64,000 nt of DNA from Ulota crispa (taxonomy: Eukaryota; Streptophyta; Bryopsida; Orthotrichales; Orthotrichaceae): positions 2,420,501 to 2,484,500 of the forward strand of contig OY987244.1 of NCBI GenBank assembly GCA_963920765.1, read 5' to 3'. Position numbers and translations under genes: made by a program. The first letter of the stretch is position 1; the number at the start of each line of letters is the position of its first letter. The notes under the pieces were generated by a model. The model did no database searches and was not told the origin of the DNA. It worked only from the letters and a program-made list of their open reading frames with translations. Positions 1 through 64,000 of the stretch are shown here, piece by piece.

Positions 1-716
1 TCAAGCTACTGAATGTTATGAGCATTACTCAACTAGTACAAGTACCCAAAAAAAATTACATGATTGAAAAATGCATCGTTTGAAGACCAAAGATCAATAT
101 ATAACTTGGCTGCATTCTCAAATGTATTACAACCAATACAACAAAAAAAAATTTGGTCACCATAATGTGCAAGTTTCAAGGATTTCTTTTAGAACTTTAG
201 GGTAAAAAACCTAGGGATACTCCAGATATTCAATCAAATGTCCTTTTTTTAATAAGGTGCAAGTGAGAAGGCTTGTTATAACATAAGAAATATTGTGTCC
301 ACAATGATCAAACAATAATTAAAATGAGTAATTGAGGACTTTTTTTTGGATCATTGTGGACACGGTCTTCCTTTTAGTAGTATGAGGGGGTAAGGGGTTA
401 GTAATGTGATGTCATTTCAAAAAACAAATTCAAATAAAATCCACATGTGCGGGAATTTCAAGGTGGTCAACACATGAAGTGAAAGGAAAGCAGCTGGTGT
501 TGACCCAGCTTGCAGCTCACATCACCAAAATGGCTTGCCCTTCATATCTGAAGAATGTGACCTTGCGATAGACCAATCTGACCTAATTGGTATCCTACAG
601 TAAGTGTTCACAAATTTGGCTACTTTTAGCAAACTATTGTCAAAAAGATATGTTTAAAATAAATTGAATATATTTTTCTTTACATAGAATTGAGTAGTAT
701 AGTGCAAAATAATGTA
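1..716. other. AT-rich intergenic stretch, no gene seen
   Basis: No open frame here looks like protein. The only structure seen is a short inverted repeat at 295-363 (listed separately). The rest is low-complexity AT-rich DNA. Confidence 0.6.
295..363. repeat. Short inverted repeat (possible MITE remnant)
   Basis: GTGTCCACAATGATC at 295 recurs as its reverse complement GATCATTGTGGACAC ending at 363, with an AT-rich spacer of about 39 bp. It could be a very small MITE or a chance hairpin. No target-site duplication is obvious. Confidence 0.45.
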
Positions 717-935
717 AGATAGGAGCACCCATTATCAACATTGTATCTAATGGCGTCACTCTCTACACAAGGTAATCATTTTAGAACTTGAATCTAGGCA
801 CACCATAGATAGCTTATCATCTTGGTCAATAGCAATAAACTATTTATGGTGTACTTAGATTTAAGTTCTAGAATGACTACCTTGTGTAGAGAGTGACGCC
901 ATTAGGTACAATGTTGGTAAAGGGTGCTCCTACCT
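717..935. mobile_element. Foldback MITE, TA-flanked AGGTAGGAGCACCC family (copy E1)
   Basis: This is a 219-bp near-perfect palindrome. It begins AGATAGGAGCACCC and ends GGGTGCTCCTACCT, flanked on both sides by TA. The arms match almost to the centre, for example GGCGTCACTCTCTACACAAG against its reverse complement near 880-900. A TA duplication and a fully self-complementary body are typical of Stowaway/mariner-type MITEs. A second copy with the same ends lies at 16161-16440, and a longer sister family (21348, 22241, about 49345) shares the AGGTAGGAG terminus. No coding capacity. Confidence 0.82.
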
Positions 936-3402
936 TAAAGCAACAAAATCCTAGCAATCATATTAGTTGTTCAAAGTACCCCCTCAATAAGTTAAAACTC
1001 TTTGTAACTTTAAGCAAGAAGGTCATAAGATCAAAGTTACAAAACAAATTGGAATTATTATCTACCAAAAAAAGTTACAGGCATTCAAAGTTAGCAATTA
1101 TTTGACATTTTTGGTTAAACATTTGTTAGTTTATGGTATCTTGCACTATACATGTAATTTTTTTAAATTTTTAAAATATTTTTAGTAAAATATTTAGCCG
1201 CTTGAGCTAATTTATTATTATAGTGCAAGAAGGCTTGAGACTTAAATTGTTTCTAGGAATGTTGTATTTGTGAAAACATCATACAAAAATATGAATGTGA
1301 CTTTGTTGTAAGGTTTGTCTAGTTCAACCATATAGTTAGCAATTTTGATTGTTCACATCCAAAATTTTCATTGTTTATGTCAAGGGATAATTTATTATTG
1401 ACATATTTTTGCATTAATTAGCGTTTGACACAAGTTGCAAATATATTTTCTTGAGCTTGCAAAGTGTTACTTCATACTTCATACTTGTGACATTTTTATA
1501 GGCCATGTGATGTATCCACAAACACTATATCAAAGTCTAAATTGAGGACAAGCAAAATATTTAGCCAAGCAGTTAGATAAGAAATTGGGTCTCTATTTAC
1601 ATGGACTCAAGCATTTAAAATATTTTTTACAAGTTTGTAGAAAAATGCACTTCATTAAATGCTTATTAATGCTATAAAAATCTCAAAATATAATACATCA
1701 AAATAACACACCTTTGTATGTTAGCATGGAGAATCATAAAAAATCACACTTTGGATCATTGTCTTAAAAAGTTACTTTATCTCCTTACATTAGAATCAAC
1801 CTAGAGTTGTGAGTCAATATAGAGTTTTGTTTTTATTACGCACAAAAACCTAATTCAATGATTTCAAAAATCCCTTCTTTTCAAGTGTGTGGGGTTTTAG
1901 AGTGGGAAAGGTTCAATTTAGTTATAAACAAGAACAAAATTGAAAATTTGCAGCATCTACACTAGATTTCTAGTTGTTCAATTTTACCTCCATCTAATTG
2001 TACTAATTGATTCAAGGTCTTTTGAATTTAATTATAAACCCAAAAGATCCAAATTTGACCTATTGTGATGAATTCCTATATTTATACCCAAATGAATATT
2101 AAGAGCTTTTTCTCTCCAAGTTTGCATGTAAGAAAGAAAGGATTTAAAAAATGGTGACATCAAACCTTGCACATACTAAAACTTTCAAATACTAGTTAGT
2201 TCAGCGTACAAACTTTGACTTTTTCAAAATTAAGCTTCATTTGAGCATTTTAAACGTCATTCTAGGCTTTTAGTCACCATTTAATAAAGTGCAGATCTCT
2301 AAAGGTTGCTCATATTATGTTCCAAGACCCAAGAACCTTTTCCCATTGAGATCTCAAAACTTGATTGCCTCAAAGTTGAACTCTGGAACTCGGAACACAA
2401 CTACACACAAAAACACCTTAAAACATTTTTTTGCAAGTTCAAAGAAGGCTATTTACAAATTGTCACATGTGAAAAGCATTATTTTTTTTGAAAAATTAGT
2501 TAATTCATTTATTTATTAAGTATCTATAAACATAAGCAATGAGAAATTTTACATGTAAACAACCAAATCCATTGTCAACATGATGAAGTTTTAACCAATA
2601 ATAATAAAGATGTCATAATGAAAGTGATTTTTTTTACAAGTTAACACAATGTTCTACCCACTTTCTAGTAGAATCTAAGGAGGTTTTGAGTTTCCTCAAT
2701 AAAAGTACCACATTTCTTAATTTTAATTGGTTATTTAAGTGTATACCCTTGATATTGCCTATATACTTACATTATGATTATGATTAGAAAATTTCCAAAA
2801 CAACCTAATTGATTCAAATTTCAACAATTTTTTTTTACATTTCATTTGACTAACTCTTTCCAATTTTTTGAATCCCCTCGCTCATTGCTTTCCACACATT
2901 GCTGTTGATTCTAGCACACTTTTGGTAAGTAGAAACAATTTTATTTCCTTGAGGTTGAGTTGTACCGAGTTGTCATATGAAGAGAAATTAGAGTGCATTT
3001 TGGATTTTATCAAATTTTTGTTTGTACATGAGTACGTGGTTTAGTTTGACACGAAGGAAATAGCTGGCAACCAGTTTGCAGGTTGTACTACTCCAAACTA
3101 ACGTTGCATCACAACTTATTATATAATCTGAGAAGTCTCTATGCTCAAATCTAGGATGACAATAAGGAGGCGTCAAAGTTGTGAATTGGGAAGGGAGATC
3201 AACTCTGGGTTTTCAAAAAGCAAGAGAAAATATAAAAATTGTCCCCCCCCAATATATAATGTTTCCTCATTTTATTTGAGATAGAAAAACGCACTTGGCT
3301 ATTTTTGAGAACATTACAAATACTCTTGGTTTCTTTGTGCCTCTTTATTGTAAATTTTGTAAATATTAGAATGATAAGGGAAGTTCCAAAAACTATATTT
3401 AA
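936..3402. other. AT-rich intergenic stretch, no gene seen
   Basis: About 2.5 kb of AT-rich DNA with long A and T runs. Short frames exist (for example near 2289-2519), but they lack a plausible start context, codon pattern or recognisable motif. I see nothing functional here. Confidence 0.55.
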
Positions 3403-3644
3403 CCCTTGAGCGCCCTAGGACCTCAAAATGAGGCGCTTAGAAATGAAAAAGTTCTTGCTTGACTTGTTATAATCTTTCTATTAGTATGGTCAAACCATTT
3501 GTCCCTTTCCTTATACTTTGGAGCTTGCCTCACCTACCATTGAGTACGGTTAGATTTTGTGAATCTTGTTTATGATGACAATTTGTTTGGATTGAGTGTG
3601 AGTGGGTCTAGATTTCAATGAATATGGACTGTGCGCTCATGGGG
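3403..3644. mobile_element. piggyBac-like MITE, CCCCTGAGCGCCC subfamily (copy B-a)
   Basis: This 242-bp element starts CCCTTGAGCGCCC and ends GTGCGCTCATGGGG. It is flanked by TTAA at 3399-3402 and TTAA at 3645-3648. A TTAA duplication plus TIRs opening with CCC define piggyBac-type elements. It has exactly the length of copy B-c (19279-19520), which has the same kind of ends. No transposase is encoded, so it would have to be mobilised from elsewhere. Confidence 0.75.
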
Positions 3645-3759
3645 TTAAGTTGAATGAAAGTCAAATCTTGGAAGCAAGGCCTTCAAGTTCTATACATGAA
3701 GTCATGAACTTTTCATGTAAATCTATTGCAGCCAAACCATTGCATTTATGCATGTTTGC

Positions 3760-4694
3760 CATCATCATTAAATGATCTTCAAATAAATATGAAATTTATC
3801 CTTCTTTTTCTTTCTGAAACTCATAAATATGGTGCAATGTGATGGATTTAGCTAATCAAATTCCCTATCTAGATACCGAAGGTTGGATTTAAGACGTTGA
3901 ATTGATAATTGCATGTGCTATTAGCCTCTTGAATATTCACTGAAAGGGGCTTCCCGGGGAATCCCAAATGGTCAAATTTAAGAATACTTTCACTCTACCA
4001 CGCAAACAAGCCCAACTTATCAAAATATATCTTTTATTGAATGACAAATAAGAACCTGAAAATCCTATCTTTAGAAACAAACTGAAAAGACATACTGTGA
4101 AAGCACAAGAAATTTTGGACTTGAACATTGGCTGATTTAGACATATCTCATTGAATGATAGTGAATTTTTCAAAAAATATGAGGGCTCTTTCAAACCAAA
4201 CATGAGCAAGGAAAATTTGACCAAGGGACATCACACAAATTGAACACCCAACTTGTGACCCAAATTTCAACAATAAATTTTGCAAAAAACTATTTATATA
4301 TATATATATATATAAAATTTCTAAATCCACTCCATTGCACCATGTAGAGGAATTTTATAAAGAGAAGAAGAGAAAATTTTATAAATATTGAATTTTGAAA
4401 AGAGTTAATTGCTAAAAGCTAGCTTGTTGAAATATTGTGTGCATGTGTATGTAACTTGTGTCCCATAACTTTTTCCACTTCTCCCTTTCTTACTTACTTT
4501 CTTTGTCCACTCTCTTTCTTCTTTCTTTTATTTGGCCTAACTTTCATAATATTGAATATATATAATCTTGAAATAAAGATATTTACCATCATCATAAAAT
4601 GATCATCCAACAAACATGAAACTTTCCCTTCTTTTCTTCTTTTCTTTATGGAACTTCTTAACACTATGGACAATGTGGTTAATTTAGCAAATCC
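3760..4694. repeat. Two direct copies of a ~110-bp dispersed repeat
   Basis: The stretch at about 3760-3865 (CCATCATCATTAAATGATC, then a pyrimidine tract, then GGATTTAGCTAATC) recurs at about 4586-4694 (CCATCATCATAAAATGATC ... GTTAATTTAGCAAATCC). A third copy lies reversed at about 37240-37335. This points to an old dispersed repeat whose full limits I could not set. Between the two copies lies ordinary AT-rich DNA. Confidence 0.5.
4295..4313. repeat. (TA)n microsatellite
   Basis: An uninterrupted run of TA dinucleotides in AT-rich intergenic DNA. Confidence 0.9.
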
Positions 4695-5253
4695 TTATTT
4701 TAATGTATACTAGTGGACTCGTGCACCCGTAATTCCGGCGGAAGGCTATCTTGCAAGAAAGTTTAAGCAGATTGTTTTCTCTTGCGACCACCTTTATCCC
4801 CGTGTATTCCCCATCCCCGAGGTCGACCATAACCGCCATTCAATCTTCTTGGAGCACATAAACCTAATTACCCAACTAATTGAATCAAGACTATTATAGA
4901 AATAAGATATGTATATACTAGTTGATAACGGCAACCCACGGAACGACTCCCTAACCATAACTATCTATCCTATGTTCTGTTATTGAGAGTAAAAGATATA
5001 CATTTTTTGTGTGAAGTGGGACATATGAGTGAACCGCCCCTAATTACACCAAGGGATGCATCAGCTCCAGTTATCACAACAACCGTTTGATGTCTTTGAA
5101 AGACGATGGAAAACGAAGAACTGTGACAGGGTGCCTGAAAGGTCTCATAAAGGGCCCCATATGGCATATGCTGATATTTACAGTTGCGTTCCCTTTATAC
5201 AGGGCCCGGGATTATTTGGGCGCAACAAGGTCTTAAACTGCAGGATGAGATAA

Positions 5254-6158
5254 CCCCTGAGCGCCCAGGCCATTTTCATCAAAATTAGGGTTTTTGGAGA
5301 CCAACAACTTTGATGCATCGTATCTCAATCAATTTGATGATTCACAAAAAGTGACCATTGAAAATAGTGGAACATCTACTTAAAAAATGGCTTGCAAATT
5401 TTGGGGACAATTGACAGCGGGAGATGGGAGATTATAACATTTGATCAAACAATATGTGATGCAAAATCTCATTTTTTGGTAGGTAGTTGCTATTTGATGA
5501 TTTTTACAAAATTCTATAAGCCCTTGATTCATTTAAAATTTTGTGAGCAGCAAGATTAGATGTGAATGCACACACTTGTAAATTATTGAAGATTGCCCTT
5601 CTTTTTATGTCAAGTTTTAGGGCTTCAAATTGCTATTGCATAGAAAACAATGATCAGTACAGCCGGTGACAGTTTCCATAATAAGGGTCTAGAACATGCT
5701 TGAACCCTTGCCAACAACTTTCCCGCTACCACAAAGCACACACAAGGAAGCTTGCAAGGGATAATGACTAGTTACTTGCTTGCAGCATGTAAAGTGCTGT
5801 TTGCCACCATGCCCCATATGGTATTTCACCCAATTAAATCTCTTGCATCACTTCACTAGAAGAAAAAGCTGTCCTAAACGAATGGATCACGACAATTGAA
5901 AATATCCTAAATGACTATACAATGACTCAATTACAGTCGTTTAGGACATTGTAGTCGTTGTGAACTAGCCGTTTATTGCATGATTTCTTCTAGTGCTTAT
6001 ACAACATTTGACTTTCCTTGACATTGCTCTATTGGCATGAACAACTTGAATACCTTCATAAATGTAGTTTATAGCAAGATCAAAAAATTAAATCCGGTTC
6101 CTCAAATAAGCTCTTGAAATCCCCAAAGATAGTATATTGTCTCTAGGGCGCTCAGGGG
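5254..6158. mobile_element. piggyBac-like element, CCCCTGAGCGCCC subfamily (copy B-b), hosting a CACTA MITE
   Basis: Ends are CCCCTGAGCGCCC and GGGCGCTCAGGGG, a perfect 13-bp TIR. The flanks are ATAA on both sides (5250-5253 and 6159-6162), a one-base variant of the TTAA target. It is 905 bp, or about 760 bp without the CACTA-type insertion at 5854-5998. Its left end and interior match element B-h (48666-49673) in the opposite orientation: the tract reading CAGGCCATTTTCATCAAAAT here is close to the reverse complement of the tract near 49640-49660 there. No transposase frame is seen. Confidence 0.8.
5854..5995. mobile_element. CACTA-type (EnSpm) MITE nested in B-b
   Basis: The left end CACTAGAAGAAA is mirrored by TTTCTTCTAGTG at 5984-5995. 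It is flanked by a 3-bp duplication, CTT at 5851-5853 and CTT at 5996-5998. CACTA termini with a 3-bp duplication are the hallmark of the CACTA superfamily. At 142 bp it is non-autonomous. Further sub-terminal repeats, such as CCTAAACGA and CGTTTAGGA, are inside. Lying inside the piggyBac-like element, it is the younger insertion. Confidence 0.85.
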
Positions 6159-6676
6159 ATAAGGAATCCTCAGTCCACAGCCTGCATCAAGCTTGCCTAA
6201 CAACAATTACTAAGCTTTTTTGCATGGCCTCAATTAACTCAGGGGGCACATCGGCTCCTCTAATCCAACGCACACTCGTAGCAAGAAATAAAAATGGAGT
6301 TTTTGTTAGACTTTTGTCAACTTTTTATGACAAGATCTCTATTTTATGACTTATAAAGTAGTCATCATTTCTCTGACTACAATATATAAAGCAATTTGAA
6401 GGACTCTTGAGGACCGCTAAAACTATTGGGTGTGGGCTAGGTTTTGTTGTCCCCTTTAAGATCATGTCCCATTTGCAAGATGCATTGGACCAGGTTTGCA
6501 GTTCTCAAACTAGGACCCACAATGAGAGTGAAGTTACAAAGTCGATATACCTGCTAGATAGAGGATGCTTTTAACTAATAGCGCCAACACCTTGCAACAT
6601 TAAACGAGTGATTTCATGATATTGGCAACGGATAGGAGGCCTAAAAAACAAAACTTTACTTGCTAATTTGTACTTT

Positions 6677-6998
6677 TGGAAAATTTCATGGATATCCATA
6701 CAGTTTGCAATATTTACATGGATACCCCTTTTTTTCTAGAAATATCACAAATATCCTTAGACCAAAATAATTGGCGTTTGTTTTCATTGTGCATGCCACT
6801 TCCTTGCTTCCTTTGTATGCACACGTTACAAGAAAGAAGCTCTGTGCGCATAAAGGGAGAAGGAAGTGACATGCATAAAAAAACAAATGCTTCAATTTTT
6901 TGGTCTAAGTGGATAAACGGGTATTTGTGATATTTCTGAAAAAGCAGGGATATCTATGAAAACACTCCAAACTTCAGGACTATCCATGAAATTTTCCC
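6677..6998. mobile_element. Mutator-like foldback MITE (copy A1)
   Basis: This 322-bp foldback begins TGGAAAATTTCATGG and ends CCATGAAATTTTCCC. It is flanked by near-identical 9-bp duplications (TTGTACTTT at 6668-6676, TTGTAGTTT at 6999-7007). The arms carry the family landmarks: a GGATA...CCC motif, AAATATCACAAATATCCTTA, and a central GTGCATGCCACTTCC with its complement. Nine-base duplications point to the Mutator superfamily. Other members are at 35206, 49953, 55009 and 55466. Confidence 0.85.
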
Positions 6999-7999
6999 TT
7001 GTAGTTTTGGGAGAGCAAAAAAATTGATTTTGTCTTTGTAAATCTTCCTCAAGAGACAATTTGAATGAGCAACTAGTCCAAGTCTTTTCATTTGTTTTGA
7101 GTTCTTGTAGAATTAGTTAGGGGTTTTGAAGTTGAAGTAGTGGAGACTTAAAAAGAGTCCACACCCTAAAATATCTACCGTCAATATATTGAAAAATCCA
7201 ATAATATTTATTGTGATAATAAATATTTTAAGAGTAAAAATTGTTTTTGAGCTTCCTACGTACCTTATTAAAAATGCCAGATCTTGTGGGCAAGCATCAA
7301 TGTTTAGAAAATTTGGTGTTTGGTGTAATGATTGCTAGCAGATGGCCAAGTGGAGGAAGAAAATTTATTATGCATAAAACATTCTAGAAATTAATTGGTG
7401 TTAAGTTTGGTAGAGGAGAACTTCACCAAAAAGAACCTCAATAGGCCTATTGGGTGGCGGGTTGGGCGGCTATTAGCTAAGTAGAAGAAACCTTATATTT
7501 AGATATTTTTTGAGTTTCTAAAAGACATGGAGGCATTGCATGTGGGCAACCACAATATTGGTAAGTAACATTGTATTTGTGAAAGTTTTATATATGAAAG
7601 TGACAATTATTTAAGGGTAATCAAGTCCAACCTTATGGATTGTGGACAATAACTTTGCTTGCTCTCATCCAAAGCAAACTAGATACACCATTTGTTGGAA
7701 ATGGGGCTATATCTGGGGTGCCCTTTAATCTTTATTATTATATTGTAGTCCAAAAGTTATAGAAGATTTTAGAAAGGACACAAAGGTAGGGAGAAAAATC
7801 CTCCCATTTAGTAGTATGAAAGTTGACATATTTTTGCATTGATTTTGCATTTGTCACAAACGGTGACTTGATTTTTTTGAATTTTCCAAAATATCACTTG
7901 TGAGTTGTGGCATTTTACATTTTGTGGGACATTTTCACAAATATTATGTTTAGCATGGTTCTATATTTCTATTATTAATGGTAATATTGAGATTTCCAC

Positions 8000-8505
8000 A
8001 AGGTTGGGAACATTAACTAAATTTTGAACCCTCCAAGAGGCCCTTAAGATTTGACACTCTAAACATTTATTGAGCCTAGGCTGGGTACATTAGAAAGTGT
8101 GTGAAGTGTCTCTACCTTGTATGTCTTTCATATTGTACATCACCAAAAACAAGTATATAAACTTGTGATCTAGTCTTTGTATGAAGGACCTTATCTACAT
8201 ACACAGTCTAAAATAATACAAAAAGGTATTGCATTGATAAAATATGTAAATTAACTCACTAGTCACTATCCAAGTACTTCACTCATGTATAAAAATAGAG
8301 TAAAATAGAAATTATGGTTCTATTGTACCCACATCTTTTTCCTACTAAGATGGCACAACAATATAATTTTCATGATTGAATTGAATTCAAAGGGTGGGTG
8401 GAAATATGGGATTAGTGATTTGTTTGAGACAATAAGTACATGTCTTGGGATCCTTTTTGAAACTTCTTAAGGGCCTCTTGGAGGATTTAAAATTTTGCTA
8501 AGGCT
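8000..8505. repeat. Inverted repeat with ~55-bp arms (possible foldback element)
   Basis: The arm near 8010-8060 (CCTCCAAGAGGCCCTTAAGA core) returns as its reverse complement near 8460-8500. The 400-bp spacer is AT-rich. The ends and target duplication could not be fixed, so the type of element is open. Confidence 0.55.
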
Positions 8506-9587
8506 TGGGATGATAATCTCTAAGGGGTAAGGGCCCAAAGTTCCTAATAGAAACAAAATAGTTTTTGGTTAGGCTTGTACTATTAGGATTTTTAGTCATT
8601 TTTTTGAATCTATTTATGAGGAAGAGTTTGTAAGTGCCATGCATAGGCATGGTTTTTATATTTTAGATAACTTTACAAAAGTTACAGGGGATTTAGGAGA
8701 ATGTGCACATGGTAAAGTGTGGGGGGAGGGGACTTTGTAGGAAGAAGAGGCAATGAATGAAATTTTTGTTTCTCTTCTTGGGTTCTTAAGAATTTTTTAA
8801 GTTACTTTTTGGATGGGAAAATTTGATGTCTTAGAAAGAATTCCAATGTAATTTAGTTCAATGGGAATGATTTCTTTTGAAAATAGCATTGGATGACGGA
8901 AGAAAAGAGATTAGATATTTTTGGTAATTGAAGCAAACTTGAAATTAACATGTTAGGAACTCACAACAAACAATCTTGAGACCCTCTATTTTTATATGCT
9001 AAAAGAATTAGTGTATCATATCATTGTATAGAGACCTTTGAGGCTTTGAATTGCATTGTTTAGTAGAGACTTTGTTTTTTCCCATTCTTTTTAGGCGACT
9101 TTCACTAAAGCCAAAACTTGTCAATTTATAATTTGGATTGTTATTAGAAAAATCATACCTTAGAAATTTGGTTCGCAAAAAACTTAGTGTATTGTGAATT
9201 ATTGACACATGTTTGTAATGCAATCCATGCGGTGTGTGTTTTGTGTTTTTATTGATCTTGAAATCTTGTAGAGAAATACTTGGGAGGAGGTCCACTTGGG
9301 TTATCACTTTTTGGACACACCAATTAGGTTATTTTTGTCTAAAATTTCCAAAGTTTATCTAATTTGTTTATTTTGATCAAGTAAAAAGACCCTAAAATAG
9401 GCAAAAATAAATCGTGCGCCTCAATGGAATCAAGATGTATATGTCTAAAGATTTTTTTTAATTTTAAAATTTTTTTGGATCCATTTGTAGGTGTCAAAAA
9501 AAAACTTAAATTTTGGGATTTGCAAGCATTAGAGTGCACAATTTATTAATATTTTTATTGACAAAATAAATTATTTTGTACTCTATA

Positions 9588-9863
9588 AACCTCATATTCA
9601 ATAAAATGGGAGTTTTTCATTGAAATGAGAGGTAATGTAAAGGAAAGTTGACAAAAGGTTTTATGTCAATTCTCAATTTGAGTTGAATTGAAATAAAACT
9701 TTTTGGATGTTACCTAAAATTAGAAGGTTTTACTACAATTTAGGTCGACTCAACCTAAATTGCAATAAAACCTTTCAAAAACTAACCTGAAATTGAAAAG
9801 TTTTATCTTCTTTGGTTATTTTGGGAGGTGCCCAATCTCCCATTTTATTGAATATGAGGTTTA
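9588..9863. mobile_element. Foldback MITE, unclassified (AACCTCATATTCAATAAAAT ends)
   Basis: The left arm AACCTCATATTCAATAAAAT, then GGGAG, is repeated exactly as the reverse complement at about 9838-9861. The arms run inward with mismatches to a centre near 9745, where TTTAGGTCGACTCAACCTAAA forms the apex. Possible TA flanks suggest a mariner-type MITE, but this is uncertain. Confidence 0.7.
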
Positions 9864-11639
9864 CACAATTAAATGTAGGTCATACTCAAAAATGATATTA
9901 AAATAAAATTGTTTGATATTCCAAAAGTTTGGTTTTGGGCATTCTAGGTAAGTAAGACATAACTTACTTTTTCAACTAAAAAATCAAATAAAATTTCTTA
10001 ATAATCTTTGATTGTAATCAAATTTTTTTTCTTGATACGCGATAAGTGTAGAGAACTAAAATCACATTTGGTAAAGTCTTACTTTATTCTAATTAAAAAC
10101 TGGATGTTTTTGACACACCAACACAAAGTGAAATTGTAGGTAAGATAGCTTTTTTGGGTACCCCAACTAGACCCTCACCCACTCAACATGCTCTAAAACA
10201 TGTTAGATTAATATATTTAGTACCTACAATTTAATGTCATGGCACATGCTTTTGATTGTTTAGAGTTTACCTTTTGTAATGGATATTTGTGAATTTGGAA
10301 ACTTTGTAAGTTGAAACATCTAATTTTTTTAATCCATTTAGTTATATTGAGACAATTGTATAGCTGTTTCACTTGTTTGTAATTAAATGAGGGAGAAATT
10401 GAGCAGATTAAAAGTAGAAAAATGAAGGGTGACTCACTGACTGGTTGTTAAAAATTTGAGACTGCAAGTTGCATCCAACCAAGTTTGCATCGTGGCTGAT
10501 AACAGTGGCAAATAAAATAATCCAATATGGTTGAGCCCAAAATCTCTCCACACCCGAGCAAGCATCTAAAACCTAAGCCATACTGCTAGTTTAGAGCTTC
10601 TAAAACATGACACCCAACTATATGATGTTAGAACTTAAAACCAAGCATATATCCAAGGATGCTTATAAATCCAAGTTATACTAACAAGATATTCAGTAAA
10701 AGAGGAAAAACATGTGTACCATTTTGTATTTTACCTTAATCCAAAATAGTCACCTTAAATTAGATTCAAAGATATCAGATTTAGTTTGAGCCACTAAGAT
10801 CTTTTCCCATGCAAATTCCTCTTCTCTAGAGAGGCCACATGTACCAAAAAAACATTGGAGCTCAGTTTCAGGTGGTCACCTGAAACCTTCAAAAGTCCCA
10901 AATTGGTCGGTTTTTCCCCTTTTAATGAACATCTAAAGTAACTATAGATACTCATTGTATAGATACTCATTGCAGAGTTTTCAAAAACAACGCTTAAATA
11001 GAACATTAGAGCAGATTTAGCAAAACTTTCAACCAACTTTGCCAACTTTTCTCTCTTAATTTCATATCTTAAGTACATAGCATCCAAATAAATACTCTTG
11101 CGCGTCATCCACCTTAAGTAGGGATTCATCCCAGTATGCCAAAATACTTACACTGAATATCGCGTTTAGGTTGTCCCACAACAATTTCTTGACATTTTAC
11201 ACTAAGTATTTTCATCAAAAATTAAAGTCAAGTCGTAAACCATGTGAAATACAGGTATCTAGAGAGTTGCACCCAAGTGCTGAGTGATGAGGTAACTTAC
11301 CAGGGCAAGGCAACCTACCTAATTGTCAAAGCAACCTAAATGCAATATTCAAGGTAGATCTCTCTAACAGACAATCATCACACAATTATGTCTCTTTGCG
11401 AAATTTGCTCAGGTCCAGATCAAACCAGATACGAAGTCTCAACAAACTGATTTGAGGTTTTAACTAGAAATCCCAAACCTGCTCCAGATTCTAGCTGGAA
11501 ACTCTTACCATGAACGCCAGTCGCCAGTACCTTGAAACTATTCTACAATTGTAGCAGATTCAGAGATGATCGATAAGTTGCAGGCATGGACTAGTAAGCA
11601 CTAAGCAGATCTGTCAAAACCAGAAGAACTAGTACCTGG

Positions 11640-13595
11640 GGACATGGATCTCTTACTTTACTTTACAACAACTGAAGTCGGTTGCAAGAGAGGTCGGTCG
11701 GTCGCATGAGAGGATCGGAATGGCACCGTACTGATCATCGAGCCTGGTGCAGAGCTTTGTCTCTCAAGTGCAGGAAATCCAAAACATCACGGCACTTCTG
11801 GACTCAGGTGCTAAAGGAGCGCTCCATTGCTTGATCATCAGCTTCATCCAAAGATATGCGTAGAAGCTTTAAGTGCTGTGGTGCCAGATGGTCTATAATG
11901 CAGACCATTGACGGAGGCTCTGGTCCTACCACGGAGCTGTAGCAGCATTGCCAGCCATCGCCGTCGGAGTTTGGAACAAGTGCAGGTTCTACGGACCAGG
12001 GGAGGAGCTCGTCTACCACTAGAGGACGAAGCCCAGCGTGGGGCGGCGGTTGTAGCGATTCCAGTCGCAAAGACGACGGCGACGCCTTAAATCAAACATC
12101 GCTCACTCTCTCACTGGTCGTCTTCCAATTCTAGCTACCTCTCGTCGTCCTCCGTTGACTCCCTCTGGCTCTAGCAAATCCTCCTTATGGATCCCAGTGA
12201 AGCATAAACCGGTTGCAACATGCTGTCTTTTAGTCTCTGGCTCGGTCTCAGGGGTCAGGCTTCAGGAAAACCGGCCTTTAATGTACTGGTTTCCAACTTC
12301 GCTTGCTGAAAACAGAATTTTCGGAGGTCACAGCATTTCGGAGTTGCAGTTGTAGGAGTTACACTCGTTTCGGAGTCTTTTTTGAGTTTTCGGAGTTTCT
12401 CTAGGGGGTGTGCCTGTTGGTGGCCATGACAGAATGGAGTTTTTGGTAGAGGTGAACGTTTTCTCTTCCTGAGTACAATGTGTCCAAAGGTGGAGCTCTT
12501 CAATCTCGATGTTTGTAGAGAATCCCTGCCATATGCTTCAGAGGTCATTGACGTCACTCCACTGATGCCCGGCTCTATCTCCGTATATCCAAGTCGCTTG
12601 TTTGATTCTTTGGATTTTGGTAGGCTAAGCAACGTTGCAGCTACATCTAGGCTTTATCTTTATCTCCATAGTGGAGCTCTGGGCTTGAGAGTTGATGGCG
12701 GACTGAGGACCTAGTAGTGTAGATCAATTAGTATGGTAGGCTTTGTATTTGGCAATAGCTAGTGAGAGCTTGCTTCCTGGTGCGCAGGGCTCGATAGATT
12801 TCTCGATAGCAGGGCATAGTGTGACAGACTTTCGATACTACCAGCACTGGTCCAGATTCAGATTCTGAATCTGCAGCTCTGATGCTGGGAACTTGAGAGA
12901 GTCAGCAAGCATGGGAGAGACAAGAATGAAGAATTTGGATATCTCTTGCATTTTTGTTGAAGATTCCAAGGTGTTTTGTTAAGGAACTGCAGTAATCGAC
13001 TTGGCTGCGTCCCTTCTAAGTATCAATACCTGTGACGCTAGCTGAAAAATTGTTTAACACGGGGTTGTGTTCCCAGCAGAGAGATATGCTAGTAACTAGC
13101 CGCACATTTCCATAGTTTTTGCAATAGTTTACATCTTTTCCAGTCTGCTGGTTGATGACTACTCACAGCATGCACAGACGTTCACTGTTTTCCTCAAAGA
13201 AATCCGTAGACAGTGCAACATTCTATGGCGGCTGTTCGGGGAAAGTCACGTCAGTGAAGCAAAGTCGAAGATGGTCATGTTAGTTAAATTCGAGTGAAAT
13301 CGTGGTATTCATGTACACACAGAGACCTCTATAGAAACACCAACTAAGACCGGTATTAAACAGAGGTTCCAGAGAGAGCGCCTACAATAGTGCCAATCTC
13401 TTGAATTATTTGCCATTTTCTCGAAAAGACGAAGGTGCTGGCATAAAGTCTCAAGCCGTAGCTAGCACTGAAAGTGTACTGACTCCTTTTCTAGAAATCG
13501 ATCGGGAAAATCGGAAAGGTGATCATCTGGTACCGTTTTGTCTCTATTGGTGGAACCCTATCGACAACTGCCCTCAGTCTTCTCTAGACGAGTCA
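11640..13595. other. GC-richer island, probable promoter/leader zone
   Basis: Base composition rises clearly compared with the AT-rich DNA on the left, and the sequence looks like plant 5' leader: pyrimidine-rich CTCACTCTCTCACTGG near 12100 and TCTCGTCGTCC near 12140. No frame could be tied to a known protein. A + strand ATG frame at 12478-12714 and a minus-strand frame at 11804-12070 are the only protein-like stretches. The zone may carry the transcription start and non-coding or short 5' exons of the downstream bHLH gene, or a divergent promoter for a minus-strand transcript. I cannot decide which. Confidence 0.4.
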
Positions 13596-13597
13596 CA

Positions 13598-13840
13598 CCA
13601 TATTCGTTAAATTGGGAAAAAGGAAACATTTTTGGGACTTCTGGATTTTGCATTTGTGAGAGTATTCCGGCAATTTAAAGCAACTTCCGTGATAAATATT
13701 TCATAATCTTACGTCATTAATGTAAGATCTTGAAGAAATCATCATAAAATTCACTCTAAATCATCAATATTCTCTCAAAATTGCAAAATTCAGAAGTCCC
13801 AAAATGTATCCTTTTTCCTGCTTTAACGAATATTGTGTTC
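13598..13840. mobile_element. Foldback MITE, unclassified
   Basis: ATTCGTTAAATTGGGAAAAA near 13602 is mirrored by TTTTTCCTGCTTTAACGAAT ending near 13831. GGGACTTCTGGATTTTGCA and TGCAAAATTCAGAAGTCCC continue the arms inward. It is about 240 bp and AT-rich at the apex. The exact ends and duplication are not resolved. It lies in the leader zone of the bHLH gene. Confidence 0.65.
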
Positions 13841-14218
13841 GAGACTGACAAATGATGTGTTATTCTTTGGCTCTTCGCACAGAATCTCTCATTTTGTAAA
13901 GTTACCCAAGCTTCTGATGTCACTAGGATGAAATTGATGAAATTGATGTTAGATTGGAGTCATTCGACTAAGTTTTCTCCGTTGTAGAGATTTCTAGTCA
14001 ACAAAAGTTTTCAGGTTTTAACGAAACTCAAGGGTCGATTGAATTGGCAATCCTCGGTTAAAAGAGTGGCAAATCAGAAAATCGCCATTTTAGTTGATAC
14101 TGACTTACTGCAGTCACTGGACTCACTACTATAACAAACTAGATGAATTGCCTGTGATTCAGCATTGATTCCAAGCTAGAACTAACGTGTGCACTTGAAT
14201 GATCTGCCTTGCTTGCAG

Positions 14219-14347
14219 CCTTCAGCAGATTGTGAAAGCCAGCTTCAGGGAGGACCCAGGAGTCATGCCAGCAACCACGAGAGATCAAGTTCCTCAAGCG
14301 TTTCGAGGGCTTCGAATTCCTCCCCGGACGTCGACAGTAACGTTAAC
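14219..14347 (+). CDS. Probable upstream coding exon of the bHLH gene
   Basis: A 129-base, 43-codon open block lies between a good acceptor (GCTTGCAG at 14211-14218) and a donor (GTGCGT at 14348). It starts and ends in phase 0, exactly the phase needed to join the block that follows the acceptor GAATGCAG at 16501-16508. The peptide is Ser- and Asn-rich (PSADCESQLQGGPRSHASNH at its start), typical of the disordered N-terminus of bHLH factors. There is no Met, so a further exon carrying the start would lie upstream, perhaps in 11.6-14.2 kb. The call rests on splice phase and composition only. Confidence 0.45.
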
Positions 14348-16160
14348 GTGCGTCAATTCTTCCACTCTCTGTCTGTACTCTATATGCTTCAATCTATAGT
14401 TGTATAAAACTCATATAGATTAGGCATATTTACCAAGTTCTCAATTCGTATAAATGGCTTTCTGGGATTCTAATAATAATCTTTCTTTGTCCTTCCGCCA
14501 GAAGATTAACAACTCTGATTCCAAGTTCGTAGTCCTGGGACAACTTAATTCTCCTAATCAGAAGCCCCAAGTGCTTTACATCACTGATCCCATATGTAGT
14601 TTTTGTTAATTGGGGTTGAACACACTGCTAAACGTGCTAAAACCTCCAAAACTGTGATAATTGCTCACATGCATTTGTAGGTATAAAAAGAAGTTTGGTA
14701 GAAGAATTGCTGACTTTTAACCGGATCTGTGAGCACTTGCCTGTTGCTTTAAAAGGGATGTACTGCCATCGAAACCGTGATTTTAAATGATGCGCGGCGA
14801 TTCTGTCCAGATGCCCTTATGTTTGAATCGCCATATTTGTCAAGGTCGTGAACTCTCAATAAACGATTGGCTTTTTGAACATGCTTGTGTGTAACCTCAG
14901 ATCTATAGCGGTCCTTGAGCTTCTAGCTTCATGCATTTGAATATTACCATCAATGTACTAACACCGAAGGAGGCTATTTTTTTATTTTTACAATCATGAC
15001 CATACAAATTGGAGATTGATTTGTCCATACATAAACAAATACGTTATCAGGCAGTTCTCATTGCGCATAAGTATGAGATTCTAGGGCTCAGATAGGCAGA
15101 TAGTTTTTTAGACACCCAACTAAAGTCTAAAACTTCAACACTCCAAAATCCAGGATACATATAGATCTCTAGTGTCTGTAACCACTCCGCATCCTAGTTG
15201 AGATCTCTTTTCCTGATTTTTCAGAGCTTCAACAGCTAGGAATGGTGTAAATCTGAGAAATCAAACAACAATAGTCTCCAGCTAATCTCATTCCAAGGTA
15301 GCGCCTCCCATCACTACAGTGCCTAGTTAAGAGTACCCAAGTCTTGTATCAATGTATGTAATTTTTCACTTTCCCACCAATGCTCAAAATGTTTAAAACA
15401 GAGATATTTTTCCAGATCACCTACTCAGGAGGAATGTTTCAACAAGTGCCAAGTCTTGAGATTTGTCAGGAAATACTAGAAGTCTAGAATTAGCACGGGC
15501 CACGAGATTGCATACAGATTCCCCACTAGAAACACCAGAGACCTTGCTCATGGAACCTTGTCACATTGGACCAACTGTCCATCCGCTTGCTCGTCCAATG
15601 TGGGCATTTGATCAAACTTTTGTAATGTAGGCAACTCATAATTAACTTCAAAAAAGAAGGCAACTTTCATTTATCTTTTAAGGTCAAAACCCCTAAAACA
15701 CAACATTAGATCAAATTGCCCATCTATGCAATCTAGACTGTCCACCCACCTTTTCCTTTGGCCAAAATTTGCCCGAAGTAACAACATTGACCTTGCTGCA
15801 ACTCTGCAAGGCTTTTCTTGAAAACTGACTAATCTAGAATGTCTCAATTTCATTTATTTGGGGCATGGTTGTTCCATTGGACCGCCCATCTTTCAATTTG
15901 CTTGTACACTTGAAGTGCCTAATTGAGCTTACGTCCTTAGTCCACTGATAGTTGACTTCAAAAAATGATAAAAATTAATGAAAAAAACTTACTTTGTACA
16001 TGCTGGTGATACTCATCGTTACCAACATGAAGTCAAAAGGTGGATTTAAAGTCATATCACATAGTAAAAATGAAAAATAATCATATGATTCTTCCCTTTT
16101 TAGGTCAAAAACCCTAAAATTGCCCTAAAAAACAAGAAAGGACGTGTCCCTCAACCCATG

Positions 16161-16440
16161 AGGTAGGAGCACCCATAAGCGTCAATGTCCCCATAACTAT
16201 CACCTCTAAAATCTTGAAAAATCTGTGGAAATGAATAGATGTAATTACAAGAATGTACAACATGTGAACATGAAATCTTGAAAGTGGTTATGGGTGCAAA
16301 TTCACAACTTATTCTCACAGTATCCAAATAATACATCTGAAAGTGCAAACTCATTTTTTTTCTGTTCCTAATAGGATCCTATAATTTGCTAGTTGTTTAT
16401 TAATAGCCATCATGTTTGACGTTTATGGGTGCTCCTACCT
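16161..16440. mobile_element. Foldback MITE, TA-flanked AGGTAGGAGCACCC family (copy E2)
   Basis: Starts AGGTAGGAGCACCCATAA and ends TTATGGGTGCTCCTACCT, the same TIR as copy E1 at 717. The right flank is TA; the left flank is TG, probably a mutated TA. It is 280 bp with no coding capacity. It ends about 70 bp upstream of the first firm bHLH coding exon and lies within that gene's probable intron. Confidence 0.82.
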
Positions 16441-16502
16441 TACTGTCCAATTAAAGCAAAATCTTGCCCAAAGTAACAACCCTGGTTTGGGGGAATGTGG
16501 GA

Positions 16503-19500
16503 ATGCAGGTCCAGGCATTCAACCAGCTCTTAAAATCAAAACCAGCCATGCAGCAATACAACAGCCAAAGCAATAGTATGGCTTACGACGCTCACCGGTA
16601 CAACTTCAACGGGAGCAACACGAGCTGCAGCGAAGTGACACCTAACATGATGCTGAACTTCGGTGGAGTCATGGATCACCGGCTGGATCACCGGCTGGAT
16701 CCATCAGCCAGCTTCCATGGCTTGGAGGAGTTGCAACCCTCCAATGGCATGGATGCTCCCTCGGGCACCACCTTCACCGAAGACTTGAACTCCACCGCTG
16801 CTTACGAGGTTGGGGAGCCGGATCATGGGTGCCTGCTTCAGGAAATGCTCCAGCAGCATCCACACTCCCAGCAAGCTGCGCATTCGCAGGTACATAATAT
16901 CTCTTCAACAAAAGCTTACAAAATAATTGCAAATGGAAACATTGCTGTACTAGCTATAATGTCTAGGTTTTTGAGCTAAGTGCAATAATTAGGTTAGAAA
17001 ACCAGAAATGATAGAGCCATGCTCATACAATGAGTATACTGAACTTAACATTCTCTAGAGGGTTTTGGTGCCTACTATGCTAAAATTATGGTTGTCACAT
17101 TGAACCAACTATTAGTCATCCTATTGAGCTCTTGCTTGTAGTCTATTCACGATTGATTTCCCAAAATAGTTAATTTGTTTCTTACCTTTTGAAGTCAAAA
17201 CCCCTAAAACGTTGGCCAGAAATAAATCTAATAAATGTGTGGACTATGCGATTTGAATTGGGGGGGAATTGAAACTGTGCCGATTTCATGATAATCCACT
17301 ATTTCAATGAACATGAGATAAGAAGAAAAGTTTACTCGCCAAATTTATTAAAACAGCAAACTTTCAACAATCCTGCACTTTTGAAGATGATTATCTGGAA
17401 GTATAAACCAGTTATCCAGCGTTAGAACGGAGCACATTTGAATGTCACTATCTCGACACCTATGAAACAGGCAGATCTCACGAACATGACTAGAATTTTA
17501 AGATGCCAAGGCTTTGGGTTTTTGAAAACTTGGCGTTTTAGGTTTAATGCTGGTCTCCAGGGGGTTTTGATTAGAACCATGTTCATCAAAGTTTTGAAAT
17601 TTGAGTGAAATTTGGAGCAGTTTCCGATGCCGGACTGCGCCATGAGAAGAAAAACCACTCCTTTGCCGGAACGGTGTGTTTCAAGGCATTTAAAAACCTT
17701 GACATCCAAGCAAATCTCTAAGGTTTTCTTACAACACACCGATGTCTTGGGATTTAAGTTTTCTGACAAATGCAGGTCTTGAGACACTGCCATTTTGACG
17801 GAGACGATGATGTACGGCATGTCAGGTTCCAGGGGCGGCAAGTCACGGCGACTGGGAAGACAGTCTCCACGTGCTGCAAGAGATGGTGCACCTTCAACAA
17901 CAACAACAACAGCACCAGATTTACAATCAACCGCAAATGGAGCCACCATTGACCAACCCTAATTTCAGCTCTCACCAAGGCTCAGCACAATTCAACAACG
18001 GCAATGCTAAGTTCCCAGGCGCCGAGTCCGATCTACTGAACCTCCTCCAGTTTCCTAGGGTTTCCACACCAAGCTTCAACTACCCCGGCGTCCGAGGAAA
18101 GAGTCCTCTCTACTCCACTTCTTCGATGTCCGATCCCATGAACACAGGCTGCTACGATCCAGTTCTCAATCACCACTTCCAAAACTCCTCCTCCTCACAG
18201 CGATACCTGCAGAAACCTCCCGTCGACGCTTCGAGGCTGCCAGTTGCGCCCATTCTTCTTGTGGATCTCGACCAGGAGAGAGACGACGTAAGTGTGAAGA
18301 CGTTCGGAGGCAAGCGGGAGCATCACGGCGCAGGAAAAGGCGAGCCGCGCGGCGTTAATCACTTCGCCACAGAGCGGCAGCGGCGAGAGTTCTTAAATGA
18401 GAAGTACCATACTCTGCGAGCTCTCGTCCCAAACCCTACAAAGGTCTCAAATGCCGCTACACCTAAACCCTAAACTTGGCAAATTACTCGCTGAAAGTTT
18501 ACTGTCTCATCTAATCTGGCGATGGCTCTGTCTCGTCTAATCTGGCCGTGCCCTGGCGGCTTGGCGTTGGATGGCAGGCGGACAGGGCGTCCATCGTGGC
18601 GGACGCAATTGAGTACGTGAAAGAGTTGAAAAGAACAGTGCAAGAGCTACAAGTGGTGGTGGAAGAGAAGAGGAGAGCGGCGGGGGATGCGAGCAGCGTC
18701 AAGAGACGGCGATCATCGACAGTCGACGGAGAGGCTTACAGCAATACCTGCAGCGCTGCTCCGGGGGGCGACGTCAATGGACATCTGGTGACGCAGACAA
18801 GCAACGAGGGCGCTTCGCCAGACGGGACGCAGCGCTGGCGGAGCGCGTGGCTGCAACGGACGTCGCAGAACGGGGCGCACGTGGACGTGCGCATCGTGCA
18901 CGACGAGGTGACGATCAAAGTGAACCAGCGGCGGAGCAAGAGCTGCTTGCTGTTGTGCGTGGTGGCGGTGCTGCAAGATTTGCACTTGGATCTGGTGCAC
19001 GCCAGTGGCGCCACTGTGGGCGAGCAGGATGTGTTCCTCTTCAACACCAAGGTACGTCCCGTCGTCGTCGTCGTGTTTTCCAAGCCCTGGCCAAATCTGT
19101 GCAAATCCTCTCGTTCCAAGTTGCCAGACGATGGAAAACACTACAACGTGCTGGTGTGTGCATGGTTCACCCAGCCACGAATGCGGCGCGCGGGGTCACC
19201 GGAAAAGCTCGACCTCGTGTTTCTCTGTTTAGGGATTCTTTCTTGTGCTGGTGCTCAGTTTCCTTTGTTTTCCCTAAACCCCTGAGCGCCCCACAGGCCA
19301 GAATGTGGCCTCTCCATATTTGATGGTTTGTTGTCTTTGACCGTTATAATCTTTTGATTCATGCAACAAAAAACTTACCAAATTTTTTATACATATGCAA
19401 AGCCTAAGCCTTGTGCAATATGTACAGTTAACGCTTCTAGATGTTGTTTTTGAACTTGTGGTGTCAAATTGTTTGCAATGAGGTATAACATTGCACGAGT

Positions 19501-20742
19501 TTGGGCTGGGCGCTCAGGGGTTAACCCCTAAAGGGCCCTTGGCTCTAGAGCTACGGTACCAAATATAGTCGCAACCAATATTCAAAAGATTGAATCAGTT
19601 AGAAATTAAGTGTTACAACCATACATATTGAAGGGTTATATGATGGCGGGTGCATAATTTTTTTGGAAAGCCCTCAAAGTAGCTCAAATATGTCTCATCA
19701 TATGGCCATACATATTGAAGGGTTATATGATGGTGGGTGCATAATTTTTTTGGAAAGCCCTCAAAGTAGCTCAAATATGTCTCATCATATGGCCATACAT
19801 ACAGCCGCAAAGGGCTATCATGACGTTCAAGGGTTAATCTCTTGGGCACTTCTAAACCCCAATCCCTAAAAACCCTAATTCTAGAATACTAAACCCTAAT
19901 CCCATTTCAAGGTTATTTGAGATATCCGGGGTTGTGTGGGGTTAAAATTCATTGGAATCCTAATCTCTTGCGTTGGGTCTATAGTGATGCTTGGATAAGG
20001 TTAACCTTTGCAAGAGAAACGTTTGGATAGGGTCAAGGTCTTACTTTTTATTTTTGTATTTGGGCTTAGTTGAATGAAGTGTTTGTTTAAGGTTAATGCT
20101 TGGATACAATCAACGTTTTTTTCTTGCCTTAAGTATTTAACCTTATCCAAGCGCCATTGTATTAGTTATAGTCTCGTCGAGTTTGTTTGTTTGTTTTTGT
20201 TGATTGAGGAAAAACAAATAAGGGTTTCAAAGTAGGAAATTTTTATCACCAAAGGTATGCGTGATTTGGCACAAATTTTATCATAATCGTGAAACAAATC
20301 TTGTTGAGGAAGTAAGGTTTTATATCATTAGGTAAGATGCTTGCAAATTTTATGAGCAATTTTCCAGAAAATTGAACAATAAAATGAGGTCCTTAGAAGC
20401 GGAAGTTTCGAAGCTATTTAGTACTTGACAAGCAAAAGGGTTTTCCATGGTATAGTTTGCATATTAAACAGTTTTTTTTTCTTAAATTTGAAACCCCCTA
20501 ACACAACTGTTTAAATGTAGCTGTTGTAAAATCTTCTCCGAATTCCCATATATATATAGATATACAATAATGGCAACTCCTCCCAATAGCTTAAATGCCT
20601 GAAAATGCTTAGAAATTGAGAAATTCGTTGAGCCCTGTTGTTTGTTTGGTGAGAAATGCAGGTTTTGGAGGGATCGTCCACATTTCCAGGCTACATTGCT
20701 GTGAAGCTGCTGGACGCTCTTGATCGCCACCTTGTAAATTGA
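16503..20742 (+). CDS. Clade II bHLH transcription factor (EAT1/TIP2, bHLH10/89/91-like)
   Basis: Exons: 16503 (or spliced in at 16509)-16889, about 17826-18443, 18578-19051 and 20662-20742 (stop). Seen: a Gln/His-rich N-terminal half with a DLLNLLQFPR motif, as in Arabidopsis bHLH10, and a Q-run at about 17880. The basic/helix-1 block NHFATERQRREFLNEKY ends in PNPTK, the family's conserved intron site, and helix 2 follows as DRASIVADAIEYVKELKRTV. The C-terminal ACT-like region contains HVDVRIVHDEVTIKV and FLFNTK, then VLEGSS in the last exon. Known of the family: these nuclear E-box binders form dimers and control tapetum or sporangium nursing-cell development, a role conserved between angiosperm anthers and moss sporangia. 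Uncertain: the true start (an upstream exon at 14219 joins in phase) and the acceptor at 17826, chosen because it keeps the frame. A 12-bp tandem duplication (DHRLDHRLD) lies at about 16673-16699. Two piggyBac-like MITEs fill the last intron. Confidence 0.86.
19279..19520. mobile_element. piggyBac-like MITE (copy B-c) in the last bHLH intron
   Basis: Starts CCCCTGAGCGCCC and ends GGGCGCTCAGGGG. It is 242 bp, the same length as copy B-a. The right flank is TTAA (19521-19524) and the left is TAAA, one base off. It shares the right-hand TTAA with the adjoining element B-o, so the two sit head to tail on one target site. Confidence 0.78.
19525..19833. mobile_element. piggyBac-like MITE (copy B-o) in the last bHLH intron
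   Basis: The left end CCCCTAAAGGGCCCTTGG resembles the ends of copy B-n (53564-54283). The right end is GACGTTCAAGGG. TTAA lies on both sides (19521-19524, 19834-19837). It is 309 bp, including an 87-bp tandem duplication. The right end is diverged, so the limit is less certain than the left. Confidence 0.65.
19620..19793. repeat. 87-bp tandem duplication inside B-o
   Basis: Two copies (19620-19706 and 19707-19793) differ by a single C/T change that I can see (GGCGGGTG against GGTGGGTG). A third start (CATACATA) follows at 19794. Near-identity means a recent slippage or unequal exchange within the element. Confidence 0.9.
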
Positions 20743-21347
20743 GCGAGCCCCCCCTTAGTTAGTTTGTAGATACTAGACCTCACCTACCTTGGGACTCCCA
20801 TCTTGTCACATTTAGGGACATGAAAAGTTTCAAGGGCTAAGTTTTGCAAAATTTATAGCAATTTTTTTTTAATATGGGTACAAAACCTGCAAACTCTAAT
20901 TTTAAAATAGAAATTTTAGCAAATTTAGCAATGTTTTGAGCCACTTGAGTTAATTATGAGAATCACATTTGGGGTCATGCACTGGTTTGTATTGAAAAAC
21001 GCAAACCAAGGCAATTAGAAGCCAGACATGGCATAATCAGATATGGTCATTTTGTCACTTCAAATCTTGGCTAAGTTTTGAGAAAAATATATGAGCATTT
21101 GACTCTTGTTGCTTCAGCACCTGGGTGCCAAAAATGCTGTATGACTTGCTTTACTTCTCAAAAACGGAATTTGAATACTTTGGTTTTGCAAAGGTACACA
21201 AATGGCTCAATAACCTATTTTTTGAGATCTTAAGTTGTATGCCTTCAATATTCAGTACTTTAAGCAAAGCTAAAGGATCATGTATTTTTTTCAAAGATTA
21301 ATTAAGATTTGAAATGCCAAAAGTGAGGAAAACTAACTTTGTAACTA
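20743..21347. other. Downstream flank of the bHLH gene, no gene seen
   Basis: AT-rich, presumably 3' untranslated region followed by intergenic DNA. No motif recognised. Confidence 0.5.
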
Positions 21348-21674
21348 AGGTAGGAGGCTCAAACTCCATTAGGGCATTCAAGTCACTCACCTCCCCAAAT
21401 GAACTTTGCCAATACATGTTCTTATTCATATCCTTTCAATAATGTACACTGAACATACATTTGAGGAGGTGGGCGGTTTTAGAGCCCTATGGCCTTTCCA
21501 CTTCAAAATTTCATAACTAATTCCATAGAGCTCCAAAAAATACAAAAAAATTTGGGTTAGATGCCAATTCCTCTTGTCTTTCAAATAAAACTTGCTAAAA
21601 ATTGTTTTCAAAAGATCTACCTCCCCAAAATTCAATTTCAACCCTTAGATGGTTGGTTTAGGAGCCTCTTCCCT
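21348..21674. mobile_element. TA-flanked Stowaway/mariner-like MITE, AGGTAGGAGG family (copy C1)
   Basis: Starts AGGTAGGAGG after TA and ends GGAGCCTCTTCCCT before TA. Its 327-bp body (CATTTGAGGAGGTGGGCGG; TTTCATAACTAATTCC; AGATGCCAATTCCTCTTG) is shared with C2 (22241-22565) and C3 (about 49345-49622). No coding capacity. The right-hand TA overlaps the TTAA of the next element. Confidence 0.8.
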
Positions 21675-21677
21675 TAA

Positions 21678-21748
21678 CCCCTCAATGCCTCAGGGGCAAA
21701 AAAAACGCCCCATTTTAGTGTGTTTTTGAAAGTTGGGGCGTCAAGGGG
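21678..21748. mobile_element. Minimal piggyBac-like MITE (copy B-e)
   Basis: Only 71 bp. It starts CCCCTCAATGCC and ends GGGGCGTCAAGGGG, with TTAA on each side (21674-21677, 21749-21752). It is essentially two terminal repeats around an A-rich spacer, and the shortest member in the window. Confidence 0.7.
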
Positions 21749-22240
21749 TTAATGCCACAATCAACTTAAGAAACTCAATTCATGACCATGATCAATATCT
21801 TGCTATGCATTGTTGACTGTTATTAATTCATATAAGTCATGGTTTCAATATTGGGGTCAACATATTGCTCAAAGGCAATTGTGGTTTCATGTGAACTAAC
21901 TTAGATTTTCCTTGGCAAAGCATATCAAGATTTTAAATAATTTACCACTAGATTGTATTTGAAAATTTTGAAGTCATGCTAGGATTCAAAAACCTTGATT
22001 TTTCTCAAGTCATCAACAAAAATGAAATTAACAAATTCCAAAAATTGGAACAATTCTTAACTTTTATCCTTATAAGCACACAAAAATCATGAGTTTTTCC
22101 ACCCCTAGCCTACAAACACATTTAATTGATATACAAATGCACAATGTTATACAAATATGGGACTCCACAAATATTTCATCATCTTTCTAAATTTTGAAAA
22201 GCCAAAAAGCCATGAACATCTTTTACCACATTTTTGCCTA

Positions 22241-22565
22241 AGATAGGAGGTTCTAAAATGGTGCATGCTCTAAAATGGTACACCTCCTAAAATGTACTCA
22301 ATTTATACATGTTATTTTTCATAGCCCTTTACCTATATACAGGAGATGAACATTTGAGGAGGTACACAAATTTAGAGACCTATGACCTTTCTACTTCAAA
22401 TATTCATAACTAATTCACAAAGCTCCAAAAAATATAAAACAACTTGAGTTAGATGCCAATTCCTCTTGCCTTTCAAGGAAAATTTATTCAAAAATATTTC
22501 AAGAAGTTTCACCTCCCAAAATTCTGTTTCAGCCCTTAAATGCTCCATTTTAGAACCTCCTACCT
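22241..22565. mobile_element. TA-flanked Stowaway/mariner-like MITE (copy C2)
   Basis: The TIRs AGATAGGAGGTTCTAAAATG and its near-exact complement CATTTTAGAACCTCCTACCT (with one base missing) are flanked by TA. It is 325 bp and clearly homologous to C1 over its whole length. It has the best-preserved terminal repeats of the three copies. Confidence 0.86.
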
Positions 22566-22639
22566 TATCCCGTTTACACAACAAGAAGAAAGAAAAAAAT
22601 CAATGCTATAGAAGGTGATATAAAGGAGGTATTAGAACT

Positions 22640-23100
22640 GTAGGCTTGGATAGCTTTATTCAGGCCACGTAACGGTGATTGTGGAGCAAGCAGCCTCTCC
22701 GCCATGGCCCGCCATGGCTACGGCGACAACAGATGCACGACTACACCACTGGAAATCGCCGATTTTCAATGCAAATCTGGTCCGTCTGCTGTTCTCTCCT
22801 TCGTTTCAACACACTGACGATGAAAACACTCAATCTTGCCGTCGATTGCCGAAATTGCGTTCGATCTTGGACAAAAAGTGGCACCACTTTTTATCGCACA
22901 TCGCTCAAAGTGCTGTGGACGTGCAGTGGCTGAGCCGTTGAGAATCACGACTAAAGCAGACAGAGCAGAAACCGGAATGTATGACAAGGATGACCGAAAC
23001 GAAACTCAAGGCAGAAGTAAAGAATGGCATGTCGGACTTGTCGGGAGACATGTTCAGCTGCAACGGCCGCGACTGCGCATTGCTTGCGGATTATCTTCAC
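22640..23100. other. GC-richer stretch upstream of the tandem array, possible promoter/leader
   Basis: GC content rises sharply at about 22660, with two CCGCCATGGCC-like cores near 22700. Open frames cover 22679-22933 and 22836-23153, but neither gives a recognisable protein. The sequence could be the promoter and first non-coding exon of the TMEM65 gene at 24417, with the array between them. Confidence 0.35.
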
Positions 23101-24290
23101 CATCCGAGGAAATGCTTAGAGTGGAACTGAGCCGGGGGATTGGCGATTGGTGATCGAGACGGAGGCAGTGACATGATTTGTTAGCAGGTCCGCTAGTGAG
23201 CCGACTACCTTATGAATGTTTGTGGAAACCTAAATTTGTCGAAGGATGCGTGTTCGGTAATCGGTGGAAGCGAGGTTTAGATATATTATGAGCTTAGCGT
23301 CCTGTCGACGCAAAGATCGAGACGGAAGCATTGACATGATTTGTTAGCAGGTCTGGTAATTAGTGAACCGTCTGCCTTATGAATGTTTATGGAAACCTAA
23401 ATTTGTAGAAAGATGCATATTCTGTAATCAATGGAAGTGAGGTTTAGATATGTTGTGAGCTTAGCGTCCTGTCGACGTAGTCGTTTCGAGTAGGCGCTGT
23501 CTTTATGAGTCGAGGAAATGCTTAGAGTGGAACTGAGCCGGGGGAATTGGCGAGTGGTGCTCGAGACGGAAGCATTGACATGATTTGTAAGCAGGTCCGG
23601 TTAGTGAGCCGGCTACCTCACGAATGTTTGTGGAAACCTAAATTTGCCGCAAAGGATGCATGTCCTGTAATCAGTGGAAGCGAGGTTTAGATATATTGTG
23701 AGCTTAGCGTCCTGTCGACGCCTTTGTTTCGAGTAGGCGCTATCTTCACTATTGGAGGAAATGCTTAGAGTGGAACTGAGCCGGAGGAATTGGCGAGTGG
23801 TGATCGAGATGGAAGCATTGACATGATTTGTTAGCAGGTCCGGTTAGTAAGCCATCTACTTTATGAATGTTTGTGGAAACGTAAATTTGCCGCAAAGGAT
23901 GCACGTTCTGTAATCAGTGGAAGCGAGGTTTAGATATGTTGTGAGCTTAATTAGCGTCCTGTCGACGCATTCGTTTTGAGTAGGCGCAGGTGCATGCGAG
24001 TTGGAATTTTATACACACTGAGCTGCGAGAATTGCACTAACTTAGCTCTTCCGCATTAGGGATCGATTGAGCCTTGAGGTCCAGTTAGTGAGCCGGCTAC
24101 CTATTGAATGTTTGTGGAACCTAAATTTGCCGAAGGATGCATGTTCGGTAATCATTGGAAGCAAGATTTCGATATGTGATGAGCTTAGCGTCCTCTTGTC
24201 CAATTCGTTTAGGTGCCAGGTGGATGTGAGTTGGAATTTTATACACCCTAAGCTGCGAGAATTGCACTAGCTCTTTCGCATTAGAAAACG
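23100..24290. repeat. Tandem array, ~243-bp unit, about five copies
   Basis: Conserved blocks recur in order: GAGGAAATGCTTAGAGTGGA, GACATGATTTGTTAGCAGGT, GAATGTTTGTGGAAACCTAA, and GAGCTTAGCGTCCTGTCGAC. The second block falls at about 23170, 23334, 23578 and 23820, with a degenerate fifth unit from about 24075. Spacing is about 164, 244, 242 and 250 bp; the second unit lacks its first third. A separate pair (GAGTTGGAATTTTATACAC) at about 23999 and 24229 shows that the last units carry extra sequence. No frame stays open through the array. It ends 130 bp before the TMEM65 start codon, so it is in that gene's promoter or leader. Confidence 0.88.
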
Positions 24291-24416
24291 ATGGAGCTTT
24301 GGTCATATATTAATTTAGATGAATTTTGGAAGTGCAAGTGCTACCAGTATATAATTTCGAAGTGGTATCCATTGCAGATTTGCCCTGCCAGTTGCCACGA
24401 GTAGCAAGCATTGGCT

Positions 24417-27400
24417 ATGGCGTCGAGCTACAGCAGCCTACTGTGGCCATTAGAAAAGTTGTGGCCATCTGGTACTTTCAATTTGCAGAAATGTGTGCAC
24501 GGGAGTGTGTCTCAAAGGCTGAGCATCGTGTGCCATAGTCGTGGGAAGGGAGGAACTGAACATGAAAGGACGAAATTGAACAATGCTTCCTTGCAAATGC
24601 GATTGCTGCTGGAAAGTGAGGGTTTGTTGGCAACGGAAGCAGCTTATTCTTTAGTGAACACTATGAACTCTGAAGGTCGTGCTATTCTTATTTCTGCCTT
24701 GTTTCCGGGTAAGTAGTACTGTTATTTTCTCTACAAAATAGTACAAGCTTTTTTTATCTGATCGTTTGAAGAAATTTTGAGTCGAAATCTCAGGGATCCA
24801 CGTACTGTTCATGAACATTGGTTGAAATTTGGTTTTGTTTAGGCTTTGAAATGCTCCACGCTGAGGCTTGAATATTGTGCAGTATGAAATTCTGACCCTC
24901 GATCTTATGAGCAGCTACCCAGCAAGCAATGGATTACTTTGAGCAGGCAGATGCAAATGCAGATGGGATTGTGGACGCTGCAGAGTTTGCTACTTTTGTT
25001 GAAGCGCAAGCTCATTTCTTTGAAGATTCAAACAAGCCGTTGACAAGTGATCAACTCTATCATTTGGGGACCCGTGCTGCTATTGGTAAGTTGCTTGCTT
25101 ATTAGAGGTGGTAAAGTAAGTGTAACCAAAACAAATACTATACTTTAAAAATGAGCACCATGTACCACTTCTATACATTGAAAAGTCGTAATTATTTGAG
25201 GTACTTGTGTTAGTTTATGGTTGGATGCCGGTTTTGGGCATGCTTACTTTGTAGTTTACGCTTGTGTTTGCATACATTACAATGTCAAGTTTTAGTTGGG
25301 AGAGGATTACAACTCATAGCCCTCTACTTTAACCCCTAAATGCCCAAGGCATCCAATTTGGGTGTTTCCAAAACTTTGAAGGTGCATGAAATTTTATCAA
25401 ATCACTATTTTTAGTATCTTCTTTTTAGTACAAGTTTGTTTTGAAGTCTATTTACCACATCAAAAATCTGATTTTCAAAATGAATGTTGATAATTTTTCT
25501 ACTCAAGATTTTTTACAAGGGTGTCCCCTGCAATCTTGAGTTTTCTAGTGTTGGAAGATCTTGAAAATGGGCCTCAAATACACTAGAGCTTGGAGAGAAT
25601 TCCACATTAGAAATCCATTAAAAAAATATAGGAGTAGATTTTAAAAACCGTAAATTTATTAAAGTTAGACATGTAATGACCTTAAACCTCATATTTTTTT
25701 GGTGACCAACTTTTAGATTTGACATGTAAAATGAGGATTGGAAGACTTCAAGTCACTTTTGCAGTTTTAACACCTTGAGGTTCAAACATTATAATCTTTC
25801 AAACTATAAGTGATATTGTTGTGTTTTCTTTTTCTATGTAATCTCTAACATGTTCAGTTTAAATTTGTACCGTTACAATATAAAAAAACTTGACGAAATT
25901 TATGAAAAGTTTGGTTGATTGTTCAGTTTCTTGAAAATGCCAAGAAATTCAGAAAGGCCTTGGGCATTTAGGGGTTAATCTCTTCATTATGAGCCCGTAG
26001 ATCAACTAAATAATCCAGATATGGTATTTCTCGGTTCAGAAAGACGACTTGACTTTGTGTTTTATAGCTTTCTTGAGTTTCCTACCTCCTGATGGTTATC
26101 AAGTCCCTTACCTCATGTTATATGCTTTACTGATATCTTTCTTTTTTTTAAGTATCAAATGCTCAGGGATTTAAGAGTTTATCCACAGCAGAATATTCAT
26201 TGCTGTTTAAGCAGTACACCGCTAGCTAGTGTGCTCAACCAACCCTTTTCTAGGGTACCGATACTCCAAATTCCCTAGAAATTTTTACTATTCGGAAGGA
26301 AATATCTCAACATTGTTAGAGTGGTTTCTTGAAACAGTTGTGCAACTGGAGATTTGTTTTTGTACCCGCTATTTATGTTTATCACTGAATTTTCAATCTT
26401 TGGATGGTACGTTGCAGGAATGATCGGCTTTGGGTTCACAGGTATTGCAATTATCTGCATCTTGTTCAATAAAATCTCCCTTCGTGCAATATCATCATCT
26501 TTGGTAATGCAATACATTTGAGAGTTAATTTATCTTAAACCCATCGGCAAACTCTAAGCATTGTTCTCCGTGCGACTTGTGCAGACAATGCGATCATGAT
26601 TCTTGCTGGGGATGTGATTCAAAACACTATTGGATTGACACTCGGCCTTTCCACACTTATGGTGCGATTTTTATGTCACATACCATGTTGATCATGTCGA
26701 TCTGCTTCAACCCTACGCACTTGTTATAACATTCTTTACAGAAATTTGCTATCAATAACGCCAAGTTGAAGTTTCAAGGAACTATATGACTCTCTCATTG
26801 GGCTGGTTAGAAGTTTATAATCCATGACCTATATGTTTCATGTGAGCCTTTGATCAGCCAAAAAGTACATATTTTGGATTTCAAGATTCAGTAAAAATAA
26901 CCTGACATTATGTTTAACAGTCCTCTGGAGCCTCTCGTTTCTTGAAGGTTATCTTGTCCGTAGAGAATTTATTGCATTCTTCTGATGACGGGATTTTGAA
27001 AACTTACATTCGATGTCTGGATCATGCTGTCCAAATGCACCTTGCTAACTTTGTGTTGGCATTGGGATAGTCTGCAGGCTTAGGAAATGCAATTGCAGAC
27101 TTGATAGGAACAGCATTCCGGGGTTACATAGAACGTATAACTGGAAAATTCATGCCAGAAGTGAAAATTACCTCTCGCCAGCTCGAGTCCAAGGAGGCCT
27201 GGTGGGCTGAAACTGTGGGCGCATCTGCAGGTACTTTCTCTTGGCATTTATCCCTTGTTTGAATGGAGTTTAGTTCTTCCCTTAAAGGACCATGACGCAC
27301 AAATCGGGCATGTTACTAAGCGATTTAAATGAGAGGTTCACCTTAGAGCACTACTCTCCTAATTGCAACACAAAGTCCACTATAGTTTAAATCCTGAATC

Positions 27401-28215
27401 TAAGGTTGTCATTTTTTTATATCCTCATACCGTAAATCTCATAAGTATTACGGAGTACTATTATGTGGCACTATTATGTACACCGTGGTGATTTTCTTGT
27501 TAGGCTTTACATCATATTTTGGACTAAGAAATGCACTGTTCTTCATTAATTCTAGTGATTTAATCTTTGATCCCATCTGAATCATACTCTTCATAGTATG
27601 ACCGATTGAATTGGTTACTGTTTCTCCACAAATGATTTACCCTTTTTACACCCAAACCCCTTTTTGATCTTATATTCTTGTACAATTATTTGATTTACCT
27701 CAATTTCATCAAATTGGTCACTAAGAAAAACCTGTCTTTAAGGATTCAACCACTACCATGGATGAGTGAGGAATTATTTGGACAAAACATCACTCTGTTG
27801 ATCATCTAGAACATGAATTATAGAGCGCTCAGGGGTTAAATTGAAAATTGCATTTCCTGATGCAGGTGTCACCTTGGGTTGCCTAATGGGATTGGCTCCA
27901 CTACTAATTCTCCACCAGAAACACGACCCAGCAGCACCTGCCACTTCTGTGATTGCTGCTGCTGCAGGAAAGGGTCTCCTGAGAGGCAATCCTTCACAAT
28001 CTCAAGACACAGTTATACTCTGTTCACAACCTGCAGGTGTTGGGAATAACGGTGAGAATACGTTTGCCACCATATCCGCAGTTGCAGCTCCTTGCAAACA
28101 TCCTGGTATGGCTCAAAATGTTGGAGGTTCAGTGTTCATTCTGATGGTAACTACTGCCATGGCTGTGAAGCGAGTTCAAATGTTCATGAAGAGCCGGAGA
28201 AAGTTGGATCAATAG
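24417..28215 (+). CDS. TMEM65-domain membrane protein with an EF-hand
   Basis: Six exons give 357 residues: 24417-24708, 24915-25085, 26418-26441 (a 24-base microexon), 26585-26661, 27071-27230 and 27866-28215; every junction keeps frame. Residues 1-45 are Ser/basic and poor in acids (MASSYSSLL...), resembling an organelle transit peptide. Residues 110-121 form a full EF-hand loop, D-A-N-A-D-G-I-V-D-A-A-E. The TMEM65 core follows at about 155-255: GMIGFGFTDNAIMILAGD, then LGNAIADLIGT, then GVTLGCLMGLAPLLIL. A low-complexity linker and a further hydrophobic segment (SVFILMVTTAMAV) end in a basic tail. Human TMEM65 is a mitochondrial inner-membrane protein tied to sodium-dependent calcium efflux. 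I infer a calcium-responsive organelle membrane protein; plastid and mitochondrion are both possible. The start is the first ATG in good context (GCTATGGCG). Introns 2 and 5 carry piggyBac-like sequence. Confidence 0.88.
25333..25974. mobile_element. piggyBac-like element (copy B-f) in TMEM65 intron 2
   Basis: Ends CCCCTAAATGCCCAAGG and CCTTGGGCATTTAGGGG form a perfect 17-bp TIR. TTAA lies on both sides (25329-25332, 25975-25978). At 642 bp it is the cleanest example of the family in the window. It shares its termini with copy B-i (50130-51032). No transposase frame. Confidence 0.88.
27821..27839. mobile_element. Lone right end of a piggyBac-like MITE beside a splice acceptor
   Basis: AGAGCGCTCAGGGG followed by TTAA (27836-27839) matches the right terminus of the CCCCTGAGCG subfamily. 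I could not find a matching left end in the intron, so it is a truncated or decayed copy (B-g). It lies about 25 bases before the acceptor of the last TMEM65 exon, so the pyrimidine tract of that acceptor is immediately next to transposon DNA. Confidence 0.55.
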
Positions 28216-28889
28216 AAGTACGCTTTCACGACCAAACCGCTTTATTACAGAATCGCTTTTGGAGATTTGTTATTGTAATCATAGCTTTCTCGGACAGAGT
28301 ACTATTAATTCGGAATCTTTTTATTGTACTTTTATTGTGCATAAGATAGGGTGAGGTTTTGTGAAGTAAATTTCATTGACAGCCTTGATCGCATGTTTGT
28401 GAACTCTGATTTTTGTTTCCAAAGTCTGTTCTTTGCGTGTTTGTTGATTCTGATTTCTTTTTCTTGGTACTCATAGCTTAATTGCAGCTGAAATTAGGTG
28501 AATTCAATGGATGGCATTTGAATCTTTTTATGCAAATGTTATAAGAGATTGACGTCCATTTTATAAGTTTTCCACATTGATAGGTTTTCCACATTTGTGC
28601 CTTACTTGCAATGTAGTAGTGAACATTGTGCAATGAGTGTCTATTTTGTATATGCTTTCGGGCACATGCTTGGAATCAGCTCATCTTACTCTAAAGATGT
28701 CTTATTTTGTCTTATCTTACCTCGACATTTTATGAACACTTCTATGTTCTCCATTCTTTTTGTACCAACCTTTATTCTTTTCTTTTTTGGCAAGACCACT
28801 ACTAGAAAGGAGCAGTGGAGCACTTTGTGGTACTTTGTCCACTATAAAGAAATATGAAAGGACCTTGTGTAAGCTTTGATATAAGGTAT

Positions 28890-31760
28890 TTCAATTAGTG
28901 CACCTCCCACTGATAATGCCAACTTGCTCTAATTCAAGAAACAAGTGAATTGGAAAGGCACATTGATAAAGTAATTCACATCAATTTAAGCTAAAAAACA
29001 ATTTTCATCAATTTAAAAGTAGGTTGATATAATATGTTATGGGCTTTAGTGTTTATATGCTATCTCAAATATTTTGATTTTTAGTAAGTGCTCAAAATTT
29101 TGAGAAGACTTTACAAGCACTTATTTTCAAATAAAGAGTTTGTGGAGAATGCACCACTACACAAGTTTTGATACCAAGTTGCTACCTAAGGGGTAGCAAA
29201 TACTAGTTGACAAATAAAAATGGAAAGCATGTCACATTTGACAAAATTCACACAATATTAGTGTGAAAAGGTTAAGTGCTATTCAAATCTTGCACTAATC
29301 AAAGTAACTTGTGAAGCAAAAATCTACAAGTGTCTCACATGCATTTGTTATGTTTAGATTGTTTTAAATGTGTTAGTGCTCTATGTACTTGCTATTTGTT
29401 AGTTTCCAATACAAATTGTTTGTAGATTTCAAATTTTATTCTAGTCCTTTAATTTGGACAATTGCCAAACACAAAAGGTAAATACCATTTTTTTGGTGTT
29501 AGAATTTAAATAGGAAGTGCAATTTGGAAGTTTAAAGGCCATAAAAAGTCCTTTTTTTGTAGCTCCCAACAAAATTATCATTGTTGTTTTTTTGGAGAAA
29601 TTATTCACTTGAAAAAAAATTAGGATTTTCTTAATCTTATGGCTAGGATACACATTTGATGAATTTTACATTACAACATTTTGATTATTGGGTGTTGCAA
29701 GAAACACTTCACAGTTTTGTCTCAAACACCCTTAAAACTAGTAGTACTATGTAGTACTATGAGCTTTTGAAATAATTTTAAAAAAATAAAAATAAAATAT
29801 AGACAATTTGTAAAGCACTTAAAATAGCATAATCATGAAAATTGAGACCTAGAAAAAATTTATTCTAAAAATTATGCACAAAACAAAATCACCAACAAAA
29901 GGCCAATCTCTTTCTTGCTTTTTAGAAAATATTAAAATAATTCAAAAAAATAAAATAAAAACTGGCCATTTGAGAACCCATTAAACACATTCACATGGAA
30001 CAATTGCTTTGCTAAGGAATTTCTTTATATTTTGCCAACAAAGGGAGATAGGATGCCCACTTTGAGACAATGTAGATGTCATGGAATTTATAATTTTGCA
30101 AAACCCTTCTACAAATGCATGTAAGCATGCTCCACAAACAATATCCCTGATTTATAGCCCTAGAAAAGCTTTTTTGGACCCAAAATAGTACTAAAACCCC
30201 CAAAATGGCCAAGGTAGACACCTATTTGGGGGCTATTCAAAAATAGTAAAATAAATTTTAAAAAACCGCAAAAATTACGGAAGGTTTGTAATTATGACAT
30301 GTGCCTTTCCCTAAAATTTCAGCTCAAAAGAACTTGTTGCGCAAAAGTTACAAGCCAAAAAGCACTTGCAGGAGGTGAAGTGGACAAAAAATAGTACAAA
30401 TATTTCTTGCAATCACCCTATTGCAGATTGTAAGACACAATTTCTTTTTCTTTTCTCTATTGACATGTTTTGCTACCTTCCATGGAGTGTTATAGATGAT
30501 TCCTTTTTATTCATGAAAATGTAGTGGTAAATACTCTTGGTCATGTAAGCTATTCAATTCAAAGATACAAGTATAAAATCCTTTGAAAATAAAGTGTATG
30601 TGGTAATTTTGATTTTTTCAATTTTGCTTTGCTAGAATACAATTCTTTGAAAAAATGTGGAAACTGGGAAAAAGGAATTATGTTCTCTAGTAGACAAAAT
30701 TTCTCTCAGTTACTTAGCCCTTCTTAGATTTGAAGTAATAAATACTTATGAAGTGAGGATGCATGCACTTGCATTTCATAAAAAAGGAAGGTGCTACATC
30801 CATGTTTTACAAATTCACGGAAATATCTACATGACTCAATTGAGGAGTCAAGTTATACTTCTGGTGGATAATTTGGAAAAGTGTTTGAATCGTTGTCAAA
30901 CCAATATACTTTAGTGGGATTTTTCTGTACCGTTATTAATTACTTTATTAAATTTAAGAGGTCTTTGGTACTTTGCCAGCCATCCAAATTTGTATTGGTT
31001 CTTGTGCTAGTTAATCAGTAATTTACTATAGAATTTTCAAGATAATCTTGTAAAAGTAGTTACAATCAGCAAACTAATTATGGGTTTGAGCAATATACAC
31101 TAATCTTTTTTGTACAAAAAGAGATTTTTCTACAAGGATAATATTAATTGAAGATATTCTAAGTACCCATAAAATTCAAGTATAAATAGCACAACATCTC
31201 AAAGCTGCCATAAGGAATTTCATCCAAAATTATCAAGATTCATGTAGCAATTAGAAAATTATGTTTATAGGAAAAAACATCAATAGAAAGCTTAAATGGA
31301 TTCATTAGAATGTAGAGAATTATGTAAAAGGTGGAAGAAGAATTAAATAGTTAAATGGAACTACTTCATTTTGGTTAGGGTAATATTCCAAATAGTGCAA
31401 AATCTTTTCACACTACTTTGGATGACTTTTTTCTAGTTAGTGTGAAAATGTGGCATGCCTCCCACTTGTGTTCTCCAACTAGGATTTTGGGCACAATTTT
31501 TGACGCCCCTCAAGTAGCAACTTGACATCGTAGCTAGTGTAGTGATGCATCTTGTATGCACTCTCTATTTGAGAATAAGTGCTTGCAAACTCTCCTCAAA
31601 ATTTTGAACACCTAAGCCACACTATTTGAGATATCATATAAATACTACAATCCACTATGTACTATATCAACCTAAACTTAAATTGATAATAAATTTTATT
31701 AGCCTAAATCAATGCAAATGACTTTATTAGTCTACCTCCGAGGTTCAATTATTTTTTAAA
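28890..31760. repeat. 2.8-kb inverted-repeat element with arms of over 300 bp
   Basis: The arm at about 28985-29310 (CACTTATTTTCAAATAAAGAG; CACCACTACACAAG; CCAAGTTGCTACCTAAGGGG; AGTGTGAAAAGG) returns as a diverged reverse complement at about 31375-31700. The 2-kb middle is AT-rich without a convincing gene. The layout fits a foldback or large non-autonomous DNA transposon. Divergence between the arms makes it older than the Mutator-like copies. The outer ends and target duplication are not resolved. Confidence 0.65.
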
Positions 31761-32730
31761 TTAGTGCAATTTAGCATTGTTAGTGCAAGGCACACCAATT
31801 AAAATAAAGTGTGCAGTAATTGTTCCCCTACTAACAAACAATAACTTCAAATACTTGTAAAATGCTACAATACAAGCTGTATGTCTACATGTTCATTCTT
31901 AATACTTGGATAGAACCGAAAAAATCATTACATAAAATTACAGATTACTATAAAATGAAATAACTTTTTTCCAAATTCAAATATTGGTTTTTGTACCAAC
32001 CTTTTGAATGGATTGATTCAAACTTATTTATTTGTTTTTGGATGAATAGTGATGAATGACTCCATCCCATTGATATTTTTCAATGGTACCATGTTATTGA
32101 TCTTCTATAAATTAATTAATTATTCCATAATTATGTATCTAAGTGATATCTTTTCAACCCTCTCTTACTACTTTTACTCTTTATTTATTAAAAGAAAGAT
32201 GATATATGAAACCCCTAGGAGAGAGTACATCCCTATTGGGATTCAACAACACAACATCCAAATCTCATGTGTCACTCTTGCACCTCAAACCAATTAATAT
32301 GCTATAAGAAGAAATTCCAACTGAGGCAGGATGATTTTGACAAGTTATAAATTAATCATGGGCATAAGGGGTCCAAGTGGGATTTCATGTAAACATCAAG
32401 GGATCCTTTTAGCAATCTATTTCTCAATTTCTTTCTTAATTTTACTTTAAGCAATACTTTTACTTTTTCCCAATACTATATTTATGATCATCAAAACCAA
32501 CTACAAATGCTACAAATGCTACAAGTTCTCTCAAAAGTATTTAAACCAAGTCCTTATCACAACACATAGCATTCGCACTTACAATCAATTATCAAAATAT
32601 AATAACTTACAGTCAATGAACCAGCACAAGAAAGTGCAATTCCGATGGCTTAAAACGTGACATACAAGCAACACAACAAGGCACTTCTAGAACCTTCACA
32701 CTATCACTAATTACCCACCCACACTATTTA
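31761..32730. other. AT-rich intergenic stretch upstream of eIF2-beta, no gene seen
   Basis: Low-complexity AT-rich DNA. Nothing recognised besides the promoter elements listed next. Confidence 0.5.
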
Positions 32731-32733
32731 GGC

Positions 32734-32763
32734 AAATTATATACTGGAAGGCGATTAGGGTTT
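32734..32763 (+). promoter_or_regulatory. Putative TATA box and telo-box of eIF2-beta
   Basis: TTATATACTGG near 32737 is TATA-like. TTAGGGTTT at 32755-32763 is the reverse complement of the plant telo-box AAACCCTAA, a known element of promoters and leaders of translation-machinery genes. The start codon is 110 bp downstream, a normal plant leader length. Confidence 0.45.
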
Positions 32764-32872
32764 GGCGCTCTTCGACGTTCCCTTTTGATTTCGCGTTGCA
32801 TTCACAGTCCTTCCTCTTTTCCATTTTGCTTTGTCGTCCGCTCGAGAGGGCGCCCTTCGTCGTTTTCAAACC

Positions 32873-35707
32873 ATGGCGGACGTCCAGCATGACGAGCCCG
32901 CGCCGGAGCTCAAGGAGGATCTCGGCGGAGAGGTACACTCGCTCTCGTTTCTTTCCAACACCCCCTCGGATTTCGCAATTTATAGCTCGTCGTAGTGTTT
33001 TAGTGTACAATTTCTGCTTCAGGAAAGAGATTTTAGTATGCGAGTGAGAGTGCACAGCTGGTTTTAACTCTGGAAAGAGTCAGTAAGATCTAATGAGCTT
33101 TTTTAGGTTTTTAATGAGTTCTAATCGTTTTTAGGGTTTTGAATGAGTTCTAATCGTTTTTAGGGTTTGCACAGATAGGAGCGTTTGATCCTACGAAGAA
33201 AAAGAAGAAGAAAAAAGTTCGTATGGTCGAAGATGAGGAACCTGTGCCCGTGAAGGAAGTGCCGCCTGCTGTTGAAGGAGGTGTGGTGGATTCCACTTTC
33301 CTTGGTCTCAAGAAGAAGAAAAAGAAGAAACATGTAAGCTCTGGGGAATCGTTTGTATTGATTTGAAATCTTTGAAGAGCTAAATTGTTTGGTTTCGAAA
33401 TTTCGACTTTTTGCACTTGCTTTATTTGAGAGTTTTGCTGATGGTGGTAATTTGTCGTGTTTAGGTCGAAGGTGATTATTTGGAGGAAGAGAATGGCGAA
33501 GCTGAAGATGAAGCTAATGGTTAGTTCTGGTACACTTGTTAAATTTTGTGTTTGTTTGTGTAGATCGTTTTTTGTGTTTTGGAGTATGTGTGTTATTTTA
33601 TTGTAGTGCAAAGGTTGATATTTTGGGATTTTTACAGCTGATGCTGAACCTGAAGTTGAGGAAGATGAACCTGCTGAAGGTATCGAATTGGAGACCGCTT
33701 ATCCGTGGGAAGGGTCGGACCGAGACTATCAGTATGAGGAGGTAAAGACCTAAGGGTATAGTTTTAGGGTCTTGATACTGCCACCCCCCTCTTTTACATC
33801 ATTGTTCAATTTTTAGTGGTTTTTAGGGACATTTATATAAAAAAATGGAATTAAACATGTATCAAACGAAGTGATTTTTTTAGGTGTTTTTCAAAATGAT
33901 AAATTGCAATCAAAATTTTTGATAAGAAAAGATAATAGAGTGTTGTCTTTTCTTATCAAATTTTTTGATTGCAGTTTATCATTTTGGAAAACACCAACAA
34001 AAAATCACTTGGTTTGATATATATTTAATTCTAAATTTATAAAAAAATATCCCTAAAACCATTAAAATTTGAACAATGATGTAAAAGAGGGGGTGGCAGT
34101 ATCAAAAAGGAGGTGGCAGTATCAAGACCCTAGTTTTATAGTTCTTGAAAAATTCCATATTTTCTGCTCTTGGTTTTGTCATTTCTTTTAGAGCAGGCTT
34201 CCTTCAAATCGCTAATACAAATGGTAATGTCTGTGGGGATCTGTGCACAGCTACTAGGGCGAGTATTTAATATTCTGAGAGAAAACAATCCAGAGCTGTC
34301 GGCAGAAAGGAGGCGTACTATTATGAGACCTCCGCAGGTGCTTCGAGAAGGAACGAAGAAGACTGTCTTTGTCAACTTCATGGACCTTTGCAAGACGTAA
34401 TTTTTTTTCTCACTGTTTTCTTCAACATTTTCTCACTAAAACCTCGTTTGCCTGCTTTATAATCGTTCTATCTAACAATCTGTCAAGACATGTGAGGAGC
34501 TATGCCAATTTGATACTTGAGTTTTTTTGAATTATACTAATCGATATGCTCAATTGATACTTTGTGTTGGTGTGTAGAATGCATCGGCAACCCGAGCACG
34601 TTATGACTTTCTTGTTGGCCGAGTTGGGAACAAGTGGATCGTTGGATGGGCAGCAGCGTCTGGTTGTGAAAGGTCGATTTGCTCCTAAGGTGTTCGAGGG
34701 TATTCTGAGGCGTTATGTCAGTAAGTCTCTTCACCTTTGGCTACTTGAGAGTTTTCGTCTCCAAATGTTGATGAAACTCATTTACTTTAGTGTTGGAGCT
34801 GATGCTGATAACGTTTCCTCAAGTTTTTGGTTGGTGTGTCTGTTGAATAGTTAATGATTTTTTTTGCTCATTAAACGTGGACTGGAATACTGCGGTGCAG
34901 ATGAATACGTTATGTGCAATGGTTGCAAGAGTCCGGACACTATTCTTTCCAAGGAGAACCGGTTGTTCTTTCTTCGCTGTGAGCAGGTGAGTAACCTTTT
35001 ACTGTACACCTTTTCTCATAAATTGAAATTATCTTATATAATTTATCCCGTACATCCCTAAAGCTGAAAAGCAGAATTTTTAAGTTAGTATTTGATTAAA
35101 ATAACCCTCAAAACAATATTTCTATCATTCACAAAGGGCATGAACTTTTCTTTTACTTGGTCATTTTGTTACCTTCCTTAAACCTTTCTAAACCCTTTAT
35201 TTTAAGGGAAAATTTCATGGATACCCCTGAAGTTTGCCGTATTTTCATAGATACCCCTGCTTTTTCAGAAAATTCACAAATACCCTTGGACCAAAATTTT
35301 CAAGTGTTTGTTTTGTTGTGCACATCACTTCCTTCTCCCTTTGTGCGCACACTATTACTTTTTTGTTGTGCGTGTGCACAAAGGAAGAAAGGAAAAGGCT
35401 TGCACAACAAAACAAACACCTGAAAATATTGATCCAAGGGTATTTGTGAAATTTCTGAAAAAGCAGGGGTATCTATGAAAATGTGGCAAGCTTCAGGGGT
35501 ATCCATGAAATTTTCCCTTATTTTAACTGCATGGAATTGACTGTTTCGGCACTTAAGGTTTGATATTCACAAGTATGTTGCTTTTGGATGTCTTGTAATT
35601 ACATTTTTAATGGAATTTTTTGTCGACAGTGTGGATGCTCGCGATCAGTTGCTCCTATCAAAGCTGGATTCGTTGCCAGGGTCGGACGCCGTAAGACAAC
35701 GACGTAG
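32873..35707 (+). CDS. EIF2B-beta (eIF2beta): Translation initiation factor eIF2 subunit beta
   Basis: Eight exons give 276 residues, the usual plant length: 32873-32932, 33175-33333, 33465-33519, 33638-33741, 34251-34396, 34578-34720, 34901-34986 and 35630-35707. All junctions are in phase. Seen: two lysine blocks (residues 28-34 and 66-72) that in this family bind eIF5 and the catalytic eIF2B subunit, then an acidic stretch, then [30 protein letters not shown] and [12 protein letters not shown]2-C2 zinc ribbon (Cys 228, 231, 249, 252) lies near the end, which reads VGRRKTTT. The protein is part of the cytosolic eIF2 trimer that carries initiator Met-tRNA to the 40S subunit. Start chosen: ATG in a strong context (ACCATGGCG). 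Intron 4 carries a hAT-like MITE and intron 7 a Mutator-like MITE. Confidence 0.97.
33113..33170 (+). repeat. 29-bp tandem duplication ending at the intron 1 acceptor of eIF2-beta
   Basis: AATGAGTTCTAATCGTTTTT followed by AGGGTTT occurs twice in tandem (33113-33141 and 33142-33170), immediately before ACAG at 33171-33174. Each copy brings a candidate branch region (TCTAAT), a pyrimidine tract and a TTAG, so the true acceptor is preceded by a duplicated splice context. Confidence 0.85.
33767..34130. mobile_element. hAT-like foldback MITE in eIF2-beta intron 4
   Basis: The TIRs GGGTCTTGATACTGCC and GGCAGTATCAAGACCC match perfectly over 16 bp. An 8-bp duplication, TAGTTTTA, lies at 33759-33766 and 34131-34138; 8 bp is typical of hAT elements. 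The 364-bp body is self-complementary throughout (TTTTACATCATTGTTCAA and its complement). The right end has an extra partial copy of its GGAGGTGGCAGTATCA tail. Confidence 0.87.
35206..35517. mobile_element. Mutator-like foldback MITE (copy A2) in eIF2-beta intron 7
   Basis: This 312-bp foldback starts GGGAAAATTTCATGGATACC and ends in the complement. A perfect 9-bp duplication, TTATTTTAA, lies at 35197-35205 and 35518-35526. The arms are nearly identical and the duplication is intact, so it is a fairly recent insertion. It lies in the last intron, about 110 bp from the final exon. Confidence 0.92.
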
Positions 35708-37915
35708 AGTGTGGTTACTAGATATTAGCAAGACGGCATTTCAGGTGCTTGTTCCAAGCGGTTGGATCGTCTGTAATCGACTAGTTTTGATATTTGCAGA
35801 GTGTATTCCAAATGAGTCAGAAATCCACGCCGTTTTTTTCAATATGCACAGATGGTGTTCACTTCTCACCAGGGCACTGAGTTATCGTTTCTTTTCTTTT
35901 GTGATGAGATCTTAGCGTGAACTTGCATTGTAGTGCATATATTTCCTTCTCTGGTAGTAGGTTTTGTTTATCTAATTAGTGAGCATTTCTGCAGTACCGT
36001 AAGATCATTGTGAGTTATTCTGTTCGTTCCCCGAGGCGATCTTTGTCAGTTCACCTCGTTTGTTATGCTTGTGAAAGTGAACAGTAACGCATTCTGATAT
36101 TTTCGTGTGGATTTGCATGAAAATGATTCGGCAATGAAGCAGATGTCTTTCTTCTGAGTACTGAGGGCAAACTTCCATGCTGATCCAAACTAGTAAAACT
36201 TACAAACAACAAAAAAAATGCTTGTAGTGTAAAATTGTTTTTTGTTTGCTAGTTTTCCAAATCTAGGGCCAACATGGATGTTTTGCTTGTTGACCTTGGA
36301 ATTGGAATACGTCGAAACTTTCAAGTTTGGCAATGGAATTGGAATTGGAAAATGCATCCATGACAAGTAACATATTGCAAACTTATTTGCTGTTTTTGCA
36401 TTTTCGTATTTTGGGCTAGCGTGCAAGCTCACCCTTAGAGTAAAGGTGTCAAGAGCTACATGTCCGTTTTACGATCAATTTGCCATTCTTTATGTTATGT
36501 AAATGAACAAATATTTTTCAATAGTTATTTTTGAAAGACAAATGAAAGTTGCATATAACCCACTTGATTAATGCTTTTTGGGCTCAAGCATGAATTTTTG
36601 AAGTTGAAGTGACACACAGTTTGAAACAAGCTTTCACTACAATAGGTTCATTAAAAACTTCAACATGTGTCTTTGTGGTGCTGGATGCTTCCAAAATCAA
36701 AATGATGCTCTACTCTTTTCAGCTCAAAAATTAATAAAGAAACATATTATGGGCTTTACATTGATTAGTAGTTTTGAGCAAGTCATATGCAGGTTTGTTC
36801 TTATCCAATTTTTTTGAGTGTGCAATATTATTTACAAACTATGGTAATATAAATTTGGCCTTGTCTAAATTAATATTTTACAATACAACTTCTCAAGTTA
36901 CGTTTCAAATTTCACAAATCCTTGATCTCTAAGGATTAAGAAAAGTTTTCATTTTTCCGTAAGAACCTATCCGAGTTGAACCAGAAAGATAAATATATGC
37001 TGAATACAGTCACACACCTTATGTATCCAAGTTGTACTATTTCAATTTTGGTAATGAAATGACATAGATTGCTTTATCAATGTCAAATGTGTGGAAAATC
37101 GGTTAATTTTGTGACATTCCATGCTTCAAATACATGTCAAGGGATCTTGAGTTGGACCTTTGGTGTGCAAATGGATCTTTGTATTAAATAAAGATTTCAA
37201 AGGCAAGGGATGTAGCTATTAGGAATTGCTAAATTCATCACACATTTTGCTAAATCCACCACATCACATCATGTTTAAAAGTTCCACAAAGAAAAAATTG
37301 GGCAATAATTATTGGATGATCCTTTAATGATGATGACAAAGATACTCTTGTATTACGTATAACATGACAATTTTCATTCATATTTCATATGACACTTACG
37401 TGATTATCACAATGCAATATTCATGTTCAAACAACCTGAACTTTTTCTATGAACCTCATAAATCTTTTGTCCTACTATGTTCAAGATGCAATCTATACCT
37501 TGAATCAAGCTGTTTGTTTGTTTGTCACATTGAGATCTCTGGGACTATGTGTCTCTTGTTGCGTGCTTGGTACCGTCGGAAAGCTCTTAGCAAGGAGGTG
37601 TGCACGGGCTTGATTTTGTGACATTTGGGCCTACAATGGGAAAGTTATTGAATTTTGAAGTTTTTTATGGATTAAAATTTTAGAAAATTACTGATTGGCC
37701 AAAGACAAGTTCTATGTAAAAATAGGGTAGAGTACAAGTTTAACTAACGTAACATTTGGATGTCCATTTAAAAACAAAGTAGAGTACAAGTTTAACTGAA
37801 GTAAAGTACAAGTTTAACCACAAGTAACATCAGGAAATGGCATGAGGGGTGAAAATTGGGCCAACGGCATAGGGCCACACTAGTGTACTTGAATAGAAAT
37901 AACATGTTAGACTAA
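35708..37915. other. 3' flank of eIF2-beta and intergenic DNA, no gene seen
   Basis: AT-rich, no credible gene. It includes a reversed copy of the dispersed repeat of 3760-4694 at about 37240-37335 (GCTAAATCCACCACATC ... GATGATCCTTTAATGATGATG). The rest is unexplained. Confidence 0.5.
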
Positions 37916-38245
37916 GGGACGGTTCAGACTATGTCCCACGTCCCATCTGACGAAGTCCCTTAGGAGTGCAAAATCCCATCTTTGTGGGTTAGAAATGATT
38001 GGACTTGGGCTAAAAGATGGGTGGCCAAAATGCTAGATTCAATTTTAGAGTGAAGTCCTACTTTTTTTGGCGCCAAAACTTGGAAAAATGCTGACATGTA
38101 GGCTCCATGTAAGCAAGTGGGATGTGGGACTTGGGACAGAGTCTGAAACACCAAGTCCCATCTTTTGCCTCTCCGCCAATTAGATTATCAGATTTCATCA
38201 AATTTCAGTGGGACTTGGGACAAGGGACGCAGTCTGAACCGCCCC
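37916..38245. mobile_element. PIF/Harbinger-like (Tourist-type) MITE
   Basis: TIRs GGGACGGTTCAGACT and AGTCTGAACCGCCCC are flanked by TAA on both sides (37913-37915, 38246-38248). A 3-bp TAA/TTA duplication with G-rich termini is characteristic of Tourist/Harbinger MITEs. Sub-terminal TCCCACGTCCC and GGGACTTGGGACAAGGGAC motifs are repeated in both halves. 330 bp, non-coding. Confidence 0.82.
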
Positions 38246-38860
38246 TAAAAGGCAAAAATTAACTTTAGCATAATATACAAAGCCATTTCTTCATACTCAT
38301 TTTAATAAAAACTAAAAATTATAAAAACATAGATAGATTTGTTTATAATTAATTTCTTTAATCAAGATATAGGAAAGATGTAGGAGTAGGATGTCTTGTT
38401 AAGTCAAGCTCATTGCATTTTAAATTGGTCATTTTCAAAAGTTGTCTTCCTCGTCATCGTCATTGTGACGGCACCAAGGCTATTTCTTTTTGGCTTTCTG
38501 GTACCAGATTGCACCAAAAAAAATAGTCTGGCTAAAAAATGTCAAAAAAAAATGCCAAAAAATTTGGATGAAATTGCCAAAAAGGTTTCAAATTTTTAAA
38601 AAACCTATATGAAATCGTCAAATTATGAATGACAATCAAATCATAAACATGTAATGTAATATGTACTAATGTGATTTTATCTATCCAATAAGTGGATGAA
38701 TGTTGAAATTTGGAGCACCACTATAACATTTTAAATCGCCACTTCCTCACTTCTTAAAAAATGAAAATAATATCCCTGAACGGCACTCGTCGTCAAGTTC
38801 TAAGCTTATGAGAGACAGTTCGAGTTCTAAGCTTATAAGACAGAGTTCGAAAGAGAGCGC

Positions 38861-38870
38861 TGTATAAATG
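38861..38870 (+). promoter_or_regulatory. Putative TATA box of ARA1
   Basis: TGTATAAATG lies 172 bp upstream of the ARA1 start codon. It is preceded by two imperfect copies of a 27-bp motif beginning GTTCTAAGCTTAT (about 38798-38855). Spacing suits a plant promoter; there is no other support. Confidence 0.35.
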
Positions 38871-39041
38871 TGAAGGATTCCTGTAACTTATTGATCACCG
38901 CAAGCCCGGCGTTACGTTGCACGAAACTCATAATACAAGATTTGAGCCTTGCCTAGGGTTTTCGATCGATTTATTGAACGCCTAGTCTTGTCAAAGGATC
39001 GAGGAGCAGCAGCAGCTTTAAGCTAAGCTTAGAATTTGGCG

Positions 39042-42000
39042 ATGGCGGCATCAGGGAAGCCTGCGCCACTGGTGTTTGCATATTATGTCACAGGTCACGG
39101 CTACGGTCACGCAACGCGCGTCGTGGAGGTGCGCCAATTCAAAAAAAATGAAACTCTGGTTAGAATTTGAATATAAGTGCTTGTTAATGTGTACGGACGC
39201 TCTGTTTCGTTGGATTTGATAAATTAAGCTTAATGCGTGTTTGTGATCGGCAGGTAGTGCGTCAGTTCAAATTACTGAAAAAAAATGAAACTCTGGTTAG
39301 AATTTGAAAGTGCGTGTTGTGTATGGACGCTCTGTTTCTTGGATTTGGTATAAATTAAGCTTAATGCGAGTTTGTGATCGGCAGGAAACTCTGGTTAGAA
39401 TTTGAATATAAGTGCGTATTGTGTATGGACGCTCTGTTTCGTTGGATTTGAGATAAATTAAGCTTAATGCGAGTTTGTGATCGGCAGGTGGTGCGTCATC
39501 TTTGTCTGGCGGGACATGAGGTTCATGTTGTCACGGCTGCTCCGGAATTTGTTTTCAAGCGAGATTTTCCTTCTCCGAAACTTCATATTCGAAATGTATT
39601 ATTACAGCTCCGTTTATTTTTCATTTTTCTTTTATAGCTAAGCAATTGATGATAACTTTAATTGCGTGTGGAGTTTTAGAATTTAACTACTTCATTAGCC
39701 ATGAATTGTGGATCCATTTGAAATATGCGTGAGTGGTTGATTGATTGCTTTGCAGGTGTTGCTGGATTCTGGATCAGTGCAACCGGATGCTTTGACAGTC
39801 GATTGTCAGGGCTCACTCGAGCAGGTTCGAACATACACAAAATTATTATGTGTGTTTCTTGATTTCTAGTTCAGTAACAAATTGACAGTTTATTAACGTT
39901 TGTGAATCTTTGTAGCTGCACTTAATGCTTATGAATGAGTCCTTGAAACAGAATCGAAAATCAACGGAGTGTGTAGCAATATAAAATGGAATGAAACAGA
40001 CGTTTACTTGTTTTTGCGAAATTGATAAAATCAATGTACTGATTCGTGTGCGGAAGGAGCGATATAATGCAGCTTGATGCAACATCTTATTCCTGAAGAA
40101 ACTTCGTTGATGATATTTGATTCAATTGTTTATATATCATTTCTTGAATTCTCTCTATTAAATCTTATGTTGTTGTTTTTTTTTTTTTTTTTCTGAATTC
40201 TGACAAGTGCTGCGTCTCTTTGCTTATAACTCAATGCCTTTGTTTATTTCAAAGTTTAAATCCACAGCATATTTCACTCAATGAGGTTTAGTAAACTTGT
40301 CAACGGTATGATGTTAAGATCTATTCTTCGTGATGCTGTATTCAATGAAGTTGCTGACATTTGTCAAATCATGGTGATGTGCGAGTAGTATTCTAGAACT
40401 GCAGTGCTGAATCGGGATGCTTTGCTGGCTGTTGAAGTGGAGTGGCTGAAATCAATTAAGGCCAATCTTGTGGTAAGTGGTTATGCACGGCACAAACAGA
40501 GCTGGTTGTTTTGTCATATGGTTGGGATGCGAGCAGAAGTCAATGCACTCTAGTGAACTTACTGGACTTGAGTTGTGACGTTTTGATTAGAAATTGTAAT
40601 CACTTTCTTTCTGTTCGTTAATATGTTTGTTTGTACAATTAGGCGACAGACATTGTTCCAATTGCATGCAAAGCAGCAGCCCTAGCGGGCGTTCCATCTG
40701 TCTGTGTTACCAATTTCAGGTACACTTATATCTCGCTGTTCCCTTCAGCAGCTCTGCTGTGTCGAATTGAGATTGTTTAGGCCTTGGTTATAAGGCAAGG
40801 GACAAAAATATTTCACTCTCTTAAGTTTGGGGGTAATCAGATTTTTCAAGAAGTGCAGATTGGATGTGATCTTGGTAAAATTGTATTTTCTGTACCACCG
40901 AGTGACATGAGAATTGCAACAGCTGGGACTTCATCTACTCAGAGTACGTCACAGTCGCTGGAAAGCATCATCAATCTGTTGTTTGGCAGGTTTGAAGCCC
41001 TCTGCCCTTATCTATGAAAAGAGAATCGCTCGTTGAATCGATGCTATCTGTGATCATCACCGTTTCTTTAATACACGAATGAAGCATACTCCTTTAGTGC
41101 ATATTTGCCCCACTTTAAGATCTTAAGTTTCTACTACTCTACAATCTGTTTCTTAGATTTTGTATATCCCCTTCGATGCAATCCAGGTACAGCTAGTGTC
41201 TGTTTGTGATTTCATAAAGACGCTGGTAACCTTTCTTTTTGTTCAATGCAGATTGCTGAGGATTACTCACATGCACTCTTTCTAATTCGTCTACCTGGCT
41301 ATTGTCCAAGTAAGTTCTACGGACTTGGTCAATAATGATGGAGAATTGGAGAGTTCACATGCAACATTAATCGTTCAATATTTACATTGCTCAAATTATG
41401 CAAGATTGATTCATGTAACTATGAAATTGAGGATGATGCAGTGCCAGCATTTCGAGATGTGATTGATGTGCCCCTAATTGTTCGTGCTGTACGTCGAAGT
41501 CGAAAACAGGTAACGTGTTTCTCTTTTATATGAAATGCCAATGCATCCCGTAATCGTTTTTTGACTTTTTCGTATTCGAATCAGAGAGCCTGTAGGTCAG
41601 GTACTCTATTTTCTTGATTCTGTTGACTCGAAAAGATTAAGTAACATATCCTGGTTCGGAACAGGTGCGGAATGACTTGGGAGTTACCGAAGATGTGAAG
41701 GTGCTTCTATTTAACTTTGGTGGTCAGGTATTCTCCTCGAGCAAGTCCAACGACTTCCCCTAATGCCAATTTAAAGATTGTTGTCCCTCTGCAAACTAGG
41801 TAGCTTTTAGCTTCTTAACTTCTGCATGTATCAATCGCCTCTCTTCTTTTTGGATTCAAGGATCGTTTGAAGTAGAAAATGAAACGGGCAAGCGGATTAT
41901 TCGAATTTGTATGATATTTGATTTCGCACATGTCTGAGAACAGGATGCAGGGTGGTCCCTCAAAGACGAGTACCTGCCACCAAGCTGGTTGTGTTGGGTA

Positions 42001-45000
42001 TACCAATTCTCCACCTACAATGCAGCTAGGCCGTTTATCGACTAGTCCATCATTGCACTAAAACGTAGAATATGCCTCGTATGTATCATTTAAAGTCAGG
42101 AATGTAGGTCCAGAATTTAGAATTTGTAATGAAGTGGTTGGCTGTGCCAATGGGAATGGTTAGTAATGCGACACTGTCATTGATGTTTTGTTGGAAGGAA
42201 GGTCTGTGGTGGACCGGATGCGCAAGAGCTGGGCTCCAACTTCAAGCGCATGGCTCGTGATGCTTATATCCCTGATCTTATTGCAGCCAGTGACTGCATG
42301 CTTGGTACACTTTTCTCCTGGCATTAAAATATCGATATTAAGATTCTGGAGCTACCTTTTTCGTGTCTCTTCTTTCTAGTAGAAACCTTGGTAGAGGTAT
42401 TCCTGCTAAGTGGTAACTCAGAGCTGCAATTGTCGCAGGAAAGATTGGTTATGGAACCGTTAGTGAGAGTTTGTCTTGCAAGACACCTCTTGTGTTTGTT
42501 CGACGAGATCATTTCAACGAAGAGCCGTTTTTACGAAAGATGCTCGAGGTATCTCTACCTTGGAGGGAGCCTTTCCAGGGTGGACTGATGAGGGATTTTC
42601 TTGTATCAGCAGTTTCTGTGAATGCTGAAGCCAATGCCTTGCTTTATTAGATCTTATATGCGTCATACCTGAGAAAGATTTTGAGATATTGACTCGAAGC
42701 TTTTGATTTATGCAGTTCTATCGCGGAGGTGTGGAGATGAATAGACGCGATTTTCTGAGTGGTCGTTGGGTTCCATATCTTGAGCGTGCTTTGATTATTA
42801 AGCCGTGCTTCAATGGGTCTCTTAATGGAGGAAAGGTACAAGAGTTTTAAAGCGAAACACTTTGTTGTAATTGCACAATCTAGACCTGATAGTATGCTAA
42901 CACAATTGCGAATGGAGCAGATTGCAGCAACACTTCTAGAGAATGCCGCACAAGGAAAAGCGGATACTATCAAACCGGTTAGCTCCTCCTAACTGACAAT
43001 TTTTCTATACCCTATGCTCATTAAGATTGCTATTCTCTTGTTTATTTTTCTGAAATAATCAACTTAGCGGTTCTATCTGTGGTAGAGAGTATTTTCTGAG
43101 GCAACCCGCGAGTAACTTTTGCGAGTAATACCACTACCAAGTGACCAAACACTTGACAAGACCTAAGGTGAAGTATCTCATGTGCATCTTGAAATGAGTT
43201 TGGGCAGCAAAGTGGAGCTCGACGCTTGAGGGATGCGATTGTCTTTGGATTCCAACTTCAACGGCATCCTGGGCGGGAAATTGATATACCAGATTGGTAT
43301 GGTCCGAGCGAGACCAGGCTGAATCTTCCACCTGCTAGACCGTCTACTGAATACAAGAATTTCAGTATAGAGGGTGCTCCTCTTCACGATTTGTAAGTGT
43401 ATCAGGGATACATAAATACAACCACAAACAAGTTCCGGGAGAACATCGGTTTTATCTGTTTATGGAGCTCTTTTAAACCTGAACGGCGTACAGAAAACAA
43501 CTATTTGTACTTACAGCTACTTCGGTTCGTGCAGACGATCAGATGATTTTGAAGTCCTCGAGGGAGATCTGCAGGGACTTGCAGACACAGCGCAATTTCT
43601 TCACTCATTGGGACAGCTAGATGAGGTGGGCGATGTGCGAGCTTCTGATCTTGCTGAAGTGCCTCAACAACGAGAGCGTTTGGCTGCAGGGGGCCTGTTT
43701 CGTTGGGAGGTAATTTCTTACCTCTTTGTTGAAGTTACACATCCCGAAAACTTCCAAGCATGCACAATTTCTGTCATGAAGGTCAAGGTGAATTTGAATC
43801 GAGAATGTGAGTAATCATAATCTACTGCTAAGAAAGTCTCGGTGTAAATGACTCTTAATGGAAAACGACACTGTGAGCTTTCATTTGGGATTGATACTGC
43901 AGGACTCTAATTCGTTGTGGTGGATTAAGTTGAGTTCTGATGCTGTCAAAAGGACTGACAGTACGCTTTCATGCAGGATGATTTGTTTATTGCTAGAGCT
44001 CCTGGGCGTCTGGACGTCATGGGAGGAATTGCAGATTACTCAGGTAGCTTAGTTCTACAGGTAATTTTTCTGCTCTTGGACAAAGCAATTTCTCTATGTC
44101 CGACGTGTGAAGGTTGGACAATTAGTTATTGAAAATGATGAAAATGAGCATATTTTTCTTGTAGAATTAGGATGTCTCTTTATTTTGTCAGGCACAAGAT
44201 CTAACTGATATATTTTTCTGACATCTTGGCACACAATTTCCTTAAGCGTTGGCAACTTATAACTAATTGTAGCTGATTAGGAATGGTGTTTTGTTTTAGA
44301 TGCCTATAAAAGAAGCGTGCCATGTCGCTGTTCAGCGAAGTCTTCCCACCCAGCAAAGATTGTGGAAGCACACTAAGGCACGGCTGTCAGCCCAAGGTGC
44401 AGCAGCAAAGCCTGTGCTTTGCATCGTAAGTGGCTATCCATCGCTTTACGTAATCATTGAGTTCTATGGTAGTTGACATGTGTAGTTGACCATTCGAGCT
44501 TGGTTAATCTCCCTTTTGTGGAGTGGTTTGTTGCAGGTGTCATATGGGTCTGAGAAGGACAACCGTGCACCCACCTTCGATATGGATTTGTCTGACTTTG
44601 TTGATTCGAATGGGGATCCCATATCTTACGAGGCTGCACGCCAGTATTTTCAGCAAGCTTCTTCGCAGAAGTATGTTGTCGAACACTTTCCGCTTGCCAG
44701 AGCACATTATGGTGGCTGCTTCTGATAACTTATGTAAAATCGTCTTTTTTGGGCTATTTTTCAACTATTTTCTTTGCTGTACAGAACAGTAATTATTTGA
44801 GCTCAATATCGTCTGTCCCGTAGCTCTAAATGTCTCAGAATCGCAGCTCATCTCTTCTCGTTGAAAGTTTTCCACGTTACCATCCACACCCTGTACAGAT
44901 CACCGTCTGTGAGCTCCTGAAGCGGCAAACCTAACAGAGCAAAGAAACAACCTTTATGTGGTTGGTTTGACAATTGAACAGAATATTTTCAACGAAAAAG

Positions 45001-48000
45001 CATCACAATAATCAATAAAGAACAATGATAGTTATCGACTGAAAATTGATTTGATTTCAGAATTTCCATGCTAAGTCCTGATCGCTGTTGTACTGGCTAT
45101 ATTACTCGTGGTATGAACTTGTTTTCAATGATATTGTTGGAATCACTCATCAAACTGGTAATTTATAGGCAGCATACATGCAAATTTCCTTTCCCTGTCA
45201 TATTCAAGTTCCCGTCTTCACAAGAGTTTGAATTCCTGTGTAGAGAATCATGCGAATCTTGTTTCCTTATACACGTGGTTCTTGGGTAGGTGGGCTGCAT
45301 ATGTGGCAGGAACTCTTCTGGTTCTGATGCGTGAGCTTGGCACTCGCTTTCTCGACAGTATTAGCATACTGGTATCACTCACACCTTACTTACCATAGAC
45401 ATTCAAGTTTGTACGAGTATATTCGAAATCTTCAATCTAACAGCCACTGGCTTCTTGTTTGTTATCATTGTTCACAATATGCTTTGAACTTGTATTTTCA
45501 CCACCCTTTCCTTGAACTGAAAAGGATGATTTACTTATTTCCCAGGTATCTTCCGATGTACCAGAAGGCAAGGGTGTGTCTTCATCAGCGGCACTTGAAG
45601 TAGCCTCAATGAGTGCAATTGCTGCTGCTTATGGTAAGTAATTTGCCGGACTATACTCGCATAAAACATGCAAGACATCTGTGCTGAAGTCCTTTTTGGT
45701 TTTGGTACACACGCTCAAAAATTTCTTGTTCTGAGATGTTCCTGATATCTAACTATGATCAAATAACGAAAGTTTACATGTGTTAAAAAATTTCATTAAA
45801 ATCAATTGCCGATGTGCAGGATTGAAGATTGCTCCAAGAGATCTTGCCATTCTTTGCCAGAAGGTCATCATTAGACTCCATTCTCATGCTTGTGACAAGT
45901 CTCTCCTTCACCTGATTGCATTTATTGGTCAGCTTCTATATATTATTGGAAAGAAAAAGGATAAACATAAAAATTCTAGCTTTATCATTGCCTCTATACA
46001 TTCCATGCAAAACCTTAGTGCGCAGTTCTCATGTTCGCATTGCTGTGAATTTCGTTGTAGTACTCCGTTCTTTTAGTGAATGCTCGTGAAGAAGCTCTAA
46101 ATGGCTGGAAAACAGGTTGAAAATTGTGTGGTGGGAGCTCCTTGTGGAGTGATGGATCAAATGGCATCAGCTTGTGGAGAAGCCAACAAGCTATTGGCTA
46201 TGGTGTGCCAGGTTTGTCCACCATTCACTTGGATCAATGATGGAATACTTGTAATCAATGCCTTCAATGGATATGTGTACATACGATTGGCAGTAAATTG
46301 ATGAAAAGTGTAATCTTGAAAGCACGACTCACCCTCGTCGTGTGGTTGCAGCCAGCAGAAGTGAAGGAACATGTAAACATCCCATTGCATGTACAGTTTT
46401 GGGGCATTGATTCCGGCATTCGGCACAGGTTTGTATAGGGCCGATAGTAAACCTTTTCCTTGTGGTTGATTGTCATTAGCTCTTTATGCTGTCATTAGTT
46501 CTTTATGAGCCTGCCATTCTAGCGCAGAAAGTTTACAGAACTGTTTGCGCTTTCAGTGTTGGTGGTGCAGATTATGGATCAGTGCGGGTAGGAGCATTTA
46601 TGGGTCGCCGCATCATTCAGTGCACTGCTGCTAAGCAATATGAAGGCTTAAAAGCATTATGCACAGCAGATGAGGTAGCCGAAGACCCCGAATTCGCCAT
46701 GTCACAGACAGATGCTAATGAGCAATATCTATGCAATATCCCACCTCACAGGTACAGGAAAACTATGACTTTATCCTTCGTTCACAGCTATTTCAATTGA
46801 GGATTGCTGTTCATTCGATCTTCAATGTCATAATCTTGACATTATCTATGCTTATCAATAATAATATGTAGGTATCTCTTGTATGACACTTTTTGGGCGA
46901 TGATTTGGTTGGATTCATCTTACTCTTGTTTCATTTGATGCGTTTTTTTGTGTACCGCTGATGTCTTCTCCAAATCTCTCAGCTGAAAAGTTCAACCTTG
47001 TTCCTGTATCCGTATATTTGATAGTGAATGCTTCGCAAATCCGTAATCTATAACTGTCTGCAGGCTCGAAGGAGAATATGGAGATCAACTTCCAGTGGAA
47101 ATGAAAGGAGAGGACTTTCTGGGCAAATTTGGCAGTCATAACGACCCTCTCACACGGGTTAATCTTGGCCAAAAGTACGCTGTCAAGGCTCCTACAGCTC
47201 ACCCAGTTTATGAAGACTTTAGGGTGAAGGTGCATAAATAAATCTTGCCGTGCAGGAAATCTCCACTTGCGACCTTCTTTTTGTAGTTGCTCTCCGTTCA
47301 TAAGTTGCTGAAAATTTACCTTTTATAGAAAATATGATGCTTTAACAAAGCGTTTTCGGTATCATGTTGAGATTGTATTGATTAGAAATTACTGTTGGTG
47401 CAGTCCTTTGCGGTGGCCCTAACAGCACCAGACAGTGATGCTCAATTGGAGGCTCTAGGAGAGCTGATGTTTCAGGTGTACACCTCTCCCATGGTCTGGT
47501 TTGGGCATGTACACGATCCCTCTAATATTGAAGGAATCATACCCGTGCTTAAATTTGGATTGCCGTGATTTTTGGATAAACGAATCGTGTTCCCTTTAGT
47601 GCCTTACTTTGATCGATTCTCCATGGCTTACTTCAAAATTTTGACATGTTTTCTAAATGATTGCAGTCACATTTCAGCTACTCGAAGTGTGGGTTGGGAT
47701 CCCATGGCACTGATATTCTTGTAGCTCTTGTAAAACAAACAAAAATACAAGCTCTGCAAAATGGTGCGACACTCTTTGGCGCAAAAATCACCGGTGGTGG
47801 TTGCGGAGGAACTGTATGCGTGTTAGGACGTGCAGGTGTTCGAAGCAGCAACGAAATTTTGAAGGTAATTGAATATTCTCTGTTTTAAATGAACACAAAT
47901 AGCTAAGCTACTCGTGTTGGAACATTTAGAGGCTTTTGATTCTTTGCTCTTCTGATCACTTTTGCAATATTAAATTCACTGCACACGTTGTGCTTTTGTG

Positions 48001-48250
48001 AACAACAATTCATATATTTGCTCCTTTGAACTTCAATTAGTGTTTGCTTTGCTTGCCGATCATTATGGTGTTGTAGTTCTTGCTTCCATAGACATGATTT
48101 CACCAAGGTTTTAATAGTGTACCCTTGGTTCTACAGATCCAAGAAAGTTACAAAGTTGCGACAGGTCACCAGCCTTATATTTTCGAAGGATCGTCCATGG
48201 GAGCAGGGCAGTTCGGGTTCCTCCGTGTACGTCGCAGGAGCAAGTACTGA
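39042..48250 (+). CDS. ARA1: L-arabinokinase (GHMP kinase with N-terminal glycosyltransferase-like half)
   Basis: 29 exons give 986 residues, near Arabidopsis ARA1 (1039); all junctions are GT-AG and in frame. Exons: 39042-39128, 39488-39595, 39756-39824, 40389-40472, 40643-40719, 40923-40989, 41252-41309, 41442-41509, 41665-41727, 41944-41997, 42202-42304, 42439-42548, 42716-42835, 42921-42977, 43208-43392, 43535-43709, 43977-44060, 44300-44425, 44537-44670, 45290-45371, 45546-45633, 45820-45863, 46116-46211, 46352-46428, 46557-46751, 47064-47229, 47404-47475, 47667-47864, 48137-48250. The N-terminal half opens with [18 protein letters not shown]. The kinase half has [17 protein letters not shown] (about 502), the ATP loop [15 protein letters not shown] (about 643) and TGGGCGG (about 925). 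It phosphorylates L-arabinose from wall turnover to arabinose-1-phosphate in the cytosol, feeding UDP-arabinose salvage. Exon 10 ends CW where the family usually has CL. Intron 1 is internally triplicated. Confidence 0.97.
39129..39487 (+). repeat. Intron 1 of ARA1 made of three tandem copies, each with a splice acceptor
   Basis: Copies 39129-39253, 39254-39384 and 39385-39487 share GAAACTCTGGTTAGAATTTG, GGACGCTCTGTTTC, AAATTAAGCTTAATGCG and TTTGTGATCGGCAG. Copy 2 begins GTAGTGCGTCAGTTC, a duplicated start of exon 2 (true exon 2 begins GTGGTGCGTCATC at 39488). The first two acceptors (ending 39253 and 39384) would add intron-like sequence, so the third is the productive one. The repeat arose by tandem duplication across the intron-exon border. 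Confidence 0.92.
40174..40192 (+). repeat. Poly-T tract in ARA1 intron 3
   Basis: An uninterrupted T run of about 18-20 bases. It is likely to be length-variable and error-prone in sequencing. Confidence 0.85.
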
Positions 48251-48665
48251 TTTCAAAGCAACAATCCTCAGTTGTCTTATGGAAGCATATCTTAGAATGT
48301 GGTGGCCTGGCACTAGAAAAAATCTTGATTTTTAGGTTGTAATAAGTCAATGCATTCATGACTCGATTCCATTGTGTAATGTACTGCATGATGCAAGCAT
48401 TACCTATTGTTACATACCATACACACGCTTTGCTACATGTCTAGATTTTTGTTGAGGATTCATTGCTCCAGATTTAAGTTGTTCATCTCTAATCTCTAGC
48501 TCCTTAGATCTTCTCGCAGTGAGAATATCCATCTCAATCTAATTGTTTAAATGTATGAAGAGGAAGTACACCCAGACATCTTTGATGTCACAGCCTCGGA
48601 GTCCAGGATGCACCTGATTATATGGAGTTTTGATTATATCTCGTTGCTTGTGAATGTGGCATTAA

Positions 48666-49673
48666 CCCCTGAACGCCCCAGAGGACCAAAATGGTCCTCA
48701 CATGATTTCACAACATGATTTCACATGCCTGTTTGAGGTATTGGATTTAATTTTTTTTACCTTGTTATAAATTACAATTATCAAGGTATTTAAGTGGTCT
48801 ATGCAAGTGGAGTAATGGCAAGGTCAGTCAAATGTTATACAAGTGCCTCAAGAGTTTTAAGTGGGTGAAACACCATACGGGCCGTGGTGGCAAGCAACGT
48901 CTTACAAGCTACAATTGATCAATACTCATATCAAGCTACATTGCATGTGCTTTGTGGTAGCAAGAAATTAACCACCAAGGGTTCAAGCATGTTGCAACCC
49001 TCACTAATTGTGCTAGTCATTGTTTTTTTGTGCAATAGCAAATTGAAGCCCTAAAACTTAACCTACAAAGAAGTAAAATCTTTAGTAAATTGCAAGTGTG
49101 TGCATTCACATCAAATCTTGGTACTCAAACAATTTGAGATAAATTAGGGGCTTGTGGAATTTTGTAAAAATCATTAAATAGCAACTACTTGCCAAAAATG
49201 AGATTGTGCCATCACATGTTGTTTGATCATCAAATGTTACAATCTCCCATCTCCCATGGTCAATTGTTTCCAAAATTTGCAATTTGTTTTCTAAGTAGGT
49301 GTTTCCATTATTTTGAATGGTTGCTTTTTGTGGGTCAACTAATTAACTATAAACTACTCACCTCCCAAATGTACTTTATTGGTACATGTTGTTGTTCAAA
49401 GCCTTTCAACAATATATAGGGTACGTACATTTGAGGAGGTGGGCGGTTTTAAAGACCTATGGCCTTTCCACTTCAAAATTTCATAACTAATTTCACAAAG
49501 CTCCAAAAAATATGAGAAAACTTGGATAGATGTCAATTCCTCTTGTCCTTTAAGAGAAAACTATTGAAAAGTATTTCAAGAAGTTTCACCTCCCGGATAG
49601 ACGGTTTACGAGCACACTACCTTAGGTCTCCAAAAACCCTGATTTTGGTGAAAATGACCTGGGCGCTCAGGAG
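48666..49673. mobile_element. piggyBac-like element (copy B-h), hosting MITE C3
   Basis: The left end is CCCCTGAACGCCCC after TTAA (48662-48665). The right end is GGGCGCTCAGGAG before TTAG. Its interior and right end match copy B-b (5254-6158) in reverse orientation: GGTGAAACACCATACGGGCC here answers CCCCATATGGTATTTCACCC there. It is 1008 bp, or about 730 bp without the C3 insertion. It starts 415 bp after the ARA1 stop codon. Confidence 0.78.
49345..49622. mobile_element. TA-flanked Stowaway/mariner-like MITE (copy C3), left end decayed
   Basis: CACCTCCCAAATG, then CATTTGAGGAGGTGGGCGGT, then TTTCATAACTAATTTC follow copies C1 and C2 closely. The right end CACACTACCT is followed by TA. The left TIR is not recognisable, so the start is approximate. 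It lies within piggyBac-like copy B-h. Confidence 0.7.
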
Positions 49674-49952
49674 TTAGTCCTATAGATCTCGAAAACCCTT
49701 TTCACACTTATCGGAGCCTATTTTCTCAAGGCCCCACCAGGTAAGAAGTCGTTAAATCTGGATGACGCTTACACGCTGGATCCACATCCGACAAGTCTTG
49801 ATCCCCCGATCCCATGATCCCACTCTTCTACCAAGGTCTCCCAACGAATAAACATTCCAACTACTGTAGGTATGGTACACTCAAACCTTCATAGGTCTAG
49901 TCAATCTTCATAATCAGTCAAGCCTCCACCCCTAGGAGTGTATATCCATAAG

Positions 49953-51177
49953 GGAGAATTTCATGGATACCCCTGAAGTTTGCCAAATTTACATAGATAC
50001 CCCTGGTTTTCAGAAATTACCCAAATACCCTTAGTCCACAATTTTAGGGGTTTCTTATATTGTGTATGTCACTTCTTTCTCCCTTGTGTGCATGTTGTTT
50101 TTTTTGTTCTATTGCACTCCTTGTTTTAACCCCTATATGCCCAAGGGACCAATTTTTGGTTTCCAAAAAATTTCAAGAAATTTTGAAACCTTGTTGAAAA
50201 CACAAACTTTATTGTTTTTAGGTTTTTTTTATTTTTATGGAAAGGTTGCGCGCTAAAGTTAGCTTCACCATTCAAATTCAACCTCCTCCATATCTTGTTC
50301 CAATTATTTTTGGTGGAAGGTTAACTACAAGCATACATTTTGTGTCATGAATAGTGTTGTGAATAGTCACGGAACCTATGACAAGTTGTCACATTGAAAG
50401 ATGGGCATCAAGTTGAGAAAAAGGTGAAGATTTCCTTTAGGCTCTCCCTTGAGCAGTAAGGGCCTTCTTTATTGAAATTTTGACATCTAACAAAATCTAA
50501 AAGTGCTTTTGGACTAATTTCACTAGGAGTATTCTTGTTATGAAAATTAGGATTCATTCATCAAATTTTCTTTCATTCAAATTGATTTTAGGTCAATAAT
50601 TGGAGCTAAAAAACATCTTTGCATTAGGTGTTTGCACTTTGACAGTTGCTTTGCAGGCTCATTTGTGAAACTATGGTCATGGATTTGGACGGGGAGCCAT
50701 TTGTTTTGAAATAACAACAATAAACACTAAAGCATCCTAAGTGGCTGCTTCCCAAAGTTTGTATCCAAAAGTTGCCAATTTGCATTAGAAATGTTGGACA
50801 ATTCCAAAAAAATGCAAAAAAATCTATACTTGTCATCATTCAATCACAAATATCTTAAAATCCGCATGACTATTTTGGATTATTTTTGGGGAGCGCCATC
50901 TAGAAGCTTTGAAGTTCAAGATTCAATGGTTACAATTTTGTTTTGATGTTTAATAATAATCTTACAAGAACAATTCAAAAACTTCAAAACTACCTTCCAA
51001 AAGCGAGAAATATACCCTTGGTAATTTAGGGGTTAGCCTTGGTCATGAAAGAAGTAGCATGCATAATAACACAAACGCTTGAAAATGATGTACCAAGGGT
51101 ATTTGTGTACTTTCTGAAAAACTAAGGGTAGCTATGTAAATATGGCAAACCTCTAAGGGTATCCATGAAATTCTCCC
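49953..51177. mobile_element. Mutator-like foldback MITE (copy A3) split by a piggyBac-like insertion
   Basis: Ends GGGAGAATTTCATGGATACC and its complement, with a perfect 9-bp duplication TATCCATAA at 49944-49952 and 51178-51186. It spans 1225 bp, but without the inner element B-i it is about 318 bp, the standard size of the family. The inner element is therefore younger. Confidence 0.9.
50130..51032. mobile_element. piggyBac-like element (copy B-i) nested in A3
   Basis: The left end CCCCTATATGCCCAAGGG follows TTAA (50126-50129). The right end CCCTTGGTAATTTAGGGG precedes TTAG. Termini are of the CCCCTAAATGCCCAAGG type shared with B-f. It is 903 bp with no recognisable transposase. Confidence 0.82.
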
Positions 51178-51475
51178 TATCCATAATGTGGATAATGAAT
51201 GATTTAAACTCCTACTCTATAAGTTACAACCGGAAATATTTAGGAGGTTACTATATTTTATTTTTCAATTATGTGACTAGATTGGGTGCTTCATGATATT
51301 TTTAGTTCACTGTGAGTTAGAAAAAAAAACTCAAAAATGAAGGTCTTGGATTGGAATCTTCGGCCATTATTTATTTTTACTTGAGATCTACATGCTTCAT
51401 TTCTTCATTCTTAAGAGTTGATCCCGATCCCACATGATCACATTCTCTGATAGCAAAATTTGAAAGGTTCTTTAA

Positions 51476-51846
51476 CCCGTAAACGTCTAAGACGACAACA
51501 AGTGTCCTTTCAATGCCAAATAAACACCCCGAGGGTGGAAATTTTTTTTAAAATTCAGTTTTTTTTTCTTAAAAGTGGTCAGAGATATGTGCCATATCAC
51601 TGAATGCCAAAAATAGCTGCTTTCAATGTTTCCATATTTTAAAAAACACCAATTTATAAAGAGATGTACAAGGTCCCCTGCTCCTTTTTTTGTGAGGGCA
51701 GCATACACTATTGACTTTTCCTTCTTTTGAGAAGAATATCATATCTTGTGGACACATGCTACAAGCTGTTCACTGCCCATGAATAGTGCACTCTCCTCGG
51801 TCTGAGCCCCTGGTTGTACACGGATTTAGGGTTTGTCCTTTAAGGG
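51476..51846. mobile_element. piggyBac-like MITE (copy B-l)
   Basis: TTAA at 51472-51475 and 51847-51850. The left end CCCGTAAACGTCTAAGACGA resembles the right end of copy B-k. The right end is GTCCTTTAAGGG. 371 bp. It shares its right TTAA with the start of B-j. Confidence 0.65.
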
Positions 51847-51850
51847 TTAA

Positions 51851-52621
51851 CCCCTAAAAGCCCATTGACCCTATAGGGGACAAAATGGATTTTAGGCAAG
51901 CTTTTTCTATTAGAGTTTTTGATCAATTTGTTTGAAGTTTACTTTTGAAAGATTGTTGTAAGGGCTATGCGGGAGTATATTTTTTACTAAAATCAAATTC
52001 ACTATTCAAATATTATTGGTGTTTTTACTAGAATTTATCAAAAGTAATAGTGTACTAGTTAAATTCATTTTTGTATTTGAAATTGCTAGATCTCTACTTG
52101 AACAAAAATCCAATTTGCCAGATTTTGGATGAAAGTAGCTTACATTAGTAGTTTTTTGCATGAACTTTTGTGGTTCATTCTTTCTTTCCCATTTTAGCCA
52201 ATATTTCCTTGCATGCTGGCATTATGGGTTGTGAGTCACTCTAAAGTAGACAAACCTATATCCCAACCACTCTCCAATTCCACACCCTATTTTTGAGGTG
52301 TTCACCTTCTGCTCTTGAACCCAAATTAGAGCAGTGAAAGTTGTTTGCAAAAACAAATTTTGCCACATGCTAGTTGCTGAGTTGCTATGAGACAGTTGGG
52401 ACTGGAACAATCAAGTGCCATTACAAGAACATATCCAAACAATTTCAAAGTTAGTTTAGAGTTGCTAATAGGGACCCTAGGAGCTGCACCTTTGCCCTTT
52501 AATATAGAACGATCTATAATACGTTGTTCCACAAAAATTATGTTCCATGATAGCTTGTCGAAAGGCTAGCCTTAATGACTTTTTTCTTGAATTTTCCTAG
52601 ACCTTGAAGTACCCCAAACCC
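51851..52621. mobile_element. piggyBac-like element (copy B-j), right end uncertain
   Basis: The left end CCCCTAAAAGCCC after TTAA is clear, followed by GGGGACAAAATGGATTTT, as in the B-n termini. No clean right TIR was found before the next TTAA (52622-52625), so this may be a decayed copy or part of a larger composite ending at 52986. Confidence 0.45.
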
Positions 52622-52625
52622 TTAA

Positions 52626-52986
52626 CCCTTGAACGTCAGATGGGTGGCCGTGCCTGCCCTCTACAATGGTTTATACAATGGTGTGGCAAGTGCCCACCCA
52701 TTAAATTTTTTTTTTATAAAGTTGCAAAAGTCAACAGTGCATGGTGTCCTCATGGAAATTGCAAGAAGGGCAGCTTGGGACCTAACACCGTGTTTTTGAA
52801 TCTTATCACAATTTGGGTTACCTAAAATATGAATGCATCTCTTGAGATAATTTTTTGCCTTCCATGATGGACCATGTGTTTGTTGTCACTTTTGAAAAAC
52901 ATCAAATGAAAAATGCCTTTTTTGTGAATCATATAATCTTTTTTCACAGCTAGAGGACATTTTTTGTCCTCTTAGACATTTAGGGG
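52626..52986. mobile_element. piggyBac-like MITE (copy B-k)
   Basis: The left end CCCTTGAACGTC follows TTAA. The right end GACATTTAGGGG precedes TTAA (52987-52990). It is 361 bp, close to B-l. Sub-terminal GAGGACATTTTTTGTCCTC forms a short hairpin. Confidence 0.6.
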
Positions 52987-53195
52987 TTAAACGGTTGAGT
53001 ATGGGTCTATTTACCTTAGGGCATCTCCATTGGTCTAGGCTTGCTCAAAGTTTTCTAGTTGGTTTGGCGAGGCCTTAAGACTCTCAATCTCCACCCATAC
53101 TATTTGAAAAGGTGACCTTACAATCCAACACACCCCATAAATAAGCAATTGATCACCTATCTAGGGAAGTAGAGGATAAAGCTCACTAAACTTAA

Positions 53196-54829
53196 CCCCT
53201 AAAGGAGTAGACCCGCTTTTTTAGAAACATAGCGATTTTGGGCAGGTATATGTGGTTGGAGCTTTTCATATTTTAGGCTGAAATTTTGAGAGAATGTGGG
53301 GACAAAGTTTATCTTTCATATGCACTAAATTTCATGTCGTTTGGAGTTATGAGTAAATAGTTATGGCCTAATATGTTGTTTTTTATGTTCGTCGGGCAGC
53401 TTGGGCAGATTTTTAAAAATCACTTTTTGCAAAAACAAATTTTTAAAATTGGTTGAGGAGATTTATGTGAATGTAGGAAGCTTTGAATTGTTCCATTTTG
53501 ATCCACAAGGTGAAAGCTATAAGAATTTTTAGTTTGCGGGCAGTTATGGATTCACTACTCTAACCCCTAAAGGACCGAGGGCCCTTTCGAGGGACAAATG
53601 GGATTTTGGGCATGTATCTATGGCTAAACTACTTTGCGATATTTTTTGAAACTTTTATTGAAGGTGAGGAATTCAAAGATCTACATGGGAATGTAATTCT
53701 TTCTTCATTCCAACATTTATTAAAGAAGTCAAAAATGAATAACTAAAAAACAAGGGACTATCGGGCAGCCAAAAACTTCTTTAAAAATTTCATTTTTTTC
53801 AAATAAAAATCTGAAATAGGTTCTTTAGACTAATTTAGACATGGGGAGCTTTGAATCATTCAATTTTGATAGATGAGATGAAAGTTATGAGAAATTTTCA
53901 CTTGTGGGTAGGTGTGGTTTCTCTCAAAATCACACCTACCCGCAACTAAAAATTTCTCATAACTTTCATCTCATTTATCAAAATTGAATGATTCAAAGCT
54001 CCCCATGTCTAAATTAGTCTAAAGAACCTATTTCAGATTTTTATTTGAAAAAAATGAAATTTTTAAAGAAGTTTTTGGCTGCCCGATAGTCCTTTGTTTT
54101 TCAGTTATTCATTTTTGAATTCTTCAATAAATGTTGGAATGAAGAAAGAATTACATTCCCATGTAGATCTTTGAATTCCTCACCTTCAATAAAAGTTTCA
54201 AAAAATATTGCAAAGTAGTTTAGCCATAGGTACATGCCCAAAATCCCATTTGTCCCCCAAAAGGGCCCTTGGTCCTTTAGGGGTTAAAATAAACTTTGAA
54301 GTCCTTTATTTTACTCAATTTTCATTATTTTGGAAAAAAAATAGAACCAAAGGATGTATTGTTTATTTCAACATTACCACCATTGGGATTGGCTCTTTTC
54401 ATTTCCATAATTAAATTCTTAACAATTTTGTGTTTTGAATCATTCGCTACTTCTTTTTACTTACTAATTTTTTTCTAGATGTCATACAATTCCAAATGAC
54501 TTGAAACTTTTTTGACATGTACTTTACTTAGGCGGAATAAGGAATTTAGAGAAGCACCACCCACATGGCCATTTTTCCTTAGGAATTTCACCTTCCCAAG
54601 GGTAGCTGCCCGGTTTTCACATGACGTTTTTGAATATTCAAACCATTCTAATTTCCAATCCACGTGGTGGAAAACTTTGAAATTTTTCCACATCTTTTAA
54701 AACCGTTATTCTATAGGATCCTATGGTCACATATTCATAAAATTGTTTTTGTTTTCAAATTTGGTTGATGCTCTAAAAATGGCAATTTTGGAGAGTTTTT
54801 GGTGAAAACTTTGCTTGGACCTTTAGGGG
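53196..54829. mobile_element. piggyBac-like composite (copy B-m) enclosing B-n
   Basis: The left end CCCCTAAAGGAG follows TTAA (53192-53195). The right end GGACCTTTAGGGG precedes TTAA (54830-54833). It is 1634 bp, or about 910 bp without B-n. The left part (53196-53560) is related to an arm of B-n (GATTTTGGGCAGGTAT against GATTTTGGGCATGTAT), so B-m may itself have been a foldback that received a relative. Confidence 0.6.
53564..54283. mobile_element. piggyBac-like near-perfect 720-bp palindrome (copy B-n)
   Basis: The termini are CCCCTAAAGGACCGAGGGCC and its complement. The right flank is TTAA; the left is CTAA. The two arms of about 353 bp match with few differences and meet at about 53924 with a loop of only some 14 bases (GTTTCTCTCAAAAT between CACACC-type arms). 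Few differences between the arms imply a young element or recent gene conversion. Confidence 0.88.
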
Positions 54830-54891
54830 TTAAGGTGAATAGTGCATGAATACTGGCCTGAAGAGTGGCTTGCTAGACTCGCTAAATAAGA

Positions 54892-54926
54892 GAGTTTGAG
54901 AGGGTTTTGAGAGGGTTTTGAGAGGG
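54892..54926. repeat. Short tandem repeat, GAGAGGGTTTT units
   Basis: GAGAGGGTTTTGAGAGGGTTTT with flanking partial units: about three units of 11 bases. Small and otherwise unremarkable. Confidence 0.75.
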
Positions 54927-55008
54927 GCCTAGACACTTTTCATCCACTTTGAGCAAGCCGGAGCCATCAGTGGAGATGCCCTTACCCTGAAGAAAACAAA
55001 AAAATTAA

Positions 55009-56244
55009 GGGAAATTTTTGTGGATACCCTTGAAGTTTGCCATAATATCACAGATACCCTTGCTTTTTGAATAATATCACAAATATCCTTTGACTCCTTA
55101 GTTTCTTTCTCTTTCCTTTCTCTTTCTTGTGAATCTGTCCCGTGGGTACATTTCTGGCATCCGCTCTTTACGGTTAGGAAGAAAACTTTGGCATGACTAG
55201 TGATGGACATAAGTATAAGGAATAAATAATATTCAATTAAGGGTTTTTCAATATTATTCATTAGGATAGAAAATGACAAAAGGCATTGTGAAGCTGAAAA
55301 TAAGCATGGATCTGGAAGTTTAAAATGGAATAAAAACATCTAGAGTAACTAAAAAAAAGATGATGGATAATTTTGAAATGAGTAAACAATAATAATAATG
55401 TCAAAATTAGTAAAAAAACCAATACTTTTTTTCTAGACTTCTTAAAATAATATGTTTTTATTTTAGGGTAGATTTCATGGATACACCTAAAGTTTGCAAT
55501 ATTTTCATAGATACCCTTGCTTTTTCAGAAATTTCACAAATATCCTTAGAATATAATTTTCAAGCATTTCTTTTGTTGTGCATGCCATTTTCCTACTTCC
55601 TTTGTGCACATGCACAACAATAAGAAGTAGTGTGCACACAAAGAGAGAAGGTAGTGACATGCACAACAATAACAAATGCCTATTTTTTTTTGTTCCAAGG
55701 GTATTTGTGAAATTTCTGAAAAAGCAAGGATATTTATGAAAATATTGCAAACTTTAGGTGTATCCATGAAATTTACCCTAAAATAAAAAATTAATATTTT
55801 AAGAAGTCTAGAAAAAAAAGTATTAGTTTTTTTACTAATTTGACATTATTATTATTGTTTACTCATTTCAAAATTATCCATCATCTTTTTTTTAGTTACT
55901 CTAGATGTTTTTATTCCATTTTAAACTTCCAAATCCATGCTTATTTTCAGCTTCACAATGCATTTTGTCATTTACTATCCTAATGAATAATATTGAAAAA
56001 CCCTTAATTGAATATTATTTATTCCTTGTACTTACGCCCATCACTAGTCAAGTAGTCATGCCCAAAGTTTTCTTCCTAACCGTAAGGAGGGGATGCCAAA
56101 AACGTACCCACGAGACAGATTCACAAGAAAGAGAAAGGAAAGAGAAAGAATCCAAGAAGTCAAAGGGTATTTGTGATATTATTCAAAAAGCAAGGGTATC
56201 GGTGATATTATGGCAAACTTCAAGGATATCCACAAAATTTTCCC
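55009..56244. mobile_element. Mutator-like long hairpin element (copy A4) with a MITE at its apex
   Basis: A perfect 9-bp duplication AAAAATTAA lies at 55000-55008 and 56245-56253. The ends are GGGAAATTTTTGTGGATACC and its complement, variants of the A-family TIR. The arms of about 455 bp (55009-55465 and 55779-56244) are mirror copies at roughly 95% by eye. The apex is another A-family element (55466-55778). The arms carry sequence not found in the short copies, of unknown origin. It gives no credible protein; the long frames in the two arms are the same sequence read twice. Confidence 0.9.
55466..55778. mobile_element. Mutator-like foldback MITE (copy A5) at the hairpin apex
   Basis: This 313-bp foldback runs from GGGTAGATTTCATGGATAC to its complement. 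Its flanks are not a direct duplication: ATTTTA on the left faces TAAAAT on the right, continuing the palindrome of A4. That is expected if this copy is the centre around which the outer arms were formed, rather than a later insertion. Confidence 0.85.
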
Positions 56245-56253
56245 AAAAATTAA

Positions 56254-58400
56254 ATCCTAGCATGAGCCCAAGTCAACCTGACAGAGGTGGAACACCTGAG
56301 AATCTGAGCCAGCAAGGTTCCCTCCCTGGCCCTGGCCCGGCGCTGACAATATTTGCAATTAGCCTATGCGCCACTGTTCCCCTCGAGAGTTCCCATAGCA
56401 GATTGATGGCTACGAGTACGCCTTGAGATCAGAAGGCCAAGAACTCCCCTGCCTACCGACGCTAGGTTTTGGGCAAGGTTTATTTTTTTCATTTGGCCGG
56501 GGTAGAGCGACCCACACCCTCACTATTTTTATAGGAGCCTTTGCGGCAATCACTGCTGGTGCATAGTAAGGTTTGTTGACATTTTCTCAAAACTGTAGGT
56601 CCAAAATTGGCGAATGGTTATGAAGGGCTAAGGTTAGATGACATGCAATTTTGTGAGGCCTTTTCGTAGAAATTTTCAGCTTTTTCACCAGTCAAAAAAT
56701 GTAAGAGTATAAATATTTATGAAGGGATTGAATTTTAGAATTTAGAATTCATATTTGAGATGATACTACTGAATAGTGTCATAATATGGGTAAATCATAA
56801 CATGTACCCTAGTATAATTTCTTTTTGAAATTTTGTCATCATAGCCCCACAAAACCGCATGTCATTTAACCCCAACTAGTACTAAAGTGTGTTTGAGGTA
56901 GGTTTGAGCTCTACCTCAAGCCTACCTCAAAACATATTTTTACTATACGATTTTATTACTTTTTTGAAAAAATGACTTTGATTCAAACACAAGGAAAAAA
57001 ACAAAGAATGACTTCACATGTGTATGATGTAGATTTGAGCTCTACCTTTAGGGTTTAGAGCTTGCAACTTTGCTATTTCTTTTTAGAATTAGGGCTTGTA
57101 ACCCCGCTCCCTCTTTTGAAATTTAGGGCTTCCAACCTTGCTCCTTCACTTTGCATTGCAATGGCATTCCCACACATAAAACATTACAAAACCCTAAATC
57201 AAACACTACAACACCAAACAACTCCAACCTTGAAATTGTACTCAACAAATACTTGGGGGGAATTGAACCCCGCTCCAAAAGTGCTTGCCCAACTTAGCAA
57301 ACATTATTCCTTACCCCTTGCACGGTCAATACAATTCATCAAAACAAAACACCAATCATCCACACTTGCTAATGTTGTGGAAGACTGTAACACTAATGTT
57401 GTACCCCTAGTCTAGCACAATCTTCCCTCCATTTTAAGAATGTTACAACATACGAGTAAGTCAATATGAAATTGTTGCAAGAACATGTAAATACAAGTAC
57501 TTCAAGTCACTTGAAGCCAATTTCAGACCTTGGTCTTGCATAATGCCAACCAGTATGGCCTTTTGTTCCCAAACATGTGATGTAAATACACTTGCATATC
57601 GACTCCAAATTCCAACATACAAGGATAACGCACGCCTGGTGCAGCAATCTACAAAGAAGACAGAAGTGAGAGCGAAATATTGACATCAACCATCAATGCT
57701 AGTGATAGTACACCTTGAACCATTGCTACAAACCTAATTGTGCTAAAAGCCAAGCCCTAAACAGCACATGGCCTAGTTTTATAGCAACATCACACAACAA
57801 GAATGTTGCAACAAATTGGCTTAGTTTACTGCACATATGTTGATGTGGGGCTAGGGTAGAAAAGCTCAAGTGTTTTTCCAAACAAAGGTAATAGTAATAA
57901 TTTGCCCCCTATTTTTTTGTTGTTCAATTTTATCTTCTTTTGGAGTTCCATACTGAAGTAGGATCTCTGAATCCAAATACAAATTCAGAATTTCCAAATT
58001 CAATCTCCCAATGGTAAATATATCAATTCTCATATTTTCTGACAGGTGAAAATATAGTGCTTTTCCACCCTGGCCCCACATCGACATATTTGTAGTAAAT
58101 TGAGCCCAACAAACTCCAGAGTCTAGCACCCGGTGAGGAAAAGACAAAGCAACCAAATGCTCAATTTGCGCTGAGAACCAGTGTTTGAGAAATTTTTTGG
58201 CCTTCACCAGTTTAAAATCTAGCATTTTCCATATTCAACCAATTTTCTTCTAGATTGTGCTAGATATTTTTCTGAATTTAAATAATAATATGTCATATTT
58301 AGATTTTTTAATAAAATTTAACCAATTTTTTTGCTAGCAATTTCAAAATGTAACTGGTTTTTTTCCCAATTCCACCAGTTAACAATGAACTAGCAGCCAA
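56254..58400. other. Intergenic region between the element nest and PUR4
   Basis: The part at 56265-56580 is distinctly GC-richer (GGCCCTGGCCCGGCGCTGAC, GGCCGGGGTAGAGCGACCCA) than its surroundings; I could not assign it. The rest is AT-rich with no credible gene. A small palindrome (GAGGTAGGTTTGAGCTCTAC and complement) lies at about 56893-56930. Confidence 0.5.
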
Positions 58401-58491
58401 TTTTTCCCGCACATTGCTGAGAACCCTAAAAACTGAGGGTCGAATGTTGGCTCCTGCGATGATGCCGCCTCGCGAGGCAACTATGCAAGAG

Positions 58492-58501
58492 CTATATATA
58501 T
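58492..58501 (+). promoter_or_regulatory. Putative TATA box of PUR4
   Basis: GCTATATATATC lies in a GC-rich context where composition switches from AT-rich intergenic to genic. The start codon is about 445 bp downstream, so a long leader or a leader intron would be needed. Weak call. Confidence 0.35.
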
Positions 58502-58946
58502 CTGGCTCCCTTGTAGCCCAGGACATCGGAATACCCGGCGACAGGACCTGGTCAGGTTTGGCGTGTGAGGCGATGGCATGGTCAGGGCAAGGCCGGTTCT
58601 CGCTCTCAAGGCCCTTTCAGGCCAGATTTTGCCCGTTCAAGATTCGCTAAGCTTAAGCTTACTTGGAATTCACCTTGCTGCGTTTTCTGCGCTCCCTCCT
58701 TCTCTCCCGCTGCGCTGGTTTGTTCCTCCTTGCGTCGCTACCCTGGCGTTCGCTTGCTTTTCTGGAGCTCGATGAAGAAGTTCTCTCTTTCGGTTGTTTG
58801 TTTGCTCAGCTCCAGAATTCTCTTGATTCTTTCTCTTTTCTCACAATCCCCCCCGCCTCCTCTGTAACTTATTAGCCTCTCTGTACGTACTTGGAGTGCT
58901 GCGATTGCTTTGCATTCCTTGACAGGTTTCGTGGAGAACCGTGGCG

Positions 58947-61900
58947 ATGGTAGGGCAGGCGGCTCTCGTGGCCAGTAGCACCGTGAGAGCCGTCGCGCCT
59001 CTGGCGTGCTCGTCGTCAAGCTTTAGGAAACCCGTAGATGTTTGCAGGCAAGCGAATTGAATTGAGAGCATTGAGAAGAATTCGGGAAACAATTTGGCTT
59101 GCTTTTGTTCTTCTTGTTCTTTTCTCCTGCGTGATTACTGTTTTTCGATCGCTTTTGCAGGTTATGTCGTGTGGCCACAAGTAGGCCAGGAAAGAGACTA
59201 TCGAATGCCGGGAAAGGAAGAGTTGTTGCAGCTCTAGAAGATTCGTCTCTGAGGAATGATGTGGCGAGGAGGCAGGCGAAGCTGCAAGCCGTTGCGTCTG
59301 ATATTTCACGGGTATTTGTTTGCAACTGCTTTTTGGAAATGCTTGTGCAAATTGGCAGCTACTCTCTTTCTCTCTCTCTCTCTCTTCATCTACTGCTTTG
59401 AACTTTTTTCTGATTGATATAGAGACCATTGCATGCCCGTGGCTTTGCAGGTTGCAGCTGCAACTGAGCAAGAAGCAGAGGTTTATCATATCTATCGAAC
59501 TCCATTTCTGTCAAGCAATGCTACTGCAGCCCTTCTTAAGCAGGTCTGTAATCTCTATCTCTCTTGTCGGATCAATTCTCAATCTCGAATCAAGTGAATC
59601 AATGTATTTACCATCAAGCTTGGTGTGGTTCTTTTACAAGCAATTTAGGTTCAGGAGAAGGTTTCCGCAGATATCACGAGCATCAAGAGTGAACAAGTAA
59701 GTTTTTCTAGTCTCATGAATGAATTTCCTTTATTGTGAATATTCGTGTAGTACTGAAATTACTTAGATTTCCTTAGCAAATTATGATAATCAGATCATCA
59801 AATGTTTACAAATCTGCTCTTAAAACATTACACGAGGGAATATGCTTAATCAAACCTATTCAGAAACCACATCCTGCGACTCTTCACAGACCCTACTCTT
59901 CACATTTTTAAACACTCTACTCGTGACTCCTCATAGAGAATCTTAATCATTCATAATACTCGTAACAACCCTTGGCAGATAAGATGGAATTTTATTTATA
60001 GAAGTCCTCATTACATTCTGGTTCTCTCTTCTCTCTCGAGTTCTGCATCTCTCCTCTTTTCCTCGTGTTCAGTCAGCCTTCGTCTTCTCCTCTCCCCTTC
60101 ATATGTCGAGACCTTTGGTTCCTGGCTCGTAATTTGCGGCTATCCTTCCTTCTAACTGCCATTTTCTACTGCTTATTCTCTTACCTCTTATCCAAGAAGC
60201 TGAAATAACTACCTGAAGAATGCCACGCGGGTAAGCCGCGGGTCCAGCTGGACTCTTCCTGGATTGCCACCTCAATCAGATTAACCAAAAAAGTTCGGGT
60301 ATAACTGTACAAAGCCAAGGGAATTCCATTTGATAACTTTACCAACGAATGTGTTGATCCAATTACTAACTTTTAAATCTATTGCTTGCAGTGCTACAAT
60401 ATCGCGCTAAATGCACCACTTTCCTCAGAGAAGTGGGAAACACTGCAGTGGCTGCTCAAGGAAACGTATGAGCCTGAAAACCTCAAGTTGTCAAGCAACT
60501 TGCAGAGCGAAAGCGGAGTAGGTTCGTAAATGAATTTAGCATTTGTTTGAAGGGATAATTTTGCTGTTTCAATTCGTTGGTGTGGCCCGTATTGTTTCAG
60601 TAGATTGGCTGAAATTTTTAATGAGACCTAGTGACTGGTTTTCAAACCTTTTTTTTTAATACTTTTGTTGTTTGCCTTGTGGATTTCAGTTGTGGAAGTT
60701 GGCCCTCGTCTTTCCTTTACAACCGCGTGGTCCGCGAATGCCGTGTCAGTGTGCAACGCATGTGCTTTACCGGAGGTGACACGAATCGAGCGTTCTCGTC
60801 GTTACCTACTCTCTGTTGGTCACGAGGCAGCTCCGTTGGAGCAAAGTCAGCTCGATGCCTTTGCTGCACTTGTAAGAAATATTGACATACTATGTTTTCT
60901 TTGTGATACTTGTGAACTCTTCTGTTGAGTATTGCGGGCCTCGACCATGACCAGGACGTCTGTCGTTAATGTTGAGTATAGTGCTAACATCGGTATCTCT
61001 TTTCTGCAGGTACACGATCGGATGACTGAGTGCGTTTACCCTAAGAAGCTTATGTCTTTCAAGAACGATGTAGTTCCGGAGCCCTTCATCCAGATTCCTG
61101 TCATGGAGGTCAGTACAAAGGGTTTGGTTTAGTAAGTTGATTTAATTGTGTGTTCCTTGCGTCTTGCATGAGTGCGGTCTGTATTTTTGCACCTGACATA
61201 GTCAGTTTTGTGTGTTTTAATAGGAAGGGAGAGCGGCATTGGAAGTCATCAACAGAAGCATGGGTCTCGCTTTTGACGAGTTTGACCTTGAGGTATGCTT
61301 CTTGATTTTACTTACAAATCTTATGGATCATCATTTATTAATGAATCTGCTGCGATTGTGGTTTGTGATCGGTAGAAGTTTATTTATTTGTTGGTGAAAC
61401 GGTTTTGTAGTTAGAGGATTCATGCGGCCCTGGGGACAGCCACTGGTATAAATTCTATGCAGACCGTTAGTGAAGGGTCTTATTTCTTCGCAAATAAATA
61501 GAGGTTAAGTGGCTTGGAATGCACTACCAGGATGTTGATATTACTGATTTTGTATGTTTGAAATTCAGTATTATACAAAGCTTTTTGGCGAGGATATCAA
61601 GCGCAACCCGACGAACGTTGAGCTGTTTGACATTGCTCAATCTAACAGTGAGCACAGTCGTCATTGGTTCTTCAATGTAAGCAAGACCACACAATTCAAA
61701 TTTTTTTTGGGTTAATTGCTTGGAATGTATTATGTTCTTGTTTTATGTGACCAAATTTCCATTTTATCTGAGCTCCTTGTCGTTAATTGATGTACATTTG
61801 TCCTGGGTTTTTTAGGGTGAGTTGACAATCGATGGGAAGAAGGTTCCTGAAACGCTCTTTAGTCTTGTCAAAGACACGTGGAGAGCCAACAAGAACAATT

Positions 61901-64000
61901 CTGTGATTGGGTTCAAGGACAATTCAAGGTGCATCTCTTTTCTGCTTCACATGAGTCGCACTTGTCTTGAAAGTTTATTATCGGTGTACGAATGGGATCT
62001 AATTTGTCATGTATGTATAATTCCCCTTGTTGATTGTTGGGCAGTGCTATTCGAGGCGCAGCTGTCAAACCTGTTGTACCTGTCACTCCGGGGTCTCCTT
62101 CTCCTGTGGACGCTCTTGCTCGTGACTTTGACGTTCTTTTCACTGCAGAGACACACAACTTCCCATGTGCTGTAAAGTCCAAATCATGTTTATATTTTGC
62201 AATGTTTGTGTTCATTGCATGTTCTTTTCGTCACGTAAGTCCTACTTAGTTATAATGTGATCATCAATTGCTTAAGTTGTGTTCTGTCTTGATTTCCACC
62301 TTTCCTTTTCAAATGTGCAGGTTGCTCCATTTCCAGGTGCTGAAACTGGGGCCGGAGGTCGCATTCGTGATACTCATGCGACGGGAATTGGTTCACTGAT
62401 CGGGGCTGCCACTGCGGGATATTGCGTTGGAAATCTTCAGGTGTGTTTCGACTAGAATTTTCTTTTGATATGCTAATCTGGTTTACTAGTACAAGAATAA
62501 TATTCAATTTACCCCCACGGGAATCTCTTTGCAGATGGAGGGCTCTTATGCCCCTTGGGAAGATAGCTCGTTTGTGTATCCACCAAATCTTGCATCTCCT
62601 CTTCAGGTAAAGACCTCCTGCTTTGAAATTATACCTTTTGGTTTTTAGCTATGTACAGTAGTTGAGGCACGGGGTTTTGGGTCTGACAGTCTTCTTTTCT
62701 TTATGTCTAACCGGATTAGGTCATGATGTGGATTACAGATTCTCATCGATGCTAGTAATGGTGCATCCGATTATGGCAACAAATTCGGCGAGCCTCTTAT
62801 TCAGGTATCACATTTTCCCCGTTTTTATGTATCTCGTGGTACTATGCACCCTACTACGCTTTTTCTGTAACTTCGTAGTAGGCCAAGCTTTTTTTTTTCT
62901 TCCGGTGAGATTCATGCTGGCTCGAATGCAAACTACAATTTGCCACTATGTCACTTAATCGTTTTTGTAAATTACTTGATCTCTGCTGTTTCGTAACGCT
63001 GACTGTGTCTATTGTCACTAGGGCTATACACGAACTTTTGGCATGCGTCTACCGAGTGGTGAGCGAAGGGAATGGCTCAAGCCGATAATGTTTAGCGCTG
63101 GTATTGGTCAGGTATATTGAAAACAACTATCTTATGATGTTAAGCGTATTTCCAATATTATAGTTGAGATGGCTTTGATATTGAAGTTTTGATGTATTCT
63201 CTCATCAAAACATCCCTCTTTGTGTGCTGTTTTAATCACAACTGACCTACATACACGTCCGACGCAGATTGACCATCGTCATTTGACTAAAGAGGATCCG
63301 GAGATTGGTATGCTTGTTGTCAAGGTGAGGCATTTCAGATTTATTTTGCATTGGGGTTTAGTTCTTACACCACTGTCCGCTGGTTTCAGTTTTGGTGGTC
63401 ATGCTAAGGTTGATGGCGGATGTGGTATGCAGATTGGTGGACCAGCTTACCGCATTGGTATGGGTGGTGGTGCTGCTTCTAGCATGGTTAGCCCCCTTTA
63501 TCTGACTGCCGTGGAAATTTGGGATAAAATCGCCTCTTTATACTGCCCAAACATTATGTGCACTAGTACCGGTATGGTCGTTTGTTTTTCACTCTAGGAT
63601 CTCTTTAGCTTTGTAGTTTGTAGAAATCTTTCGAGCTAGATAAACGTGCTGTGTGAAAGGGCACGCTTGGTTTTTTGTCATTACATTTGTATTGATCTTT
63701 TTGAGGTCACTAACCTAATTGCATCCTACTTGTTGATTTTCAGGTGAGCGGACAGAATACAGCTGAACTGGACTTCAATGCAGTCCAGCGAGGTGATGCG
63801 GAGATGTCACAGAAGCTTTACCGAGCTGTTCGCACTTGTGTTGAGATGGGAGACGCCAACCCAATCGTTAGTATCCACGATCAGGGTGCGGGTGGCAACT
63901 GTAACGTAGTGAAGGAGATCATCTACCCTAAGGTTTATAGTTTTCCTCAAAGCCAAATTCATATATGCTCGTTGTCTTGTATTTCATTGTTAATCCTAAT
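58947..64000 (+). CDS. PUR4: Phosphoribosylformylglycinamidine synthase (FGAM synthase), 5' part
   Basis: Eighteen exons, 623 codons, are visible before the window ends: 58947-59047, 59161-59311, 59451-59543, 59649-59696, 60392-60521, 60690-60871, 61010-61108, 61224-61292, 61569-61676, 61816-61928, 62045-62171, 62321-62440, 62535-62606, 62739-62804, 63022-63111, 63268-63324, 63433-63486, 63744-63932. The N-terminus (MVGQAALVASSTVRAVAPLA) is an organelle transit peptide, as in plant FGAM synthases. Family blocks appear in order: VEVGPRLSFTTAWSANAVSV, MTECVY, DIAQSNSEHSRHWFF, FTAETHNFPCAVAPFPGAET, GGRIRDTHATG, YGNKFGEP, GPAYRIGMGGGAASSM, SIHDQGAGGNCNVVKEIIYP. It catalyses the ATP- and glutamine-dependent fourth step of purine synthesis. 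The glutaminase half lies beyond the window. The first intron is GC-AG (donor AG|GCAAGC); all others are GT-AG. Confidence 0.97.
59362..59391 (+). repeat. (CT)n microsatellite in PUR4 intron 2
   Basis: CTCTCTTTCTCTCTCTCTCT-type tract between exons 2 and 3. It is pyrimidine-rich and of normal intron character. Confidence 0.85.

Follow-up and report, generated by a model that had tools for sequence, protein, structure and literature searches.

Short inverted-repeat elements in a moss nuclear chromosome as probable members of a genome-wide piggyBac MITE population

The window analyzed here, a 64-kb stretch of a moss nuclear chromosome, carries MITEs of 71 bp to about 1 kb that raise the question of which transposase system moved them. 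An earlier note had read them as piggyBac MITEs in a plant genome. The plant host is confirmed as a moss, the plastid PsaB differing at 8 of 734 positions from an entry that is presumably that of Physcomitrium. piggyBac is a transposon family known chiefly from animals, where it is a standard tool of transgenesis, and to our knowledge it is hardly described from land plants. No report of a bryophyte piggyBac is found among the literature matches listed; one apparent piggyBac match, PMC10619864, is false, the word there being 'piggybacking'. We consider it highly probable (roughly 0.93) that the window shows, at average density, part of a population of non-autonomous piggyBac MITEs that extends across the whole genome and is moved in trans by piggyBac transposases of the host.

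The described ends are present at all 14 coordinates listed in the earlier note. As starts of elements with both ends, 11 or 12 of the 14 stand, whereas the rest are without partners. Seven pairs are clear (all features are given without strand). The 905-bp element of the CCCCTGAGCGCCC subtype (5254–6158) has non-palindromic ATAA flanks at both ends, and the 242-bp element at 19279–19520 is flanked by TAAA on the left and TTAA on the right. TTAA flanks both ends of the 71-bp minimal element (21678–21748) and of the 642-bp element (25333–25974), which has CCCCTAAATGCCCAAG at both ends (16/16). The 903-bp element (50130–51032; TTAA left, TTAG right) sits between fold-back repeat arms. The remaining two clear pairs are nested: an inner 720-bp fold-back element (53564–54283; CTAA left, TTAA right) interrupts an outer element of the CCCCTAAAGG family (53196–54829), and because of this nesting the end at 53196 is paired with 54829, not with 54283. 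The inner element has 365-nt arms that are 96% complementary, both of which match one arm of L006. L053 3125–3957 was considered as a second symmetric piggyBac fold-back and rejected, since its inner palindrome is a different repeat nested within.

Five pairs are weak or ambiguous. The 242-bp element of the CCCTTGAGCGCCC subtype (3403–3644), in the same length class as 19279–19520, has a weak right end shifted by one base. The right ends of the 309-bp element at 19525–19833 (8/16, tied with other places; left TTAA at 19521–19524) and of the 1008-bp element at 48666–49673 (CTCC, 12/16; flanks TTAA left, TTAG right) are also weak. The left end of the 371-bp element CCCGTAAACGTC / CCCTTAAAGGAC (51476–51846) may instead pair with 52986 (14/16) as an outer element, and the 361-bp element CCCTTGAACGTC / CCCCTAAATGTC (52626–52986; TTAA flanks at both ends) would therefore be left without its partner. 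Two ends have no partner. The left end CCCCTAAAAGCCC (51851–51866) adjoins the TTAA of the preceding element, and CCCCTGAGCGCTC (27821–27835), followed by TTAA, is indeed an end but a right one (element end 27835), for which no left partner was found. A single TTAA is common to the neighbors at 19520/19525, and likewise at 51846/51851.

The window contains 16 copies of the motif TTAACCCYTNA, against 0.42 expected (100 dinucleotide shuffles: mean 0.42, maximum 3), and the 274.8-Mb genome contains 65,422, where the reversed-motif control gives 3,454. The window is thus not unusually dense, contrary to the dense population claimed earlier: it holds 0.25 ends/kb, about the genome average of 0.238 ends/kb. 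Without a flank requirement, the end motif has 37 matches in the window and ten other 8-kb loci (144 kb), 27 of them preceded by TTAA; the reversed control gives 2 matches in the same 144 kb, none after TTAA. Two-ended copies make up 5.0% of 120 kb sampled. The pairing script returned 29 pairs, of which one is false (L007 1155) and another is wrongly nested (window 53196–54283). Because it accepted only flanks at most one base off TTAA, the flank table it produced cannot serve as an independent test. For one 955-bp family, the 39 other best-scored copies are 90–93% alike, and 34 of the 39 span the whole query. The elements are short (71 bp to about 1 kb), non-coding and high in copy number, as MITEs are, and those examined have inverted repeats starting with CCC, as in piggyBac. 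CCCCT is the commonest start, and CCCTT is common too.

Transposases are found elsewhere in the genome. A tblastn search with two of them gives no window match at 1e-5, in agreement with the earlier statement that the window holds none. Outside the window, where the earlier note had postulated an autonomous partner, the genome holds many genes matching PF13843 (piggyBac), one of them inside an element with TTAA-flanked CCCYT ends. Of 528 candidates, 116 were scored and gave 120 PF13843 matches (best 1.3e-73). Fourteen control genomes gave none, a weak control, since their names are not given and a cyanobacterium is among them. As to the C-terminal cysteine-rich domain of piggyBac, a Pfam scan of three transposase fragments, each in a single frame and with exons unassembled, matched PF13843 alone. 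The only PDB relatives of two transposases are piggyBac (6x67/6x68), which we take to be that of Trichoplusia ni, and piggyBat (9c0f), with phmmer E values of 5.8e-17 to 2.6e-24. Among 25 aligned copies, which include the query's own locus, the first three catalytic Asp residues are kept in 17 and all four in 15; in the others they are changed. The transposases form several deeply diverged lineages, and most copies are broken: stops lie within 110 of the 120 matched stretches, so that any present activity would be hypothetical. The upstream coding module of the transposase element has no Pfam match in the two copies scanned, and searches of IMG/VR and GTDB contigs gave no confirmed relatives of the moss transposases.

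One link between transposases and MITEs is L029 (263–5289), a 5-kb element in which a piggyBac transposase lies between TTAA-flanked CCCYTCATYGCC ends. The ends are TTAACCCCTCATCGCC and GGCAATGAAGGGTTAA, with CCCCT and CCCTT starts, and the encoded transposase is of piggyBac, not of a different superfamily. In the lineage of L030, L034, and L035, the right ends (CCCTTTAGCGACC, CCCTTTAAGGACC, and TCCTTTAACGACC) match CCCTTTARAGACC of the MITE L050. The left ends of these three were not recognized; both ends are visible in L029 only, among loci that also include L031, L032, L033, and L036. None of eight transposase loci read at 6–7 kb has CCCCTAAAGGACC at both ends. MITE-type ends occur near L032 and L036 (at 5737 and 1074, respectively), and their partners were looked for and not found. 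The assignment of MITE families to the transposases that may have moved them is drawn solely from end sequences.

In blastn comparisons, MITE interiors have nothing in common with the transposase loci except whole or partial MITEs inside those loci. Because no interior sequence is common to both, we rejected the view that the MITEs arose by simple deletion from the transposase copies sampled. Kolobok and Sola3 are also TTAA-targeting superfamilies. An origin of the transposase in one of these, for all or part of the MITEs, with the piggyBac genes as bystanders, would fit the unrelated interiors, as well as the absence of CCCCT from the animal piggyBac starts (CCCTT, CCCTC, CCCAT, and CACTA) in the available part of PMC10813416. 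However, in L029 the transposase lying between TTAA-flanked CCCCT and CCCTT ends is a piggyBac one, MITE ends have their match at the transposase loci of the L030 lineage, and CCCTT, common in the moss, is the most conserved animal start in the same text. We therefore regard this origin as quite improbable.

The TTAA flanks noted in the window hold genome-wide: TTAA precedes 8,154 of 9,597 CCCCTAAAGGACC ends (85%), and 96.6% are within one base of it. Single ends reveal no clear excess of outer- over inner-base variants (325, 319, 186, and 286 at positions 1–4); only pairing separates the two. Fifteen facing pairs depart from TTAA in the first or fourth base of both flanks, and in 11 of them the left and right flanks are one and the same non-palindromic word (TTAG/TTAG, CTAA/CTAA, or TTAT/TTAT), whereas the one pair with a variant at the second or third base is unmatched. 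Empty sites were resolved in 3 of 37 trials, each with a single tetranucleotide. For the 53564 element, the empty site in five relatives points to a CTAA target; 12 further window trials (51476 in two pairings) resolved none, and 24 elements at other loci gave two, with 2 more skipped for short flanks. The target duplication is 4 bp. Since variants of the first or fourth base often recur in the opposite flank, CTAA/TTAG and TTAT are real minority targets beside TTAA. Synthesis-free joining behind the unequal CTAA/TTAA at 53564 is not claimed, because in most variant pairs the two flanks agree. A Tourist-type (PIF/Harbinger) origin, in which only 3 bp (TWA) would be duplicated and the fourth base would belong to the element, draws on TAA and TTA both being contained in TTAA and on angiosperm Tourist MITEs with such duplications (in the accessible text of PMC10004981), but it is ruled out, to within a very small residual doubt, by flanks that covary as 4-bp words, not as TWA, in those 11 of 15 pairs and by the one four-base copy left at the three resolved empty sites.

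The piggyBac identity is thus favored by the TTAA flanks, the 4-bp duplication, the PF13843 transposases and L029 alike. The MITEs end in CCCYTNANNGNCC-type inverted repeats within a duplicated 4-bp target (TTAA at about 85% of counted ends). The piggyBac transposases of the same genome would move them in trans by the piggyBac route, namely a nick, a 4-nt hairpin, and joining to TTAA. Movement may have come in bursts, and the end subtypes may mirror different transposase lineages. The kind of element is known, but the host and the scale are unexpected. We hold the chances to be even that mosses host a piggyBac radiation of their own, with deeply split lineages, an added upstream domain and CTAA/TTAG and TTAT targets besides TTAA, which mobilizes symmetric fold-back MITEs and MITEs of 71–86 bp that are hardly more than a pair of ends, so that piggyBac would rank among the main classes of DNA transposon in this plant. 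The moss offers a natural large-scale record of target choice (tens of thousands of ends, with resolved targets), its end sequences a possible plant-derived piggyBac tool, and its lineages a means of asking whether piggyBac came into plants a single time or several times.

The moss system resembles piggyBac (6x67/6x68) and piggyBat (9c0f) in DDE_Tnp_1_7 as judged by sequence, catalytic Asp residues, TTAA duplication, and C-rich ends; it differs in its moss host, distant sequence, length of about 5 kb and upstream coding module. The animal survey PMC10813416, in the portion available, describes a CCCTT start and TTAA with rare TTAG, CTAA, TAAA, and TCAA flanks, both of which have likenesses in the moss, where CCCCT starts are commoner. 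It takes the variant flanks for probable mutations, whereas in the moss many variants of the first or fourth base are shared by the two flanks of an element and are therefore real targets. Coral CMITEs (PMC2872659, in part) are MITE families likewise ascribed to piggyBac-like transposons and likewise found as tandem copies, though their host is an animal. Angiosperm MITEs labeled piggyBac in the accessible text of PMC10004981, where grouping is by internal sequence, TIR, and duplication, are, like those of the moss, plant elements placed in piggyBac; the moss genome has piggyBac transposases as well.

The 14 elements or fragments of piggyBac-type MITEs that the earlier note placed at 3403, 5254, 19279, 19525, 21678, 25333, 27821, 48666, 50130, 51476, 51851, 52626, 53196, and 53564 are all present in the window sequence. 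A partner end is found for 11 or 12 of these starts, and seven show clear pairings; the right ends are weak at 3403, 19525, and 48666, and the pairing within 51476–52986 is ambiguous. The window contains 16 copies of the pattern TTAACCCYTNA (mean, 0.42 and maximum, 3 in 100 shuffles). Throughout the assembly (274.8 Mb in 157 contigs, the window being C3:2420501–2484500), the pattern occurs 65,422 times, and the reversed-pattern control 3,454 times. Since the end density of the window (0.25 per kb) equals that of the whole genome (0.238 per kb), the window is typical and not exceptional in this respect.

The flanks of the ends should be noted. The end motif alone has 37 matches in 144 kb, 27 of which are preceded by TTAA, versus two matches and no TTAA for the reversed motif. 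Genome-wide, 8,154 of the 9,597 occurrences of CCCCTAAAGGACC (control, 3) follow TTAA. Single-base variants of TTAA at positions 1, 2, 3, and 4 precede 325, 319, 186, and 286 occurrences, respectively, leaving 327 with other flanks. As a palindrome, TTAA alone does not prove duplication, so ends with variant flanks, facing each other at a spacing of ≤1.6 kb, were paired instead. The input was the first 100 places of each variant search, of which 96 were used for position 1 (four on C3, outside the reach of the partner lists, were omitted), all 100 for position 4, and 99 and 60 for positions 2 and 3, respectively (places on C3 and C4 were omitted). Among the places listed, 13 pairs combine positions 1 and 4, and in 11 of them the left and right words are identical and non-palindromic (TTAG, 6; CTAA, 3; TTAT, 2), the other two both being TTAT/TTAG. 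With one 1-versus-1 and one 4-versus-4 pair, where equality is impossible, matched words are found in 11 of 15 facing pairs among these places. The only pair of position 2 and 3 variants among the places listed is unequal. Because of the matched words in 11 of 15 variant pairs, the target duplication is 4 bp long, with CTAA/TTAG and TTAT serving as genuine targets besides TTAA; the inner-base changes look like later decay. The matched duplications other than TTAA are a useful by-product of the analysis. In the window, the element 5254–6158 has ATAA at both flanks.

Empty sites agree with this duplication. The inner element 53564–54283, flanked by CTAA on the left and TTAA on the right, is nested in the outer element 53196–54829. 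Without it, the outer sequence aligns unbroken to five relatives at other loci of the genome (L002, L006, L043, L044, and L047), all of which have one CTAA at the insertion place. Among 24 elements tested in loci outside the window, a 73-bp element (L044 5509–5581) has an empty site in L051 and a 905-bp element (L050 2626–3530) in L050 and L030; a single TTAA stands at each of these sites. Twelve trials for other window elements resolved none; in total, three of 37 trials were resolved, and all three agree.

A script run on 120 kb (15 loci of 8 kb, placed at round coordinates) detected 12 two-ended elements totaling 5,967 bp (5.0%), decayed elements being missed. The lengths fall into classes of 71–86, 224–242, ~640, 833, and 892–950 bp, plus some longer ones. 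For a 955-bp family, the best 40 of 1,831 candidates, which are the closest picks and not the family spread, include 39 other copies that match the query at 90–93% identity, 34 of which span all 955 bases, and no near-identical copy. The sequences suggest a past burst of this family. In three cases, one element lies in or beside the TTAA of another (19520/19525, 51846/51851, and L034 5350).

Other features were observed around the elements. A plant-type bHLH transcription factor gene was recognized by eye from its exons at 16455–19285, the last adjoining the element at 19279. A large palindrome at 55002–56251 (arms of 190 and 363 nt, 92% complementary), immediately right of the MITE cluster, has similar reading frames on its two arms, and no TTAACCC end was seen at it. 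One fold-back repeat family is common to 6678–6997, 35203–35520, 49975–51153, and 55464–55780 of the window and L054 98–406; the copy at 49975–51153 is interrupted by the piggyBac element 50130–51032, where loop divergence prevents empty-site reading. Another occurs near or inside piggyBac elements (L012 1–451, L022 3512–3989, and L053 3330–3741), with arms rich in TACCACACCC in L022 and L053. The inverted repeat 28994–31700 (arms of ~200 nt, 2.3-kb spacer) is possibly a long-TIR DNA transposon.

Of 528 candidates in the genome for the piggyBac transposase domain, PF13843, 116 were scored, and these gave 120 matches (best E, 1.3e-73), with stops in 110 of the 120 stretches. The domain was absent from 14 control genomes, a weak control in which one is a cyanobacterium and the membership is not listed. 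The sole matches of two transposases to solved proteins are piggyBac (6x67/6x68) and piggyBat (9c0f). Of 25 copies aligned to the L031 fragment, its own place included, 17 retain the first three catalytic aspartates, and 15 retain all four. Because the copies share ~30–68% identity with the transposases of L030 and L031 (tblastn, those two excepted), the genome holds several old transposase lineages. L029 holds a 5.0-kb element: its ends, at 263 and 5289, are flanked by TTAA and enclose the transposase (2683–4053). The right ends are CCCTTTAGCGACC in L030, CCCTTTAAGGACC in L034 (flank TTGA), and TCCTTTAACGACC in L035; the mutual homology of L034 and L035 stops at the right end, and no left end was recognized in these three locus sequences. 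MITE-type ends also lie near the transposase in L032 and L036, and their partners were not found at these loci. A conserved upstream coding module (around RYLFYRQIAKLLG) recurs in L013, L029, L030, L031, L034, and L036/L040, the last two overlapping; two copies of it were scanned against Pfam, and neither gave a match.

The host was also checked. The LFY N-terminal domain has a strong match on contig C4 (1.2e-27) and five weaker ones in the genome, taken for other SAM domains. The C4 protein matches PDB 4ude ("GINLFY PROTEIN", 4e-21), which we take to be ginkgo LFY. PsaB on the plastid contig C157 is closest to 8htu, 6l35, and 7ksq (1710–1714 bits), presumably of Physcomitrium patens, followed by 9lut (1676) and a fifth chain (1632), and differs from 8htu at 8 of 734 places by eye. 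Plastid fragments are present within large contigs, including C3. The host is read as a moss other than P. patens itself.

The reading in the earlier note of a piggyBac-like MITE population in a plant genome was right in both observation and interpretation, given the ends with TTAA flanks, the 4-bp duplication, and the genomic PF13843 transposases, one of them within such ends. From established piggyBac biochemistry (PMC7351741), a 3′-OH nick would be made, a 4-nt hairpin would form on the flank and be opened, the element would be joined to TTAA, and the donor would be repaired seamlessly. Transposase lineages may be assigned to MITE subtypes by end similarity only.

The inner element 53564–54283 is itself a palindrome, both arms of which match the same single arm of L006. 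Since a model proposed for T. ni piggyBac (PMC7351741) demands asymmetric ends in vivo, a symmetric element that has a duplication of its own merits a test, though this is a single case. For plants, published papers give 1,230 PiggyBac-labeled repeats (0.00%) in the fern Ceratopteris (PMC6890710) and a single 75-bp hit in Stipa (PMC8319324), count PiggyBac among angiosperm MITE superfamilies (PMC10004981), name plants among the sources from which piggyBac was isolated (PMC10813416), and enter piggyBac for plants (PMC10794571). No report in a bryophyte was among the matches listed in the open-licence literature, and a prior description is possible. The kind of element is already known; the moss host and the scale are the surprise.
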